A DNA stretch of 43,438 nt from Pseudanabaena biceps PCC 7429 (lineage in GTDB: Bacteria > Cyanobacteriota > Cyanobacteriia > Pseudanabaenales > Pseudanabaenaceae). The stretch is from NCBI RefSeq assembly GCF_000332215.1, contig NZ_ALWB01000014.1, forward strand, positions 1 through 43,438, in the 5' to 3' direction. Positions 1-43,438 of the stretch are shown here, in pieces (positions within the stretch are counted from its first letter, which is position 1; each line of letters opens with the position of its first letter). Both the position numbers and the translations under genes were made by a program. Below the pieces are notes generated by a model. The model ran no database searches, was not told the DNA's origin, and saw nothing but the letters and a program-made list of their open reading frames with translations.

Positions 1-71
1 CTTGCTTTGAGAAAGGGTTTGCTACGCAAACCCTTTCTCAAATCCCGTTTCAAATTATCTCGAACTTACGT
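1..71 (-). repeat. Family A palindromic element, partial copy at window edge
   Basis: This holds one of the two family A hairpins: arms at 5-20 and 26-41 around the apex GCTACGC at 21-27. It is followed by the terminal repeat at 51-71, which ends in ACGT and is then followed by TA. The second hairpin and the other end lie outside the window. Orientation is opposite to the copies at 3997, 14049 and 41299. Confidence 0.8.
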
Positions 72-77
72 TAATTT

Positions 78-1061
78 TTATTTAGTCCAATCTTGGGTGG
101 GTAGATCGCTCGGATCAATAGGAGTATCCACGATTGATTTCAATCCTTCTAAGGTCGAAGGTAGCGATCGCGGATCCATAAACATCACCTTGCTACTGCC
201 ACTAGAACCAACAGTTGTAGCCATAGTGAGATAGCTTTGTGCTAACAAAAATTGCAAAGCCTCATTGGCTTGGGGATGCCCTTTCATAGACTGCAACAAA
301 ACCTGCATCGCTTGAGCCGTCCCCTGAGCCTTTAATACCTGCTCCTGTCGCTCCGCTTCAGCTCGCAAAATCCTTGATTGTTTCTGTCCTTCAGCTTCGA
401 GGATCGCCGCTTTCTGAGAAGCTTCAGCATTAAGCAGTTGGGAGTCTGCTAAACCTCTAGCTTTGTTAATTGCTGCCTCGCGATCGCCTTCCGAAGTAAG
501 AATGGCGGCGCGTTTTTTACGCTCGGCAGTCATTTGCAGTTCCATCGACTCCTGCACCGCCTTAGCAGGCAGGATATCACGCAACTCGACCCGCGTTACC
601 TTCACGCCCCAAGGTTCGGTGGCATCATCGAGATCACGCAGTAGCAGTTCGTTGATTTTATTCCTCGCCGTAAAGGTTTCATCCAGTTCCAAGCTGCCTA
701 ACTCAGAGCGAATCTGGGTCAAAACAATATTAATAATTGCTTGGCGGAGATTTTCTACGCGGTAATAGGCTTTTTCCATATCAACGACTCGCCAATAGAC
801 CACGGCATCAGCGGTAATCGGCACATTGTCACGGGTGATGCATTGTTGAGCGGGAATATCTAATACTTGTTCTTTGATTGAGCCTTTGTAGCTTACGGTA
901 TCAATAAAAGGCAGGATAAAGTGGGGACCCGCAGGAAGCTTGCGTTTATATTTCCCAAAGGATGCAACTAGGGCTTCTTCGCCTTGGTTGACGATTTTAA
1001 AAGATGCACCTCCCATCCCAAAAAATACACCCGCACCAATTACAAAACTCCATAAGTCCAT
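78..1061 (-). CDS. SPFH/Band 7 (stomatin-like, paraslipin) membrane protein
   Basis: A 327-residue protein with one N-terminal hydrophobic segment (about residues 3-25) followed by an SPFH/Band 7 domain (about 22-190). The characteristic start [21 protein letters not shown] is visible in part, and an Ala/Glu/Gln-rich coiled coil follows (about 175-260). Members of this family form large membrane-anchored oligomeric rings and organise membrane microdomains or assist membrane proteases. The coiled-coil composition and the short hydrophilic tail fit the stomatin/paraslipin branch rather than HflC or HflK. ATG at 1061 is used. It seems monocistronic: the next minus-strand coding sequence upstream is only a relic. 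A second SPFH protein (20550-21359) belongs to the prohibitin branch. Family assignment is firm; the specific role is unknown. Confidence 0.9.
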
Positions 1062-1109
1062 AGTGTTTTTCCTGTGAAAGACTAAAGTTTAATAATGCCG
1101 ATTTTATAT

Positions 1110-1182
1110 TGAGGCGTATCGCTTGAGCCGTTAACTCTTCTTCCAAATTATCTGGAAGCGTAATTGTCAAAGTTTTAGCCAT
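1110..1182 (-). pseudogene. Relic N-terminus of a small ribbon-helix-helix antitoxin-like gene
   Basis: Reading on the minus strand from ATG 1182, the first 24-25 residues (MAKTLTITLPDNLEEELTAQ and the next few) look like the start of the short RHH-type antitoxins common in cyanobacteria. After about residue 25 the resemblance stops. The frame then runs into the start region of the SPFH gene, overlapping its ATG at 1061. No partner toxin is adjacent. I read this as a truncated remnant, not a working gene. The match is by eye only, so the family call is tentative. Confidence 0.4.
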
Positions 1183-1247
1183 AGCTTTCGTCAGATTGGA
1201 TTGTAATCATTTTAGGTCACAAATCTAAAAACCTAAAATCAATAGTT

Positions 1248-1581
1248 TTATGTCTCAATGTCTAATGCAGCTAAGCGATCGCGTAATTTCTGCACCTCCA
1301 GATCAGCAATTTCTGCTCTCTGAGTTTGTACTTGCAAAAGTCATTTCAAAAATGACACTGGGAACTTTCCCTGTTTCCCAAATTTTGTAATTGTCTTAGG
1401 GCTGTTGCGGAATATCAAAAATTACCATCACATCAGGTGCAACCCGCAATCTAGGGAAACCATTCGCGTAATATAAAAATTGATTGGCAAGGACAACAGG
1501 CGATCGCTCAGAAAACTTTTCGGCTAAATAATTTCGTAAAACAGCTACCGTTGCAATAATCGCATCATTAATCTTAGTCAT
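1248..1581 (-). pseudogene. Decayed Uma2-family (PD-(D/E)XK-like) gene
   Basis: The minus-strand frame from ATG 1581 encodes 61 residues ending IFDIPQQP, including RLRVAPDVMVIFD, which resembles the Uma2 core. It then meets a stop (TAA), after which the same frame continues with DNYKIWETGKVPSVIFEMT, again typical of Uma2. A second lesion follows. In another frame the region down to 1248 encodes a C-terminal coiled tail (QRAEIADLEVQKLRDRLAAL) that ends many Uma2 proteins. So this looks like one gene with an in-frame stop and an internal deletion or frameshift that removed most of the nuclease core. Uma2 proteins are very abundant, often multicopy, in cyanobacteria and of uncertain function. 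Confidence 0.7.
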
Positions 1582-1683
1582 GGCTCAAACAATGCGATCG
1601 CACTGACAGCAGGGGACTTTTAAAGATATTTTTTAAAGATATTTTTTAATTATAGCGATCGCGGCAAATATACTTAGTCTTAA

Positions 1684-1740
1684 TGCGATGTCTTGATGCG
1701 ATGTCTTGATGCGATGTCTTGATGCGATGTCTTGATGCGA
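1684..1740. repeat. 13-bp tandem repeat, four copies plus a partial
   Basis: The unit TGCGATGTCTTGA occurs four times without change (1684-1696, 1697-1709, 1710-1722, 1723-1735) and a fifth begins at 1736 before merging into a GCGATCGC site. Just upstream, about 1617-1648, a TTTTAAAGATATT unit is duplicated. The block lies about 70 bp before the double-PTPS start. Confidence 0.95.
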
Positions 1741-1811
1741 TCGCGGGAAATGTTAATCTATTAATATAAATTTACAATTTATCAAACTTGGTTTTTGATA
1801 GCTAATTCCTG

Positions 1812-2684
1812 ATGGCTAAATGTGTAATTAATCGCCGCGCTGAGTTTTCTGCTAGTCATCGTTACTGGCTGCCTGAAATCCCCCCAGAGGAAAATCTTGC
1901 TAAGTTCGGTGCATGTACTAATTTTCCTCCCCACGGTCACAACTATGTAATGTATGTGGGCATGGTAGGAGAGATCGACCATACTGGCATGGTACTAAAT
2001 CTCTCAGATGTCAAGCACACGATCGCCCGTGAAGTGACGACCCAATTAAATTTCTCCTATCTCAATCAAGCATGGGAAGAATTCCAAGAAACGCTCCCCA
2101 CCACCGAAAATATTGCCCGTGTAATTTGGCAGCGTTTAGAAGCGCACCTACCATTGGTCAATATTCGCTTATACGAACATCCCGAACTCTGGGCTGATTA
2201 TCAAGGTAATAACATGCAAGCACATTTAACAATTAGCACTCACTTTTCTGCTGCCCATCGCCTCGCTCTCGACACATTATCCCTAGAAGAAAATACCGCG
2301 ATCTATGGCAAGTGCGCTCGTGTTAATGGTCACGGACATAACTATCATTTAGAAGTAGCCATTGCTGGTGACATCGATCCTCGTACTGGCATGATTGCTG
2401 ATCTATGCGCCTTTCAAAACGCCATTGATAAATATGTCCTCGAACCGATGGATCATACCTTTCTCAATAAAGATATTCCCTATTTTTCGGAAGTCGTTCC
2501 TACTGCCGAAAATATTGCTGTCTATATCCAAAAGTTGCTAACCAAGCCAATTCGCGAGATTGGCGCAAAACTCCATAGCATTAAGCTGATTGAGAGTCCT
2601 AACAACTCCTGTGAAGTTTATGGCGAATACCAACTCTCTGACATCGAGCATTCCTTAGAAGAAGCCTTGGCTAAGGCTTCTTAA
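1812..2684 (+). CDS. Tandem double-domain 6-pyruvoyl/6-carboxy-tetrahydropterin synthase family protein
   Basis: A 290-residue protein made of two PTPS/QueD-fold halves (about 1-130 and 137-285), where a normal QueD or PTPS is a single 120-150 residue unit. The second half has everything expected: zinc histidines H149, H174 and H176 (HGHNY), catalytic C168, the MDH pair D214/H215 and E262 in IESPN. The first half keeps H16, C35, H41 and H43 but has N80-F81 where the Asp-His of the triad should be, so it is probably not catalytic. QueD makes 6-carboxytetrahydropterin for queuosine; PTPS homologues act in tetrahydropterin synthesis. Substrate cannot be decided from sequence. ATG 1812 immediately precedes the first fold. 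Neighbours give no pathway context. Confidence 0.85.
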   Translation: MAKCVINRRAEFSASHRYWLPEIPPEENLAKFGACTNFPPHGHNYVMYVGMVGEIDHTGMVLNLSDVKHTIAREVTTQLNFSYLNQAWEEFQETLPTTENIARVIWQRLEAHLPLVNIRLYEHPELWADYQGNNMQAHLTISTHFSAAHRLALDTLSLEENTAIYGKCARVNGHGHNYHLEVAIAGDIDPRTGMIADLCAFQNAIDKYVLEPMDHTFLNKDIPYFSEVVPTAENIAVYIQKLLTKPIREIGAKLHSIKLIESPNNSCEVYGEYQLSDIEHSLEEALAKAS

Positions 2685-2720
2685 TTTCTAAAGATTAATT
2701 TCTAAAGATTAATTTCTAAA

Positions 2721-2758
2721 CCGAAGATGAGCCAAGCTGTAGCTTGGCTCATCTTCGG
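2721..2758. repeat. 18-bp perfect inverted repeat, likely terminator of the PTPS gene
   Basis: Arms 2721-2738 and 2741-2758 are perfectly complementary around GT. It follows the PTPS stop by 36 bp and lacks a long T run, though AAAAATTTTT follows at 2761. An ATG at 2727 lies inside its left arm, which argues against using that ATG as the start of the WD40 gene. Two direct copies of TAATTTCTAAAGAT lie just before it (about 2682-2712). Confidence 0.7.
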
Positions 2759-2783
2759 CAAAAAATTTTTACAAATATCAATC

Positions 2784-3992
2784 ATGTCCGCATCAAAACA
2801 GCATCACCAGCAACCCACAGCAAAGGATGCAGTTCTTGGCGGTCAGATAACGCCGCCACTGGGAGGAGTTGTATTAGGAGGAATTGCAGGAGTCAAGCAA
2901 AGGTTCCATAGCCCTGCGATCGCCTCTAGAATGGCATCCCTGCGCGAAGCTCTCAATCATGGGGAAGCGGGATTGAACTTAGTTTTGCAAGGCTTACAGG
3001 ATCATTCGCTCTCCGTCCAACGTACCGCGCTCCTATTGCTTTGGCGCAGACCCGACCCCCATGTCCGTCAAGCCTTAGCCGACTACAGCCAATATCATTT
3101 ATTCGATATCGTCGATACGCTCCAAGGTCATGCTTCAGCGATCGTTTCCCTTGCCCTGTCAGCCAATGGCAGGATTTTATATAGCGCTGGGGCGGATTTC
3201 AGTATTAAAGTTTGGGACTTAGGAACAGATAGAAATCAGCATAAACTGATTGGTTCCATTCGCGGACATAATCAGATGATTACCTCTATCGCCCTGAGTG
3301 CTAACGGTCGTCTATTAGCTAGCGGCAGCCGCGATAAAACGATCAAACTCTGGGATGCACGCTCTGGGCAAGAGCTACTAACCCTAACGGGGCATATCGG
3401 CTATGTTAATTCTGTAGCAATTACTCCCGATGGAAAGACCTTAGTGACAGGTAGCCAAGACACCACGATTAAGCTTTGGGATATTAAAACGGGAACCAAA
3501 ATTCGCACTCTGCGCGGGCATACTAGTCTTGTGGATTCCGTCGCCCTGAGTCCCGATGGCAAAGCGATCGCTAGTTGCAGTTGGGATACAACGATTCGAG
3601 TATGGGACTTAGTTTCAGGGAGGCAACGTTGGGAATTTATCGGACATTCGGCAAGGGTGCTCTCCTTTGCCATCAGTCCCGATGGGCGTACCCTCGTTAG
3701 TGGTAGTCTCGATACGCGCATCAAGGTCTGGGATTTGCAAACGGGTAAAGCCATTCGGACATTAGAAGGACATTGGGGCTGGGTCAAGTCACTGATTGTC
3801 AGTAGGGATGGCAAAACTCTGATCAGCGCTAGCTATAAAGAAATCCGCGTGTGGAACTTAGAAACAGGAGAACCCATTCAAGTGCTTACTGGACATATCA
3901 ATCTCATTAATGCGATCGCTCTCAGTCGTGACGGACAAACCTTAGTTAGTGGCGGCGAAGATAGCAATATTCATATCTGGAGAGTTCCCTAA
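2784..3992 (+). CDS. WD40 repeat protein with helical N-terminal domain
   Basis: A 402-residue protein if started at ATG 2784 (MSASK). The upstream in-frame ATG at 2727 is rejected because it sits in a perfect hairpin. Residues about 50-115 are helical and HEAT-like (LNLVLQGLQDHSLSVQRTAL). They are followed by seven WD40 repeats starting at about residue 117, each with GH near the front and WD or WN/WR at the end, enough for one closed seven-blade propeller. The sixth repeat is slightly degenerate (YKEIRVWN). WD40 propellers are protein-interaction platforms, and this arrangement is common in cyanobacteria without a defined function. No signal peptide is seen, so it is probably cytoplasmic. 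A family A element begins 5 bp after the stop. Confidence 0.9.
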   Translation: MSASKQHHQQPTAKDAVLGGQITPPLGGVVLGGIAGVKQRFHSPAIASRMASLREALNHGEAGLNLVLQGLQDHSLSVQRTALLLLWRRPDPHVRQALADYSQYHLFDIVDTLQGHASAIVSLALSANGRILYSAGADFSIKVWDLGTDRNQHKLIGSIRGHNQMITSIALSANGRLLASGSRDKTIKLWDARSGQELLTLTGHIGYVNSVAITPDGKTLVTGSQDTTIKLWDIKTGTKIRTLRGHTSLVDSVALSPDGKAIASCSWDTTIRVWDLVSGRQRWEFIGHSARVLSFAISPDGRTLVSGSLDTRIKVWDLQTGKAIRTLEGHWGWVKSLIVSRDGKTLISASYKEIRVWNLETGEPIQVLTGHINLINAIALSRDGQTLVSGGEDSNIHIWRVP

Positions 3993-3996
3993 TCAA

Positions 3997-4141
3997 ACGT
4001 GAGTTCGGGATAATTGGAAACGGGCTTTGAGAAAGGGTTTGCTACGCAAACCCTTTCTCAAAGTCCAAAATCAAAAGCCTTGCGTAGCAAGGCTTTTGAT
4101 TTTGGACTTTTAAAATTTGCTAGCTTAACCCAAACTGACGT
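3997..4141 (+). repeat. Family A palindromic element (145 bp), full copy
   Basis: Ends are ACGTGAGTTCGGGATAAT (3997) and the inverted form AACCCAAACTGACGT (to 4141). Inside are two hairpins. Hairpin 1 is 4025-4063 with a 17-bp stem and apex GCTACGC. Hairpin 2 is 4063-4107 with a 21-bp stem and apex GCGTAGC. It lies 4 bp after the WD40 stop and 8 bp from the stop of the convergent surface-protein gene, so it may also act as a two-way terminator. Confidence 0.9.
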
Positions 4142-4149
4142 AAGTTTAA

Positions 4150-5031
4150 CTAAGCAGCAACTACTTTAAGTTGCTTTTTACGTCTAGCTGCACGCCAGCC
4201 ACCGAATGCACCTGCCAGAAAAATACCAGCGATCGCAGGAGGGACGGGAACTGGTCTTACAGAAACCAAATCATTGCTACATTCAAATCCTAAGGTTGCC
4301 AAAAATTGCTGACCTTGATATTGACTAGGAAGTGTAAACTTAAATCCAAAAGTATTGGGGTTGGCACTAGCTTGGTAGATCGTGCTGGGAAAACCAATGG
4401 CAGCTAGATCTGACTGCGTCAGATAGCTGAGGTTACCTCCCGCAAATAGATTCCCCGTAGCAATTTCAAGGGGAAGAGAAGAACCATTATTAATGTAGGG
4501 AGCAAAATAGGAATCATTGGCGGCTAGATCGCCAGCGGTAGAATTGCCCGCAGAATTTCTATAAGCGTTATAACTGGAATAGCCATTGTTACTTGAGGCA
4601 ACACTTTGACCAGTAACACCCGTATAAACACCAACGGTATTAGCACCAAAGTCATTGTTGGGTGCAAACCTTACGCCAAGTAGCGAGCCTTGGGCTGTAC
4701 TGAAGTTATTTCCAGCGTTGCCATAATTGAAGTCTAGAAAAAGAGAGCCGAAACCGACATTTGTGTTGTTGGAATTAACGCCATAGAGAGAATTACTGGA
4801 GTTAATTCCTACATAAACATCATTACCCACGACTTTATAGCCCATGCCATAGATATCCCAACGGCTGTCTGCATTAAATCCCCCCGATCCAGAACCATCA
4901 TAGGAGTAGTCATCACGGGCATAATTCCAGCCATTTACGATCGTTCCGGCCTGTGCTGGAAGACTGGTGGCGATCGCCCCCAAAGAGATTGCTATAGCTG
5001 AGAATACTTTTGACAAAACCGACTTATTCAT
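4150..5031 (-). CDS. Secreted exosortase-dependent (PEP-CTERM-like) surface protein
   Basis: A 293-residue protein with a clear signal peptide (hydrophobic about 8-22, cleavage after LPAQA). It has a long Asn/Ser/Gly/Tyr-rich beta-type body and a C-terminal sorting signal. That signal has a short Pro motif (VPVPPA), a hydrophobic segment (IAGIFLAGAFGG) and an RAARRKK basic tail. This tripartite ending is the mark of exosortase substrates, which are cleaved and anchored at the cell surface. The Pro motif differs from canonical PEP, as in several cyanobacterial variants. No exosortase gene is in the window. The ATG at 5031 has a good purine-rich RBS (GGGAAGGG). The exact function, adhesion or matrix, is unknown. 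Confidence 0.8.
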   Translation of the reverse strand: MNKSVLSKVFSAIAISLGAIATSLPAQAGTIVNGWNYARDDYSYDGSGSGGFNADSRWDIYGMGYKVVGNDVYVGINSSNSLYGVNSNNTNVGFGSLFLDFNYGNAGNNFSTAQGSLLGVRFAPNNDFGANTVGVYTGVTGQSVASSNNGYSSYNAYRNSAGNSTAGDLAANDSYFAPYINNGSSLPLEIATGNLFAGGNLSYLTQSDLAAIGFPSTIYQASANPNTFGFKFTLPSQYQGQQFLATLGFECSNDLVSVRPVPVPPAIAGIFLAGAFGGWRAARRKKQLKVVAA

Positions 5032-5257
5032 TTCCCTTCCCTAAAACCTGACTAAAACAAAAATATTTCTAATGACGAAGCAAGACTTATTAGTTAATGC
5101 TTGTTAGTTAATGCTTGGTTATTTCTTATACTCAGGTTTCTAGATCGGGTTGTCATCTAGGTAAAGTTAGCAAAAAGTTATTTTCGATACTTTTCACTGG
5201 TTATCGAATAGTTATATCAGTATAAAGTCTTACTAAATAAAGATTATCTCCTTGTTT

Positions 5258-6169
5258 TTATCCTCGTAATTTCTGAATCTGTCGTTCGCTCTGTTGCGCC
5301 CAAGGAATGTTTTTTTGCTGATTAAAATAAGCCTGCGCCTGAATAAAAGATTGCATCGCATCCTGTTTTTGCCCCGCTCTTACCTGTGCGACCCCAAGGG
5401 TATAAAAAGCCTCAGCATAGTCTTTACGAAACTGCAAAGCATTACGCAACTGTCCGATCGCATTTTCAGTTTGTCCTTGAATTAATAAAGCGGCTCCCAA
5501 ATTGTAATAGGCTTCGGCATATTCAGGATTCAATTGCAAAGCCTTGGCATAATAGGCGATCGCTTTGGTAATATTGCCCTGAGTTTGAATTAATAGCCCT
5601 AGGTTATAGATCGTTTCAGGGGCTTGGGGATTGAGTTTAAGAGCCTGATTGAGATTCGCGATCGCCCCATTAATATCCTTTTTTTCCTTCAATGCTAAGC
5701 CGAGATTATAATAAGCAACTGATAGTTTCGGATCAAGGCTAATCGCCCTTTGTAAGCTGGGAATTGCGCGATTGGCATCACCTGACTGTAACAATGCTGC
5801 GCCCAGATTACTGTACGCAATCGCAAACTTAGGATCGAGTCTAGTGGCGCGTTGAAAAGAATGAATAGCTTCCTTTAATTTGCCTGCCTGTGCGTAGGCT
5901 AATCCCAGATTATAATGCGCTACCGTCAGTTCTGGATTTTTCTGAATCGCCGCCCGAAATATAACTATCGCTCCTTCTAAATTACCTAAACGCACATAGG
6001 CGTTACCCCGTTCCAAAAGCTGATCGGCAGTTTCATTGGGCGGTACGACGATTTCCTGCTGTACTTGAACTTTTTGCGGTGGCTTAGGACGCAGTTGCGC
6101 GATCGCCCCCTCAGCACCACAGATCATAATCACTAAGACCGATGCGAAAACTCCCAAAACTGGTTTCAT
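5258..6169 (-). CDS. Secreted tetratricopeptide repeat protein
   Basis: A 303-residue protein with an N-terminal signal peptide (hydrophobic about 5-24, likely cleaved near GAIAQ). From about residue 45 it carries seven or more consecutive 34-residue TPR units (pattern A-x-x-YNLG-x-A, with DP or NP between units), ending in a short charged tail. TPR superhelices mediate protein-protein contacts, here probably in the periplasm or thylakoid lumen. The partner is not indicated by neighbours: the surface protein downstream on the same strand is 226 bp away and trpG diverges upstream. ATG 6169 chosen because it begins the signal peptide. Confidence 0.88.
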   Translation of the reverse strand: MKPVLGVFASVLVIMICGAEGAIAQLRPKPPQKVQVQQEIVVPPNETADQLLERGNAYVRLGNLEGAIVIFRAAIQKNPELTVAHYNLGLAYAQAGKLKEAIHSFQRATRLDPKFAIAYSNLGAALLQSGDANRAIPSLQRAISLDPKLSVAYYNLGLALKEKKDINGAIANLNQALKLNPQAPETIYNLGLLIQTQGNITKAIAYYAKALQLNPEYAEAYYNLGAALLIQGQTENAIGQLRNALQFRKDYAEAFYTLGVAQVRAGQKQDAMQSFIQAQAYFNQQKNIPWAQQSERQIQKLRG

Positions 6170-6297
6170 AATCTTTTCTGGTCTGAATTCTTCATAAAGA
6201 ATGTTAAATTGAGAAGGCTAAATTGAGTAAGAAATTAGCGATCGTCGTCAAGCCTTGAGCTTCAAAAATAAGCTTTACAAACACAAGCCCTGTAAAC

Positions 6298-6897
6298 ATG
6301 ATTCTCGTTATCGACAATTACGACAGCTTTACCTATAACCTCGTGCAGTACCTTGGAGAATTATTACCCGAATTCCCTACATTGGGCGAAATTATAGTTA
6401 AAAGAAATGACGAAATAACCATCGCCGAAGTCAAACAACTTCAACCCGCAGGAGTCGTAATCTCACCAGGTCCTGGTCGCCCCGAAGAAGCGGGTGTATC
6501 TCTAGATATTATTCGTGAAATGGCTGCCCATACGCCAATATTAGGTGTATGTCTCGGGCATCAAAGCATGGGATTAATGTATGGAGGAAAGGTCGTCTCG
6601 GCTCCCTACTTAATGCATGGCAAGACATCCCAAATTTATCATACGGGAGTCGGTATTTTGGCAGGACTAGCTAACCCATTTACCGCCACTCGTTACCATA
6701 GTCTCGTTATTGATCGCCAAAATTGCCCCGATGTCCTTGAGGTTACAGCATGGACTGAAGATGACATAATCATGGGAGTCCGACACAAAGAATATCCCCA
6801 TGTCCAAGGCGTACAATTCCATCCTGAAAGCATCTTGACCGAGACAGGCAAAGACTTACTGAGAAACTTCTTAAAAGGATTGAGCGTCATAGCCTGA
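6298..6897 (+). CDS. trpG: Anthranilate / aminodeoxychorismate synthase glutaminase subunit (TrpG/PabA)
   Basis: A 199-residue class I glutamine amidotransferase. It has the [10 protein letters not shown] start, an oxyanion-type [11 protein letters not shown] (about 56-66), nucleophile C85 in GVCLGHQS, and catalytic H175 and E177 in FHPES. The full length and all catalytic residues are intact. It supplies ammonia to TrpE (tryptophan) and, in many bacteria, also to PabB (folate). Cyanobacteria often have one bifunctional copy, and sequence alone cannot separate trpG from pabA. It is monocistronic here with ATG at 6298. A short near-palindrome, GGTAGGTGGC... TGCTACCTACC, follows at about 6905-6931 and may be its terminator. 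Confidence 0.92.
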
Positions 6898-7049
6898 TAT
6901 TTAAGGTAGGTGGCGCTTTATGCTACCTACCTTAAATACTGGGCTTTATAAATACTGGGCTTAAGTACCTGATAGTTTCGACTAAATATCGCTTTGGGAA
7001 AATCCGCACATTTCAAGCACATTTCAAAATACTTACTGAACTAAACAAC

Positions 7050-7832
7050 ATGCGCCGCAGACAAATTCTTCGACTCGCCCAAGGTGGACTGATCTCAGCA
7101 TTTACCGCAGGAATTATTGCTGACGCAGCCAATTCTCAAGCAAATTCAACCCTACGCCTTCAGTGGTTGGGGCATCTATCATTTTTAATCTCAGGAGATA
7201 ACGTTAGCTTTTTAACCCATCCATTTCGTCCCGTCGGTTGTACCGCGAAGCTGACCTCTCCAACCGCCCAATCTGACTATATTTTGATTAGTTCGCGCTT
7301 ACTTGACGAAGGATATTTAGAAAATCTCCCCAAGGACAAGCGAGTTTTGTCTGAAGCGGGCTCTTACAATCTTAAAGGCATAAATCTTCAGGGAATTACG
7401 ATGGATCACGATCGCCTTGGCGGTCGTAGATTTGGGCGCAATGTGGCATGGCGCTGGAAGCAATCGGGCATCTTTATATTGCATTTAGGTAGCGCCGCCG
7501 CCCCCATCACCGCTTCTCAGCGAATTCTCATGGGTCGTCCTGACGTTTTGATTTTGCCCATAGGTGGCAGTGCTCAAAGCACCGATCCAATGCAAGCTAA
7601 AGCCTATTCCCCCCAAGAAGCTCAAGCGATCGTTACCGAACTAAATCCCCGTATAGTTATTCCTGTGTATTACCGTACTGACAAATCCAGTAAGTCTTGC
7701 CAGCTAGCTTCTATCGATGAGTTCCTTGCGCTCATGCCCAAGGACAGTATTAAGAAGTTGGAAGGTTCGACCCTAGAGTTAAATGCGAGCAGTCTGCCTC
7801 AAAGCACTGTGGTGCGTGTCCTCAGTTCCTAA
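7050..7832 (+). CDS. Exported metallo-beta-lactamase-fold protein, metal site degenerate
   Basis: A 260-residue protein with a twin-arginine-like start (MRRRQILRLAQGG) and a hydrophobic h-region, suggesting Tat export. The body resembles the UlaG-like MBL-fold hydrolases of cyanobacteria: LQWLGHLSFLI at 33-43, then a THP strand. The canonical HxHxDH metal motif is not present: the expected place reads YILISSRLLDEGYLENLP. Only isolated histidines remain (H120 region MDHDRLGG, and FILHLG). So hydrolase activity is doubtful, and this may be a structural or altered-metal relative. It is convergent with the L,D-transpeptidase gene, with a strong palindrome between. Confidence 0.75.
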   Translation: MRRRQILRLAQGGLISAFTAGIIADAANSQANSTLRLQWLGHLSFLISGDNVSFLTHPFRPVGCTAKLTSPTAQSDYILISSRLLDEGYLENLPKDKRVLSEAGSYNLKGINLQGITMDHDRLGGRRFGRNVAWRWKQSGIFILHLGSAAAPITASQRILMGRPDVLILPIGGSAQSTDPMQAKAYSPQEAQAIVTELNPRIVIPVYYRTDKSSKSCQLASIDEFLALMPKDSIKKLEGSTLELNASSLPQSTVVRVLSS

Positions 7833-7864
7833 ATAAACTCCTAAATCACTTCTATAGGGACATA

Positions 7865-7917
7865 AGCCCCAAGAATTGATAGGCGGCGCTTCGCGCCGCC
7901 TATCAATTCTTGGGGTT
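7865..7917. repeat. Family D palindrome, probable bidirectional terminator
   Basis: A 23-bp perfect stem (7867-7889 with 7893-7915) and TTC loop with apex GGCGC-TTC-GCGCC, weakly extended at both feet. It lies between two convergent genes, 34 bp after the MBL-fold stop and 4 bp before the L,D-transpeptidase stop. Confidence 0.9.
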
Positions 7918-7921
7918 TGAC

Positions 7922-9031
7922 TTACGGCGATACTCTTACAGTCGTGTTCGTTGTTACTTGACTAAACAACTCGCGAATATCTTCGTTATACATGCGGATA
8001 CAGCCATGGGATGCCGCCGTACCAACCGAGGCGCGATTGGGTGTCCCATGAAAACCCGACCAATCTTTGCCATCCGTCCAAAAGCCAATCCAGCGATCGC
8101 CTAAAGGATTTTCGGGATCTTTGCTAGGAATGACATCCCCCGTAAAGGGATTTTGCCAAGCAGGATATTCAATCGTTTGTAAAACACGATGATTACCTAT
8201 GGGCGTGCTCCAGCCTTGGCGACCAACGGCGACAGGATAGGTCTTAAGAGCAATTTCTCCATGAAAGGCGGTAACTGTCCGCCGACTAATGCTGACCTCA
8301 AGGCGCGTCACCTGCATTAGCTCCATATCCCACATGCGGCGATTGGGATCGATCGTATAGAGAGATCGAATTGACGGTACTTTCTTCTGATAGGCAAGAG
8401 CTTGATAGATCAGCACAGCCAGTTCACTTTTGGTAATTGCTCCATTGGGAGCAAGGATACGTGGATCGGGATAATTAGTAACTAAGCCTTCCTGAGTAAT
8501 TGTAGCGATCGCAGGAATGGCATAGTTGGGAATCTCTATAGCGTCGCGAAACATTGATAATAAGTAGGATTGCGGTGTTTTAACGGCATTGCTATTAAGA
8601 TTGAGTTGGCTAGCGATCGCGACCAGAGTTTCAGCTTTAGTGGCTGGCTCGTCAAGTCTGGTAGTAATTCTGGATGCATTGCGATTGGCAAAGGCAAGCT
8701 CTAAATAATTCGCAAGCTCGGCACGGGTAATGGGGCGATCGGGCTGAAATAAACTAATGCCATCGGCAGTATCAAAGGCTTTACTCAAGTTTGTTTTAGA
8801 TAGCAGTCCCTCCACAAAGAGGCGCGACCAATGCCTTTGCAAATCCAAAAACAAAAATTGCTTTGAGTTGAATTTATCTGAAGAGCTGATCGTAGATTCA
8901 GAAGTGTTTGCCCAGATTGCTGAATTCTGAGTGTAAGAACATAACGCAGTAAAACCACATATATTTATCGCTATGGCAACATTAACAAATGAAGAGAAAA
9001 GACTTTGCTGATTTTGCGATCGCATTCTCAT
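7922..9031 (-). CDS. L,D-transpeptidase (YkuD) with SLH-type N-terminal region
   Basis: About 369 residues from ATG 9031; a TTG at 9046 could add five. An N-terminal hydrophobic segment (signal or anchor) is followed by S-layer-homology-like modules: FLDLQRHW ... LFQPDRPITRAEL, then ... AIATITQEGLVTNYPD ... GAITKSELAVLI. The C-terminal 130 residues form a YkuD domain ending with SHGCIRMYNEDIREL, where the catalytic His, Cys and Arg are present. Such enzymes make 3-3 cross-links or attach proteins to peptidoglycan in the periplasm, and the SLH region would bind the wall. Genes on both sides are unrelated. Enzyme class is secure; the exact reaction is not. Confidence 0.9.
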   Translation of the reverse strand: MRMRSQNQQSLFSSFVNVAIAINICGFTALCSYTQNSAIWANTSESTISSSDKFNSKQFLFLDLQRHWSRLFVEGLLSKTNLSKAFDTADGISLFQPDRPITRAELANYLELAFANRNASRITTRLDEPATKAETLVAIASQLNLNSNAVKTPQSYLLSMFRDAIEIPNYAIPAIATITQEGLVTNYPDPRILAPNGAITKSELAVLIYQALAYQKKVPSIRSLYTIDPNRRMWDMELMQVTRLEVSISRRTVTAFHGEIALKTYPVAVGRQGWSTPIGNHRVLQTIEYPAWQNPFTGDVIPSKDPENPLGDRWIGFWTDGKDWSGFHGTPNRASVGTAASHGCIRMYNEDIRELFSQVTTNTTVRVSP

Positions 9032-9181
9032 AGTTCTTAATTGCAATAGCTCTTGTTGACTTAATTATCTAAAGTAGCTATGCAGTCTAACATATTCCAT
9101 CAAAAACACCCCTCCATAAATTGTCGGAAATTAACTCCTTAATAAGCAAAGCTTGCATTCCTATATAGGTGATCGCCAAAT

Positions 9182-9217
9182 AAAAAAATCCCCCACGTTA
9201 CCGTGAGGGATTTTTTT
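9182..9217 (-). terminator. Intrinsic terminator of psaAB
   Basis: The hairpin pairs 9182-9197 with 9102-9117 equivalents on the same line (right arm 9202-9217), with loop TTAC, one mismatch and seven A/T pairs at the foot. It therefore ends in a U run on the minus-strand transcript, 20 bp after the psaB stop. A classical rho-independent terminator. Confidence 0.85.
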
Positions 9218-9236
9218 AATTAACTAGCAAGCTAGA

Positions 9237-11465
9237 TTAACCGAAAGCAGTTGTGGTAGACGCAATCAGGAAGGCTGCATAGGTGACGATGTAGCCAATC
9301 GTGAAGTGAGCCAAGCCAACCAAACGAGCTTGAACAATGGAGAGAGCCACAGGCTTGTCTTTCCACTGAACCAAACTTGCAAGAGGTGTGCGTTGGTGCG
9401 CCCATACAAGGGTTTCGATCAATTCTTGCCAGTAACCACGCCAAGAGATCAAGAACATGAACCCAGTTGCCCAAACGAGGTGTCCGAAGAGGAACATCCA
9501 AGCCCAAACAGAGATATTGTTCATGCCATAGGGGTTATAGCCATTGATCAACTGTGCAGAGTTGAGCCATAGGTAGTCACGGAGCCAACCCATGATGGTG
9601 ACAGATGATTCGTTGAACTGAGCAACGTTACCTTGCCATACACCGAGGTGTTTCCAGTGCCAGTAGAAGGTTGTCCAACCAATGGTGTTCAACATCCAGA
9701 ACATAGCGAGGTAGAAGGAATCCCATGCTGAGATATCGCAAGTACCGCCACGACCAGGACCGTCGCAAGGGAAGCTGTAGCCGAAGTCTTTTTTGTCTGG
9801 CATGAGCTTAGATCCACGAGCATCCAACGCGCCCTTAACCAAGATCAAGGTGGTGGTATGTAGCCCTAGAGCGATCGCATGGTGAACTAAGAAATCGCCA
9901 GGTCCAATGGTGAGGAACAAGGAGTTATCGCCAGCGTTGATGCCAGCCAACCAACCAGCTAACCAGACGTTACCACTGTTGGGGTAAGCGGTAGAAGCAA
10001 TGCTGTCAGGATTAGAAAGAAGAACATCAAAGCCATAAAGAGCTTTACCATGAGCGGCTTGAATCCACTGAGCGAATACAGGCTCGATCAAGATTTGCTT
10101 TTCAGGAGTACCGAAAGCTTGCATTACGTCGTTATGAACGTAGATGCCAAGGGTATGGAAACCTAAGAAGAGGGATACCCAGCTTAAGTGAGAGATGATC
10201 GCTTCCTTGTGCTCAAGCATACGTGCAAGCACGTTGTTCTTATTAGCTTCAGGATCGTAGTCACGAACGAAGAAGATCGCACCGTGAGCAAACGCGCCAA
10301 CCATCAAGAAACCAGCAATATATTGGTGGTGAGTGTACAAGGCTGCCTGTGTGGTGAAGTCCTTAGCGATAAACGCATAGGAAGGCATCGAGTACATGTG
10401 CTGAGCCACCAATGATGTGATTACACCGAGGGAAGCAAGAGCCAAGCCGAGTTGGAAGTGCAAGGAGTTGTTGACTGTGTCATACAAACCTTTGTGACCA
10501 TCGCCTAGCAAACCACCAAAAGGAGTGCCCTTAGGAGGATTGTGAGCAGCCAAAATCTCCTTAATGCTGTGACCGATACCAAAGTTGGTGCGGTACATGT
10601 GACCAGCGATGATGAACAACACAGCGATCGCCAAGTGGTGATGAGCAATGTCGGTCAACCAAAGAGACTCGGTTTGAGGATGGAAACCACCTAAGAAGGT
10701 GAGGATTGCAGTACCAGCACCTTGGGAAGAACCAAACACATGACCAGCAGTATCAGGATTCTGAGCATAAACACCCCAGTTACCAGTGAAGAAAGGTGCA
10801 AGACCAGCTGGGTGAGGAGGAACGCTCAAGAAGTTGTCCCAACCTACGTGAATACCACGGGATTCAGGAATCGCAACGTGAACCATGTGACCAGTCCATG
10901 CCAAGGAGCTTGCGCCAAACAAACCAGCCAAGTGGTGATTGAGGCGAGACTCAGCATTCTTGAACCAAGAGAGGCTAGGACGGAAGCTGGGCTGTAGGTG
11001 CAACCAACCTGCAAATAGCAGAACAGCCGCGAATACTAGCATCCAGATTGCGCCAGTAAATAGCTCTGCATTGGTACGCATACCGATGGTGTACCACCAG
11101 TGGTAAACACCAGAAAGAGCGATATTAACAGGGCCAGCAGCGTCGGTTTGAGTAAACGCTTCTACTGCGGCCTTACCAAAGTGAGGATCCCAAATCGCAT
11201 GGGCGATCGGACGTGTGGTGAGAGGATTTTGAATCCATTGCTCGAAGTTACCCTGCCACGCTACGTGAAACAGGTTGCCAGATGTCCACAGGAAGATGAT
11301 TGCCAAGTGACCGAAGTGCGAAGCAAAAATCTTTTGGTAAAGACTTTCTTCGGTAACTCCATCGTGACTTTCAAAGTCATTCGCTGTGGCGATCGCATAC
11401 CAGATCCGACGGGTTGTTGGATCCTGTGCGAGAGCCTGGCTAAACTTAGGAAATTTCGTTGCCAT
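9237..11465 (-). CDS. psaB: Photosystem I P700 apoprotein A2 (PsaB)
   Basis: 742 residues, the normal length for PsaB, beginning [20 protein letters not shown]. The eleven-helix pattern with many conserved His ligands of chlorophyll is evident. The F-X cluster loop [18 protein letters not shown] supplies two Cys to the shared [4Fe-4S] centre. With PsaA it forms the reaction-centre heterodimer in the thylakoid membrane, oxidising plastocyanin or cytochrome c6 and reducing ferredoxin. It begins 24 bp after psaA ends, so the pair is co-transcribed. An AGCCAAG-type sequence and GGAG lie upstream of ATG 11465. Confidence 0.99.
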
Positions 11466-11489
11466 AATTACTTCAATTTCTCCGTTTTA

Positions 11490-13742
11490 TTAGCCAAGTG
11501 CACCGTAACGGGCTAGGAAGAATGCCCAAGTTGTGGCAATTCCACCTAAGAGGTAGTGAGCTAGACCCACTGCACGACCTTGAGTAATGCTCAAAGCGCG
11601 AGGAGAGATAGCAGGAGCAACGTTGAGCTTGTTGTGTGCCCAAACGATTGACTCGATAAGTTCTTGCCAGTAGCCGCGACCGCTGAACAGGAACATGAGG
11701 CTGAAGGCCCAGATGAAGTGAGCGCCCAAGAAGATCAAACCATAAGCCGACAATGCCGAACCGTAGGATTGAATTACATTGGAAGCTTGTGCCCACAAGA
11801 AGTCACGCAACCAACCGTTAATGGTCAATGCACTCTGTGCAAAGTTGCCACCAGCCATATTGGTCACAGTGCCACTTGCATCAACAGTACCGAAGATATC
11901 GGACTGCATTTTCCAAGAGAAGTGGAAGATGACAACGGAAATACAGTTGTACATCCAGAAAAGACCGAGGAATACGTGATCCCATGCCGAAACTTGACAG
12001 GTACCGCCACGACCAGGACCGTCGCAAGGGAAGCGGAAACCGAGTTCAGCTTTGTCTGGAATCAAGCGAGAGCTGCGAGCGTAAAGAACGCCTTTAAGCA
12101 AGATCAAGACAGTAACGTGAATGGTGAAGGCATGAATATGGTGAACCAAGAAGTCAGCCGTACCAAGAGCCATATGGGCAACAGCAACTTTACCGCCAAC
12201 AACTAGAGTTTCACCGCCGAAGATAGGGCTAACACTAGAGGTTGCATAGGGAGCAGTTGTACCCGCAGCCGCAGCATGAATACCTTGAATCCAGTTAGCG
12301 AAGACGGGCTTCAACTGAATTGCGGTATCGGAGAACATATCTTGAGGACGACCCAATGCACGCATGGTGTCGTTGTGGATGTAAAGACCAAAGCTGTGGA
12401 AGCCAAGGAAGATACATACCCAGTTGAGGTGAGAAATAATTGCATCGCGATGGCGCAACATGCGATCAAGCAAGTTGTTTACATTCTTAGCTGGATCGTA
12501 ATCGCGAACCATATAAATGCCTGCGTGAGCAGCCGCACCACAGATCAAGAAACCACCAATCCACATGTGATGTGTGAATAGAGAAACTTGGGTAGCGTAA
12601 TCGGTAGCAATGTAAGGATAAGCAGGCATTGCATACATGTGCTGAGCAACGATGATGCTCAAAGAACCCATCAAAGCCAAGTTAACAGCTAGCTGAGCAT
12701 GCCAAGAAGAGGTCAAGATTTCGTATAGCCCCTTGTGACCTTCACCAGTTAGAGGTCCCTTGTGAGCTTCAAGGATTTCCTTCATGCTATGACCGATACC
12801 AAAGTTGGTGCGGTACATATGTCCAGCAATGATGAAAAGTGTAGCGATCGCAAGGTGATGGTGAGCTTGGTCAGTTAGCCAAAGAGATCCAGTTTGAGGA
12901 TTCAAACCACCCTTAAAGGTCAAGAAGTCAGCATAAGCACCCCAGTTAAAGGTAAAGAACGGTGTCAAACCTTGTGCAAAGCTAGGAAAAATGTCTGCCA
13001 TCAATGAAGGATTCAGGATGAACTCATGGGGTGCAGGAATCTGGCTCGCAGGTACGCCCTTATCAAGGTAGTAATTGATAGGAATCGATACATGGATCTG
13101 ATGTCCAGCCCAAGAGAGAGAACCCAAACCGAGTAAACCAGCCAAGTGGTGGTTCATCATCGATTCAGCATTCTTGAACCACTCAAGTTTAGGAGCAGCC
13201 TTGTGGTAGTGAAACCAACCAGCGAAGAACATCAAACCAGCCATCACCAAACCGCCAATTGCGGTGCAGAGGAGTTGATATTCCGTGGTGATACCAGATG
13301 CTCTCCAAAGGTGGAACAAACCAGAAGTGATTTGAATACCTTGGAAACCGCCGCCTACATCGCCGTTCAAGATGTCTTGACCGACAACATTCCAGACCAC
13401 TTGGGCGCTGGGCTTGATGTTGACTGGATCAGCCAACCAACCAGTGTAGTTAGAGAATTTTGCTCCGTGGTAATACATACCACTGAGCCAGATAAAGATG
13501 ATACCTAGGTGCCCAAAATGAGCGGAGAAGATCTTACGGGCAGTATCTTCTTCGGTTGTGAAACTGTCAAAGTCATGCACATTGGCATGAAGATCCCAAA
13601 TCCATGTGGTTGTCTTTGGGCCCTTCTTTAAGGTGCGGTCGAAGTGACCAGGTTGTCCCCACTTCTCAAAAGAAGTAGGTACTACATCACGATCAACCGT
13701 TACCTTTACCTCTGTGTCTGGCTTTTGAGGAGTCATTGTCAT
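11490..13742 (-). CDS. psaA: Photosystem I P700 apoprotein A1 (PsaA)
   Basis: 750 residues, starting [19 protein letters not shown], with the family signature [20 protein letters not shown]. The F-X loop [18 protein letters not shown] carries both cluster Cys. It is a full-length membrane protein carrying the P700 special-pair half, antenna chlorophylls and F-X. ATG 13742 is preferred (GAGAGAGGAAAA upstream); an ATG two codons later (13736) is possible. First gene of the psaA-psaB operon, facing away from the cpc operon across 1.1 kb. Confidence 0.99.
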
Positions 13743-14889
13743 GAAAATTTTCCTCTCTCAGACTGTTAAGACAAAGTAGATTAAACGATTAGGCAAGCTC
13801 TCTCATAGTGCTGAATCTATGAATGAGATAAGTACTGCTGTACAAGAGTCGCTGTGCCACGATGAGGTAATTATAGGTTTAGGTTTGTGTCGCTCCAGAT
13901 AGTTTGTAACAATTGTTTAGAATGCACCTAATCACCCCAATCCTTTATGCTGCAATAAATTTACATCTTTAGGCTCAATTTTTTTAATGAATAACCCCTG
14001 TTAATTTCTTAACAAAACTTTATTTAAGTAAGTGGGCTTAATTAAATAAAGTGAGTTCGGGATAATTTGAAACTGGCTTTGAGAAAGGGTTTGCGTAGCA
14101 AACCCTTTCTCAAAGTTCAAAAGTAAAAGCCTTGCGTAGCAAGGCTTTTACTTTTGAACTTTGAGAATTCGCCAGTTTAATCCGAACTGACGTTAACTTT
14201 GGCTGAGCGGAGTCGGAGCCACAGGTACTTTAATTAATAGCAAGTCCCTAACATAAGCGGTGACAGTTATATCTCACTCCTTGATTGATGGTAATAGCCT
14301 ACAAAGTGCTTAACAATTATTTATTTAGGTTTAAAATTGTTAATAGATTGTTGGTGAAAATTAATAGATTAAAAACTATGAAAATAATTAATCTTTGGTA
14401 ATCTTTGGGCAGTAGGAAACTCTTTAGTAAATTAAAATGGCTCAAAAAAATTTCTTTGTTATTAAACTTTATATAAAGAAATAAGATCGAATGCAAAGAA
14501 AGCTTAACAATAATGGATTAGGTAGAAAAGCCTATATCAATTGGCTGATAAGGTTTACAGGGAAACTGAATTTTCTTTACTTAACTACATATTTAGCGCT
14601 TCTTGATTTGCACAAAATCTGCACAAATTAGTTGTTTTAATCGCTTTATCCAAAAGCTACGGAACTAAAAAAGATTTAATTAACCTGATTAATCAGCCTT
14701 AATTAGCCTTAATTAGTTCTATTAAGTAAATTGATCAAAGTTGATTTATCGCTTTAGTCTTTATCGCTTTAGTCAATGATGCTTAGAATCTATTTGTATT
14801 GGGTATTTGCATTAATCAATACCTAAGAAAAAGATTTAGCTAGGAACGATTCGCGATTTATACATCATTTAAAAAAGGAGATTCTTTAA
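13743..14889. promoter_or_regulatory. 1.15-kb divergent intergenic region between psaA and cpcB
   Basis: No gene is visible. The region must hold the promoters of two highly expressed, light-regulated operons that diverge from here. It also holds a family A repeat (14049-14193) and, immediately before it, an isolated family B-type end (TAAGTAAGTGGGCTTAATTAA, 14025-14045). The cpc-side leader (about 14200-14880) is very AT-rich and contains short direct repeats (TTAATTAGCCTTAATTAG near 14696; TCGCTTTAGTC twice near 14748-14775). AAGGAG ends 9 bp before the cpcB ATG. I could not identify promoter boxes with confidence. Confidence 0.6.
14049..14193 (+). repeat. Family A palindromic element (145 bp), full copy
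   Basis: The left end is AAGTGAGTTCGGGATAATTTG; the right end is the inverted TTTAATCCGAACTGACGT, followed by TA. Both hairpins are present and both have the apex GCGTAGC (14093-14099 and 14134-14140). In hairpin 1 this is the reverse of the loop found at 4041, although the stem is the same. Confidence 0.9.
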
Positions 14890-15411
14890 ATGGCTTTAGA
14901 TGTTTTTACTAAGGTAGTTGCTCAGGCAGATACTCGTGGAGCTTATATTGCTGATTCACAAATTGATGCGTTGAAGCAAGTAGTTGCAGATGGCACCAAG
15001 CGTTTGGACGTAGTTAACCGCATCACATCTAACTCTTCTGCAATCGTTACCAATGCAGCGCGTTCTCTATTTGACGATCAGCCTCAATTGATCGCTCCTG
15101 GTGGAAATGCTTACACCCACCGTCGTATTGCTGCTTGTATTCGCGACATGGACATCATCCTTCGCTATGTCACCTATGCAATCTTCACTGGCGATGCCAG
15201 CATTTTGGAAGATCGTTGCCTCAATGGTCTACGTGAAACCTACAGCGCATTGGGCGTACCTGGTGGATCTGTAGCTGTTGGTATCGAAAAGATGAAGGAT
15301 GCAGCGATCGCTATTGCTAACGATCCAAACGGTGTAACCCGTGGTGATTGCAGTGCTCTTATCGCAGAAGTAGCTAGCTACTTTGACAAAGCAGCCGCAG
15401 CAGTAGGCTAA
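14890..15411 (+). CDS. cpcB: Phycocyanin beta subunit
   Basis: 173 residues with the phycocyanin beta signature [20 protein letters not shown]. The chromophore cysteines are C83 (AACIRDMD) and C154 (GDCSAL), and N73 in GGNAY is the residue methylated in this family. It binds two phycocyanobilins and forms the (alpha-beta) hexamers of phycobilisome rods on the cytoplasmic thylakoid face. The lack of a third bilin Cys and the sequence as a whole favour phycocyanin over phycoerythrin. A strong AAAAAAGGAG RBS lies 9 bp upstream of ATG. First gene of the operon. Confidence 0.98.
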
Positions 15412-15501
15412 GCCTGAAATTCTCTCAGAATATTTTTTGCAATATTTTCTTTTTCTCGAAATTTCACAACATCCATATAAATTTTCAGAGGTACATTGAG
15501 C

Positions 15502-15990
15502 ATGAAAACCCCTTTAACCGAAGCAGTTTCTACAGCAGATTCTCAAGGTCGTTATCTTGGAGTTCCTGAATTTCAAGCAGCATTTGGTCGTCTACGCACC
15601 GCCGCAGCTAGCCTTGATGCAGCTAAAGCAATCAGTGCTAAGGCTTCTAGCTTGGCTGAAGGCGCAGCAAACGCTGTTTATCAGAAATATCCTTACACCA
15701 CCCAACAACAAGGCAACAACTTCGCTTCTACCCCTCGTGGTAAAGCTAAGTGCGTTCGTGACATCGGTTACTACATCCGTTTGGTCACCTACAGCCTAGT
15801 TGCAGGTAGCACTGGTCCTTTGGATGATTACCTCGTCAGCGGTTTGACCGAAATCAACCGTGCATTCGACCTTTCTCCTAGCTGGTACATTGAAGCTTTG
15901 AAATACGTTAAGGCTAATCATGGCTTGAGCGGCGACGCAGCTTTAGAAGCTAATTCCTACATTGATTACGCCATCAATGCCTTGAGCTAA
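15502..15990 (+). CDS. cpcA: Phycocyanin alpha subunit
   Basis: 162 residues starting [20 protein letters not shown], the canonical CpcA start. The single bilin Cys is C84 in [11 protein letters not shown]. The in-frame TTG at 15496 would add two residues but lies too close to the RBS (AGAGG at 15487-15491), so ATG 15502 is used. It pairs with CpcB; the spacer is 90 bp. A stem-loop follows at 16035. Confidence 0.98.
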
Positions 15991-16034
15991 GGTTTTTCCT
16001 CCTAATTCAGAAATAGAGAATCAGGAAAACCCCG

Positions 16035-16084
16035 AAGACGGTAAGTCCGCCCCCACGGGGGTGTGCTTACCGTCTTTGTCTTTT
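16035..16084 (+). terminator. Stem-loop after cpcA, probable partial terminator or mRNA stabiliser
   Basis: AAGACGGTAAG (16035-16045) pairs perfectly with CTTACCGTCTT (16066-16076). A G/C-rich inner part (GCCCCCACGGGGGTG) lies between, and TTGTCTTTT follows. It sits 45 bp after cpcA and 187 bp before the first linker gene. Stem-loops at this place in other cyanobacteria reduce read-through so that phycocyanin exceeds linker; the same role is inferred here. Confidence 0.8.
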
Positions 16085-16270
16085 AAGATATAGCGATAGA
16101 TGAGCTGTGCGTTGCATTGCGGTTTTTCCTTTGGCTGTGTCAATTAGTGTCCTATAAACTAGACCGATATAGTATTTCCAGTTTTCAAGTTGTCTGAGAC
16201 AGCTTGAAAATTTCGATACAGAATTAAAAAATTTTCAAAGATTATTTAAAAACTATTGAGGAGCTTAGAT

Positions 16271-17089
16271 ATGACAAGTTCTATGGCAGCAACTCGTTTG
16301 GGTTTTGAACCCTATGTGAATGTATCTCCTGTGGAGTTGCGTTCAAATTGGACAGGTGCAGATGTTGTTACCGTGATTGCTGCTGCTAATCGGCAGATTT
16401 TTGGTAATGATCATTTGATGCTGTCGGAGCGTCTAACCAGTGCTGAGTCACTACTTGCCAGTGGCAATTTATCTGTACGTGAGTTTGTGAGAGCTTTGGC
16501 TCAGTCGGAGTTGTATCGGAATAAGTTCTTTTCCTCGACTCCACAGGTTCGCTTTATTGAATTGAACTTTAAGCATCTATTGGGTCGTGCTCCTAATGAT
16601 GAAGCGGAAATTACAGAACATGTAAATCGCTATATCGAAGAAGGGTATGAAGCAGAAATCAATTCTTATATTGATTCTGATGAGTATCAAGAGAATTTTG
16701 GAGAAGCGATCGTTCCTTACTATCGTGGCTTCGCAACGCAACGCGGTCAGAAGAATGTCGGCTTTAACCGTATGTTTCAACTGTATCGTGGTTATGCTAA
16801 CAGCGATCGCGCCCAAGGGAAAAACAAATCTACTTGGTTGAGTGAAGATTTAGCTCGCAACGTGGCTAATCCCATTCGTACTCCTCATTTTGGTCAGGGT
16901 CTGGCTGGTAATGCTAGCGACGATCGCGGACAGCTTTATCGGGTAACTGCGATTCAAGGCGATCGCGGTCGGACGACCCAAATTCGTCGTAGCGTTACAG
17001 AATATTTGGTATCCTATGACCAACTTTCCCCTACTCTACAGAGGCTGAACAAGCGTGGTAGCCGTATTACGCAAATTTCTCTTGCTTAG
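16271..17089 (+). CDS. cpcC: Phycobilisome rod linker polypeptide (CpcC type)
   Basis: 272 residues from ATG 16271 ([17 protein letters not shown]), the start supported by GAGGAG 7 bp upstream; a TTG at 16256 is rejected. The N-terminal PBS linker domain (about 15-180) has the [19 protein letters not shown] and [13 protein letters not shown] motifs. The C-terminal CpcD-like domain (about 215-270) contains [13 protein letters not shown] and [17 protein letters not shown]. It joins phycocyanin hexamers within the rod. It is paralogous to the next gene. The spacer to that gene holds tandem repeats and a stem-loop. Confidence 0.95.
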
Positions 17090-17111
17090 GGCGATCGCTT
17101 GTTTCCTCTTT

Positions 17112-17181
17112 ACTTAATCGATTTCACTTAATCGATTTCACTTAATCGATTTCACTTAGTCGATTTCACTTAGTCGATTCT
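17112..17181. repeat. Five tandem copies of a 14-bp unit
   Basis: ACTTAATCGATTTC occurs three times (17112-17153) and twice as ACTTAGTCGATT(T/C)(C/T) (17154-17181), without spacers. It lies between the two rod-linker genes inside the transcribed operon. Confidence 0.95.
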
Positions 17182-17239
17182 CCCTAGATTCAGAATAGAA
17201 AAAATTAATTAATTTATTTTTTCTATTCTGGTAGGGAGA
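17180..17239 (+). terminator. Stem-loop between the two rod-linker genes, attenuator-like
   Basis: TCTCCCT and CAGAATAGAAAAAA (17180-17204) are complementary to TTTTTTCTATTCTG and AGGGAGA (17217-17239), around an AT-rich loop. It could weaken read-through into the second linker or define an RNA end, while AAGGAG for the next gene starts about 40 bp further on. The structure is clear; the role is inferred. Confidence 0.65.
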
Positions 17240-17291
17240 TAAACTGAGGATGTAGGCTTAATTAACTAAACATATTCAAGGAGAATAATCT

Positions 17292-18161
17292 GTGGCAATT
17301 ACAAATGCTGCTTCCCGTTTAGGGACTACTGCTTACATCAATGCTAGTCCAACTGAACTTCGCCCTAACTTCTCAGCCGAAGATGCTCAAATTGTGATTA
17401 GTGCAGTTTATCGCCATGTATTAGGCAATGACTATGTCATGGCGGCTGAGCGCTTGGTTGCTCTGGAATCCTTGTTGACCAATGGTCAAATTACAGTGCG
17501 TGATTTTGTCCGTGGTGTCGCTAAGTCTGAACTATATAAAACTAAGTTTCTCTATCCTAACTTTCATACTCGCGTGATCGAGTTGAACTTCAAGCATCTA
17601 TTGGGTCGTGCTCCCTATAGCGAAGCAGAAGTGATCGAACACCTCGATCGCTATCAAAACGAAGGTTTCGATGCAGATATCGATTCTTATATTGATTCTG
17701 ATGAATACGAAGCTAGTTTTGGCGATGCGGTAGTACCTTACTATCGTGGTTTTGAAACTAAAGCAGGGGATCAAACTACTGGTTTTACCAGAATGTTTCG
17801 TCTCTATCGTGGATATGCTAATAGCGATCGCGCTCAAATCGAAGGAAATAACTCGAGATTGGCAGCCGAACTTGCTCAAAACAGCGCTTCTGCGATCGTT
17901 GGTGCATCTGGTGGTAATGAAGGCTGGGCATACCGTCCATCCCTGAAAGGCACAATGGCAAGTCGTGCCTTTGGTCGTTCCTCTACAGGTTCTACCGATC
18001 GTCTTTATCGCGTCGAAGTTGCCGCAGTTGCCGCTCCTGGATACCCTAAAGTCCGTCGCAGTAACCGCGAGTATATCGTCTCCTATGAGCAGCTATCTAG
18101 CACATTGCAACGCATCAACAAAATGGGTGGCAAAGTCGCCAGTGTGACCATCGCTCAGTAG
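17292..18161 (+). CDS. cpcC: Second phycobilisome rod linker polypeptide (CpcC type)
   Basis: 289 residues beginning at GTG 17292 ([20 protein letters not shown]). AAGGAG lies 8 bp upstream and the alignment with the first linker begins at the same place. It has an N-terminal PBS linker domain with [15 protein letters not shown] and [22 protein letters not shown]. The C-terminal CpcD-type domain has [16 protein letters not shown] and [18 protein letters not shown]. Two consecutive CpcC genes then cpcD is the usual order in other cyanobacteria. Which copy is core-proximal cannot be told without comparison. Confidence 0.95.
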
Positions 18162-18193
18162 TTGTAAAACTTTTATACGGCAAATCTATTTTT

Positions 18194-18424
18194 ATGATAT
18201 CTTCTACCTCAACCACAGATAATCGCTTCTTTATATACGAAGTGTCTGGTTTGCGCCAAAATCAAGAAACCGAAAATAGCAGCCATGCTATTCGTACGAG
18301 CAGCAATATTTTTATGCAAGTTCCTTACAATCGCATGAACGAGAAGATGCGTACAATTACGCGTCTTGGCGGCACGATCGTAAGTATTCGTCCTCTTAAC
18401 AATCATTTGTCCGCAGACGAATAA
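18194..18424 (+). CDS. cpcD: Phycobilisome rod-capping linker
   Basis: 76 residues, the usual CpcD size, with FFIYEVSGLRQN near the start and PYNRMNEKMRTITRLGGTIVSI at the end. This is the same fold as the C-terminal domains of the two preceding linkers. It caps the distal end of phycobilisome rods and fixes rod length. It is 32 bp after the second linker and is the last gene of the operon. A strong terminator follows. Confidence 0.95.
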   Translation: MISSTSTTDNRFFIYEVSGLRQNQETENSSHAIRTSSNIFMQVPYNRMNEKMRTITRLGGTIVSIRPLNNHLSADE

Positions 18425-18439
18425 TTATCCTATAGTCTA

Positions 18440-18480
18440 AAAAAGCAGATGGAGTAACAATTTCTCCATCTGCTTTTTTA
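18440..18480 (+). terminator. Intrinsic terminator of the cpc operon
   Basis: A perfect 15-bp stem (18440-18454 with 18464-18478) and a 9-nt loop, followed by T residues. It begins 16 bp after the cpcD stop. Confidence 0.92.
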
Positions 18481-18524
18481 GGACTATGTATCCTATCCAT
18501 ACCAACTGCTTGTTGCTATATATA

Positions 18525-18669
18525 ACGTCAGTTCGGGTTAAGCTGGCAAATCTTAAAAGCCCAAAAGTAAAAGCCTTGCGTAGCAAGGCTTTTACTTTTG
18601 GGCATTGAGAAAGGGTTTGCTACGCAAACCCTTTCTCAATGCTCGTTTCAAATTATCCCGAACTCACGT
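18525..18669 (-). repeat. Family A palindromic element (145 bp), inverted copy with symmetric flanks
   Basis: Ends are ACGTCAGTTCGGGTTAAGC (18525) and inverted ATTATCCCGAACTCACGT (to 18669), with TA on both sides. Hairpin apexes are GCGTAGC (18578-18584) and GCTACGC (18619-18625). A 13-bp perfect inverted repeat (18512-18524 and 18670-18682) flanks the whole element. Confidence 0.9.
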
Positions 18670-18682
18670 TATATATAGCAAC

Positions 18683-18788
18683 TTATACCAAAACTAAAAA
18701 TGGCGTAGCCATTTTTGAAATCTCAAAACCTTACTGGGTTTGTTTTTTAATTCATTGAAGTGTTGGCTCACTTCAGTGAATTGGTATT
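18683..18788. repeat. Family F palindromic element, copy 1
   Basis: Ends are TTATACCAA and TTGGTATT. It has a short hairpin AAAATGGC-GTA-GCCATTTT near the left (apex GCGTAGC, 18703-18709) and a second, TTCATTGAAGTG...CACTTCAGTGAA, near the right. Copy 2 is at 38057-38159. Confidence 0.85.
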
Positions 18789-18835
18789 AAGAGATAGCTA
18801 CTCCCTTACCACCAAAGAAATAGACATACAAAACT

Positions 18836-18880
18836 AAGAATTAGACGTTGCGGCGCGAAGCGCCGCAACGTCTAATTCTT
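18836..18880. repeat. Family D palindrome, 21-bp perfect stem
   Basis: 18836-18856 pairs perfectly with 18860-18880 around a GAA loop (apex GCGAAGC). The flanks AAAGAAATAGACATA (left) and CTTCATTGGGAAGAGA (right) recur around the larger structure at 30736-30875. Confidence 0.92.
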
Positions 18881-18909
18881 CATTGGGAAGAGATTAGGAC
18901 AAATCAAAG

Positions 18910-18956
18910 CCCCAAAGATGAGTGGCGGCGCTTTGCGCCGCCACTCATCTTTGGGG
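18910..18956. repeat. Family D palindrome, 22-bp perfect stem
   Basis: 18910-18931 pairs with 18935-18956 around a TTT loop, with apex GGCGC-TTT-GCGCC. It is preceded by TTAGGACA, a left flank also seen near 7855, 31440 and 33896. Confidence 0.9.
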
Positions 18957-18971
18957 TCTTGAACCTTACGT

Positions 18972-19078
18972 TACTATAGCTGTCGCCAAATGTATTAAAG
19001 CTCAAAAAGCTATAGCTCACGCGCAGCGTGAGCTATAGCTTTTTGACTCTGGTTTTTAATTATGACCAGCTACCTAGC
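18972..19078. repeat. Family B palindromic element with an unusual left end
   Basis: The core hairpin 19002-19046 has a 21-bp perfect stem with loop GCA (apex GCGCAGC). The right end TTTTTAATTATGACCAGCTACCTA is family B. The left end CTATAGCTGTCGCCAA is not; it resembles the sequences around 19717 and 33875. Probably a chimera. This and the neighbouring repeats fill the gene-free 18425-19165 gap. Confidence 0.75.
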
Positions 19079-19165
19079 TATAGATCGCTAATTGGTAAGT
19101 AATTAATTGGCGATCGTGGGTAATCAAAACTCAACACAAAAAACTTATTTAGGTAATTTAACCGA

Positions 19166-19618
19166 TTACCATAACGCGGGAACGGGACGAGCAGGTACTG
19201 CGGCGGGAACCTCTGGTCTAGTGACAGGAACCACAGGTGCAGGCTCTTCAGGAGCAGCGCAGGCATTAAATCCTTCACTTAACAAAGAGGAACAATAAGA
19301 AGTGGGCAAATCACGGGTGCGAATTGTGGCATCGCTGACCGTTTGCAAATCCATCATTTCTCGATTAATTGCTCGAAAAGCATTGACTTGTTGTTCTATC
19401 CATTGATCCCTATATTTAAAATTGATATAGGGGGCAGGAATGTTGGGGTCGGAGGTCATATCCAAGACTTTGTTCTGTACCTGAGGATAGGTGGCAGGAA
19501 AGTTGCGAGGATATTGATCTTGATCGGTGAGCAAAGGGTCGGCAAAGGCAGCACCACTAGCTAGCAGCGTTGAAGCTGCAACTAGTGATGAAGCAAGCCA
19601 AGAGAATCTAGTACTCAT
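19166..19618 (-). CDS. Small secreted protein of unknown function
   Basis: 150 residues from ATG 19618 (MSTRFSWLASSLVAAS); ATG 19630 would add four. The open frame continues far upstream, but that part runs through two palindromes and is not protein-like. It has a clear signal peptide ending near GAAFA. A mature part contains one notable region (NKVLDMTSDPNIPAPYINFKY) and DQWIEQQVNAFRAINREMMDL. Two Cys (YCSSLL and FNACAAP) and a Pro/Ala/Val-rich C-terminal tail follow. I do not recognise a named family. It diverges from pyrE across 310 bp of palindromic DNA. Confidence 0.7.
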   Translation of the reverse strand: MSTRFSWLASSLVAASTLLASGAAFADPLLTDQDQYPRNFPATYPQVQNKVLDMTSDPNIPAPYINFKYRDQWIEQQVNAFRAINREMMDLQTVSDATIRTRDLPTSYCSSLLSEGFNACAAPEEPAPVVPVTRPEVPAAVPARPVPALW

Positions 19619-19716
19619 ATAAATACGCATCCTCAAAGTTGGACGCTGACTAATGTAGCAGATCCAGTCATAAATTGACTGGTTTCGGAAAATTGATATA
19701 TAGCTAACGCCAATTG

Positions 19717-19760
19717 TATAGCTGTTGCCAAGTGTACTAGTACACTTGGCAACAGCTATA
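19717..19760. repeat. 44-bp perfect palindrome with no spacer
   Basis: Each half is 22 bp (19717-19738 and 19739-19760) and the centre is the sixfold GTACTAGTAC. The left flank CTAACGCCAATTGTA and the arm TATAGCTGTTGCCAA relate it to the left end at 18972. It lies between the divergent secreted-protein gene and pyrE. Confidence 0.95.
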
Positions 19761-19770
19761 TTTAGGTTAT

Positions 19771-19827
19771 AAAGCCCAAAAGAGAGATATGACGCACCGC
19801 GCCGCATCTCTCTTTTGGGCTTTTTGT
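19771..19827 (+). promoter_or_regulatory. Stem-loop with T-run in the pyrE leader, possible attenuator
   Basis: An 18-bp perfect stem (19771-19788 with 19806-19823) has a 17-nt loop and a T run (GGGCTTTTTGTC). It looks like a plus-strand terminator, yet no gene ends upstream on that strand. It stands 101 bp before the pyrE start. Attenuation of pyrE is possible; a mobile palindrome of the local families is equally possible. Confidence 0.45.
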
Positions 19828-19928
19828 CATAATATAACTGCCAACAGCAGCTCAATTTTTTGTTGTGAGGGGATAAGCAGCATTTAAACTAAAAAAGTAT
19901 TTACAAAATCAAAAGCTAAGTCAAAGTT

Positions 19929-20492
19929 GTGGAACATCCAAATCGCGAACAGTTGCTCGATCTGTTTTGTCGTCTTGCTTATAAGAGTGGCGACTTTATC
20001 CTCTCCTCTGGGCAAAAAAGTACCTATTACATCAATGGCAAATTAGTCACGCTACATCCATTTGGTGCTCTGTGGACGGGACAGGTCTTATTAGAGATGT
20101 TGCCAGCAGAGACAGGGGCAGTGGCAGGTTTAACCTTAGGTGCCGATCCGATCGTGAGTGCGGTAAGTGTGGTATCGGCCTATGAAAATAGACCAATTCC
20201 TGCTTTGATCGTTCGCAAGCAGCCAAAAGGACATGGAACGGCCGCATGGATTGAAGGTCCTGAACTTGTGCCAAATACGAATGTGGTAGTGCTAGAGGAT
20301 GTGGTGACAACTGGGCAATCGGCATTACTCGCTGTCGAGAAATTACGTGATGCTGGTTACACTGTTACCCATGTATTAACGCTGGTCGATCGCCAACAGG
20401 GGGGAGCCGAGCTTTACGCTAAGGAGGGGCTAAAGTTTGGTGCGGTATTTAATATTGGTGAAATACAGAATTACGCCAAGGAACTGCATTAA
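19929..20492 (+). CDS. pyrE: Orotate phosphoribosyltransferase
   Basis: 187 residues from GTG 19929 (MEHPNREQLLDLFCRLAYKS). It shows the OPRT features SGQKSTYYINGK, a Lys-rich catalytic loop (VRKQPKGHGTAAWIEG) and the PRPP-binding motif VVVLEDVVTTGQSAL. It converts orotate plus PRPP to OMP in pyrimidine synthesis in the cytoplasm. Length is normal for short bacterial PyrE. The last three codons (CTG CAT TAA) fall in the outer arm of a long inverted repeat. It converges with the prohibitin gene. Confidence 0.95.
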   Translation: MEHPNREQLLDLFCRLAYKSGDFILSSGQKSTYYINGKLVTLHPFGALWTGQVLLEMLPAETGAVAGLTLGADPIVSAVSVVSAYENRPIPALIVRKQPKGHGTAAWIEGPELVPNTNVVVLEDVVTTGQSALLAVEKLRDAGYTVTHVLTLVDRQQGGAELYAKEGLKFGAVFNIGEIQNYAKELH

Positions 20493-20542
20493 CAAGAAAG
20501 AAAAAGAGGGCTTAGCCCTCTTTTTCTTTTGTTAATGCAGTT
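20482..20542. terminator. Bidirectional terminator overlapping the pyrE stop
   Basis: The inner stem is 15 bp (20497-20511 with 20515-20529) around TTA, with A and T runs. After a small bulge the pairing resumes for 12 bp (20482-20493 with 20531-20542), so the pyrE stop codon is within the stem. It serves both pyrE and the convergent prohibitin gene. Confidence 0.9.
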
Positions 20543-20549
20543 ATTAATG

Positions 20550-21359
20550 CTACTTTTGCGATTTGGCAATATCTAGATTTAGGAATGGAACTGCACCATT
20601 TCCTCCTAATACTTGGGGAAACTTGCCATCCCATTTTTCGATCGCTTGTTTCTGCAATAGTTCTGAAGTTAGGGTCTCGCGTAGAAGGCGTTGGGCTTCC
20701 GCTTGCCCCTTGGCGCGATTGATCGTTGCCTCAGCTTCCTGCTCGGCTTCTCTGGCAATATATACAGCTCGCTGAGCGCGTTGTTCCGCAATCTGTTTCT
20801 CCTCTACTGCCTTGGAAAATTCGGTTGAGAAATTTAGATCGACTACGCTGGTATCTAGAACGATAATGCCATACTTACTCAAACGTTGACTCAAAGCTTC
20901 ATCAAAATCTAGCTTAAGCTCATCGCGCTTAGTGATTGCCTCTTCTACGGTGCGTCTTGCCGCAGCCACTTTAAACGACTCTTGAGTTTGTGGGGCAATG
21001 ATTTTGGAAACAATATTTTGCAAAGTGCCTTGAGTACGGCGGATGGTTACCACCTCAATGGGATCGAGTCGAAAGTTAATTGCAAAACTTGCTGTGAGTT
21101 GTTGTAAATCCTTGGTGGAACTTTGGGCGGGGACTTCAAATTTCTGGACGGTTAAATCATAGACATCAACCTGTGAAATTACGGGTGGCTTGAAATGTAC
21201 TCCCTCAAGTAATACGCCATCCTTAGCTTTTCCTAATATGCTCAGTACACCTGCTTCTCCAGGATTAATAATTACGAATGAATTAAAACTAATAACTGCG
21301 AGAATTCCTAATATGGCAACTAGGATTAAGGATTGCCAGCTCGTTTCTTGGTCTTGCAT
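20550..21359 (-). CDS. Prohibitin-family SPFH membrane protein
   Basis: 269 residues. One N-terminal transmembrane segment (about 12-30) is followed by a prohibitin-type Band 7 domain starting VIINPGEAGVLSILGKAKDG. A long charged coiled coil follows (FSKAVEEKQIAEQRAQRA and beyond, about 180-235). Prohibitins make large rings in membranes and in cyanobacteria are found in thylakoid and plasma membranes; proposed roles are quality control and membrane organisation. Start ATG 21359 with a GGAAAAAG sequence upstream. It is downstream of recJ on the same strand but separated by 120 bp including a family B repeat. Confidence 0.92.
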   Translation of the reverse strand: MQDQETSWQSLILVAILGILAVISFNSFVIINPGEAGVLSILGKAKDGVLLEGVHFKPPVISQVDVYDLTVQKFEVPAQSSTKDLQQLTASFAINFRLDPIEVVTIRRTQGTLQNIVSKIIAPQTQESFKVAAARRTVEEAITKRDELKLDFDEALSQRLSKYGIIVLDTSVVDLNFSTEFSKAVEEKQIAEQRAQRAVYIAREAEQEAEATINRAKGQAEAQRLLRETLTSELLQKQAIEKWDGKFPQVLGGNGAVPFLNLDIAKSQK

Positions 21360-21393
21360 TACTTTTTCCTAATATCTGTGGTTTTCGATCATA

Positions 21394-21496
21394 TAAGTAA
21401 GTGGGCTTAATTAACTATAAAACCTAGAACCTACGGCGCACGCTGCGCGTGCGCCGTAGGTTTGAGATCTGGATTTTAATTATTGGGCTAGTTGCT
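21394..21496. repeat. Family B palindromic element overlapping the recJ 3' end
   Basis: Left end TAAGTAAGTGGGCTTAATTAA (21394). The core hairpin 21428-21462 has a 16-bp perfect stem, loop TGC, apex GCTGCGC (the complement of GCGCAGC). The right end TTTTAATTATTGGGCTAGTTGCT is a diverged family B end. It contains the recJ stop codon (21480-21482) and the last four or five sense codons. Confidence 0.75.
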
Positions 21497-23765
21497 GTAA
21501 CTGATGATCGAAAAACTGCTGTTGAAAAGTGAGTTCATTGGCTGCTTGAATGAATTTTTGGGATAGGGGTGGAGGAGTTGTATTTAAGGCGATCGCCTCA
21601 ATACGGATGGTTGGGTTGTCTGGATCTAGTGGGTTATCGATCGCCCGAACCACATAGCCATATTGTTGTAACTCCTCGAAGCCCATTTGCAATATATCGC
21701 GATCGCCAATTCCTAACTTGGCAACTAGTTGCGATCGCTTAATCTCTTTACCAGTCCGACTGAGATATTTAGCAATTCCTACTAACGTTTGCCATGCGAT
21801 CTTGCCATTGATCTTTTGGGGATTGGGATAGGTAAGCGCGAGGGATTGATTGGCTTGCTGAGCGCTAGCGATAATGGTATTGAGATCTTGCCAACTTTGC
21901 GGACAGCGATCGCAGATAGTTGTCACTAAATGGCGATCGATTGTGTCATCTTTGCCGCGCCAATCAATAATTTTAAGATTTGCGTCAGCCTTGTTGAAGG
22001 ATTTCGCAAGGGCAGGTATCTCGTTAGCAAGAGGCGTACTTTGGGCATGAAAATCGATTAGCCTGACATCGTAACGCTTGCGAAAGGCATTATCGACTAA
22101 CTCGATCACGATATCGCAAGGAGTATCGGGTAATTCGTAGCTATAATGTCCCCACCAATCGCCATGAATCCGATTGCCCTGCCGATCGCTTAGGGTAAAT
22201 TCTGTTTTGATATATTCAACTTTCTGACCTTTGGGTGTACGGATATTCGCATTGGATATGTCTGAAAAGTGACAATTGCGAACCAATAATCGAGGATAGG
22301 AGTTCCCCATCCCAAAAGGTTCTAACTGTTTTAGCTCGTTAAATAAATCTTTGTTTAAATCGGCGATCTCTACTTCTAAATCAATCGTGATTTTCTTACT
22401 TTGCAATACTCCATATTGACTCCAGAACGAACGATCAATTGCCTCAATTAATACCTGTAAATTCTCGATCTGAAAGCTCAAGCCCCCCGCAAGGGGATGT
22501 CCGCCGAAGCTCTGCAATAGATGCTCTTGACCCTTGAGCAGATCGTAGAGATTGATGCCCTCTAGCGATCGCGCACTACCTTTGGCAAGATCATCCTCAA
22601 GGGTGCAGAGGATCGTCGGGCGACCATATTCGGCAACCACTTGCCCTGCTACTAATCCTAAGATGCCCACCGACCATTGCGGATCGACCAAGACAATAAT
22701 GCCTACGGTTGATAAATCTAGTTGGGCAATTTTGGCTTGCACCTGTTTGAATACTCTTTTTTGGAGGGCTTTCCGCTGAGTATTTGCCATTTCGGTCTGT
22801 TCGATCAGCGCTTTACACAACTGCTCATCTTGGGTGGTAAGTAGTTCCACGCATTTTCGTACATCTCCCCAGATCCGACTGACGGCATTAATGCGTGGGG
22901 CAATGCCAAAACTAATGTCGATGGGGCGATCGCCAACCCTTTTACATTGCTCTAACAGCATTCGTACGCCGAGGCGCTTTTTTTGACGCAATACTTCAAT
23001 TCCCTTTTGGGCGAGATAGCGACAGTCTCCCGTAAGCTGCACTAAGTCGGCAACTAAGCCGATCGCCACTAAATCCAATAAATCCTCTAGGGGCTGTTGC
23101 GGTACTTCGGGCATGGTGGCATAGAGGGCTTCCATGAGTTTATAAGCGACGGCAACTCCCGACAAATGGAATAATGGATGGTCGCTGTTTAAATAGCGAG
23201 GATTGATAATTGCCGTGACAGGAGGACGCTCGTCGGGCAAGGTATGGTGATCGGTGACGATCGTATCAATTCCTAATTCTTGAGCGTAGCTTAGAGCTGC
23301 AAGGCTGGTGCTACCCGTATCACAGGTAATAATTAGACTGAGAACCTTGTCTGCGGCTTCACATTGCGATCTCAACTCATCTAATCCCCTAAGGGATATT
23401 CCATGAGATTCTTTTAACCGATCGGGAATATAAAAAACTAAGCGATCGCCTTGAGCAAAAAACTGCCCTAATCCTTCCCATAAAACCGATGTAGCCGTGA
23501 TCCCATCGGCATCAAAATCTCCCCAAATGGCGATCGTTTCGCCTCGTTCGTAAGCTGTTTGGATACGGGCGATCGCGATCGCCATTTCGGGCAAGGCAAA
23601 GGCACTAGTGGGTTGATAGGCTTCTATGTCCAAAAATGCGCTGACCTGTTCGGGACTCACAAATCCTCTTTGCCAGAGTAACTGCGCTGCAAATTTACCC
23701 ACCCTGTCCCGTATCCAAGTCGGTGGATCGATAGAATCTAAAATTTGCCAATTAGTTAAGGTCAT
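21480..23765 (-). CDS. recJ: Single-stranded-DNA-specific exonuclease RecJ
   Basis: 761 residues from ATG 23765 (MTLTNWQILDS); a TTG at 23792 would add nine. It has the DHH-superfamily motifs GDFDADG at about 82-88, CDTGSTS, DHH at 172-174, and the DHHA1 motif GGHPLAGGLSF. RecJ degrades ssDNA 5' to 3' in recombination and mismatch or base-excision repair. It is about 180 residues longer than E. coli RecJ; the extra C-terminal domain (after about 560) is usual in cyanobacterial homologues. The final codons come from a family B repeat end, so the last residues may differ from relatives. Confidence 0.95.
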   Translation of the reverse strand: MTLTNWQILDSIDPPTWIRDRVGKFAAQLLWQRGFVSPEQVSAFLDIEAYQPTSAFALPEMAIAIARIQTAYERGETIAIWGDFDADGITATSVLWEGLGQFFAQGDRLVFYIPDRLKESHGISLRGLDELRSQCEAADKVLSLIITCDTGSTSLAALSYAQELGIDTIVTDHHTLPDERPPVTAIINPRYLNSDHPLFHLSGVAVAYKLMEALYATMPEVPQQPLEDLLDLVAIGLVADLVQLTGDCRYLAQKGIEVLRQKKRLGVRMLLEQCKRVGDRPIDISFGIAPRINAVSRIWGDVRKCVELLTTQDEQLCKALIEQTEMANTQRKALQKRVFKQVQAKIAQLDLSTVGIIVLVDPQWSVGILGLVAGQVVAEYGRPTILCTLEDDLAKGSARSLEGINLYDLLKGQEHLLQSFGGHPLAGGLSFQIENLQVLIEAIDRSFWSQYGVLQSKKITIDLEVEIADLNKDLFNELKQLEPFGMGNSYPRLLVRNCHFSDISNANIRTPKGQKVEYIKTEFTLSDRQGNRIHGDWWGHYSYELPDTPCDIVIELVDNAFRKRYDVRLIDFHAQSTPLANEIPALAKSFNKADANLKIIDWRGKDDTIDRHLVTTICDRCPQSWQDLNTIIASAQQANQSLALTYPNPQKINGKIAWQTLVGIAKYLSRTGKEIKRSQLVAKLGIGDRDILQMGFEELQQYGYVVRAIDNPLDPDNPTIRIEAIALNTTPPPLSQKFIQAANELTFQQQFFDHQLQQLAQ

Positions 23766-23819
23766 ATTGCTATCGATAACTTCTTCTCCCAAAATAACCC
23801 ATGACCTATTTCGGGATTT

Positions 23820-23886
23820 ATACCAAAACTAAAAATGGCGTAGCCATTTTTTAGTTTTTCAAACCTTTAATTATGCCTAGCTACTT
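23820..23886. repeat. Chimeric repeat: family F left end joined to family B right end
   Basis: It starts TTATACCAAAACTAAAAATGGC-GTA-GCC as in family F copy 1 (apex GCGTAGC, 23838-23844). About 45 bp later it ends TTTAATTATGCCTAGCTACTTAA, the family B right end. The right TIR overlaps the stop codon of the downstream hybrid kinase gene by two bases. Confidence 0.8.
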
Positions 23887-25042
23887 AATGCGCAGTAAAA
23901 GAAAGTTCTGAAGTTTGATTAGAAGATAAATCATTACAGGGCAAAATAATCGTGAAACGGCTTCCCACCCCTAATTCACTAGTTGCTTCAATGCTTCCGC
24001 CGTGCAGTTCGATAATTTTTTTGACAAAGGTCAGCCCCAGACCCATGCCATCATACTTGCGACTATAACCAGTATCGACTTGCTTAAAGGGTTGAAAAAT
24101 TCTATGTAAATCTTCTTTAGCGATACCAATGCCACTGTCAGTTACTGAGATGCGAACTGGTGTCGTGAAATTAGACTCTCGTTGATATTCTCGCTGATTT
24201 TCGCAGGTTAGTTCGAGGATAATATGACCATTTTCAGGTGTAAATTTCACCGCATTATTGAGCAAATGCATTAGAGCCTGAAAAATGCGTCTTTCATCTA
24301 AAATCATAGAGGGAATTCCTTCTTGAATTTTCGATTCAATCTTAATTCGTTTGGGCGCTGCGATCTTGGCAACACAACCAAGACAGGTTTGACAAAGTGA
24401 AGCGAGCGACATCGGTTCGATGGTTAATTTAAACTCCCCTGCTTCAAGCATGGATAGATCGATCATGTTATTAACTAAGTTTAATAAATGATCACCACTG
24501 CTATTGATAACTTGAATTGCTTCCAATTGTTTGGGATTGATCGAACCAAATACTTCTTCCTTCAAACAGTCCGAAAAGCCTAAAATTGCATTAAGAGGAG
24601 TGCGAAGTTCGTGACTGACTACGGACAATAATTTCTCTTTGAGGGTGGTTTCCTTTTGTTCGTCGTTTTGAGCGCGATGGGTGGTTAAGGCGATCGCTAA
24701 TGTGGAAAGGAGTTGCTCTTGCCGAAAAGGTTTAACTACATAGCCCATGGGATTAGTCGATTGGGCTCTTTTTAAGGTTTCTGCATCTGAAAAAGCAGTG
24801 AGGTAAACAACGGGAATATCGCAGAAGGATTGAATAAACTGGGCGAGCTTTATCCCATCAATATCTCCTTTGATCCGAATATCTAGAAGAACGAGTTTAG
24901 GAGAATATTCTAAGATCTTCTGGATGGCCGTCTGAGCATCAACAGCGATCGCACAAATGGTATAACCTTCGTCACGAAGTATTTGGGCAATATCTTGCGC
25001 GACTAGTCTTTCATCTTCAACTATGATTACTGGGATACTCAA
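23885..25042 (-). CDS. Response regulator-histidine kinase hybrid (REC-HisKA-HATPase)
   Basis: 385 residues. The N-terminal receiver domain (1-120) has the acidic pocket E9/D10, phosphoacceptor D54 (LLDIRI) and K104 (VVKPF). It is followed by a HisKA domain with H144 in SHELRTPLNA and a HATPase_c domain (LLNNAVKFTPENG, DSGIGIAKED, GMGLGLTFVKKI). It has no membrane segment and is thus cytosolic. The REC-first order suggests a kinase whose activity is tuned by an upstream phosphodonor. The start is TTG 25042 because the receiver fold begins there and GAGGTTAAGG lies upstream. The large PAS kinase is 504 bp upstream on the same strand and is the obvious candidate partner, but this is inference. 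Confidence 0.92.
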   Translation of the reverse strand: MSIPVIIVEDERLVAQDIAQILRDEGYTICAIAVDAQTAIQKILEYSPKLVLLDIRIKGDIDGIKLAQFIQSFCDIPVVYLTAFSDAETLKRAQSTNPMGYVVKPFRQEQLLSTLAIALTTHRAQNDEQKETTLKEKLLSVVSHELRTPLNAILGFSDCLKEEVFGSINPKQLEAIQVINSSGDHLLNLVNNMIDLSMLEAGEFKLTIEPMSLASLCQTCLGCVAKIAAPKRIKIESKIQEGIPSMILDERRIFQALMHLLNNAVKFTPENGHIILELTCENQREYQRESNFTTPVRISVTDSGIGIAKEDLHRIFQPFKQVDTGYSRKYDGMGLGLTFVKKIIELHGGSIEATSELGVGSRFTIILPCNDLSSNQTSELSFTAH

Positions 25043-25113
25043 TACCTTAACCTCGTTCAGAAAGCTGCCTGCAAACCAATCTTGATTCTATGATTCTTTG
25101 AGATTCCTATAGG

Positions 25114-25260
25114 ATAACCCAAGTTGCTACCTATCAAAAATCGTCTTAGAACAAGTTGAAAAGAGCCTTGCTAAGTCCTAAATAATGTTGCTTTTATATA
25201 AAAATCTAGCATTTTTTGTTTTAACTTTAGTTTTGGATAAATAGGTAGCAACTTGGATTA
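25114..25260. repeat. 147-bp element bounded by 20-bp terminal inverted repeats
   Basis: TAACCCAAGTTGCTACCTAT (ending 25134) is matched by ATAGGTAGCAACTTGGATTA (25241-25260) with one mismatch. The interior is AT-rich, has no ORF, and ends in a T-rich segment. It is a MITE-like structure unrelated to families A, B, D or F. No other copy is in the window. Confidence 0.75.
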
Positions 25261-25410
25261 GGATATTAATCTCAACATAAAATTTACATTCATCTTAGCG
25301 TAGAAAGCTGCATGGATAAACAAGTTACTATACAAACTATTGTGATTTCCTAGGGCGATTAGATGCTTGTTATCACATGACTATAATATTTTTTGCCCAA
25401 ATTTTATATG

Positions 25411-25505
25411 ATTAGTTCAGCATAATTAAAAATAAAACTAGACGGCATAATGCTTGCTATACGGTCAGTACACCCTTCTAGTTTTTAACTTTTTTAGCTA
25501 CTTAG
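25411..25505. repeat. Family B element, degenerate core
   Basis: Left end TTAGTTCAGCATAATTAAAA and right end TTTTTAGCTACTTA are family B. The internal stem is decayed (AAAACTAGA ... TCTAGTTTTT only). It lies just after the multi-PAS kinase gene; (CTTTT)n follows at 25526-25546. Together with the 147-bp element it fills the 25043-25546 gap. Confidence 0.7.
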
Positions 25506-25546
25506 ATAATTGTTCTGCTTTTTTTCTTTTCTTTTCTTTTCTTTTC

Positions 25547-28500
25547 TTAATGAGTCTTTTGCCACACAGGAAAAATTACTTGAAATTTCGTTCCTTTCTC
25601 TCCGTCATGAATCAGAGTCCCTTCTAGTTGTTCTACTAAACTGAATACTAGCTGCATCCCCAAGCTATCCGTATGTTCTAAAATAATATTGGCTGGAATC
25701 CCAACTCCATTGTCCGCCACAATCAAATGATATTGCTGTTGTTTTTGTAAAAGCTGAATATTTATTTTGCCAATACCTTTAGGGAAAGCATATTTTAAAG
25801 AGTTAGATATTAATTCATTGATAATTAGTCCTAAAGAAATCGAGCGATCTAAGGGTAAAGAAATATTACTTGCATCTATCGTATATGTGATCAATGTAGG
25901 GCTTTTTCCATAGCACTGAAATAAATTTACTAGTAAATCAGATATATAGTTATAAAAATTGATTTGATCGAGATCGTCATTGCGATGAAGTTGGGCGTGA
26001 AGTAAAGCCATCGATTGAATGCGATTTTGATACTCTTCAACCAAGATTTTGACTTCGGGGGTAGTTTTGCGAAACTGCATTCTTAAAAGGCTAGACATTA
26101 CCTGTAGATTGTTTTTTACACGGTGATGGACTTCTTTGAGCAATACCTTTTTCTGTTGGAGTTCATTCTCTAGTTGCTGATATAGGATTTCTTTACTAGC
26201 AAGCTCGATTTGTACCTGCTGATACAATGTTGCTTGTTGGAAAATAATCGTAAATTGACTAGATAACTGCTTCATTAAATCTATTTCCCATTCCTGCCAA
26301 TGCCGAGAACTATCGTATTGATGTATGCATATTAATCCCCAAAGTTGATTATTGTTAATGATTGGCATTGCTAACTTAGCTTTAATGGGTGGGGAAATAA
26401 GATATTCATTGCCTAAAGATATAACTTTTAATTCCAATTCACTCTCTGATTCTCCATGTAAGACATAAAGTTTTCCCTGTAGATATTCTTTGTATAAATC
26501 TTCGGGAACGGTATTATCCCAAACAATGGCATTGAAGATGGATTGCCAAGGTGCAGAGACGGACTCGGCAACAACTAACCTCGTTCCGTTATCTAATACT
26601 TGATAAATAAGAGTGCGATCGCCATGGAAAAACTTATGGATTTCGGTAACGGTTATGTTGAGAATTTCCTCTAGTTGGAGAGAAGACCGAATGCGTTGGG
26701 TAATGATGCTGAGGAGTTTTTGTTGTGATGTTTGCTCAAGTAATCGAGCCTCAGCAAGCTTTAGTTCGGTAATATCCAGCATAATTCCATGGCGAGCAAT
26801 ATCTCCATTTTTGCGCTTAAATAAGGTCACATTTAGATTTTCGATCCTTTCGGGCATAGAGTTGATTTGTAACCATTTAATCTTGCCTGAAGGGGTAACG
26901 ATTCGGCATTCATGGTTTAAAGGAGATGCCGAAGCAATGCTATGAAGAGCTGCGTCCCAAAAACCTTGCCGATCGTCGGTGTGGTGATGATCGTAAAGGC
27001 ATTTGCAGTCTTGGAGTACTTGTTCAGGGGACAATTCATAGATATCCTCGACCCTCGAACTAATATATTCAAAATAATGCTCTCCGTCAGGATTATGAAT
27101 ATATGTATAGATTATTCCAGGAAAACTTGAAACAATCCTTGCGAATCTTTGTTCGCTTGCCAGTAGCTCTGCTTCTACTATTTTGCGATCAGTAATATCA
27201 TTGGCTGTACCAGTAGTTAACAAGACTTTGCCATTTTTATCGAGACTAAATACCGTATCGAGAGTGTAAAGCCAACGCCAATTCCCATTAGCATGTTTCA
27301 CGCGATACTCAGACTGAACGACTTCTCCATCAGCAGCAACATTAATCCGTTGAAAATATTGGAAATATACATCCATATCTTCTGGATGGATCAGGCTAAG
27401 AAAAAAATCAGATCCCATTTCTTGAATCTCTTCAGGGGTATACCCAAGAACAGATTGCAAATTTTTGTTTGCATAAATGTTTCTTTGCTCTTGGACATTG
27501 AATAGATAAATGATCCCTGGTGAAGAGTCTGCAATTTGATTGATGAACCTTTGACTTTCTTCCAGATTTAGCTCTATTTGTTTGCGATCGCTAACATCTT
27601 GAGCGTTACCAATAATCTGTTGCACTCTTCCACAATCATCGCGATTAAAAATCGTGTCATAGCTACGGAGCCATTTAATCTCACCATTTGCATTGATCGC
27701 TCGATATTCAACTTCTAAGATTTCTTCATCACGAGCCTGACTTAATCGATGGATGTGAGATTCCATGATAGCAAGGTCTTCAGGGTGAATCAGGTTCCGA
27801 TGTAAGTTATCTTTCATCGCTTGGATCTGTTCGGTTGAATAGCCCAAGATCTTGGCAATTTCTCGATTAGAATAAATATTGCGTTTTTCCTGTAAATCGT
27901 ATAGGTACAGGATATTGGGTGAAGCATCAGCAATCTTTTGAATAAATTTGAGATTATTTTGTAGTTCGATCTCAGTTTGCTTGTGAGCAGTAATATCACA
28001 ACAGAAACCAATGTACCCTAGAAAAAGATTATCTTTATTAAATATTGGGACTCCACGATCTATAATCCAACCGTAGATTTGGTCGTGGCGCTTGAGGCGA
28101 TATTCCATTTCAAAGGATTTTCTCGCATCAAAGGCTTTAAAGTAAATATCTAGACTCATCTCGCGATCGTCGGGATGAATGCCTTCAAGCCAACCATCAC
28201 CGATTTCTTGCTCTAAAGATCTTCCCGTGTAGTCTAGCCAAGCTTGATTGAAATAGTAGTAGGACTTGTCTGTTCCAGATTCCCGCAGCATAACATGAGC
28301 GCGCTCGGCAATGGTATAGAAATATTCTCGATCGTCTATTATTTCTTCAGAAGGCAATGGTGCGTGAGGATTTTTAGACATTGGTGATTTCTGCCATTGC
28401 CTTGTAGCAGCAATTTCTTTTTTGGCAATTTCTTTTTTGGCAATTTCTTTTTTGGTAATTTCTTTTTTGGTAATTTCTTTTTTGGCAATTTCTTTTTTTA

Positions 28501-28918
28501 AATGGGATTGGGCGATCGCATTCCGCAGGGCTGCAAAAATTAATTCCTTCGTTAAAGTCTCTTTGACCAGATAATCTTGATAGTCTTGGGCGATACGAAC
28601 CATGCATCCTTCATCGTCGGCGTTCACCAAGAGAACTACAGGCACTTGGATAGAATTCAGTTGGCGCAAAAAAAATTCTTTGTCTGGATGCGATTCTTCC
28701 CATTCTAAAAATACGCAGTTAGGGGGGGATTGCAAATCAGGCTCTAAAGTTACTAATAGAGATGGATCGGAGTGGAAGTTATGGAAATGATAGCGATCGC
28801 TTCGATATTCGATGATGAGGGGATTGGCTGACTCTGAAAAGCCGATGGGGGCAAGAGATGCATAGCTGTCTGCGATTATTAACACTTTCCATTCAGAACT
28901 AGCTATGACTCTGTTCAT
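25547..28918 (-). CDS. Multi-PAS/GAF sensor histidine kinase (HisKA_2 type), 1123 residues
   Basis: Residues 1-135 look like a receiver fold that lost its phosphorylation site. Residues about 141-170 are six copies of KKEI(A/T). Four PAS/PAC units follow (about 193-315, 322-449, 452-580, 588-722; linkers ITAHKQTE, VSDRKQIE, ITDRKIVE, ITELKLAE). A GAF domain (about 742-900) is next, then the H-box LLKEVHHRVKNNLQVMSSLL (His931/932) and an HWE/HisKA_2-type ATPase domain ending near 1120. The GAF lacks the CxH-type cysteine needed to bind a bilin, although it resembles phytochrome-like GAFs. No transmembrane segment is seen. Signals are unknown. Nearest downstream gene on the strand is the REC-kinase hybrid. 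Confidence 0.93.
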   Translation of the reverse strand: MNRVIASSEWKVLIIADSYASLAPIGFSESANPLIIEYRSDRYHFHNFHSDPSLLVTLEPDLQSPPNCVFLEWEESHPDKEFFLRQLNSIQVPVVLLVNADDEGCMVRIAQDYQDYLVKETLTKELIFAALRNAIAQSHLKKEIAKKEITKKEITKKEIAKKEIAKKEIAATRQWQKSPMSKNPHAPLPSEEIIDDREYFYTIAERAHVMLRESGTDKSYYYFNQAWLDYTGRSLEQEIGDGWLEGIHPDDREMSLDIYFKAFDARKSFEMEYRLKRHDQIYGWIIDRGVPIFNKDNLFLGYIGFCCDITAHKQTEIELQNNLKFIQKIADASPNILYLYDLQEKRNIYSNREIAKILGYSTEQIQAMKDNLHRNLIHPEDLAIMESHIHRLSQARDEEILEVEYRAINANGEIKWLRSYDTIFNRDDCGRVQQIIGNAQDVSDRKQIELNLEESQRFINQIADSSPGIIYLFNVQEQRNIYANKNLQSVLGYTPEEIQEMGSDFFLSLIHPEDMDVYFQYFQRINVAADGEVVQSEYRVKHANGNWRWLYTLDTVFSLDKNGKVLLTTGTANDITDRKIVEAELLASEQRFARIVSSFPGIIYTYIHNPDGEHYFEYISSRVEDIYELSPEQVLQDCKCLYDHHHTDDRQGFWDAALHSIASASPLNHECRIVTPSGKIKWLQINSMPERIENLNVTLFKRKNGDIARHGIMLDITELKLAEARLLEQTSQQKLLSIITQRIRSSLQLEEILNITVTEIHKFFHGDRTLIYQVLDNGTRLVVAESVSAPWQSIFNAIVWDNTVPEDLYKEYLQGKLYVLHGESESELELKVISLGNEYLISPPIKAKLAMPIINNNQLWGLICIHQYDSSRHWQEWEIDLMKQLSSQFTIIFQQATLYQQVQIELASKEILYQQLENELQQKKVLLKEVHHRVKNNLQVMSSLLRMQFRKTTPEVKILVEEYQNRIQSMALLHAQLHRNDDLDQINFYNYISDLLVNLFQCYGKSPTLITYTIDASNISLPLDRSISLGLIINELISNSLKYAFPKGIGKINIQLLQKQQQYHLIVADNGVGIPANIILEHTDSLGMQLVFSLVEQLEGTLIHDGEKGTKFQVIFPVWQKTH
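28411..28500 (-). repeat. Six in-frame 15-bp tandem repeats inside the multi-PAS kinase gene
   Basis: The unit (C/T)AATTTCTTTTTTGG repeats six times in exact 15-bp register and encodes KKEI(A/T) on the minus strand. It forms a charged helical linker between the degenerate receiver and the first PAS domain. Being a multiple of three, copy-number change would lengthen the linker without frameshift. Confidence 0.95.
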
Positions 28919-28949
28919 GGGTTTAATTTAAATCAGTTAAACATAATAA

Positions 28950-29042
28950 ATAGTTCGGCATAGTTAAAAATTAAAGTAAGAAAGCCCCTACGCAGACGAC
29001 GCGCTCTTCTAGATTTTAAGTTTACTTATGCTTGGCTGCTTA
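28950..29042. repeat. Family B element, degenerate core
   Basis: Left end TAGTTCGGCATAGTTAAAAA and right end AAGTTTACTTATGCTTGGCTGCTTA. The internal stem is mostly decayed (AAAGCCCCTACGCAGACGACGC). It is immediately upstream of the multi-PAS kinase start. Confidence 0.7.
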
Positions 29043-29062
29043 GGGCTATTATATAGCAATCC

Positions 29063-29165
29063 TAAGTAGCTAGGCGCAATTACATATAAAACCCAAAAGC
29101 TGTAGCGCATGCTGTGCGTGCGCTACAGCTTTTGATTATAGGTTTTAATTATGCCCAGCCACTTA
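29063..29165. repeat. Family B element with intact hairpin
   Basis: Ends are TAAGTAGCTAGGCGCAATTA and TTTTAATTATGCCCAGCCACTTA. The core pairs AAAAGCTGTAGCGCA with TGCGCTACAGCTTTT around TGCTGTGCG (one G-T pair, loop TGT). It is upstream of the Ser/Thr kinase gene. With the previous copy it accounts for most of the 28919-29240 gap. Confidence 0.85.
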
Positions 29166-29240
29166 AATGGTTTGTGGAAAAAAGCATCTCCCAAAATGGA
29201 GCGCGTAACATTGATTAATTTGTATATTTAGTAAACAAAG

Positions 29241-30656
29241 ATGATAGAAGAACTGCATCAAATAGGTGATATTGTCAGCGATCGCTATACCATCGTTTCA
29301 GTTCTAGGGCGTGGCGGTATGGCAATCACCTACGCGGCAACAGATCGCCTTCGCGATCGCGCCGTGGCGATCAAAGTGCTATCTCTGCGGCAGGCAAGCC
29401 AATGGAAAGTGATCGAATTATTTGAACGCGAAGCTAAGGTATTGGCTAGCCTAAATCACCCGCAAATTCCGAAATATATCGACTATTTTTATACCGATCT
29501 AGAGAGCGATCGCCGCTTTTATTTGGTTCAAGAACTGATTGAAGGCAAATCTCTAAATGAGATCGTTCAGAATGGGACGCGGATGACAGAAGGAGAAGTA
29601 AAGGAGATTGCGATACAAATCTTAAACCTGTTGTGCTACCTGCACGAACTATCCCCCCCTGTTGTCCATCGAGATATCAAGCCTCACAATTTGATCCAAC
29701 GACCTACGGGGGCGATCGCTCTTGTGGATTTTGGTGCGGTTCAGGATATTTATCGTAATACGATCGCTGGGGGGAGTACTTTTGTCGGGACTTATGGTTA
29801 TATGGCTCCCGAACAATTTCAGGGACAAGCAAGTTGCGCTTCTGACCTGTATGGGTTAGGGGCAACCTTAATGTTTCTGCTCACCCATCGATCTCCTTCA
29901 GAATTACCACAAAATCGCATGAAAATTGATGTGCGATCCTGTACCGAAATTTCCCCAGAATTTGCAAAGTGGTTAGAGCAAGCGATCGAACCTACTACTG
30001 AGGATCGTTTCCCTTCCGCAAGAATTGCTCTAGAAATATTGGAAGGGAAGCGTAATTCTACTTATTCTCTGGCTAATGCTAATAATTATATTGCTACTCT
30101 AAAATCATCAGGTGAAATTGCTAAGGCGCGCAAATTAAAGCCTTTAGATACGCGCATTCAATTTGAAAGAACTAGCGATCGCCTGACGTTTAAAATCCCT
30201 AGCCTCGGCTACCGTCCTCTGACATGGGTTTTCGGAGCTTTTGCCCTTGGTATCTACTGGGGTTTAGATAAATTCATTCTCCCCTACCTCCATACCTTTG
30301 GCTTACTATCTCAGATTGCCTTAGGATTCGTTGCGGTGATGGTTGGATTGATGTCACTGATGTGTGCTTTTTTGTTTGTCTATGCGTTAATTGGTAATTT
30401 CTTAATTGAAATGGATCGCCAAACTTTCAGGATCTCATGGTATCTATTTGGTATTCGGATTGGACGCGAACGGGGCTATAACTCGGAGATTACCCGTATT
30501 GGGATTGAGGAAATTGAATCGGGAAACGGGCAAAAAAGTACTCAATATGCGATCTGGCGAGGTGCTAGCAAACATCGTTTTGATTCGATTTTAATAGAAA
30601 AAGAAGAGATGGATTGGATATTAGGTGAGTTATTGGATTTTTTAAGCCATTTATAG
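29241..30656 (+). CDS. Membrane Hanks-type serine/threonine protein kinase
   Basis: 471 residues. The kinase domain (about 14-275) has glycine loop LGRGGMAITY, ATP Lys45 (VAIK), catalytic loop VVHRDIKPHN (D145), DFGAVQD (163-169) and APEQF. So all catalytic elements are intact. A juxtamembrane linker follows, then two transmembrane segments (about 326-350 and 355-385) and a C-terminal cytosolic region (about 390-471) of unknown fold with IGIEEIESGNGQKSTQYAI. This topology with the kinase N-terminal is common among cyanobacterial Spk proteins; the substrate is unknown. Start ATG 29241. Multi-PAS kinase diverges upstream. Confidence 0.92.
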   Translation: MIEELHQIGDIVSDRYTIVSVLGRGGMAITYAATDRLRDRAVAIKVLSLRQASQWKVIELFEREAKVLASLNHPQIPKYIDYFYTDLESDRRFYLVQELIEGKSLNEIVQNGTRMTEGEVKEIAIQILNLLCYLHELSPPVVHRDIKPHNLIQRPTGAIALVDFGAVQDIYRNTIAGGSTFVGTYGYMAPEQFQGQASCASDLYGLGATLMFLLTHRSPSELPQNRMKIDVRSCTEISPEFAKWLEQAIEPTTEDRFPSARIALEILEGKRNSTYSLANANNYIATLKSSGEIAKARKLKPLDTRIQFERTSDRLTFKIPSLGYRPLTWVFGAFALGIYWGLDKFILPYLHTFGLLSQIALGFVAVMVGLMSLMCAFLFVYALIGNFLIEMDRQTFRISWYLFGIRIGRERGYNSEITRIGIEEIESGNGQKSTQYAIWRGASKHRFDSILIEKEEMDWILGELLDFLSHL

Positions 30657-30684
30657 ACTTGTTAACTATAGTGCTAAATAGGTA

Positions 30685-30715
30685 AGGATGGGTGGCGCGA
30701 AGCGCCGCCCATCCT
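30685..30715. repeat. Family D palindrome
   Basis: A 14-bp stem with one G-T pair around a GAA loop (apex GGCGC-GAA-GCGCC). It starts 29 bp after the Ser/Thr kinase stop. Confidence 0.88.
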
Positions 30716-30765
30716 CATGATGTAAATCCTTTCTTTTCTTCCTAAAGAAATAGATGTCTAAAAAC

Positions 30766-30873
30766 AAGAGATAGCAGTAAGGCGCAAAGCGCCTTACTGC
30801 TATCTCTTCCCAGTGAAGAATTAGATGTTGCGGCGCGAAGCGCCGCAACATCTAATTCTTCACTGGGAAGAGA
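30766..30873. repeat. Two overlapping giant hairpins of family D
   Basis: The first hairpin is 30766-30808, a 20-bp perfect stem with loop AAA. The second is 30803-30873, a 34-bp perfect stem with loop GAA (30837-30839). Bases 30803-30808 belong to both stems, so only one can be fully formed at a time. Flanks (AAAGAAATAGA at about 30745; CACTGGGAAGAGAG) match those of 18836-18880, which lacks the first hairpin. These fill the 30657-30988 gap. Confidence 0.95.
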
Positions 30874-30988
30874 GTATGCTTGCTTATCATTCTTTGGTAG
30901 GATGATGTTCTCAAGTATAGGGATTAGACTCTGTTTTATAGATTTGGATTAAAAAATCAGTACTAGGTAACTGATGGAGGTCATAACT

Positions 30989-31288
30989 ATGGATAGCCAA
31001 GAAGCAACCATTTTCGCATTACAGAATCGCATTAAATATCTGGAAGCCCATCTCCATCTAGCTTTACAGGTTTTGCGTGAAATGGAAGACTACGCTCAAG
31101 ATTCCATAGAATCCTTTGAATCATCGCCAAAATCTCATGCCAAATCTCATACCATAGATATAGTTCCAACTAGTAAAATTGAATTGCCGACATTTCTCAG
31201 TTCACGCACTTGGAGACATCAGCCCCCCATGATGAAGAGTCCCAATGCATTTGTCTCCCGCGATCGTGCGATCGCAAATGCGTCCTAA
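30989..31288 (+). CDS. Small protein of unknown function
   Basis: 99 residues from ATG 30989 (MDSQEATIFALQNRIKYLEA). GGAGG stands 8 bp upstream, while ATG 30974 would place the RBS inside the gene. The first 45 residues form a leucine-rich amphipathic helix (LQNRIKYLEAHLHLALQVLR), probably a short coiled coil. The rest is Ser/Pro-rich and likely disordered. No Cys, signal or membrane segment. I do not recognise a family. A family A repeat begins 4 bp after the stop. Confidence 0.65.
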   Translation: MDSQEATIFALQNRIKYLEAHLHLALQVLREMEDYAQDSIESFESSPKSHAKSHTIDIVPTSKIELPTFLSSRTWRHQPPMMKSPNAFVSRDRAIANAS

Positions 31289-31292
31289 TACC

Positions 31293-31435
31293 ACGTCAGT
31301 TCGAGGTAAGCTGGCAAATTTTAAAAGCCCAAAATTAAAAGCCTTGCTAAGCAAGGCTTTTAGTTTTGGGCTTTGAGAGGGGGGTGCTTAGCCCCCCCCT
31401 CTCAAAGCCCGTTTCAAATTATTCCGAACTCACGT
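31293..31435 (-). repeat. Family A palindromic element (143 bp), diverged but structurally intact
   Basis: Ends are ACGTCAGTTCGAGGTAAGC and inverted AATTATTCCGAACTCACGT. Hairpin 2 loop is TAA (GCTAAGC). Hairpin 1 has changed to a G/C-rich stem (GAGAGGGGGGTGC ... GCCCCCCCCTCTC) that still pairs, showing substitutions on both arms. Confidence 0.88.
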
Positions 31436-31457
31436 TTGCTTAGGACATAAAATCCCC

Positions 31458-31494
31458 AATATGAGTAGCGGCGCTTAGCGCCGCTACTCATATT
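31458..31494. repeat. Family D palindrome abutting the glgB stop
   Basis: A 17-bp perfect stem (31458-31474 with 31478-31494) and loop TTA. TTAGGACATAAAATCCCC is the usual left flank, but the matching right foot is missing because the glgB stop codon (31498-31500) starts 4 bp later. Confidence 0.88.
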
Positions 31495-31497
31495 AGT

Positions 31498-33756
31498 TTA
31501 GACTTCGCCTCGATACTTTAGGATAACTATGCCCAAGGGTGGCGCAGTCACATCGATGGAGTAAGGTTTCCCATGAGTGCCGTAGTCATCGGTATACTTA
31601 CCTCCCATATTACCGATCCCACTACCGCCATAGATTGGGGCATCGCTATTGAGGATCTCTTTATAGAACCCCTTTTCAGGAACACCAACCCGATAGTTAT
31701 GATGGGGAACAGGGGTAAAGTTGCAGACTACTAATACAAACTCGCCATCTTCGCCTTTCCGTAAGAAAGAGATGACCGAATTGCGCGTATCATTGCACTC
31801 AATCCATTCAAAGCCTTCTTGGGTGAAATCTTGAGTGTAAAGTTCGGGGAGCGATCGCAATAGTTTATTGAGATCGCTGACATATTTTTGCAGCGTCTTG
31901 TGACTGGGATACTGCAATAAATGCCATTCGAGATCGCCCCAAACATTCCATTCCGCCCATTGACCAAATTCCATCCCCATGAACATGGTTTTCTTGCCAG
32001 GATGGGTAAACATATAGCCATACAGACAGCGCAGGTTGGCAAATTTTTGCCATTCATCCCCAGGCATCTTGCCAATCATTGGACTCTTGCCATGAACCAC
32101 TTCATCGTGGGAGAGCGCTAGCATGAAGTTTTCGCTAAAAGCATACCAAATGCTAAAGGTTAGGTAGTTGTTATTATGTCCGCGAAAATAGGGATCGAGC
32201 TTGAAATAGTCCAGCATGTCATGCATCCACCCCATATTCCATTTCAGGTTAAAGCCTAAACCACCTGAATAGGCCGGCCATGTCACCATCGGCCAGGAGG
32301 TAGATTCTTCGGCAATGGAAAGCGCTCCAGGATAATAGGTAAACAAAATGCTGTGCAGGTGACGAAATAGCTCAATCGCCTCCAAACTCTCTCGACCGCC
32401 GTACTCATTGGGCAACCAAGTTCCCGCTTCGCGGTTGTAATCGCGATAGATCATTGAGGCAACCGCATCAACACGAATACCATCAATGTGATACTTGTCA
32501 AACCAAAAGAGGACATTGGCAATCAAGAAATTTTTAACTTCACTGCGTTTGTAGTTAAAAATCTTGGTTCCCCATTCTTTATGCTCGCCGATTCTGACAT
32601 CCGCAGGCTCGTACAGAAAAGTTCCATCAAAGAAGGATAAACCATGTCCATCCTTAGGGAAGTGAGCGGGAACCCAATCGACAATGATGCCAATGTCATT
32701 CTGGTGACATTTATCGATGAAGTACATCAAATCTTGTGGTGTACCATAGCGCGATGTAGCGGCATAGTAACCAGTGACTTGATAGCCCCAAGAGCCATCA
32801 AAGGGATGCTCGGCAATGGGCATCATCTCAATATGGGTATAGCCCATTTCTTTGACATAGGGGATGAGATCTTCGGCAAGTTCGCGATAGGTGAGAAATC
32901 TTGCTCCAGGCTTAAGGTCGGCTGCGGATACGGCAGGATAGCCACTGTCGGGAGGATTTGCCGATGAGGCATGCATCCAAGAGCCGAGATGCATTTCATA
33001 GACAGAGATAGGCTTTTTGAGGGGATCTTCAGTGCGGCGCTTTTCTAGCCAAGCGCGATCATTCCACTGGTAGGTATTGAGATCGGTGACGATCGAAGCG
33101 GTTTTAGGGCGGATTTCTTGGAAGTAGCCGTAGGGATCGGATTTTTCGTAAATATGTCCTTCGGGGCTCTTGATTTCGTATTTATATACTGTACCAACGG
33201 TTAAATCGGGAATAAATAGATCCCAAATACCCGTATTACCTTTACGCATTTGGTGCTTGCGTCCGTCCCAGCTATTGAAATCACCAATGATAGAGACGTT
33301 GCGGGCATTAGGAGCCCAGACTGCGAAATATACCCCACTGACATTATCGATGGTGGTAAGGTGCGCACCCATTTTTTCATAAATCTGATAGTGCGTTCCT
33401 TCACCAAATAGGTAGGCATCAAACTCTGTCAGTAATGGTGATTTGAAATAATAGGGATCGCGAATTAGGCGATCGCTGTCACCAGATTTGACTTTAAATT
33501 GATAGCTAAATAGGTGGGGGGCATCACTGATAATGCATTCAAAAAAGTGAGGGTGATGCACGGAATGCATCGGATATTCTTTATGTTGGTCGGGTGTAAC
33601 TACATATACTGCCTCTGCATCGGGTAGATATGCTCTAACCACCCATACCGACTTACCATCTTGCTCAATTTGATGTGGCCCGAGGACTGTAAAAGGGTCG
33701 TGGTGTTGGTTCCACACAATGCGATCGATCTGCTCGGTGGGTATGGTCGGGGTCAT
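31498..33756 (-). CDS. glgB: 1,4-alpha-glucan branching enzyme
   Basis: 752 residues, starting MTPTIPTEQIDRIVWNQHHD. An N-terminal CBM48 region (about 20-230, including VYFAVWAPNARNVSIIGDFN) is followed by a GH13 TIM barrel. The catalytic Asp is in GIRVDAVASMIYRDY and the Glu in IAEESTSWP; HDEVVHGK is also present. The C-terminal beta domain ends at PLGIVILKYRGEV. It introduces alpha-1,6 branches in glycogen in the cytoplasm. Length is typical of cyanobacterial GlgB. ATG 33756 preceded by AAAAGAGAT. Neighbouring genes are not glycogen genes. Confidence 0.97.
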   Translation of the reverse strand: MTPTIPTEQIDRIVWNQHHDPFTVLGPHQIEQDGKSVWVVRAYLPDAEAVYVVTPDQHKEYPMHSVHHPHFFECIISDAPHLFSYQFKVKSGDSDRLIRDPYYFKSPLLTEFDAYLFGEGTHYQIYEKMGAHLTTIDNVSGVYFAVWAPNARNVSIIGDFNSWDGRKHQMRKGNTGIWDLFIPDLTVGTVYKYEIKSPEGHIYEKSDPYGYFQEIRPKTASIVTDLNTYQWNDRAWLEKRRTEDPLKKPISVYEMHLGSWMHASSANPPDSGYPAVSAADLKPGARFLTYRELAEDLIPYVKEMGYTHIEMMPIAEHPFDGSWGYQVTGYYAATSRYGTPQDLMYFIDKCHQNDIGIIVDWVPAHFPKDGHGLSFFDGTFLYEPADVRIGEHKEWGTKIFNYKRSEVKNFLIANVLFWFDKYHIDGIRVDAVASMIYRDYNREAGTWLPNEYGGRESLEAIELFRHLHSILFTYYPGALSIAEESTSWPMVTWPAYSGGLGFNLKWNMGWMHDMLDYFKLDPYFRGHNNNYLTFSIWYAFSENFMLALSHDEVVHGKSPMIGKMPGDEWQKFANLRCLYGYMFTHPGKKTMFMGMEFGQWAEWNVWGDLEWHLLQYPSHKTLQKYVSDLNKLLRSLPELYTQDFTQEGFEWIECNDTRNSVISFLRKGEDGEFVLVVCNFTPVPHHNYRVGVPEKGFYKEILNSDAPIYGGSGIGNMGGKYTDDYGTHGKPYSIDVTAPPLGIVILKYRGEV

Positions 33757-33874
33757 ATCTCTTTTAGTAAACGCACATATTTAAATTACTGCATATTATT
33801 CACCAAATTGCGGTGTGTAATCTAAACTAAAGACTGATGGTTTATTTCGTTTTTTTTTAATGTGGTGCTTGCTG

Positions 33875-33990
33875 TTATAGCTGTAGTCACTTAAGTCAGG
33901 ACATCAACCCCAATAGAGAGTTGTGGCGCGAAGCGCCGCAACTCTCTATTGGGGTTGATTTTTGCCCTAATATTACTGACTATAGCTATA
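33875..33990. repeat. 116-bp palindromic element with a family D core
   Basis: Outer ends TTATAGCTGTAGTCA (33875) and inverted TGACTATAGCTATA (to 33990). The central stem is 27 bp with one G-T pair (33903-33929 with 33933-33959) around GAA, apex GCGAAGC. The feet AGTCAGGACA and TTTGCCCTAA are paired imperfectly. It is in the gap between glgB and the two-component operon. Confidence 0.88.
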
Positions 33991-34012
33991 AATTCTGTAC
34001 CAAAAATATTTG

Positions 34013-34116
34013 TAAGTAGTTCGGCATAATGAGAAACCGAAACCAGAGAGCATACCGCCCGCGCAGCGGGCGGTATGCTCTTCTAGGTTTTAAGTTTACT
34101 TATGCCTAGCTACTTA
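34013..34116. repeat. Family B element (104 bp)
   Basis: Ends TAAGTAGTTCGGCATAAT and inverted TTATGCCTAGCTACTTA. Core hairpin AGAGCATACCGCCCGC-GCA-GCGGGCGGTATGCTCT, the same stem as the copy at 38157. With the previous element it fills most of 33757-34158. Confidence 0.9.
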
Positions 34117-34158
34117 TTAGGGTAATGTTCCATCCAGTTAGGATAGAGAGGTCTGCTT

Positions 34159-34839
34159 ATGAACGTTCTATATATTGAAGATGAAGAAAAAATTGCTAAT
34201 TTTGTATGTATTGGCTTAAAAGAACAAGGCTTTGTGGTGGACTATTGTAATAATGGAAATGACGGATATACCCATGCCCTAGAGTTTGAATTTGACGCGA
34301 TCGTACTGGATATTATGGTTCCTGGAAAAGATGGCTTAGCAATTCTGAAGGGGTTACGCAAGGAAGGAAATACTACGCCGATAATTTTATTGACAGCCCG
34401 CAATGAACTTGATGATCGCCTATCGGGCTTAAATCTCGGAGCAGATGATTATATTGCCAAACCATTTTTTGTTGAAGAATTAGTTGCGCGGATTCATGCT
34501 GTTGTCCGTCGGGGCTCAGGCGATCGCCAAAACATCCTCGTTGTTTATCCCCTCAAACTCGATCGCCTTACCCGCGAAGTTACCTGCAAACAAGTAGCGA
34601 TCGAACTTACTTCCCGTGAATTTAATTTGTTGGAATACTTAATGCGATCGCCAGGACGGGTCTTTACCCGTACCCAGATTCTCGAGCATGTTTGGGGCTA
34701 TGACTTCAATCCGAATACCAATCTAATTGATGTTTGTATTCAACGCATCCGCAAAAAAATCGAAAAGGTCGGCGGTGAAGAATGTCTAGAAAGTGTGCGC
34801 GGTGTGGGTTATCGCTTTCGCAAACCTCAAAACCCATGA
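34159..34839 (+). CDS. OmpR/PhoB-family response regulator
   Basis: 226 residues. The receiver domain (1-118) has acidic E7/D8/E9, phosphoacceptor D51 (IVLDIMVPG), T80 region LLTARN and K104-type AKPF. A winged-helix DNA-binding domain (about 130-222) follows, with LTSREFNLLEYLMRSPGRV and VRGVGYRFR. It activates or represses its targets after phosphorylation by the downstream kinase. ATG 34159 follows AGAGAGG. Spacing to the kinase gene is 70 bp, so one operon. I would not assign a specific name such as rppA without alignment. Confidence 0.95.
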   Translation: MNVLYIEDEEKIANFVCIGLKEQGFVVDYCNNGNDGYTHALEFEFDAIVLDIMVPGKDGLAILKGLRKEGNTTPIILLTARNELDDRLSGLNLGADDYIAKPFFVEELVARIHAVVRRGSGDRQNILVVYPLKLDRLTREVTCKQVAIELTSREFNLLEYLMRSPGRVFTRTQILEHVWGYDFNPNTNLIDVCIQRIRKKIEKVGGEECLESVRGVGYRFRKPQNP

Positions 34840-34909
34840 AAAAATCACGAAAAAACCATGAAAAAATGAGAGATTACTACGCAGCAAGAACGCTCATAAT
34901 GAACTTCTA

Positions 34910-36487
34910 ATGAAACTAAGATCTTTCCGTTTTCGCATTGCGCTGCTATCCGCCTTACTTGCGGGAACTGCGATCGCGGGTTTTAGTGGTGTTACTTATT
35001 TACTATTCTATCAATCCAAACTCAACACCATTGACAATGAGATCAAAGATCAATTATTAAGAGAATCTTCTGTCCCCCGTCCGTTAAACCACTGGCAAAT
35101 TTACGAGCAGCACCGATCGGCTTTTTTTGAAGATCGGATGCAAAATGCGATCGCCTTATTGGTGCAAGATCGCGATGGCAAAACGATCTATCAATCGAAT
35201 AATTGGCAAACGGCTCTCAATCCTGCCCCCTTATTTGTAAATTTAACAGAACCAAAACTATCTAATTTACCCAATTTACCACTGCCATCTTTAAACCCAA
35301 CGTTGCCGACTCCGCCACCCGATCGCCCTCCACCTCGCCTCCTCCAAAATCGAGAATCAACCACTGGAACAACTGAGAATCGATTTGCGGCTCGTCTCCC
35401 TGATCGTCCCGCTCCTCGTCCATTGGAGGAGGCATTCAAATCGCCTCAGGTTATCTCCAGCCTGATTACAAGCAAAACCCCCACGGGAATATGGCGATTG
35501 GGAACTGCTTCTACTCCCTATATAAAAATTGCGATCGCAGTTAATTTGGGAATAATCGATCGCGAGATGAGCACGATTCAAAAGGTGTTTCTGATTGCCA
35601 TTCCCTTGACACTGTTATTAATGATGGTAGGCGCATGGTTTTTATCGGGTGGCGCATTAAAGCCCGTCAAACATCTTACCGAAACTATTCGTCGGGTAAA
35701 TGCTAAGGGGCTAAGTCAGCGGACATCGGTTACAGATCTGGATATAGAGTTTGTGGAACTAGCGCAAGTATTCAATCAAATGATGGAACGCCTAGAGCGA
35801 AGCTTCTTACAAGCTTCAAGGTTTAGTGCCGATGCCGCCCATGAACTGAAAACTCCTTTAGCAATTTTGCAAGGCGAACTAGAACTTGCTTTACAGAATA
35901 CGGAAACAGGTTCGACTATGCAGCAAACTCTCAGTAATCTATTAGATGAGGTTTGTCGTCTCAGTTCGATTACCCGCAAATTACTATTGTTATCCCTTGC
36001 CGATGCAGGCAAAATGAGCATACAGAAAACCGAGTTAAACTTTTCGCAAATTCTCTATGAAATTACCGAAGATATCGAGATTTTAGCGCCCGAACTATCA
36101 CTAAAACTAGATATTCTTCCCGATTTAAAAATTTGGGGCGATCGCGAATTACTAACACAGGTTTTGCAAAACTTGATGAACAATGCCATTAAATACAATC
36201 TGACAGGTGGCTGGATTCGGATTGAGACCAAGGTTAAAAATAACTCTCTGTTAGTAACCATCAGTAATAGCTCGCACGATATACCCTTGAGCGATCGCGA
36301 TCGGCTATTTGATCGATTCCATCGAGCCGATCCTGCCCGTAACCGTGGGTTAGAAGGCTTTGGGCTAGGACTTAGCCTGTCTAGAGAAATTGCGCGCGCG
36401 CACAATGGCAATTTACAACTTGAAACCAGTACTCAAGGCTTTACGAGCTTTACGCTAACAATGCCCCGATCAATACCCCAAAGATGA
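34910..36487 (+). CDS. Membrane sensor histidine kinase with HAMP domain
   Basis: 525 residues. Transmembrane 1 is about 9-33. The extracytoplasmic region (34-224) contains an exceptionally Pro-rich stretch (115-175, with LPTPPPDRPPPRLL). TM2 is about 225-247, HAMP 248-300, and H311 lies in the H-box SADAAHELKTPLAI. The ATPase domain has LMNNAIKYN and LEGFGLGLSLSREIAR. It forms a pair with the preceding regulator. The final residues SIPQR and the stop lie in the left arm of a family D palindrome, so the extreme C-terminus probably derives from the repeat. The stimulus is unknown. Confidence 0.94.
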   Translation: MKLRSFRFRIALLSALLAGTAIAGFSGVTYLLFYQSKLNTIDNEIKDQLLRESSVPRPLNHWQIYEQHRSAFFEDRMQNAIALLVQDRDGKTIYQSNNWQTALNPAPLFVNLTEPKLSNLPNLPLPSLNPTLPTPPPDRPPPRLLQNRESTTGTTENRFAARLPDRPAPRPLEEAFKSPQVISSLITSKTPTGIWRLGTASTPYIKIAIAVNLGIIDREMSTIQKVFLIAIPLTLLLMMVGAWFLSGGALKPVKHLTETIRRVNAKGLSQRTSVTDLDIEFVELAQVFNQMMERLERSFLQASRFSADAAHELKTPLAILQGELELALQNTETGSTMQQTLSNLLDEVCRLSSITRKLLLLSLADAGKMSIQKTELNFSQILYEITEDIEILAPELSLKLDILPDLKIWGDRELLTQVLQNLMNNAIKYNLTGGWIRIETKVKNNSLLVTISNSSHDIPLSDRDRLFDRFHRADPARNRGLEGFGLGLSLSREIARAHNGNLQLETSTQGFTSFTLTMPRSIPQR

Positions 36488-36580
36488 GTGGCGGCACTTT
36501 GCACCGCCACTCATCAGCTAAAACCTGCGGCGTGCACCGCAGGTTTTAGGGTTTTATATTTAATTATGCCCACTTACTTA
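36472..36580. repeat. Chimeric repeat: family D arm plus family B right end, covering a stop codon
   Basis: ATACCCCAAAGATGAGTGGCGG ... CCGCCACTCAT is the family D body but lacks its right foot. A second hairpin follows (36518-36530 with 36537-36549, 13 bp) and then TTTAATTATGCCCACTTACTTA, the family B right end. The stop codon of the sensor kinase (36485-36487) is in the family D arm. Confidence 0.8.
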
Positions 36581-36613
36581 AAACCTTGCTATAAAGCCTT
36601 AAATAAAACTTTC

Positions 36614-36658
36614 AAGCCCGTAGCTTCCGCTACGGGCTTTGGTTCTGTTTTTTTATTA
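36614..36658 (+). terminator. Intrinsic terminator of the two-component operon
   Basis: An 11-bp perfect stem (36614-36624 with 36629-36639) with loop TTCC, followed by GGTTCTGTTTTTTTA. It is 127 bp after the kinase stop, beyond the chimeric repeat. Confidence 0.8.
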
Positions 36659-36750
36659 TGCACAGTTTCTTAACGGTTGCAAGGCAATTGATTATATGCT
36701 TAATTTAACTTGAATCATTATGTAGTTCGTGCCGAACTTTCACTTTAATT

Positions 36751-38001
36751 ATGTTTTCTTGGCAAATGTCGTTACGAATTTTTCTGGGTATCATCACTGG
36801 ACTGGCAACGGCGTTGATTCTCCATGCTTGTCAAGCTGAACCGAATGCTCTGAATAATGGTTCTAATGTTCCCTCTAGTGCCGAAGCAAATAAAGTTGCC
36901 GTTGTCTCAAAATCTCAAGATCAACCTCAAGATAAACCTAAAAAAACAGAATTGCCACCAGCAACGAAAGCGATCGTCGATAGCGTTCCAAATGGTCTAT
37001 ACGATCCACCCCGAGGCGACATTCGACTGGCGGTAATTAGCGATTTAAATAGTTCCTATGGCTCGACCGATTACGAACCAGAGGTAGATAAAGGACTTTC
37101 CTTGCTGCCATTTTGGCAACCAGATATGGTAGTTTGCAGTGGCGATATGGTGGCAGGACAATATCCATCGCTGACTGAAGATCAGATCAAAGCAATGTGG
37201 GCTGCCTTTGACGATCGCATTGCAGCTCCTTTGCGGAAAGCGAAATTGCCCTATGGATTCACGGTGGGAAATCACGATGCCTCCAGCGCGAGAGGCATTT
37301 CTGGAAAATTTTTATTTGCGCGCGATCGCGATGTTGCCTCGAAGTATTGGAATGCTCCCGCTCACGATCCTGGGGTTGAATTTGTTGATCGCTTTGAGTT
37401 CCCTTTTTATTACACTTTTAAATACAAGGATGTTTTCTTTTTGACTTGGGATGGTTCATCCGATTTGATTCCCAAAGATAAATTGGAATGGGTAGAAAAG
37501 TCGTTGCAAAGCCCTGCGGCAAAGGCGGCGAAGATCAAAATTTTATTGGGGCATTTACCTCTCTATGCGGTCACGGTCGGTCGGGACGAGCCTGGGGAAG
37601 TGATGGCAAATACCGAACAGTTACGTGCCATGCTAGAGCGCAATAATGTCCATACCTATATTAGCGGGCATGACCACGGCTACTATCCTGCCCATAAAGG
37701 CAAGCTGCAATTACTGCATACGGGGCTTCTCGGATCTGGTCCCCGTCCTTATATTGGTAGTAATATGCCGCCACGCAAAACAATGACAATTATGGATATC
37801 AACTTCTCATCGCCTGAGTTGACGACCTATACTACCTACGACATGAAAACCATGCAAAAGATTAATTATAACGAGCTGCCGAAATCGATCTCAGCGCATA
37901 ACGGCATCGTATTACGTCGGGATGTAAAGATGGAAGATTTGAGTGCTTCGGAGCGATCGAATTGCGAAAGTAGATTGGGAGCGAATCTGTGTAGTGCTTA
38001 A
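36751..38001 (+). CDS. Lipoprotein calcineurin-like metallophosphoesterase
   Basis: 416 residues with an N-terminal signal containing a lipobox (LHAC, lipidated C27) and a Ser/Gln/Lys-rich tether to about 85. The phosphoesterase fold follows with its motifs in order: AVISDLNSS, CSGDMVAGQ, VGNHDA, LLGHLPL and SGHDHGYY. The first motif has Asn instead of His (DLN rather than DxH), which may alter metal binding; the others are intact. It is anchored to the periplasmic side of a membrane. The substrate is not predictable. ATG 36751 kept, since it starts the signal; ATG 36766 is possible. No operon partner. Confidence 0.88.
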   Translation: MFSWQMSLRIFLGIITGLATALILHACQAEPNALNNGSNVPSSAEANKVAVVSKSQDQPQDKPKKTELPPATKAIVDSVPNGLYDPPRGDIRLAVISDLNSSYGSTDYEPEVDKGLSLLPFWQPDMVVCSGDMVAGQYPSLTEDQIKAMWAAFDDRIAAPLRKAKLPYGFTVGNHDASSARGISGKFLFARDRDVASKYWNAPAHDPGVEFVDRFEFPFYYTFKYKDVFFLTWDGSSDLIPKDKLEWVEKSLQSPAAKAAKIKILLGHLPLYAVTVGRDEPGEVMANTEQLRAMLERNNVHTYISGHDHGYYPAHKGKLQLLHTGLLGSGPRPYIGSNMPPRKTMTIMDINFSSPELTTYTTYDMKTMQKINYNELPKSISAHNGIVLRRDVKMEDLSASERSNCESRLGANLCSA

Positions 38002-38056
38002 GGTTACCATTCCTAAGATTTTGAATCGTAACAAAACCTCTATCTGGATAGATTTA

Positions 38057-38159
38057 ATACCAATTCCCAAAATGGCGTTGCCATTTTGGGAATCTCAAAA
38101 CCTTAATGGGTCTTTTTTTTAATTCGCTGAAGTGTTGGCGCACTTCAGTGAATTGGTAA
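38057..38159. repeat. Family F palindromic element, copy 2
   Basis: Ends AATACCAATTC and GAATTGGTA(A). Left hairpin CCCAAAATGGC-GTT-GCCATTTTGGG has an extended stem compared with copy 1. The right hairpin is TTCGCTGAAGTG...CACTTCAGTGAA. Its right end overlaps the left end of a family B element by two or three bases. Confidence 0.85.
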
Positions 38160-38243
38160 GTAGTTCGGCATAATTAAAAACCAAAACCAGAGAGCATACC
38201 GCCCGCGCAGCGGGCGGTATGCTCTCTGGTTTTAAGCTACTCA
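38157..38243. repeat. Family B element with 24-bp perfect stem, right end truncated
   Basis: Left end TAAGTAGTTCGGCATAATTAA. The core pairs 38183-38206 with 38210-38233 around GCA (apex GCGCAGC). The right end is only TTAAGCTACT, cut short at the stop codon of the next gene (38244). Confidence 0.88.
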
Positions 38244-38717
38244 TTACGATGAAGACCTAAAAAGCGATCGCCAATAAGCTCGGATGGGAAAAGCAGTATA
38301 GTCGCGGACGATTGACATTAACACCAAAAAATGACCGCAAAAAGTGGCGATCGCCCAAAACTTAGGAAACCATGCTAAGGGAACATTGGGTTCTGGGGCA
38401 AAATAATAGGCGGCGCAGGAGGTAATTGCCGTGGGAATAATCACTAACAAAATCCCAAAAATACTAAGCCAGCGACTCGTATAGACCTGAACGGCGTTAG
38501 CATTTTCCCAACGTTTGCCCGTCCAAGCCCAGCGCAGGGTAGAGATCGTATCTGCCATTCGCAAAAACTGTTGCCGTCGATCCTCGCTTTGCTCCAGCAA
38601 AAAAATATGACTGCAAAAGTTACAAGCTAGGGATTCCATCATAGGCATAGGTGCGATCGCGCCTCGCAGACAGACGGGACAGGGAGAAGATGACGATCGC
38701 GAACTAAAATAACTCAT
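38244..38717 (-). CDS. Small zinc-ribbon membrane protein of unknown function
   Basis: 157 residues from ATG 38717 (MSYFSSRSSS). There are two CxxC pairs, CPVC (about 13-16) and CNFC (about 32-35), forming a likely zinc ribbon. A conserved-looking linker (LRWAWTGKRWENANA) and two transmembrane segments follow (about 86-108 and 118-140). It is directly downstream of the GTPase gene, and its start region has a 13-bp triplication with two out-of-frame decoy ATGs, the first overlapping the GTPase stop as TAATG. The two proteins probably act together at a membrane. Not a family I can name. Confidence 0.8.
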   Translation of the reverse strand: MSYFSSRSSSSPCPVCLRGAIAPMPMMESLACNFCSHIFLLEQSEDRRQQFLRMADTISTLRWAWTGKRWENANAVQVYTSRWLSIFGILLVIIPTAITSCAAYYFAPEPNVPLAWFPKFWAIATFCGHFLVLMSIVRDYTAFPIRAYWRSLFRSSS

Positions 38718-38743
38718 TGAAATAACTCATTAAAATAACTCAT
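38704..38743 (-). repeat. Three tandem 13-bp copies at a start codon
   Basis: ATGAGTTATTT(T/C)A occurs three times on the minus strand with starts at 38743, 38730 and 38717. Only the third is in frame with the downstream protein; the other two give ORFs of 9 and 8 codons. The first ATG overlaps the GTPase stop (TAATG). Confidence 0.95.
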
Positions 38744-40179
38744 TATGTTTTCCTGAGGCGACGCAGATCGATTTTGGCGCGAAGTTCATCCTTAATTCTA
38801 GCTAGGATCGAATCTTCATCGATCGTATCGAGAATACGTTTAACGACGGCTTTAGGACCATCAGCCCCCCATGATGCACCATTGGCGAGATATTCCTTAG
38901 TGACCAGTCCGAGGGCATAGGTTGAGAAGCCAGCGACCCCAGCTTGGGCGATCGCTACGGATAGATAACCACCTAGAGTCAAGCCACCCGTTGCAGGTGC
39001 AGCAATGCCCAGTAGTCCTTTGAGGGAACTCAAGCCAAAATTGGCGAGAAATTCACTGGCACTGATTCCCCCCATCCCTAGGGCGATTTTTTGCATTAAC
39101 GCGATCGCGCCCCGATTGCTCATATTTATGCCATAGAGTTTTGACAGGGCAACGATCATCGACACATCAATAATGGCAGTGCTAATTACGTCAATTACCG
39201 TAAAGGGATTAACAGCGATCGCCACAGCTTGCGTGATCACACAATTCCAAACGATCCGATTGGCTTGGCGATCGCGAACAAACATTTTGCGCTGGACTAC
39301 CCGCTCCTGCACCATATCGGCAAACATCATCGTATTGAGAGCAATCAGGGATTTTCCCTCGCGATCCAACACCTCTAGAATTTTTAATTTGAGCTCCTCA
39401 ATTTGCGGTTTACCAACAACCAGCTCCGCTTCAAAGGAGCCATCGGGTTGACGGACTGCCTTGGCGATCAAGGGTGAGGCAGCCGCCATCACGATTTCAT
39501 CTTGAGTCAATAGTTCGCGCACCCGCTCATCGCGAATTTTGGCATAAATGGCTAGACGATCTTCGGGGGGATACTGATCGATTTTGTTAAACACCAATAG
39601 GATTGGCTTACTAGCCCCTCTTAATTCCGAGAGTGCGTCATATTCCACCTTAGTCATATCGCCAGCCACGATAAATAAAATTAAATCCGCTTGCTGGGCG
39701 ATCCGCTTGGCTAGTTCGGCACGACCTTCCCCATCAACCTCGTCAATGCCTGGGGTATCGATTAATTCAATGCGGGCTTCGCCTCGCCCCTGAAAGGATG
39801 CCCTCAGGATCGTGCGATCGCCATTAGTTTCCATGGTCTCCCGCGATATTTGCCATTCGGCTGCTTGCCTACTGGTCGTGACCCCATGCAGGGGACCAGT
39901 CTCAAAAAATTGCCCACCCATGAGGGCATTGAGAACCGATGACTTACCCCTGCCTACCATGCCAAATACTGCGATTTGTAAAACCTGACGCTCTAGCTTG
40001 TCGAGCATTTGCTGGAGTTCTTCTAAGGGTTCCTCTAATCCACGCCGTTCGCGTTCTGACAAATCTAGATTTGCCACAATATCGCGCAATGTTCTCTGTG
40101 CTTGGCGATAATTTAGTTCCTCAAAGATTTCATCAAAGCTGAGAAAATTTTCATCTTGTGGCATCACATTGCTAGGCAT
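38743..40179 (-). CDS. Era/dynamin-like GTPase with DUF697-type C-terminus
   Basis: 478 residues. An N-terminal helical region (1-65) precedes a G domain with P-loop GMVGRGKS (73-80), a switch I region GVTTSRQA, G3 DTPGID (141-146) and G4 NKID (198-201). The second half (about 280-460) is helical with hydrophobic stretches (VITQAVAIAVNPFTVIDVI, then GALALMQKIAL-like region), as in the DUF697 proteins common in cyanobacteria. Such proteins bind membranes peripherally or integrally; function is not known. It is translationally linked (TAATG) to the small zinc-ribbon membrane protein. ATG 40179. Confidence 0.9.
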   Translation of the reverse strand: MPSNVMPQDENFLSFDEIFEELNYRQAQRTLRDIVANLDLSERERRGLEEPLEELQQMLDKLERQVLQIAVFGMVGRGKSSVLNALMGGQFFETGPLHGVTTSRQAAEWQISRETMETNGDRTILRASFQGRGEARIELIDTPGIDEVDGEGRAELAKRIAQQADLILFIVAGDMTKVEYDALSELRGASKPILLVFNKIDQYPPEDRLAIYAKIRDERVRELLTQDEIVMAAASPLIAKAVRQPDGSFEAELVVGKPQIEELKLKILEVLDREGKSLIALNTMMFADMVQERVVQRKMFVRDRQANRIVWNCVITQAVAIAVNPFTVIDVISTAIIDVSMIVALSKLYGINMSNRGAIALMQKIALGMGGISASEFLANFGLSSLKGLLGIAAPATGGLTLGGYLSVAIAQAGVAGFSTYALGLVTKEYLANGASWGADGPKAVVKRILDTIDEDSILARIKDELRAKIDLRRLRKT

Positions 40180-40477
40180 AACTATTTAGCATGAACTATT
40201 TCAGAAGGAACTATACTTATGGTATTCGAGTCTTAAAGGCTAACAATTTACCCACAAGCTAGTATAAAAACTGGTGTAAAAAGGTTGTCTTTTTTAGTGA
40301 ATTATTGTTAAATTTGCCAGAAATTACTTTCGGACAATGATTACCTTTGACTTTTAAGTTAAGTTTGCAAGTTTAAGTTTGCAAGTTTAAGTTTGCAAGT
40401 TTAAGTTTACGTAGTTATTTCTGCGTATCCAATCCCAAATAACCCTCATAATAAATAGTATTGTAGCTAGGAGAAAT
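40180..40477. promoter_or_regulatory. Divergent promoter region of the GTPase and Tic22 genes
   Basis: 298 bp without a gene, AT-rich. It contains three exact tandem copies of the 14-bp unit AAGTTTGCAAGTTT (40361-40402) plus a partial copy. AGGAG at 40469-40473 precedes the Tic22 ATG by 4-5 bp. Promoter boxes were not identified. Confidence 0.6.
40361..40408. repeat. 14-bp tandem repeat, three copies plus partial
   Basis: AAGTTTGCAAGTTT occurs at 40361-40374, 40375-40388 and 40389-40402, then AAGTTT. Each unit has the self-complementary core TTGCAA and lies 70-115 bp upstream of the Tic22 start. Confidence 0.95.
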
Positions 40478-41299
40478 ATGTCCTTATTTAAGTCGTTGGT
40501 TAATCTAGCAGCCACCGCAGGTGTCGCAGGGGCGATCGCTGTTAGTCCCATATTTACTCTGAAAGCTGAAGCCTTGACCGAAGCCCAAGTTTTGGAGAGA
40601 TTGGGTAGTATTCCTGTTTTTACAATCACCGATGATAAGGGTTCGCCCCTATTAGGTGCAATCCCCCAACAGCCAAACACGAAGCCTGATGACAGTCAGC
40701 TTTTGTTTTTCTTCCTCGGACCCGATGAAGCACAAATGATGCTAGCACAGGTACAAAAATCTAATCCTGAAGTTGGCAAAAAAGCGCAAATTGTCATAAG
40801 GTCAATGAATGACGCGTACACGGTAATTCGCCAAAATAAAGACAAAAAAATTGTTTTTCAGTTTATTCCCACTAAGGCAAGTGTTGAATCGGCGCGGACA
40901 ATCTTAACCGCTCAGGGGGTAGCAGCTGACAAGATTCCCAATGTGCCTGTTTTCTTTGCGATCGGCGGTCAAGCTAATAGTCAAGGCTTGTTAACTATGA
41001 GCATCGATCAAAATGGCAAAAAGGAGCAAGTCGTCCCCTTCTTCCTCGATAAAACCGATCTCCAAAACTTGCTAGATCGTGCGGGTAAGGAGCAGCCTGA
41101 TGTAGCCAAGACAACTAAGATCCAAGTTGCATCGCTCTTCCAAGTACTGGATTCGATGGTATCTAAGGATGATAAGCCCAATCCAGAAGTAGAACGTTTC
41201 CAGTTTGTGCCATCCCGTTCTTCCTTTGAGTATATCCTCAAAAATACAAAGCAACCTGCTACACCTCAGATAGCACCACAGACCTCTCCCCAAAAATAA
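40478..41299 (+). CDS. Tic22-like protein
   Basis: 273 residues with an N-terminal signal peptide (hydrophobic about 8-24, cleavage near KAEA). The Tic22 fold follows, with two related halves: VFTITDDKGSPLLGAI and FFLGPDEAQMMLAQVQKSNP in the first, VFFAIGG... VVPFFLDKTDLQNLLDRAG in the second. A Pro/Gln-rich tail ends it. The cyanobacterial relative of chloroplast Tic22 is a periplasmic and thylakoid-associated chaperone for outer-membrane proteins. Start ATG with AGGAG closely upstream. The last base of the stop codon is also the first base of a family A repeat. Confidence 0.92.
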   Translation: MSLFKSLVNLAATAGVAGAIAVSPIFTLKAEALTEAQVLERLGSIPVFTITDDKGSPLLGAIPQQPNTKPDDSQLLFFFLGPDEAQMMLAQVQKSNPEVGKKAQIVIRSMNDAYTVIRQNKDKKIVFQFIPTKASVESARTILTAQGVAADKIPNVPVFFAIGGQANSQGLLTMSIDQNGKKEQVVPFFLDKTDLQNLLDRAGKEQPDVAKTTKIQVASLFQVLDSMVSKDDKPNPEVERFQFVPSRSSFEYILKNTKQPATPQIAPQTSPQK

Positions 41300-41443
41300 C
41301 GTGAGTTCGGGATAATTTGAAATGGGATTTGAGAAAGGGTTTGCTACGCAAACTCTTTCTCAAATCCCAAAAGTAAAAGCCTTGCGTAGCAAGGCTTTTA
41401 CTTTTGGGATTTTAAAATTTGCCAGCTTAACCCGAACTGACGT
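41299..41443 (+). repeat. Family A palindromic element (145 bp) overlapping the Tic22 stop
   Basis: Ends ACGTGAGTTCGGGATAAT and inverted TTAACCCGAACTGACGT, with TA on both sides. Hairpin 1 apex GCTACGC with one arm mismatch; hairpin 2 apex GCGTAGC, stem CCCAAAAGTAAAAGCCTTGC perfect. Confidence 0.92.
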
Positions 41444-41520
41444 TAAATAAGTTATCTTAGTCAAGTTTCCTACAATGGAAGCTTGACTTTTTTGTGTGGA
41501 ATTTGTCGGGAGGATTGTAG

Positions 41521-42348
41521 GTGAGAAAGTTACAGGGTAACACTTTGTTTTTAACCACGATCGCTGCGATCGCCTTAATTGACGGAGGAAATTACTTCAA
41601 GGCGCTTCAGGTGCATCACTTGGCGATCGCCGCCGAAACCAACTCAGCCATCACTCCAGAAATAAATACGCTTGATAAAATCCAAAAACGGGGCAAATTG
41701 ATCGTTGGGGTCAAAGATAACTTGCCACCCTTGGGATTTCGCGATCGCAGTGGTAACCTCGTGGGATTAGAAATCGAGATTGCGCGGGAGTTGGCAAAAG
41801 AACTAAATTTTCAGGTTGAATTATTGCCCTTAAGTAATCGCGATCGCCTAACAGCATTGCAAAACAATCAAGTCGATCTCGCGATCGCCCAAATTACAGT
41901 AACTACTAATCGTTCGCGTTTGGTTGATTTCTCGCTGCCCTACTACATAGACAGCACGATCGTGATTGCTAAACGCGGTACTAATTCTCAAGAACTCTAC
42001 CAGCCTTTAGCCATAGGCGTTATCCAAAATTCCGATGCGATCGCCGCGATCCAATCGCAATTTCCGAAAGCGGCGATTATTGGCACAAGTTCCTATGCCG
42101 ATGGTTTAGCAGCTTTGCAAGCGGATAAAATCAAAGCCTTTGTGGGCGATCGCACTAGCCTCACCCGATGGCTTCAAGAGCATCCTGATTTGGAAATCAT
42201 CGGGCAACCCATTGCCGTTCATAGTTTAGCGATCGCCATGCCGCGCGGATTGCAGCATTTAGACTTGCGCGATCGGGTATTTGGCATTGTGGATAAGTGG
42301 CATAAAAATGGCTGGCTCAAGGAAAGGGCAAAATATTGGGGTTTATAA
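41521..42348 (+). CDS. Amino-acid-type ABC transporter substrate-binding protein
   Basis: 275 residues from GTG 41521, supported by GGGAGGA 6 bp upstream. A signal sequence (about 8-40, uncleaved-looking) is followed by a SBP_bac_3 domain. Its start KRGKLIVGVKDNLPPLGFRD is typical, with later motifs VGLEIEIARELAKEL, DLAIAQITVTTNRSRLVDFS, and the C-terminal KWHKNGWLKERAKYW. It binds a polar amino acid or similar ligand in the periplasm. Neither permease nor ATPase gene is adjacent, so its partners must be elsewhere or it may serve sensing. Terminator follows directly. Confidence 0.92.
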   Translation: MRKLQGNTLFLTTIAAIALIDGGNYFKALQVHHLAIAAETNSAITPEINTLDKIQKRGKLIVGVKDNLPPLGFRDRSGNLVGLEIEIARELAKELNFQVELLPLSNRDRLTALQNNQVDLAIAQITVTTNRSRLVDFSLPYYIDSTIVIAKRGTNSQELYQPLAIGVIQNSDAIAAIQSQFPKAAIIGTSSYADGLAALQADKIKAFVGDRTSLTRWLQEHPDLEIIGQPIAVHSLAIAMPRGLQHLDLRDRVFGIVDKWHKNGWLKERAKYWGL

Positions 42349-42378
42349 AAAAATAGAGTGCAAAGCACTCTATTTTTT
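42348..42378. terminator. Bidirectional intrinsic terminator
   Basis: A 14-bp perfect stem (42348-42361 with 42365-42378) and AAA loop, with A and T runs at the feet. It overlaps the last base of the solute-binding-protein stop codon and serves the convergent VKOR gene. Confidence 0.92.
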
Positions 42379-42395
42379 ATGGGATGGTTTGTTTT

Positions 42396-43280
42396 TTAAT
42401 TGCGATCGCCTGTATAGCCTGAGGCATTGGCTAGCTCTTCTAACGTACGTTCGCCAGAGAGCATCTTGCCCTGAATTTCCCAAGTGGGATAGCCCTCAAT
42501 CCCTTTCTGCTTGCATAACTCAGCTTCAGATTTTGCTCCATTAGGAGGATTTGGGGCGCATTCCACATAGGGGATTAATTTTTTCGCATCGCCAAATTTT
42601 TCCTTCTGATCTTTACAGTGGGGACACCAATATGCGCCGTACATCTTGGCATTAGTTGCGGTCAAATGTTGCGCCAATCTTCCTGCAAAGGAGTTACTTT
42701 GAGCAGCAATCTTACCCTGACTGGCATAAACACCCAGAGTCCCCGTCAAAGTCACAATTGCGACAATCGCACCTGTAAAAAATAACTGACCGACATCTTT
42801 CCAAGTATTACCAAATATTGTCAGCAACCAGATCGTCATCATCGTGACGGCTGAAGAGATGCAATAGAGACAAACTTGAGGCTGACCGCCAATACTACCT
42901 GAGGCAAGTAAATACATCAGATAGCCACTAAAAACGAAGGTCGAGGAAGATACCATAAACATCAAGAAATTTGCGGTTTCCTTGATTTGAACCTGTGCCT
43001 TGGGATCGTCGCGTTTTAATAGGAGTGGCAACCCTGCTAGTAGTCCTAGCATCAGATAGCCCAATGCACCAAAAATTGTTAAGGGAACGCCAAAAATTTT
43101 GGCATATTCGCTACTGAGTACCAGATCGCACCCACTACCCTCCACGGAACAGAGGGCTACTTTTTGACCCAAAAAGTGAGTTACTGTCAGATAAGTTGTA
43201 AGAGAAAAGCCAAATAGCGACAAAGCGACGATCGCAGGGCGCGACCACCGATGCAACCACGGCTCAGTTTTTTTTCGCAT
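42396..43280 (-). CDS. VKOR-thioredoxin fusion (disulfide bond formation)
   Basis: 294 residues from ATG 43280 (MRKKTEPW), with AGGA about 6 bp upstream; a TTG at 43295 would add five. The VKOR domain (about 15-190) has four or five transmembrane helices, the loop Cys pair C44/C51 and the active-site CLYC (C137/C140). A thioredoxin-like domain follows with WCPHC (C219/C222), lying on the same side as the loop. It is the cyanobacterial relative of plant LTO1. It oxidises periplasmic/lumenal proteins and passes electrons to quinone. All redox residues are intact. Confidence 0.95.
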   Translation of the reverse strand: MRKKTEPWLHRWSRPAIVALSLFGFSLTTYLTVTHFLGQKVALCSVEGSGCDLVLSSEYAKIFGVPLTIFGALGYLMLGLLAGLPLLLKRDDPKAQVQIKETANFLMFMVSSSTFVFSGYLMYLLASGSIGGQPQVCLYCISSAVTMMTIWLLTIFGNTWKDVGQLFFTGAIVAIVTLTGTLGVYASQGKIAAQSNSFAGRLAQHLTATNAKMYGAYWCPHCKDQKEKFGDAKKLIPYVECAPNPPNGAKSEAELCKQKGIEGYPTWEIQGKMLSGERTLEELANASGYTGDRN

Positions 43281-43374
43281 AGCTGTTCCTGACAATTTGT
43301 AAATACCTGCTAGATCTAAATTAACGCAGCATTAACGGTATGTAATTGCATCGTTAATTTTATTTATAGATTAT

Positions 43375-43438
43375 TTAAGCGCCTCAGCATAATTAAAATC
43401 CAGATCTAAAGCCTGCGGCGCACGCGCAGCGTGCGCCG
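43375..43438. repeat. Family B element cut by the window end
   Basis: Left end TTAAGCGCCTCAGCATAATTAAAA, then GGCGCACGC-GCA-GCGTGCGCC (apex GCGCAGC) runs to the last base. The right end is beyond the window. Confidence 0.85.

Follow-up and report, generated by a model that had tools for sequence, protein, structure and literature searches.

Small repeats that carry stop codons are known from several bacteria. In Streptococcus pneumoniae, 36 annotated genes end in a copy of the BOX element that encodes the stop, with no strong evidence of truncation (Croucher et al. 2011, PMC3049150), and the SPRITE repeats of the pneumococcus are enriched near gene 3' ends (PMC3049150). Another pneumococcal repeat, RUP, is a MITE of 107 bp that is ascribed to IS630-Spn1, has targets containing TA and carries stops in each of the six frames; the Correia/NEMIS elements of Neisseria are small MITEs, among them a 155 bp class with stops in all frames that is almost only intergenic (Delihas review, PMC2229807). 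Direct repeats of TAACTGA in Beggiatoaceae and Cyanobacteria have stops in all three frames and overlap the stops of 13 upstream genes (PMC4679880).

The Pseudanabaena repeats described here are, like BOX (PMC3049150), short, folded and dispersed, and in both cases repeats are nested in one another. The likeness is one of effect: the excerpts of PMC3049150 used here contain no TA-plus-A rebuilding rule, and, unlike for BOX, in the present case a pre-insertion site was seen and the tip of one family (B) closes three frames. They differ from RUP (PMC2229807) in size (104 bp for family B and 149 bp for family A), and no partner insertion sequence was found for them in the sequence read. Correia/NEMIS, from a different organism, are likened to them by description, stop-codon landing being unmentioned in the same part of PMC2229807, and the cyanobacterial MITE Nezha by name and description only, from a passage of PMC3049150 and the reference list of PMC10969869. 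The TAACTGA repeats (PMC4679880) are tandem heptamers, direct rather than inverted, and mostly lie right before start codons.

Stop codons covered by repeats in one contig

The window, 43,438 bp in length, is one whole contig of a Pseudanabaena-type genome. Elements of families A to D and other palindromes stand at gene ends in it as follows; a family C copy away from any stop codon is included as an example.

3995..4143, plus strand: family A element with an approximate right edge, starting 3 bases after the stop codon (3990-3992) that closes the WD40 gene (2727-3992)
18686..18786, plus strand: family C example, TACCAA..TTGGTA, 101 bp, two hairpins, TTA on either flank
20484..20540, plus strand: pyrE terminator-like palindrome; the stop (20490-20492) and the codons just before it fall in the outer arm
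21394..21497, plus strand: family B element at recJ, with scored end 21394, central hairpin 21428-21462 and a degenerate or missing right end; includes the recJ stop 21480-21482 (minus strand)
23865..23887, minus strand: family B end TAAGTAGCTAGGCATAATTAAAG, directed away from the hybrid kinase
23885..23887, minus strand: stop TAA of the hybrid histidine kinase (23885-25042; Pfam HATPase_c, Response_reg, HisKA)
31291..31437, plus strand: family A element, 3 bases past the stop (31286-31288) of the 30989-31288 gene
31456..31496, minus strand: family D stem directly past the stop of glgB (GlgB by Pfam)
36470..36515, plus strand: family D hairpin across the 3' end of the HAMP kinase gene, with codons ATA CCC CAA AGA and the stop TGA
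41297..41445, plus strand: family A element, 149 bp, beginning on the stop (41297-41299) of Tic22 (Pfam PF04278)

Most of these positions agree with the preliminary description of the contig. The TAA of the hybrid kinase forms the first three bases of the B end, and that of Tic22 the first three bases of the A end; an overlap had been noted at both. The HAMP kinase stop (36485-36487) indeed lies inside a D arm and the pyrE stop within the outer arm of its own terminator palindrome; the glgB stop (31498-31500) adjoins the D stem when G-T pairs are counted, and the A copies at the WD40 and 30989 genes start as close to the stops as had been claimed. A family C-like stem was also seen past the hybrid kinase B end, at about 23821-23861.

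For recJ, both the stop and the last codons had been placed in a B end. The stop is covered, but the last codons (QLQQLAQ) align with those of relatives (QLQNLA in genomes G021 and G017). In the 50 matches listed (40 of 351 candidates scored), B copies match the sequence at recJ only through 21483, and the last codons fall short of the B-end score of 10. Clear coding of these codons by the repeat was ruled out by the match limits, the score and the alignment. By eye they bear a loose likeness to a B tip.

Families A, B and C and their targets

Counts for these three families refer to 1.87 Mb, 34% of the genome. With 406 ends of B and 117 of A, and with 91 of 119 B pairs at 104 bp and 27 of 41 A pairs at 149 bp, both families show the terminal inverted repeats, fixed short length and many copies of MITEs, and both have TA at their tips, followed in the element by A, so that TA plus A reads TAA. 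In 280 of 406 B ends the tip brings every reading frame to a stop within 17 nt, which is true of 3.8% of 8000 intergenic TA sites drawn at random.

The target-site duplication of a MITE, with the corresponding empty site, was found for B at ureC. The pre-insertion site in genome G014 is ttcttgtttTAGaacttctatcccta, and the B-containing site in G000 and G007 is ttcttgtttTA-AGTAGCTAGG...GAACTACT-TAgaacttcta; the TA is duplicated and the stop TAG has become TAA. The UreC end RYFLF, followed by the stop, is the same in every one of the 24 genomes that gave a match (26 searched), two of which have B at the stop. Duplication of TA by B and rebuilding of the stop are demonstrated at this one locus, the single clean empty site obtained. 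PurC was dropped as a second one because a family A copy directly abuts B: on the right flank the old purC tail does not resume, its place being taken by the A copy and other sequence. The flanks of A give no proof of TA duplication, and no empty site was found for this family.

For family C, statistics point to a 3-bp duplication of TWA (TAA or TTA). Among 171 candidate pairs the duplication is exact in 66, versus 36 by shuffling, and in 64 of these 66 it is TAA or TTA; none of the 171 has a 4-bp duplication. Part of the 171 pairs are chance or composite, since the same pair rule in reversed orientation also yields 72.

The TWA duplication is tied to the IS5/Harbinger (Tourist-like) group and is found in C, whereas the IS630/Tc1-type TA target is found in B. 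PF13359, the sole IS5-type model tried, has no match in the genome. PF13358 (IS630-type) has three, and the one gene inspected, on contig C30, has ends different from those of A and B. In a set of 243 sequences totalling 3.2 Mb, made up of roughly a third of this genome and of sequence from relatives, eight wide A/B end pairs of 0.5-3.5 kb with an open reading frame were listed; no transposase that could be an autonomous partner was recognized by eye among their longest open reading frames.

Frequency of elements on stop codons

Of 1417 genes called by a hexamer score of our own making, which is safer for stops than for starts, 47 have their stop inside an element of family A, B or C or directly at one. 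Hairpin counts cover 1.57 Mb. The expectation assumes that A and B target TA, that C targets TWA, and that insertions inside genes are lost. Exact hits on stops number 9 of at most 76 A elements (expected 3.15, p=0.004), 18 of at most 287 B elements (expected 11.9, p=0.055) and 8 of 123 C elements (expected 4.8, p=0.11), or 35 in all, versus 19.8 expected from uniform target use (Poisson p 0.0013). Since the number of A and B elements, taken as ends minus pairs, is an upper bound, the expected counts would err on the high side, if at all. The signal of B weakened with more data, its p having risen to the present value from 0.02 on the first 1.57 Mb. The previously suggested bias to stop codons is thus real, yet only 1.8-fold in the 1.87 Mb.

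Gene stops were also found in other frames of B, at -4 (4 cases), -8 (4) and -14 (1), which are positions expected from the tip sequence; two cases, at -1 and -18, are outside every predicted frame. Replication outside the main set is thin: three of 18 elements of genome G004 are on stops (expected 0.7, p=0.035), and at named loci one of 10 (expected 0.4, p=0.36).

Protein ends in relatives

As with BOX, repeat-encoded stops occur in otherwise intact genes, the ends of UreC, Apt and Tic22 being kept: Apt ends in -Y in 25 of 25, and the K/P-rich end of Tic22 stands at roughly the same position in relatives. For pyrE, with 187 residues, the alignment extends to residue 184-187 in each of the 26 genomes, our own included, which rules out a rewritten end; since the position of this end is conserved, the other arm of the palindrome is the likelier copy. 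The earlier proposal that C-termini are being rewritten by repeats therefore fails for these four proteins, but stands for the HAMP kinase, PurC and some RecJ. In two of six orthologues of the HAMP kinase (the six best matches; other genomes have at most 33% identity), family D is present and the tail has changed to IPQR or MPPR. PurC ends in MKRVLSS in G000 versus MKRVLATIV in the close relative G007, so that tail replacement in PurC, like the closure of three frames by B tips, is directly shown.

RecJ has 16 distinct last-four-residue endings in 22 genomes; its stop is in a hairpin in four of them, and at least two more have it in a B end. It is rewritten in G012, G013 and G021, and probably also in G010 and G016. 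The 22 were taken from 26 genomes by leaving out G002 and G008, whose matches are split or partial, and G023 and G024, which match with a paralogue only; G016, with an in-frame stop in its matched part, was retained in the tail counts. Of five hairpin pairs set out for G000 and G007, the RecJ one places two different hairpins side by side and is to be disregarded.

Among other genes with a stop at an element, 12 of 70 targets had an orthologue in the sequence covered, six of which were already in the main tail comparison. In three of the remaining six, an exact hit on the stop goes with an end unlike that of the relative, and exact hits are therefore not always neutral for the protein: a C30 gene with A at its stop (GLESN versus GLEK in L033), a C11 gene with C at its stop (AYQ versus AYQSS in L025), and the hybrid kinase, compared with its 62% identical counterpart in L028. 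The others are hairpin cases without a clear answer. To judge from these alignments, the C30 and C11 tails have perhaps been changed as well.

Discussion

Families A and B are probably TA-tipped, MITE-like elements whose landings at stops rebuild TAA and whose insertions within genes are lost. Moved by a transposase not seen here, B would insert at TA with duplication of TA, as A presumably does, and C at TWA, either TAA or TTA, with duplication of 3 bp. When A or B lands in a stop codon, TAA would be restored and the protein left unchanged, as at ureC, because TAA and TAG contain the TA target and the next base of the element is A; in family C the TAA stop may itself be the duplicated target. 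An insertion of B a few codons upstream would replace the tail by signatures such as -K or -SS before the stop, and would be survivable because B tips close every frame within 17 nt. Insertions inside genes are presumably lost, and purifying selection may account for the remaining bias.

Targeting of the elements to just after genes, one of two causes suggested earlier, is unneeded for most of the effect, as uniform targets already predict 19.8 of the 35 exact hits; strong targeting need not be assumed. Active steering of the elements or their mover towards the 3' ends of genes, for instance via terminators or halting RNA polymerase, seems to us very improbable. Such steering would agree with the 1.8-fold excess, with the density of A and B ends exactly on stops (27, at 1223 TA sites) versus 1-60 bp past them (67, with 4987 TA sites at 3-60 bp), and with the placement of A, which has 23 ends 3-60 bp past stops versus none in the 60 bp before starts, and whose pairs stand between convergent genes in 19 of 41 cases versus 12% of 6000 sampled TA sites. 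However, selection against hairpins near starts yields an equal pattern without steering, and B ends are about as frequent past stops as before starts (44 versus 38), which rules out B as a gene-end specialist; its share of pairs between convergent genes (8 of 119) is no higher than that of TA sites.

The other suggested cause, survival of insertions that double as terminators, is plausible for A, given its 3' placement and convergent excess, and unsupported for B, which has no such enrichment. In its general form, with elements near stops retained as predicted bidirectional intrinsic terminators and the stop overlap as a by-product, this explanation is possible, though we do not favor it. It fits the GC stems flanked by A and T tracts, and the 27 terminator-like sites in 31200-43438 (overlapping stems multiply counted) versus 12.7 (sd 3.4) in shuffles, but predicts neither that stop codons are hit exactly and in register at their TA nor that three frames are closed. 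Several of the terminator-like sites in that region are these repeats, by consensus matches. It is unlikely that the repeats broadly rewrite C-termini with functional consequences: the diversity of RecJ endings with stops in hairpins or B ends, the family D tails of the HAMP kinase, PurC, and the C30 and C11 genes speak for it, whereas the ends of UreC, Apt, pyrE and Tic22 are kept, and the altered tails are short and in variable regions.

In our preferred reading, that of TA-tipped elements rebuilding TAA, repeats on stop codons obey a concrete and testable rule: two stops out of three contain the target dinucleotide, and the missing base comes from the element. It is rather doubtful, though conceivable, that the B tips, and in part those of A, have been shaped to be stop-safe, TA plus A rebuilding any TAA or TAG stop and the bases that follow closing the other two frames by base 17, which would make gene ends usable as landing sites, with stops drifting to TAA and last residues being replaced again and again genus-wide; if so, RecJ would have a repeatedly overwritten C-terminus, with at least four seemingly unrelated palindromes. 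Some Pseudanabaena protein ends are coded by repeats and vary between relatives, which affects annotation and the comparison of orthologues. The pneumococcal precedent suggests that the phenomenon could be common where TA-targeting MITEs abound.

Stop rebuilding by family B at ureC

The comparison covered 26 Pseudanabaena genomes, that of P. biceps PCC 7429 included (5.47 Mb in 464 contigs, the window being all of contig C14); a RecJ scan of named genomes yielded 26 loci, with the best matches in Pseudanabaena. At ureC, genome G014, which lacks the element at this site, has a gene ending in tttTAG, followed by aacttctatcccta, whereas in genomes G000 and G007 the end is tttTAAGTAGCTAGG, and the sequences past the element are GAACTACT and TAgaacttcta. 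From these sequences, the MITE-like repeat of family B entered the TA of the ureC TAG stop and the TA was duplicated, so that TA duplication and stop rebuilding by B are observed at one locus. The first A of B after the TA turned the stop into TAA. Of the 26 genomes searched, 24 have a ureC match, and every one of these ends in RYFLF*.

The repeat families

In 1.87 Mb of the P. biceps genome we found 406 ends of family B (119 pairs, 91 of them exactly 104 bp; tip consensus TAAGTAG(C/T)T.GGCATAATTAAA) and 117 ends of family A (27 of its 41 pairs measuring exactly 149 bp; tip consensus TAACGT(C/G)AGTTCGGG(T/A)TAA). Family C (TACCAA..TTGGTA) is most commonly 101 or 41 bp long, and its 3-bp duplication, nearly always TAA or TTA, is exact in 66 of 171 candidate pairs versus 36 in shuffles; a 4-bp duplication matched in none of the 171. 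Since the same rule with reversed orientation yields 72 pairs, part of these candidates are chance or composite. Both window edges fall inside repeat copies (A at the start, B at the end), and contig C14 therefore breaks at repeats.

In the 91 B copies of 104 bp, 95% of cells in the central hairpin are paired, with both-side changes at all 16 pairs; this covariation mostly reflects two main stem sequences with common ends. B copies such as those at 21394-21497 and 34011-34117 keep their ends but differ in the middle, where two or more unrelated stems of equal length occur, both near-perfectly paired; the palindrome at the centre would thus seem to be exchangeable. The loops occur in both orientations: GCTGCGC in 29 and GCGCAGC in 20 of the 91 B copies, while among 27 A copies, whose arms are conserved, one loop reads GCTACGC in 13 and GCGTAGC in 7, and the second loop has these orientations in 10 and 11, respectively. 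The B loop at ureC (loci L195 and L196) has opposite orientations in G000 and G007; of the four valid hairpin pairs between these genomes, three have scores favouring inversion (weakly so in one), as do two of seven from a further two genome pairs, each by one base. This suggests that hairpin loops invert frequently, for example through strand switching in hairpins. In addition, the elements nest in each other's TA, a family A copy lying inside the TA that terminates a B copy in the purC 3' flank (contig C7, about 24290-24530). The ureC 3' flank of G007 (L196) carries a composite family C insertion at a TAA, absent from G000, which by eye is consistent with a 3-bp TWA duplication. Tandem repeats with units of 13, 14 and 15 bp lie in the window at 1677-1741, 17109-17178 and 28397-28513.

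Family A probably duplicates TA as well, and A, B and C were presumably moved by a transposase. In the third of the genome that was read, no autonomous partner of A or B could be recognised. Three genes match the IS630-type profile PF13358, none matches PF13359, and the ends of the one IS630-type gene inspected differ from those of the elements.

Elements at stop codons and gene ends

With uniform use of intergenic and stop TA sites as the expectation, the tip equals the stop codon in 9 cases for A (3.15 expected, p=0.004) and 18 for B (11.9 expected, p=0.055) in 1.87 Mb; the first 1.57 Mb alone gave 17 for B versus 9.8 (p=0.02). Family C, where a TAA stop forms the duplicated target, gave 8 of 123 (4.8 expected, p=0.11), or 4 of 66 (2.6 expected, p=0.26) with exact duplication required. 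Pooled, the exact hits of the three families number 35 versus 19.8 expected (Poisson p 0.0013), and 47 of 1417 called genes stop within or at an element of one of these families. Elsewhere, exact hits were 3 of 18 elements in genome G004 (0.7 expected, p=0.035) and 1 of 10 in the named loci (0.4 expected, p=0.36).

Family B also ends genes in other frames, at offsets from its tip of -4 (four genes), -8 (four) and -14 (one); two cases, at -1 and -18, match no predicted frame. Within 17 nt, all three frames are closed in 280 of 406 B tips, a figure reflecting one family's sequence and thus a single evolutionary observation, versus 3.8% for random intergenic TA starts (n = 8000) and 6.0% for TAA starts (n = 4000). 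No A end closes all three within 17 nt; 36 of 117 do within 19.

Ends lying 3-60 bp past stops and those within 60 bp upstream of starts number 23 and 0 for A, 44 and 38 for B, and 45 and 17 for C, in strips holding 5040 and 6834 TA sites, respectively. Between convergent genes lie 19 of 41 A pairs versus 12% of 6000 sampled TA sites, as well as 8 of 119 B and 31 of 123 C pairs. Gene ends thus appear to be where family A is favoured by selection or chiefly tolerated, and B looks near neutral in position; the residual bias probably stems from selection rather than steering. A set of 807 hairpins from 1.57 Mb, which combines ordinary terminators with mobile repeats, has 321 ends near stops versus 60 near starts.

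The overlaps with gene ends proposed in the preliminary description largely hold. The hybrid kinase stop coincides with the three outermost bases of a B end, as does the Tic22 stop with those of an A end; the HAMP kinase stop lies inside a hairpin of family D, which also encodes IPQR; a D stem or A copies directly follow the stops of glgB, the WD40 gene and the gene at 30989-31288; and the pyrE stop is located within its own terminator palindrome. For recJ, the stop is indeed covered by family B sequence, the listed copies matching through 21483, but the last codons, also ascribed to the repeat, do not reach B-end score and align with QLQNLA of relatives. The pyrE terminator stem (20484-20540) takes in the stop and the last codons, and its arm on the intergenic side may have been copied from the gene end by template switching. 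Long stems elsewhere extend into genes too: 44 of the 807 hairpins overlap a called gene in part.

Partial rewriting of C-termini

That repeats rewrite C-termini was borne out for the last few residues in part of the cases; the ends of UreC, Apt, Tic22 and PyrE are kept. Six orthologue sets were read as letters (UreC, Apt, Tic22, HAMP kinase, PurC and RecJ). Apt ends in -Y in 25 of 25; scoring places B ends at its stop in G000, G023 and G004, and inspection by eye shows B-like sequence in several others. A degenerate B-like tip, e.g. TAGGTAGCTAGGCAT, is common to several species at the apt stop, followed by related sequence (L250-L274); an old insertion may have been kept there. In 26 of 26 genomes Tic22 finishes at roughly the same position with a K/P-rich tail, and just two of them, G000 and G007, have A at the stop. 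PyrE alignment spans, read without letters, reach residues 184-187 of 187 in all 26 genomes.

Replacement is observed in PurC (25 genomes), where B was inserted in a TTA codon of G000 and the end is MKRVLSS* versus MKRVLATIV* in the close relative G007. Among six HAMP kinase orthologues, the D-bearing G000 and G007 end in IPQR and MPPR, and the remaining four differ. RecJ has 16 distinct last-four-residue endings in 22 genomes, its stop lying in a hairpin in G018, G013, G010 and G016 and in a B end in G012 (by score) and G021 (by eye). Of 70 further or overlapping targets, 12 had an orthologue in the stretches at hand. A gene on contig C30 with A at its stop ends GLESN* versus GLEK* in a relative, one on C11 with C at its stop ends AYQ* versus AYQSS*, and the hybrid kinase tail is unlike that of a 62% identical relative; exact hits therefore do not spare the protein end in every case. 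Rewriting thus occurs in some cases and affects the last few residues.

Relation to known repeats

The general effect, a gene-ending stop supplied by a repeat, is already in print: in pneumococcus, the stop codons of 36 genes are encoded by a BOX repeat at the gene end, and strong evidence that these genes are truncated is lacking (PMC3049150); RUP targets contain TA and RUP has stops in all frames (PMC2229807); and TAACTGA repeats carry three-frame stops and overlap some gene stops (PMC4679880). Among the titles and abstract openings searched, which covered few subscription journals, no report of families A, B and C or of the TA-plus-A rule was found. The effect in Pseudanabaena is therefore of a known kind, with a mechanism cleaner than these accounts, as far as consulted, give.
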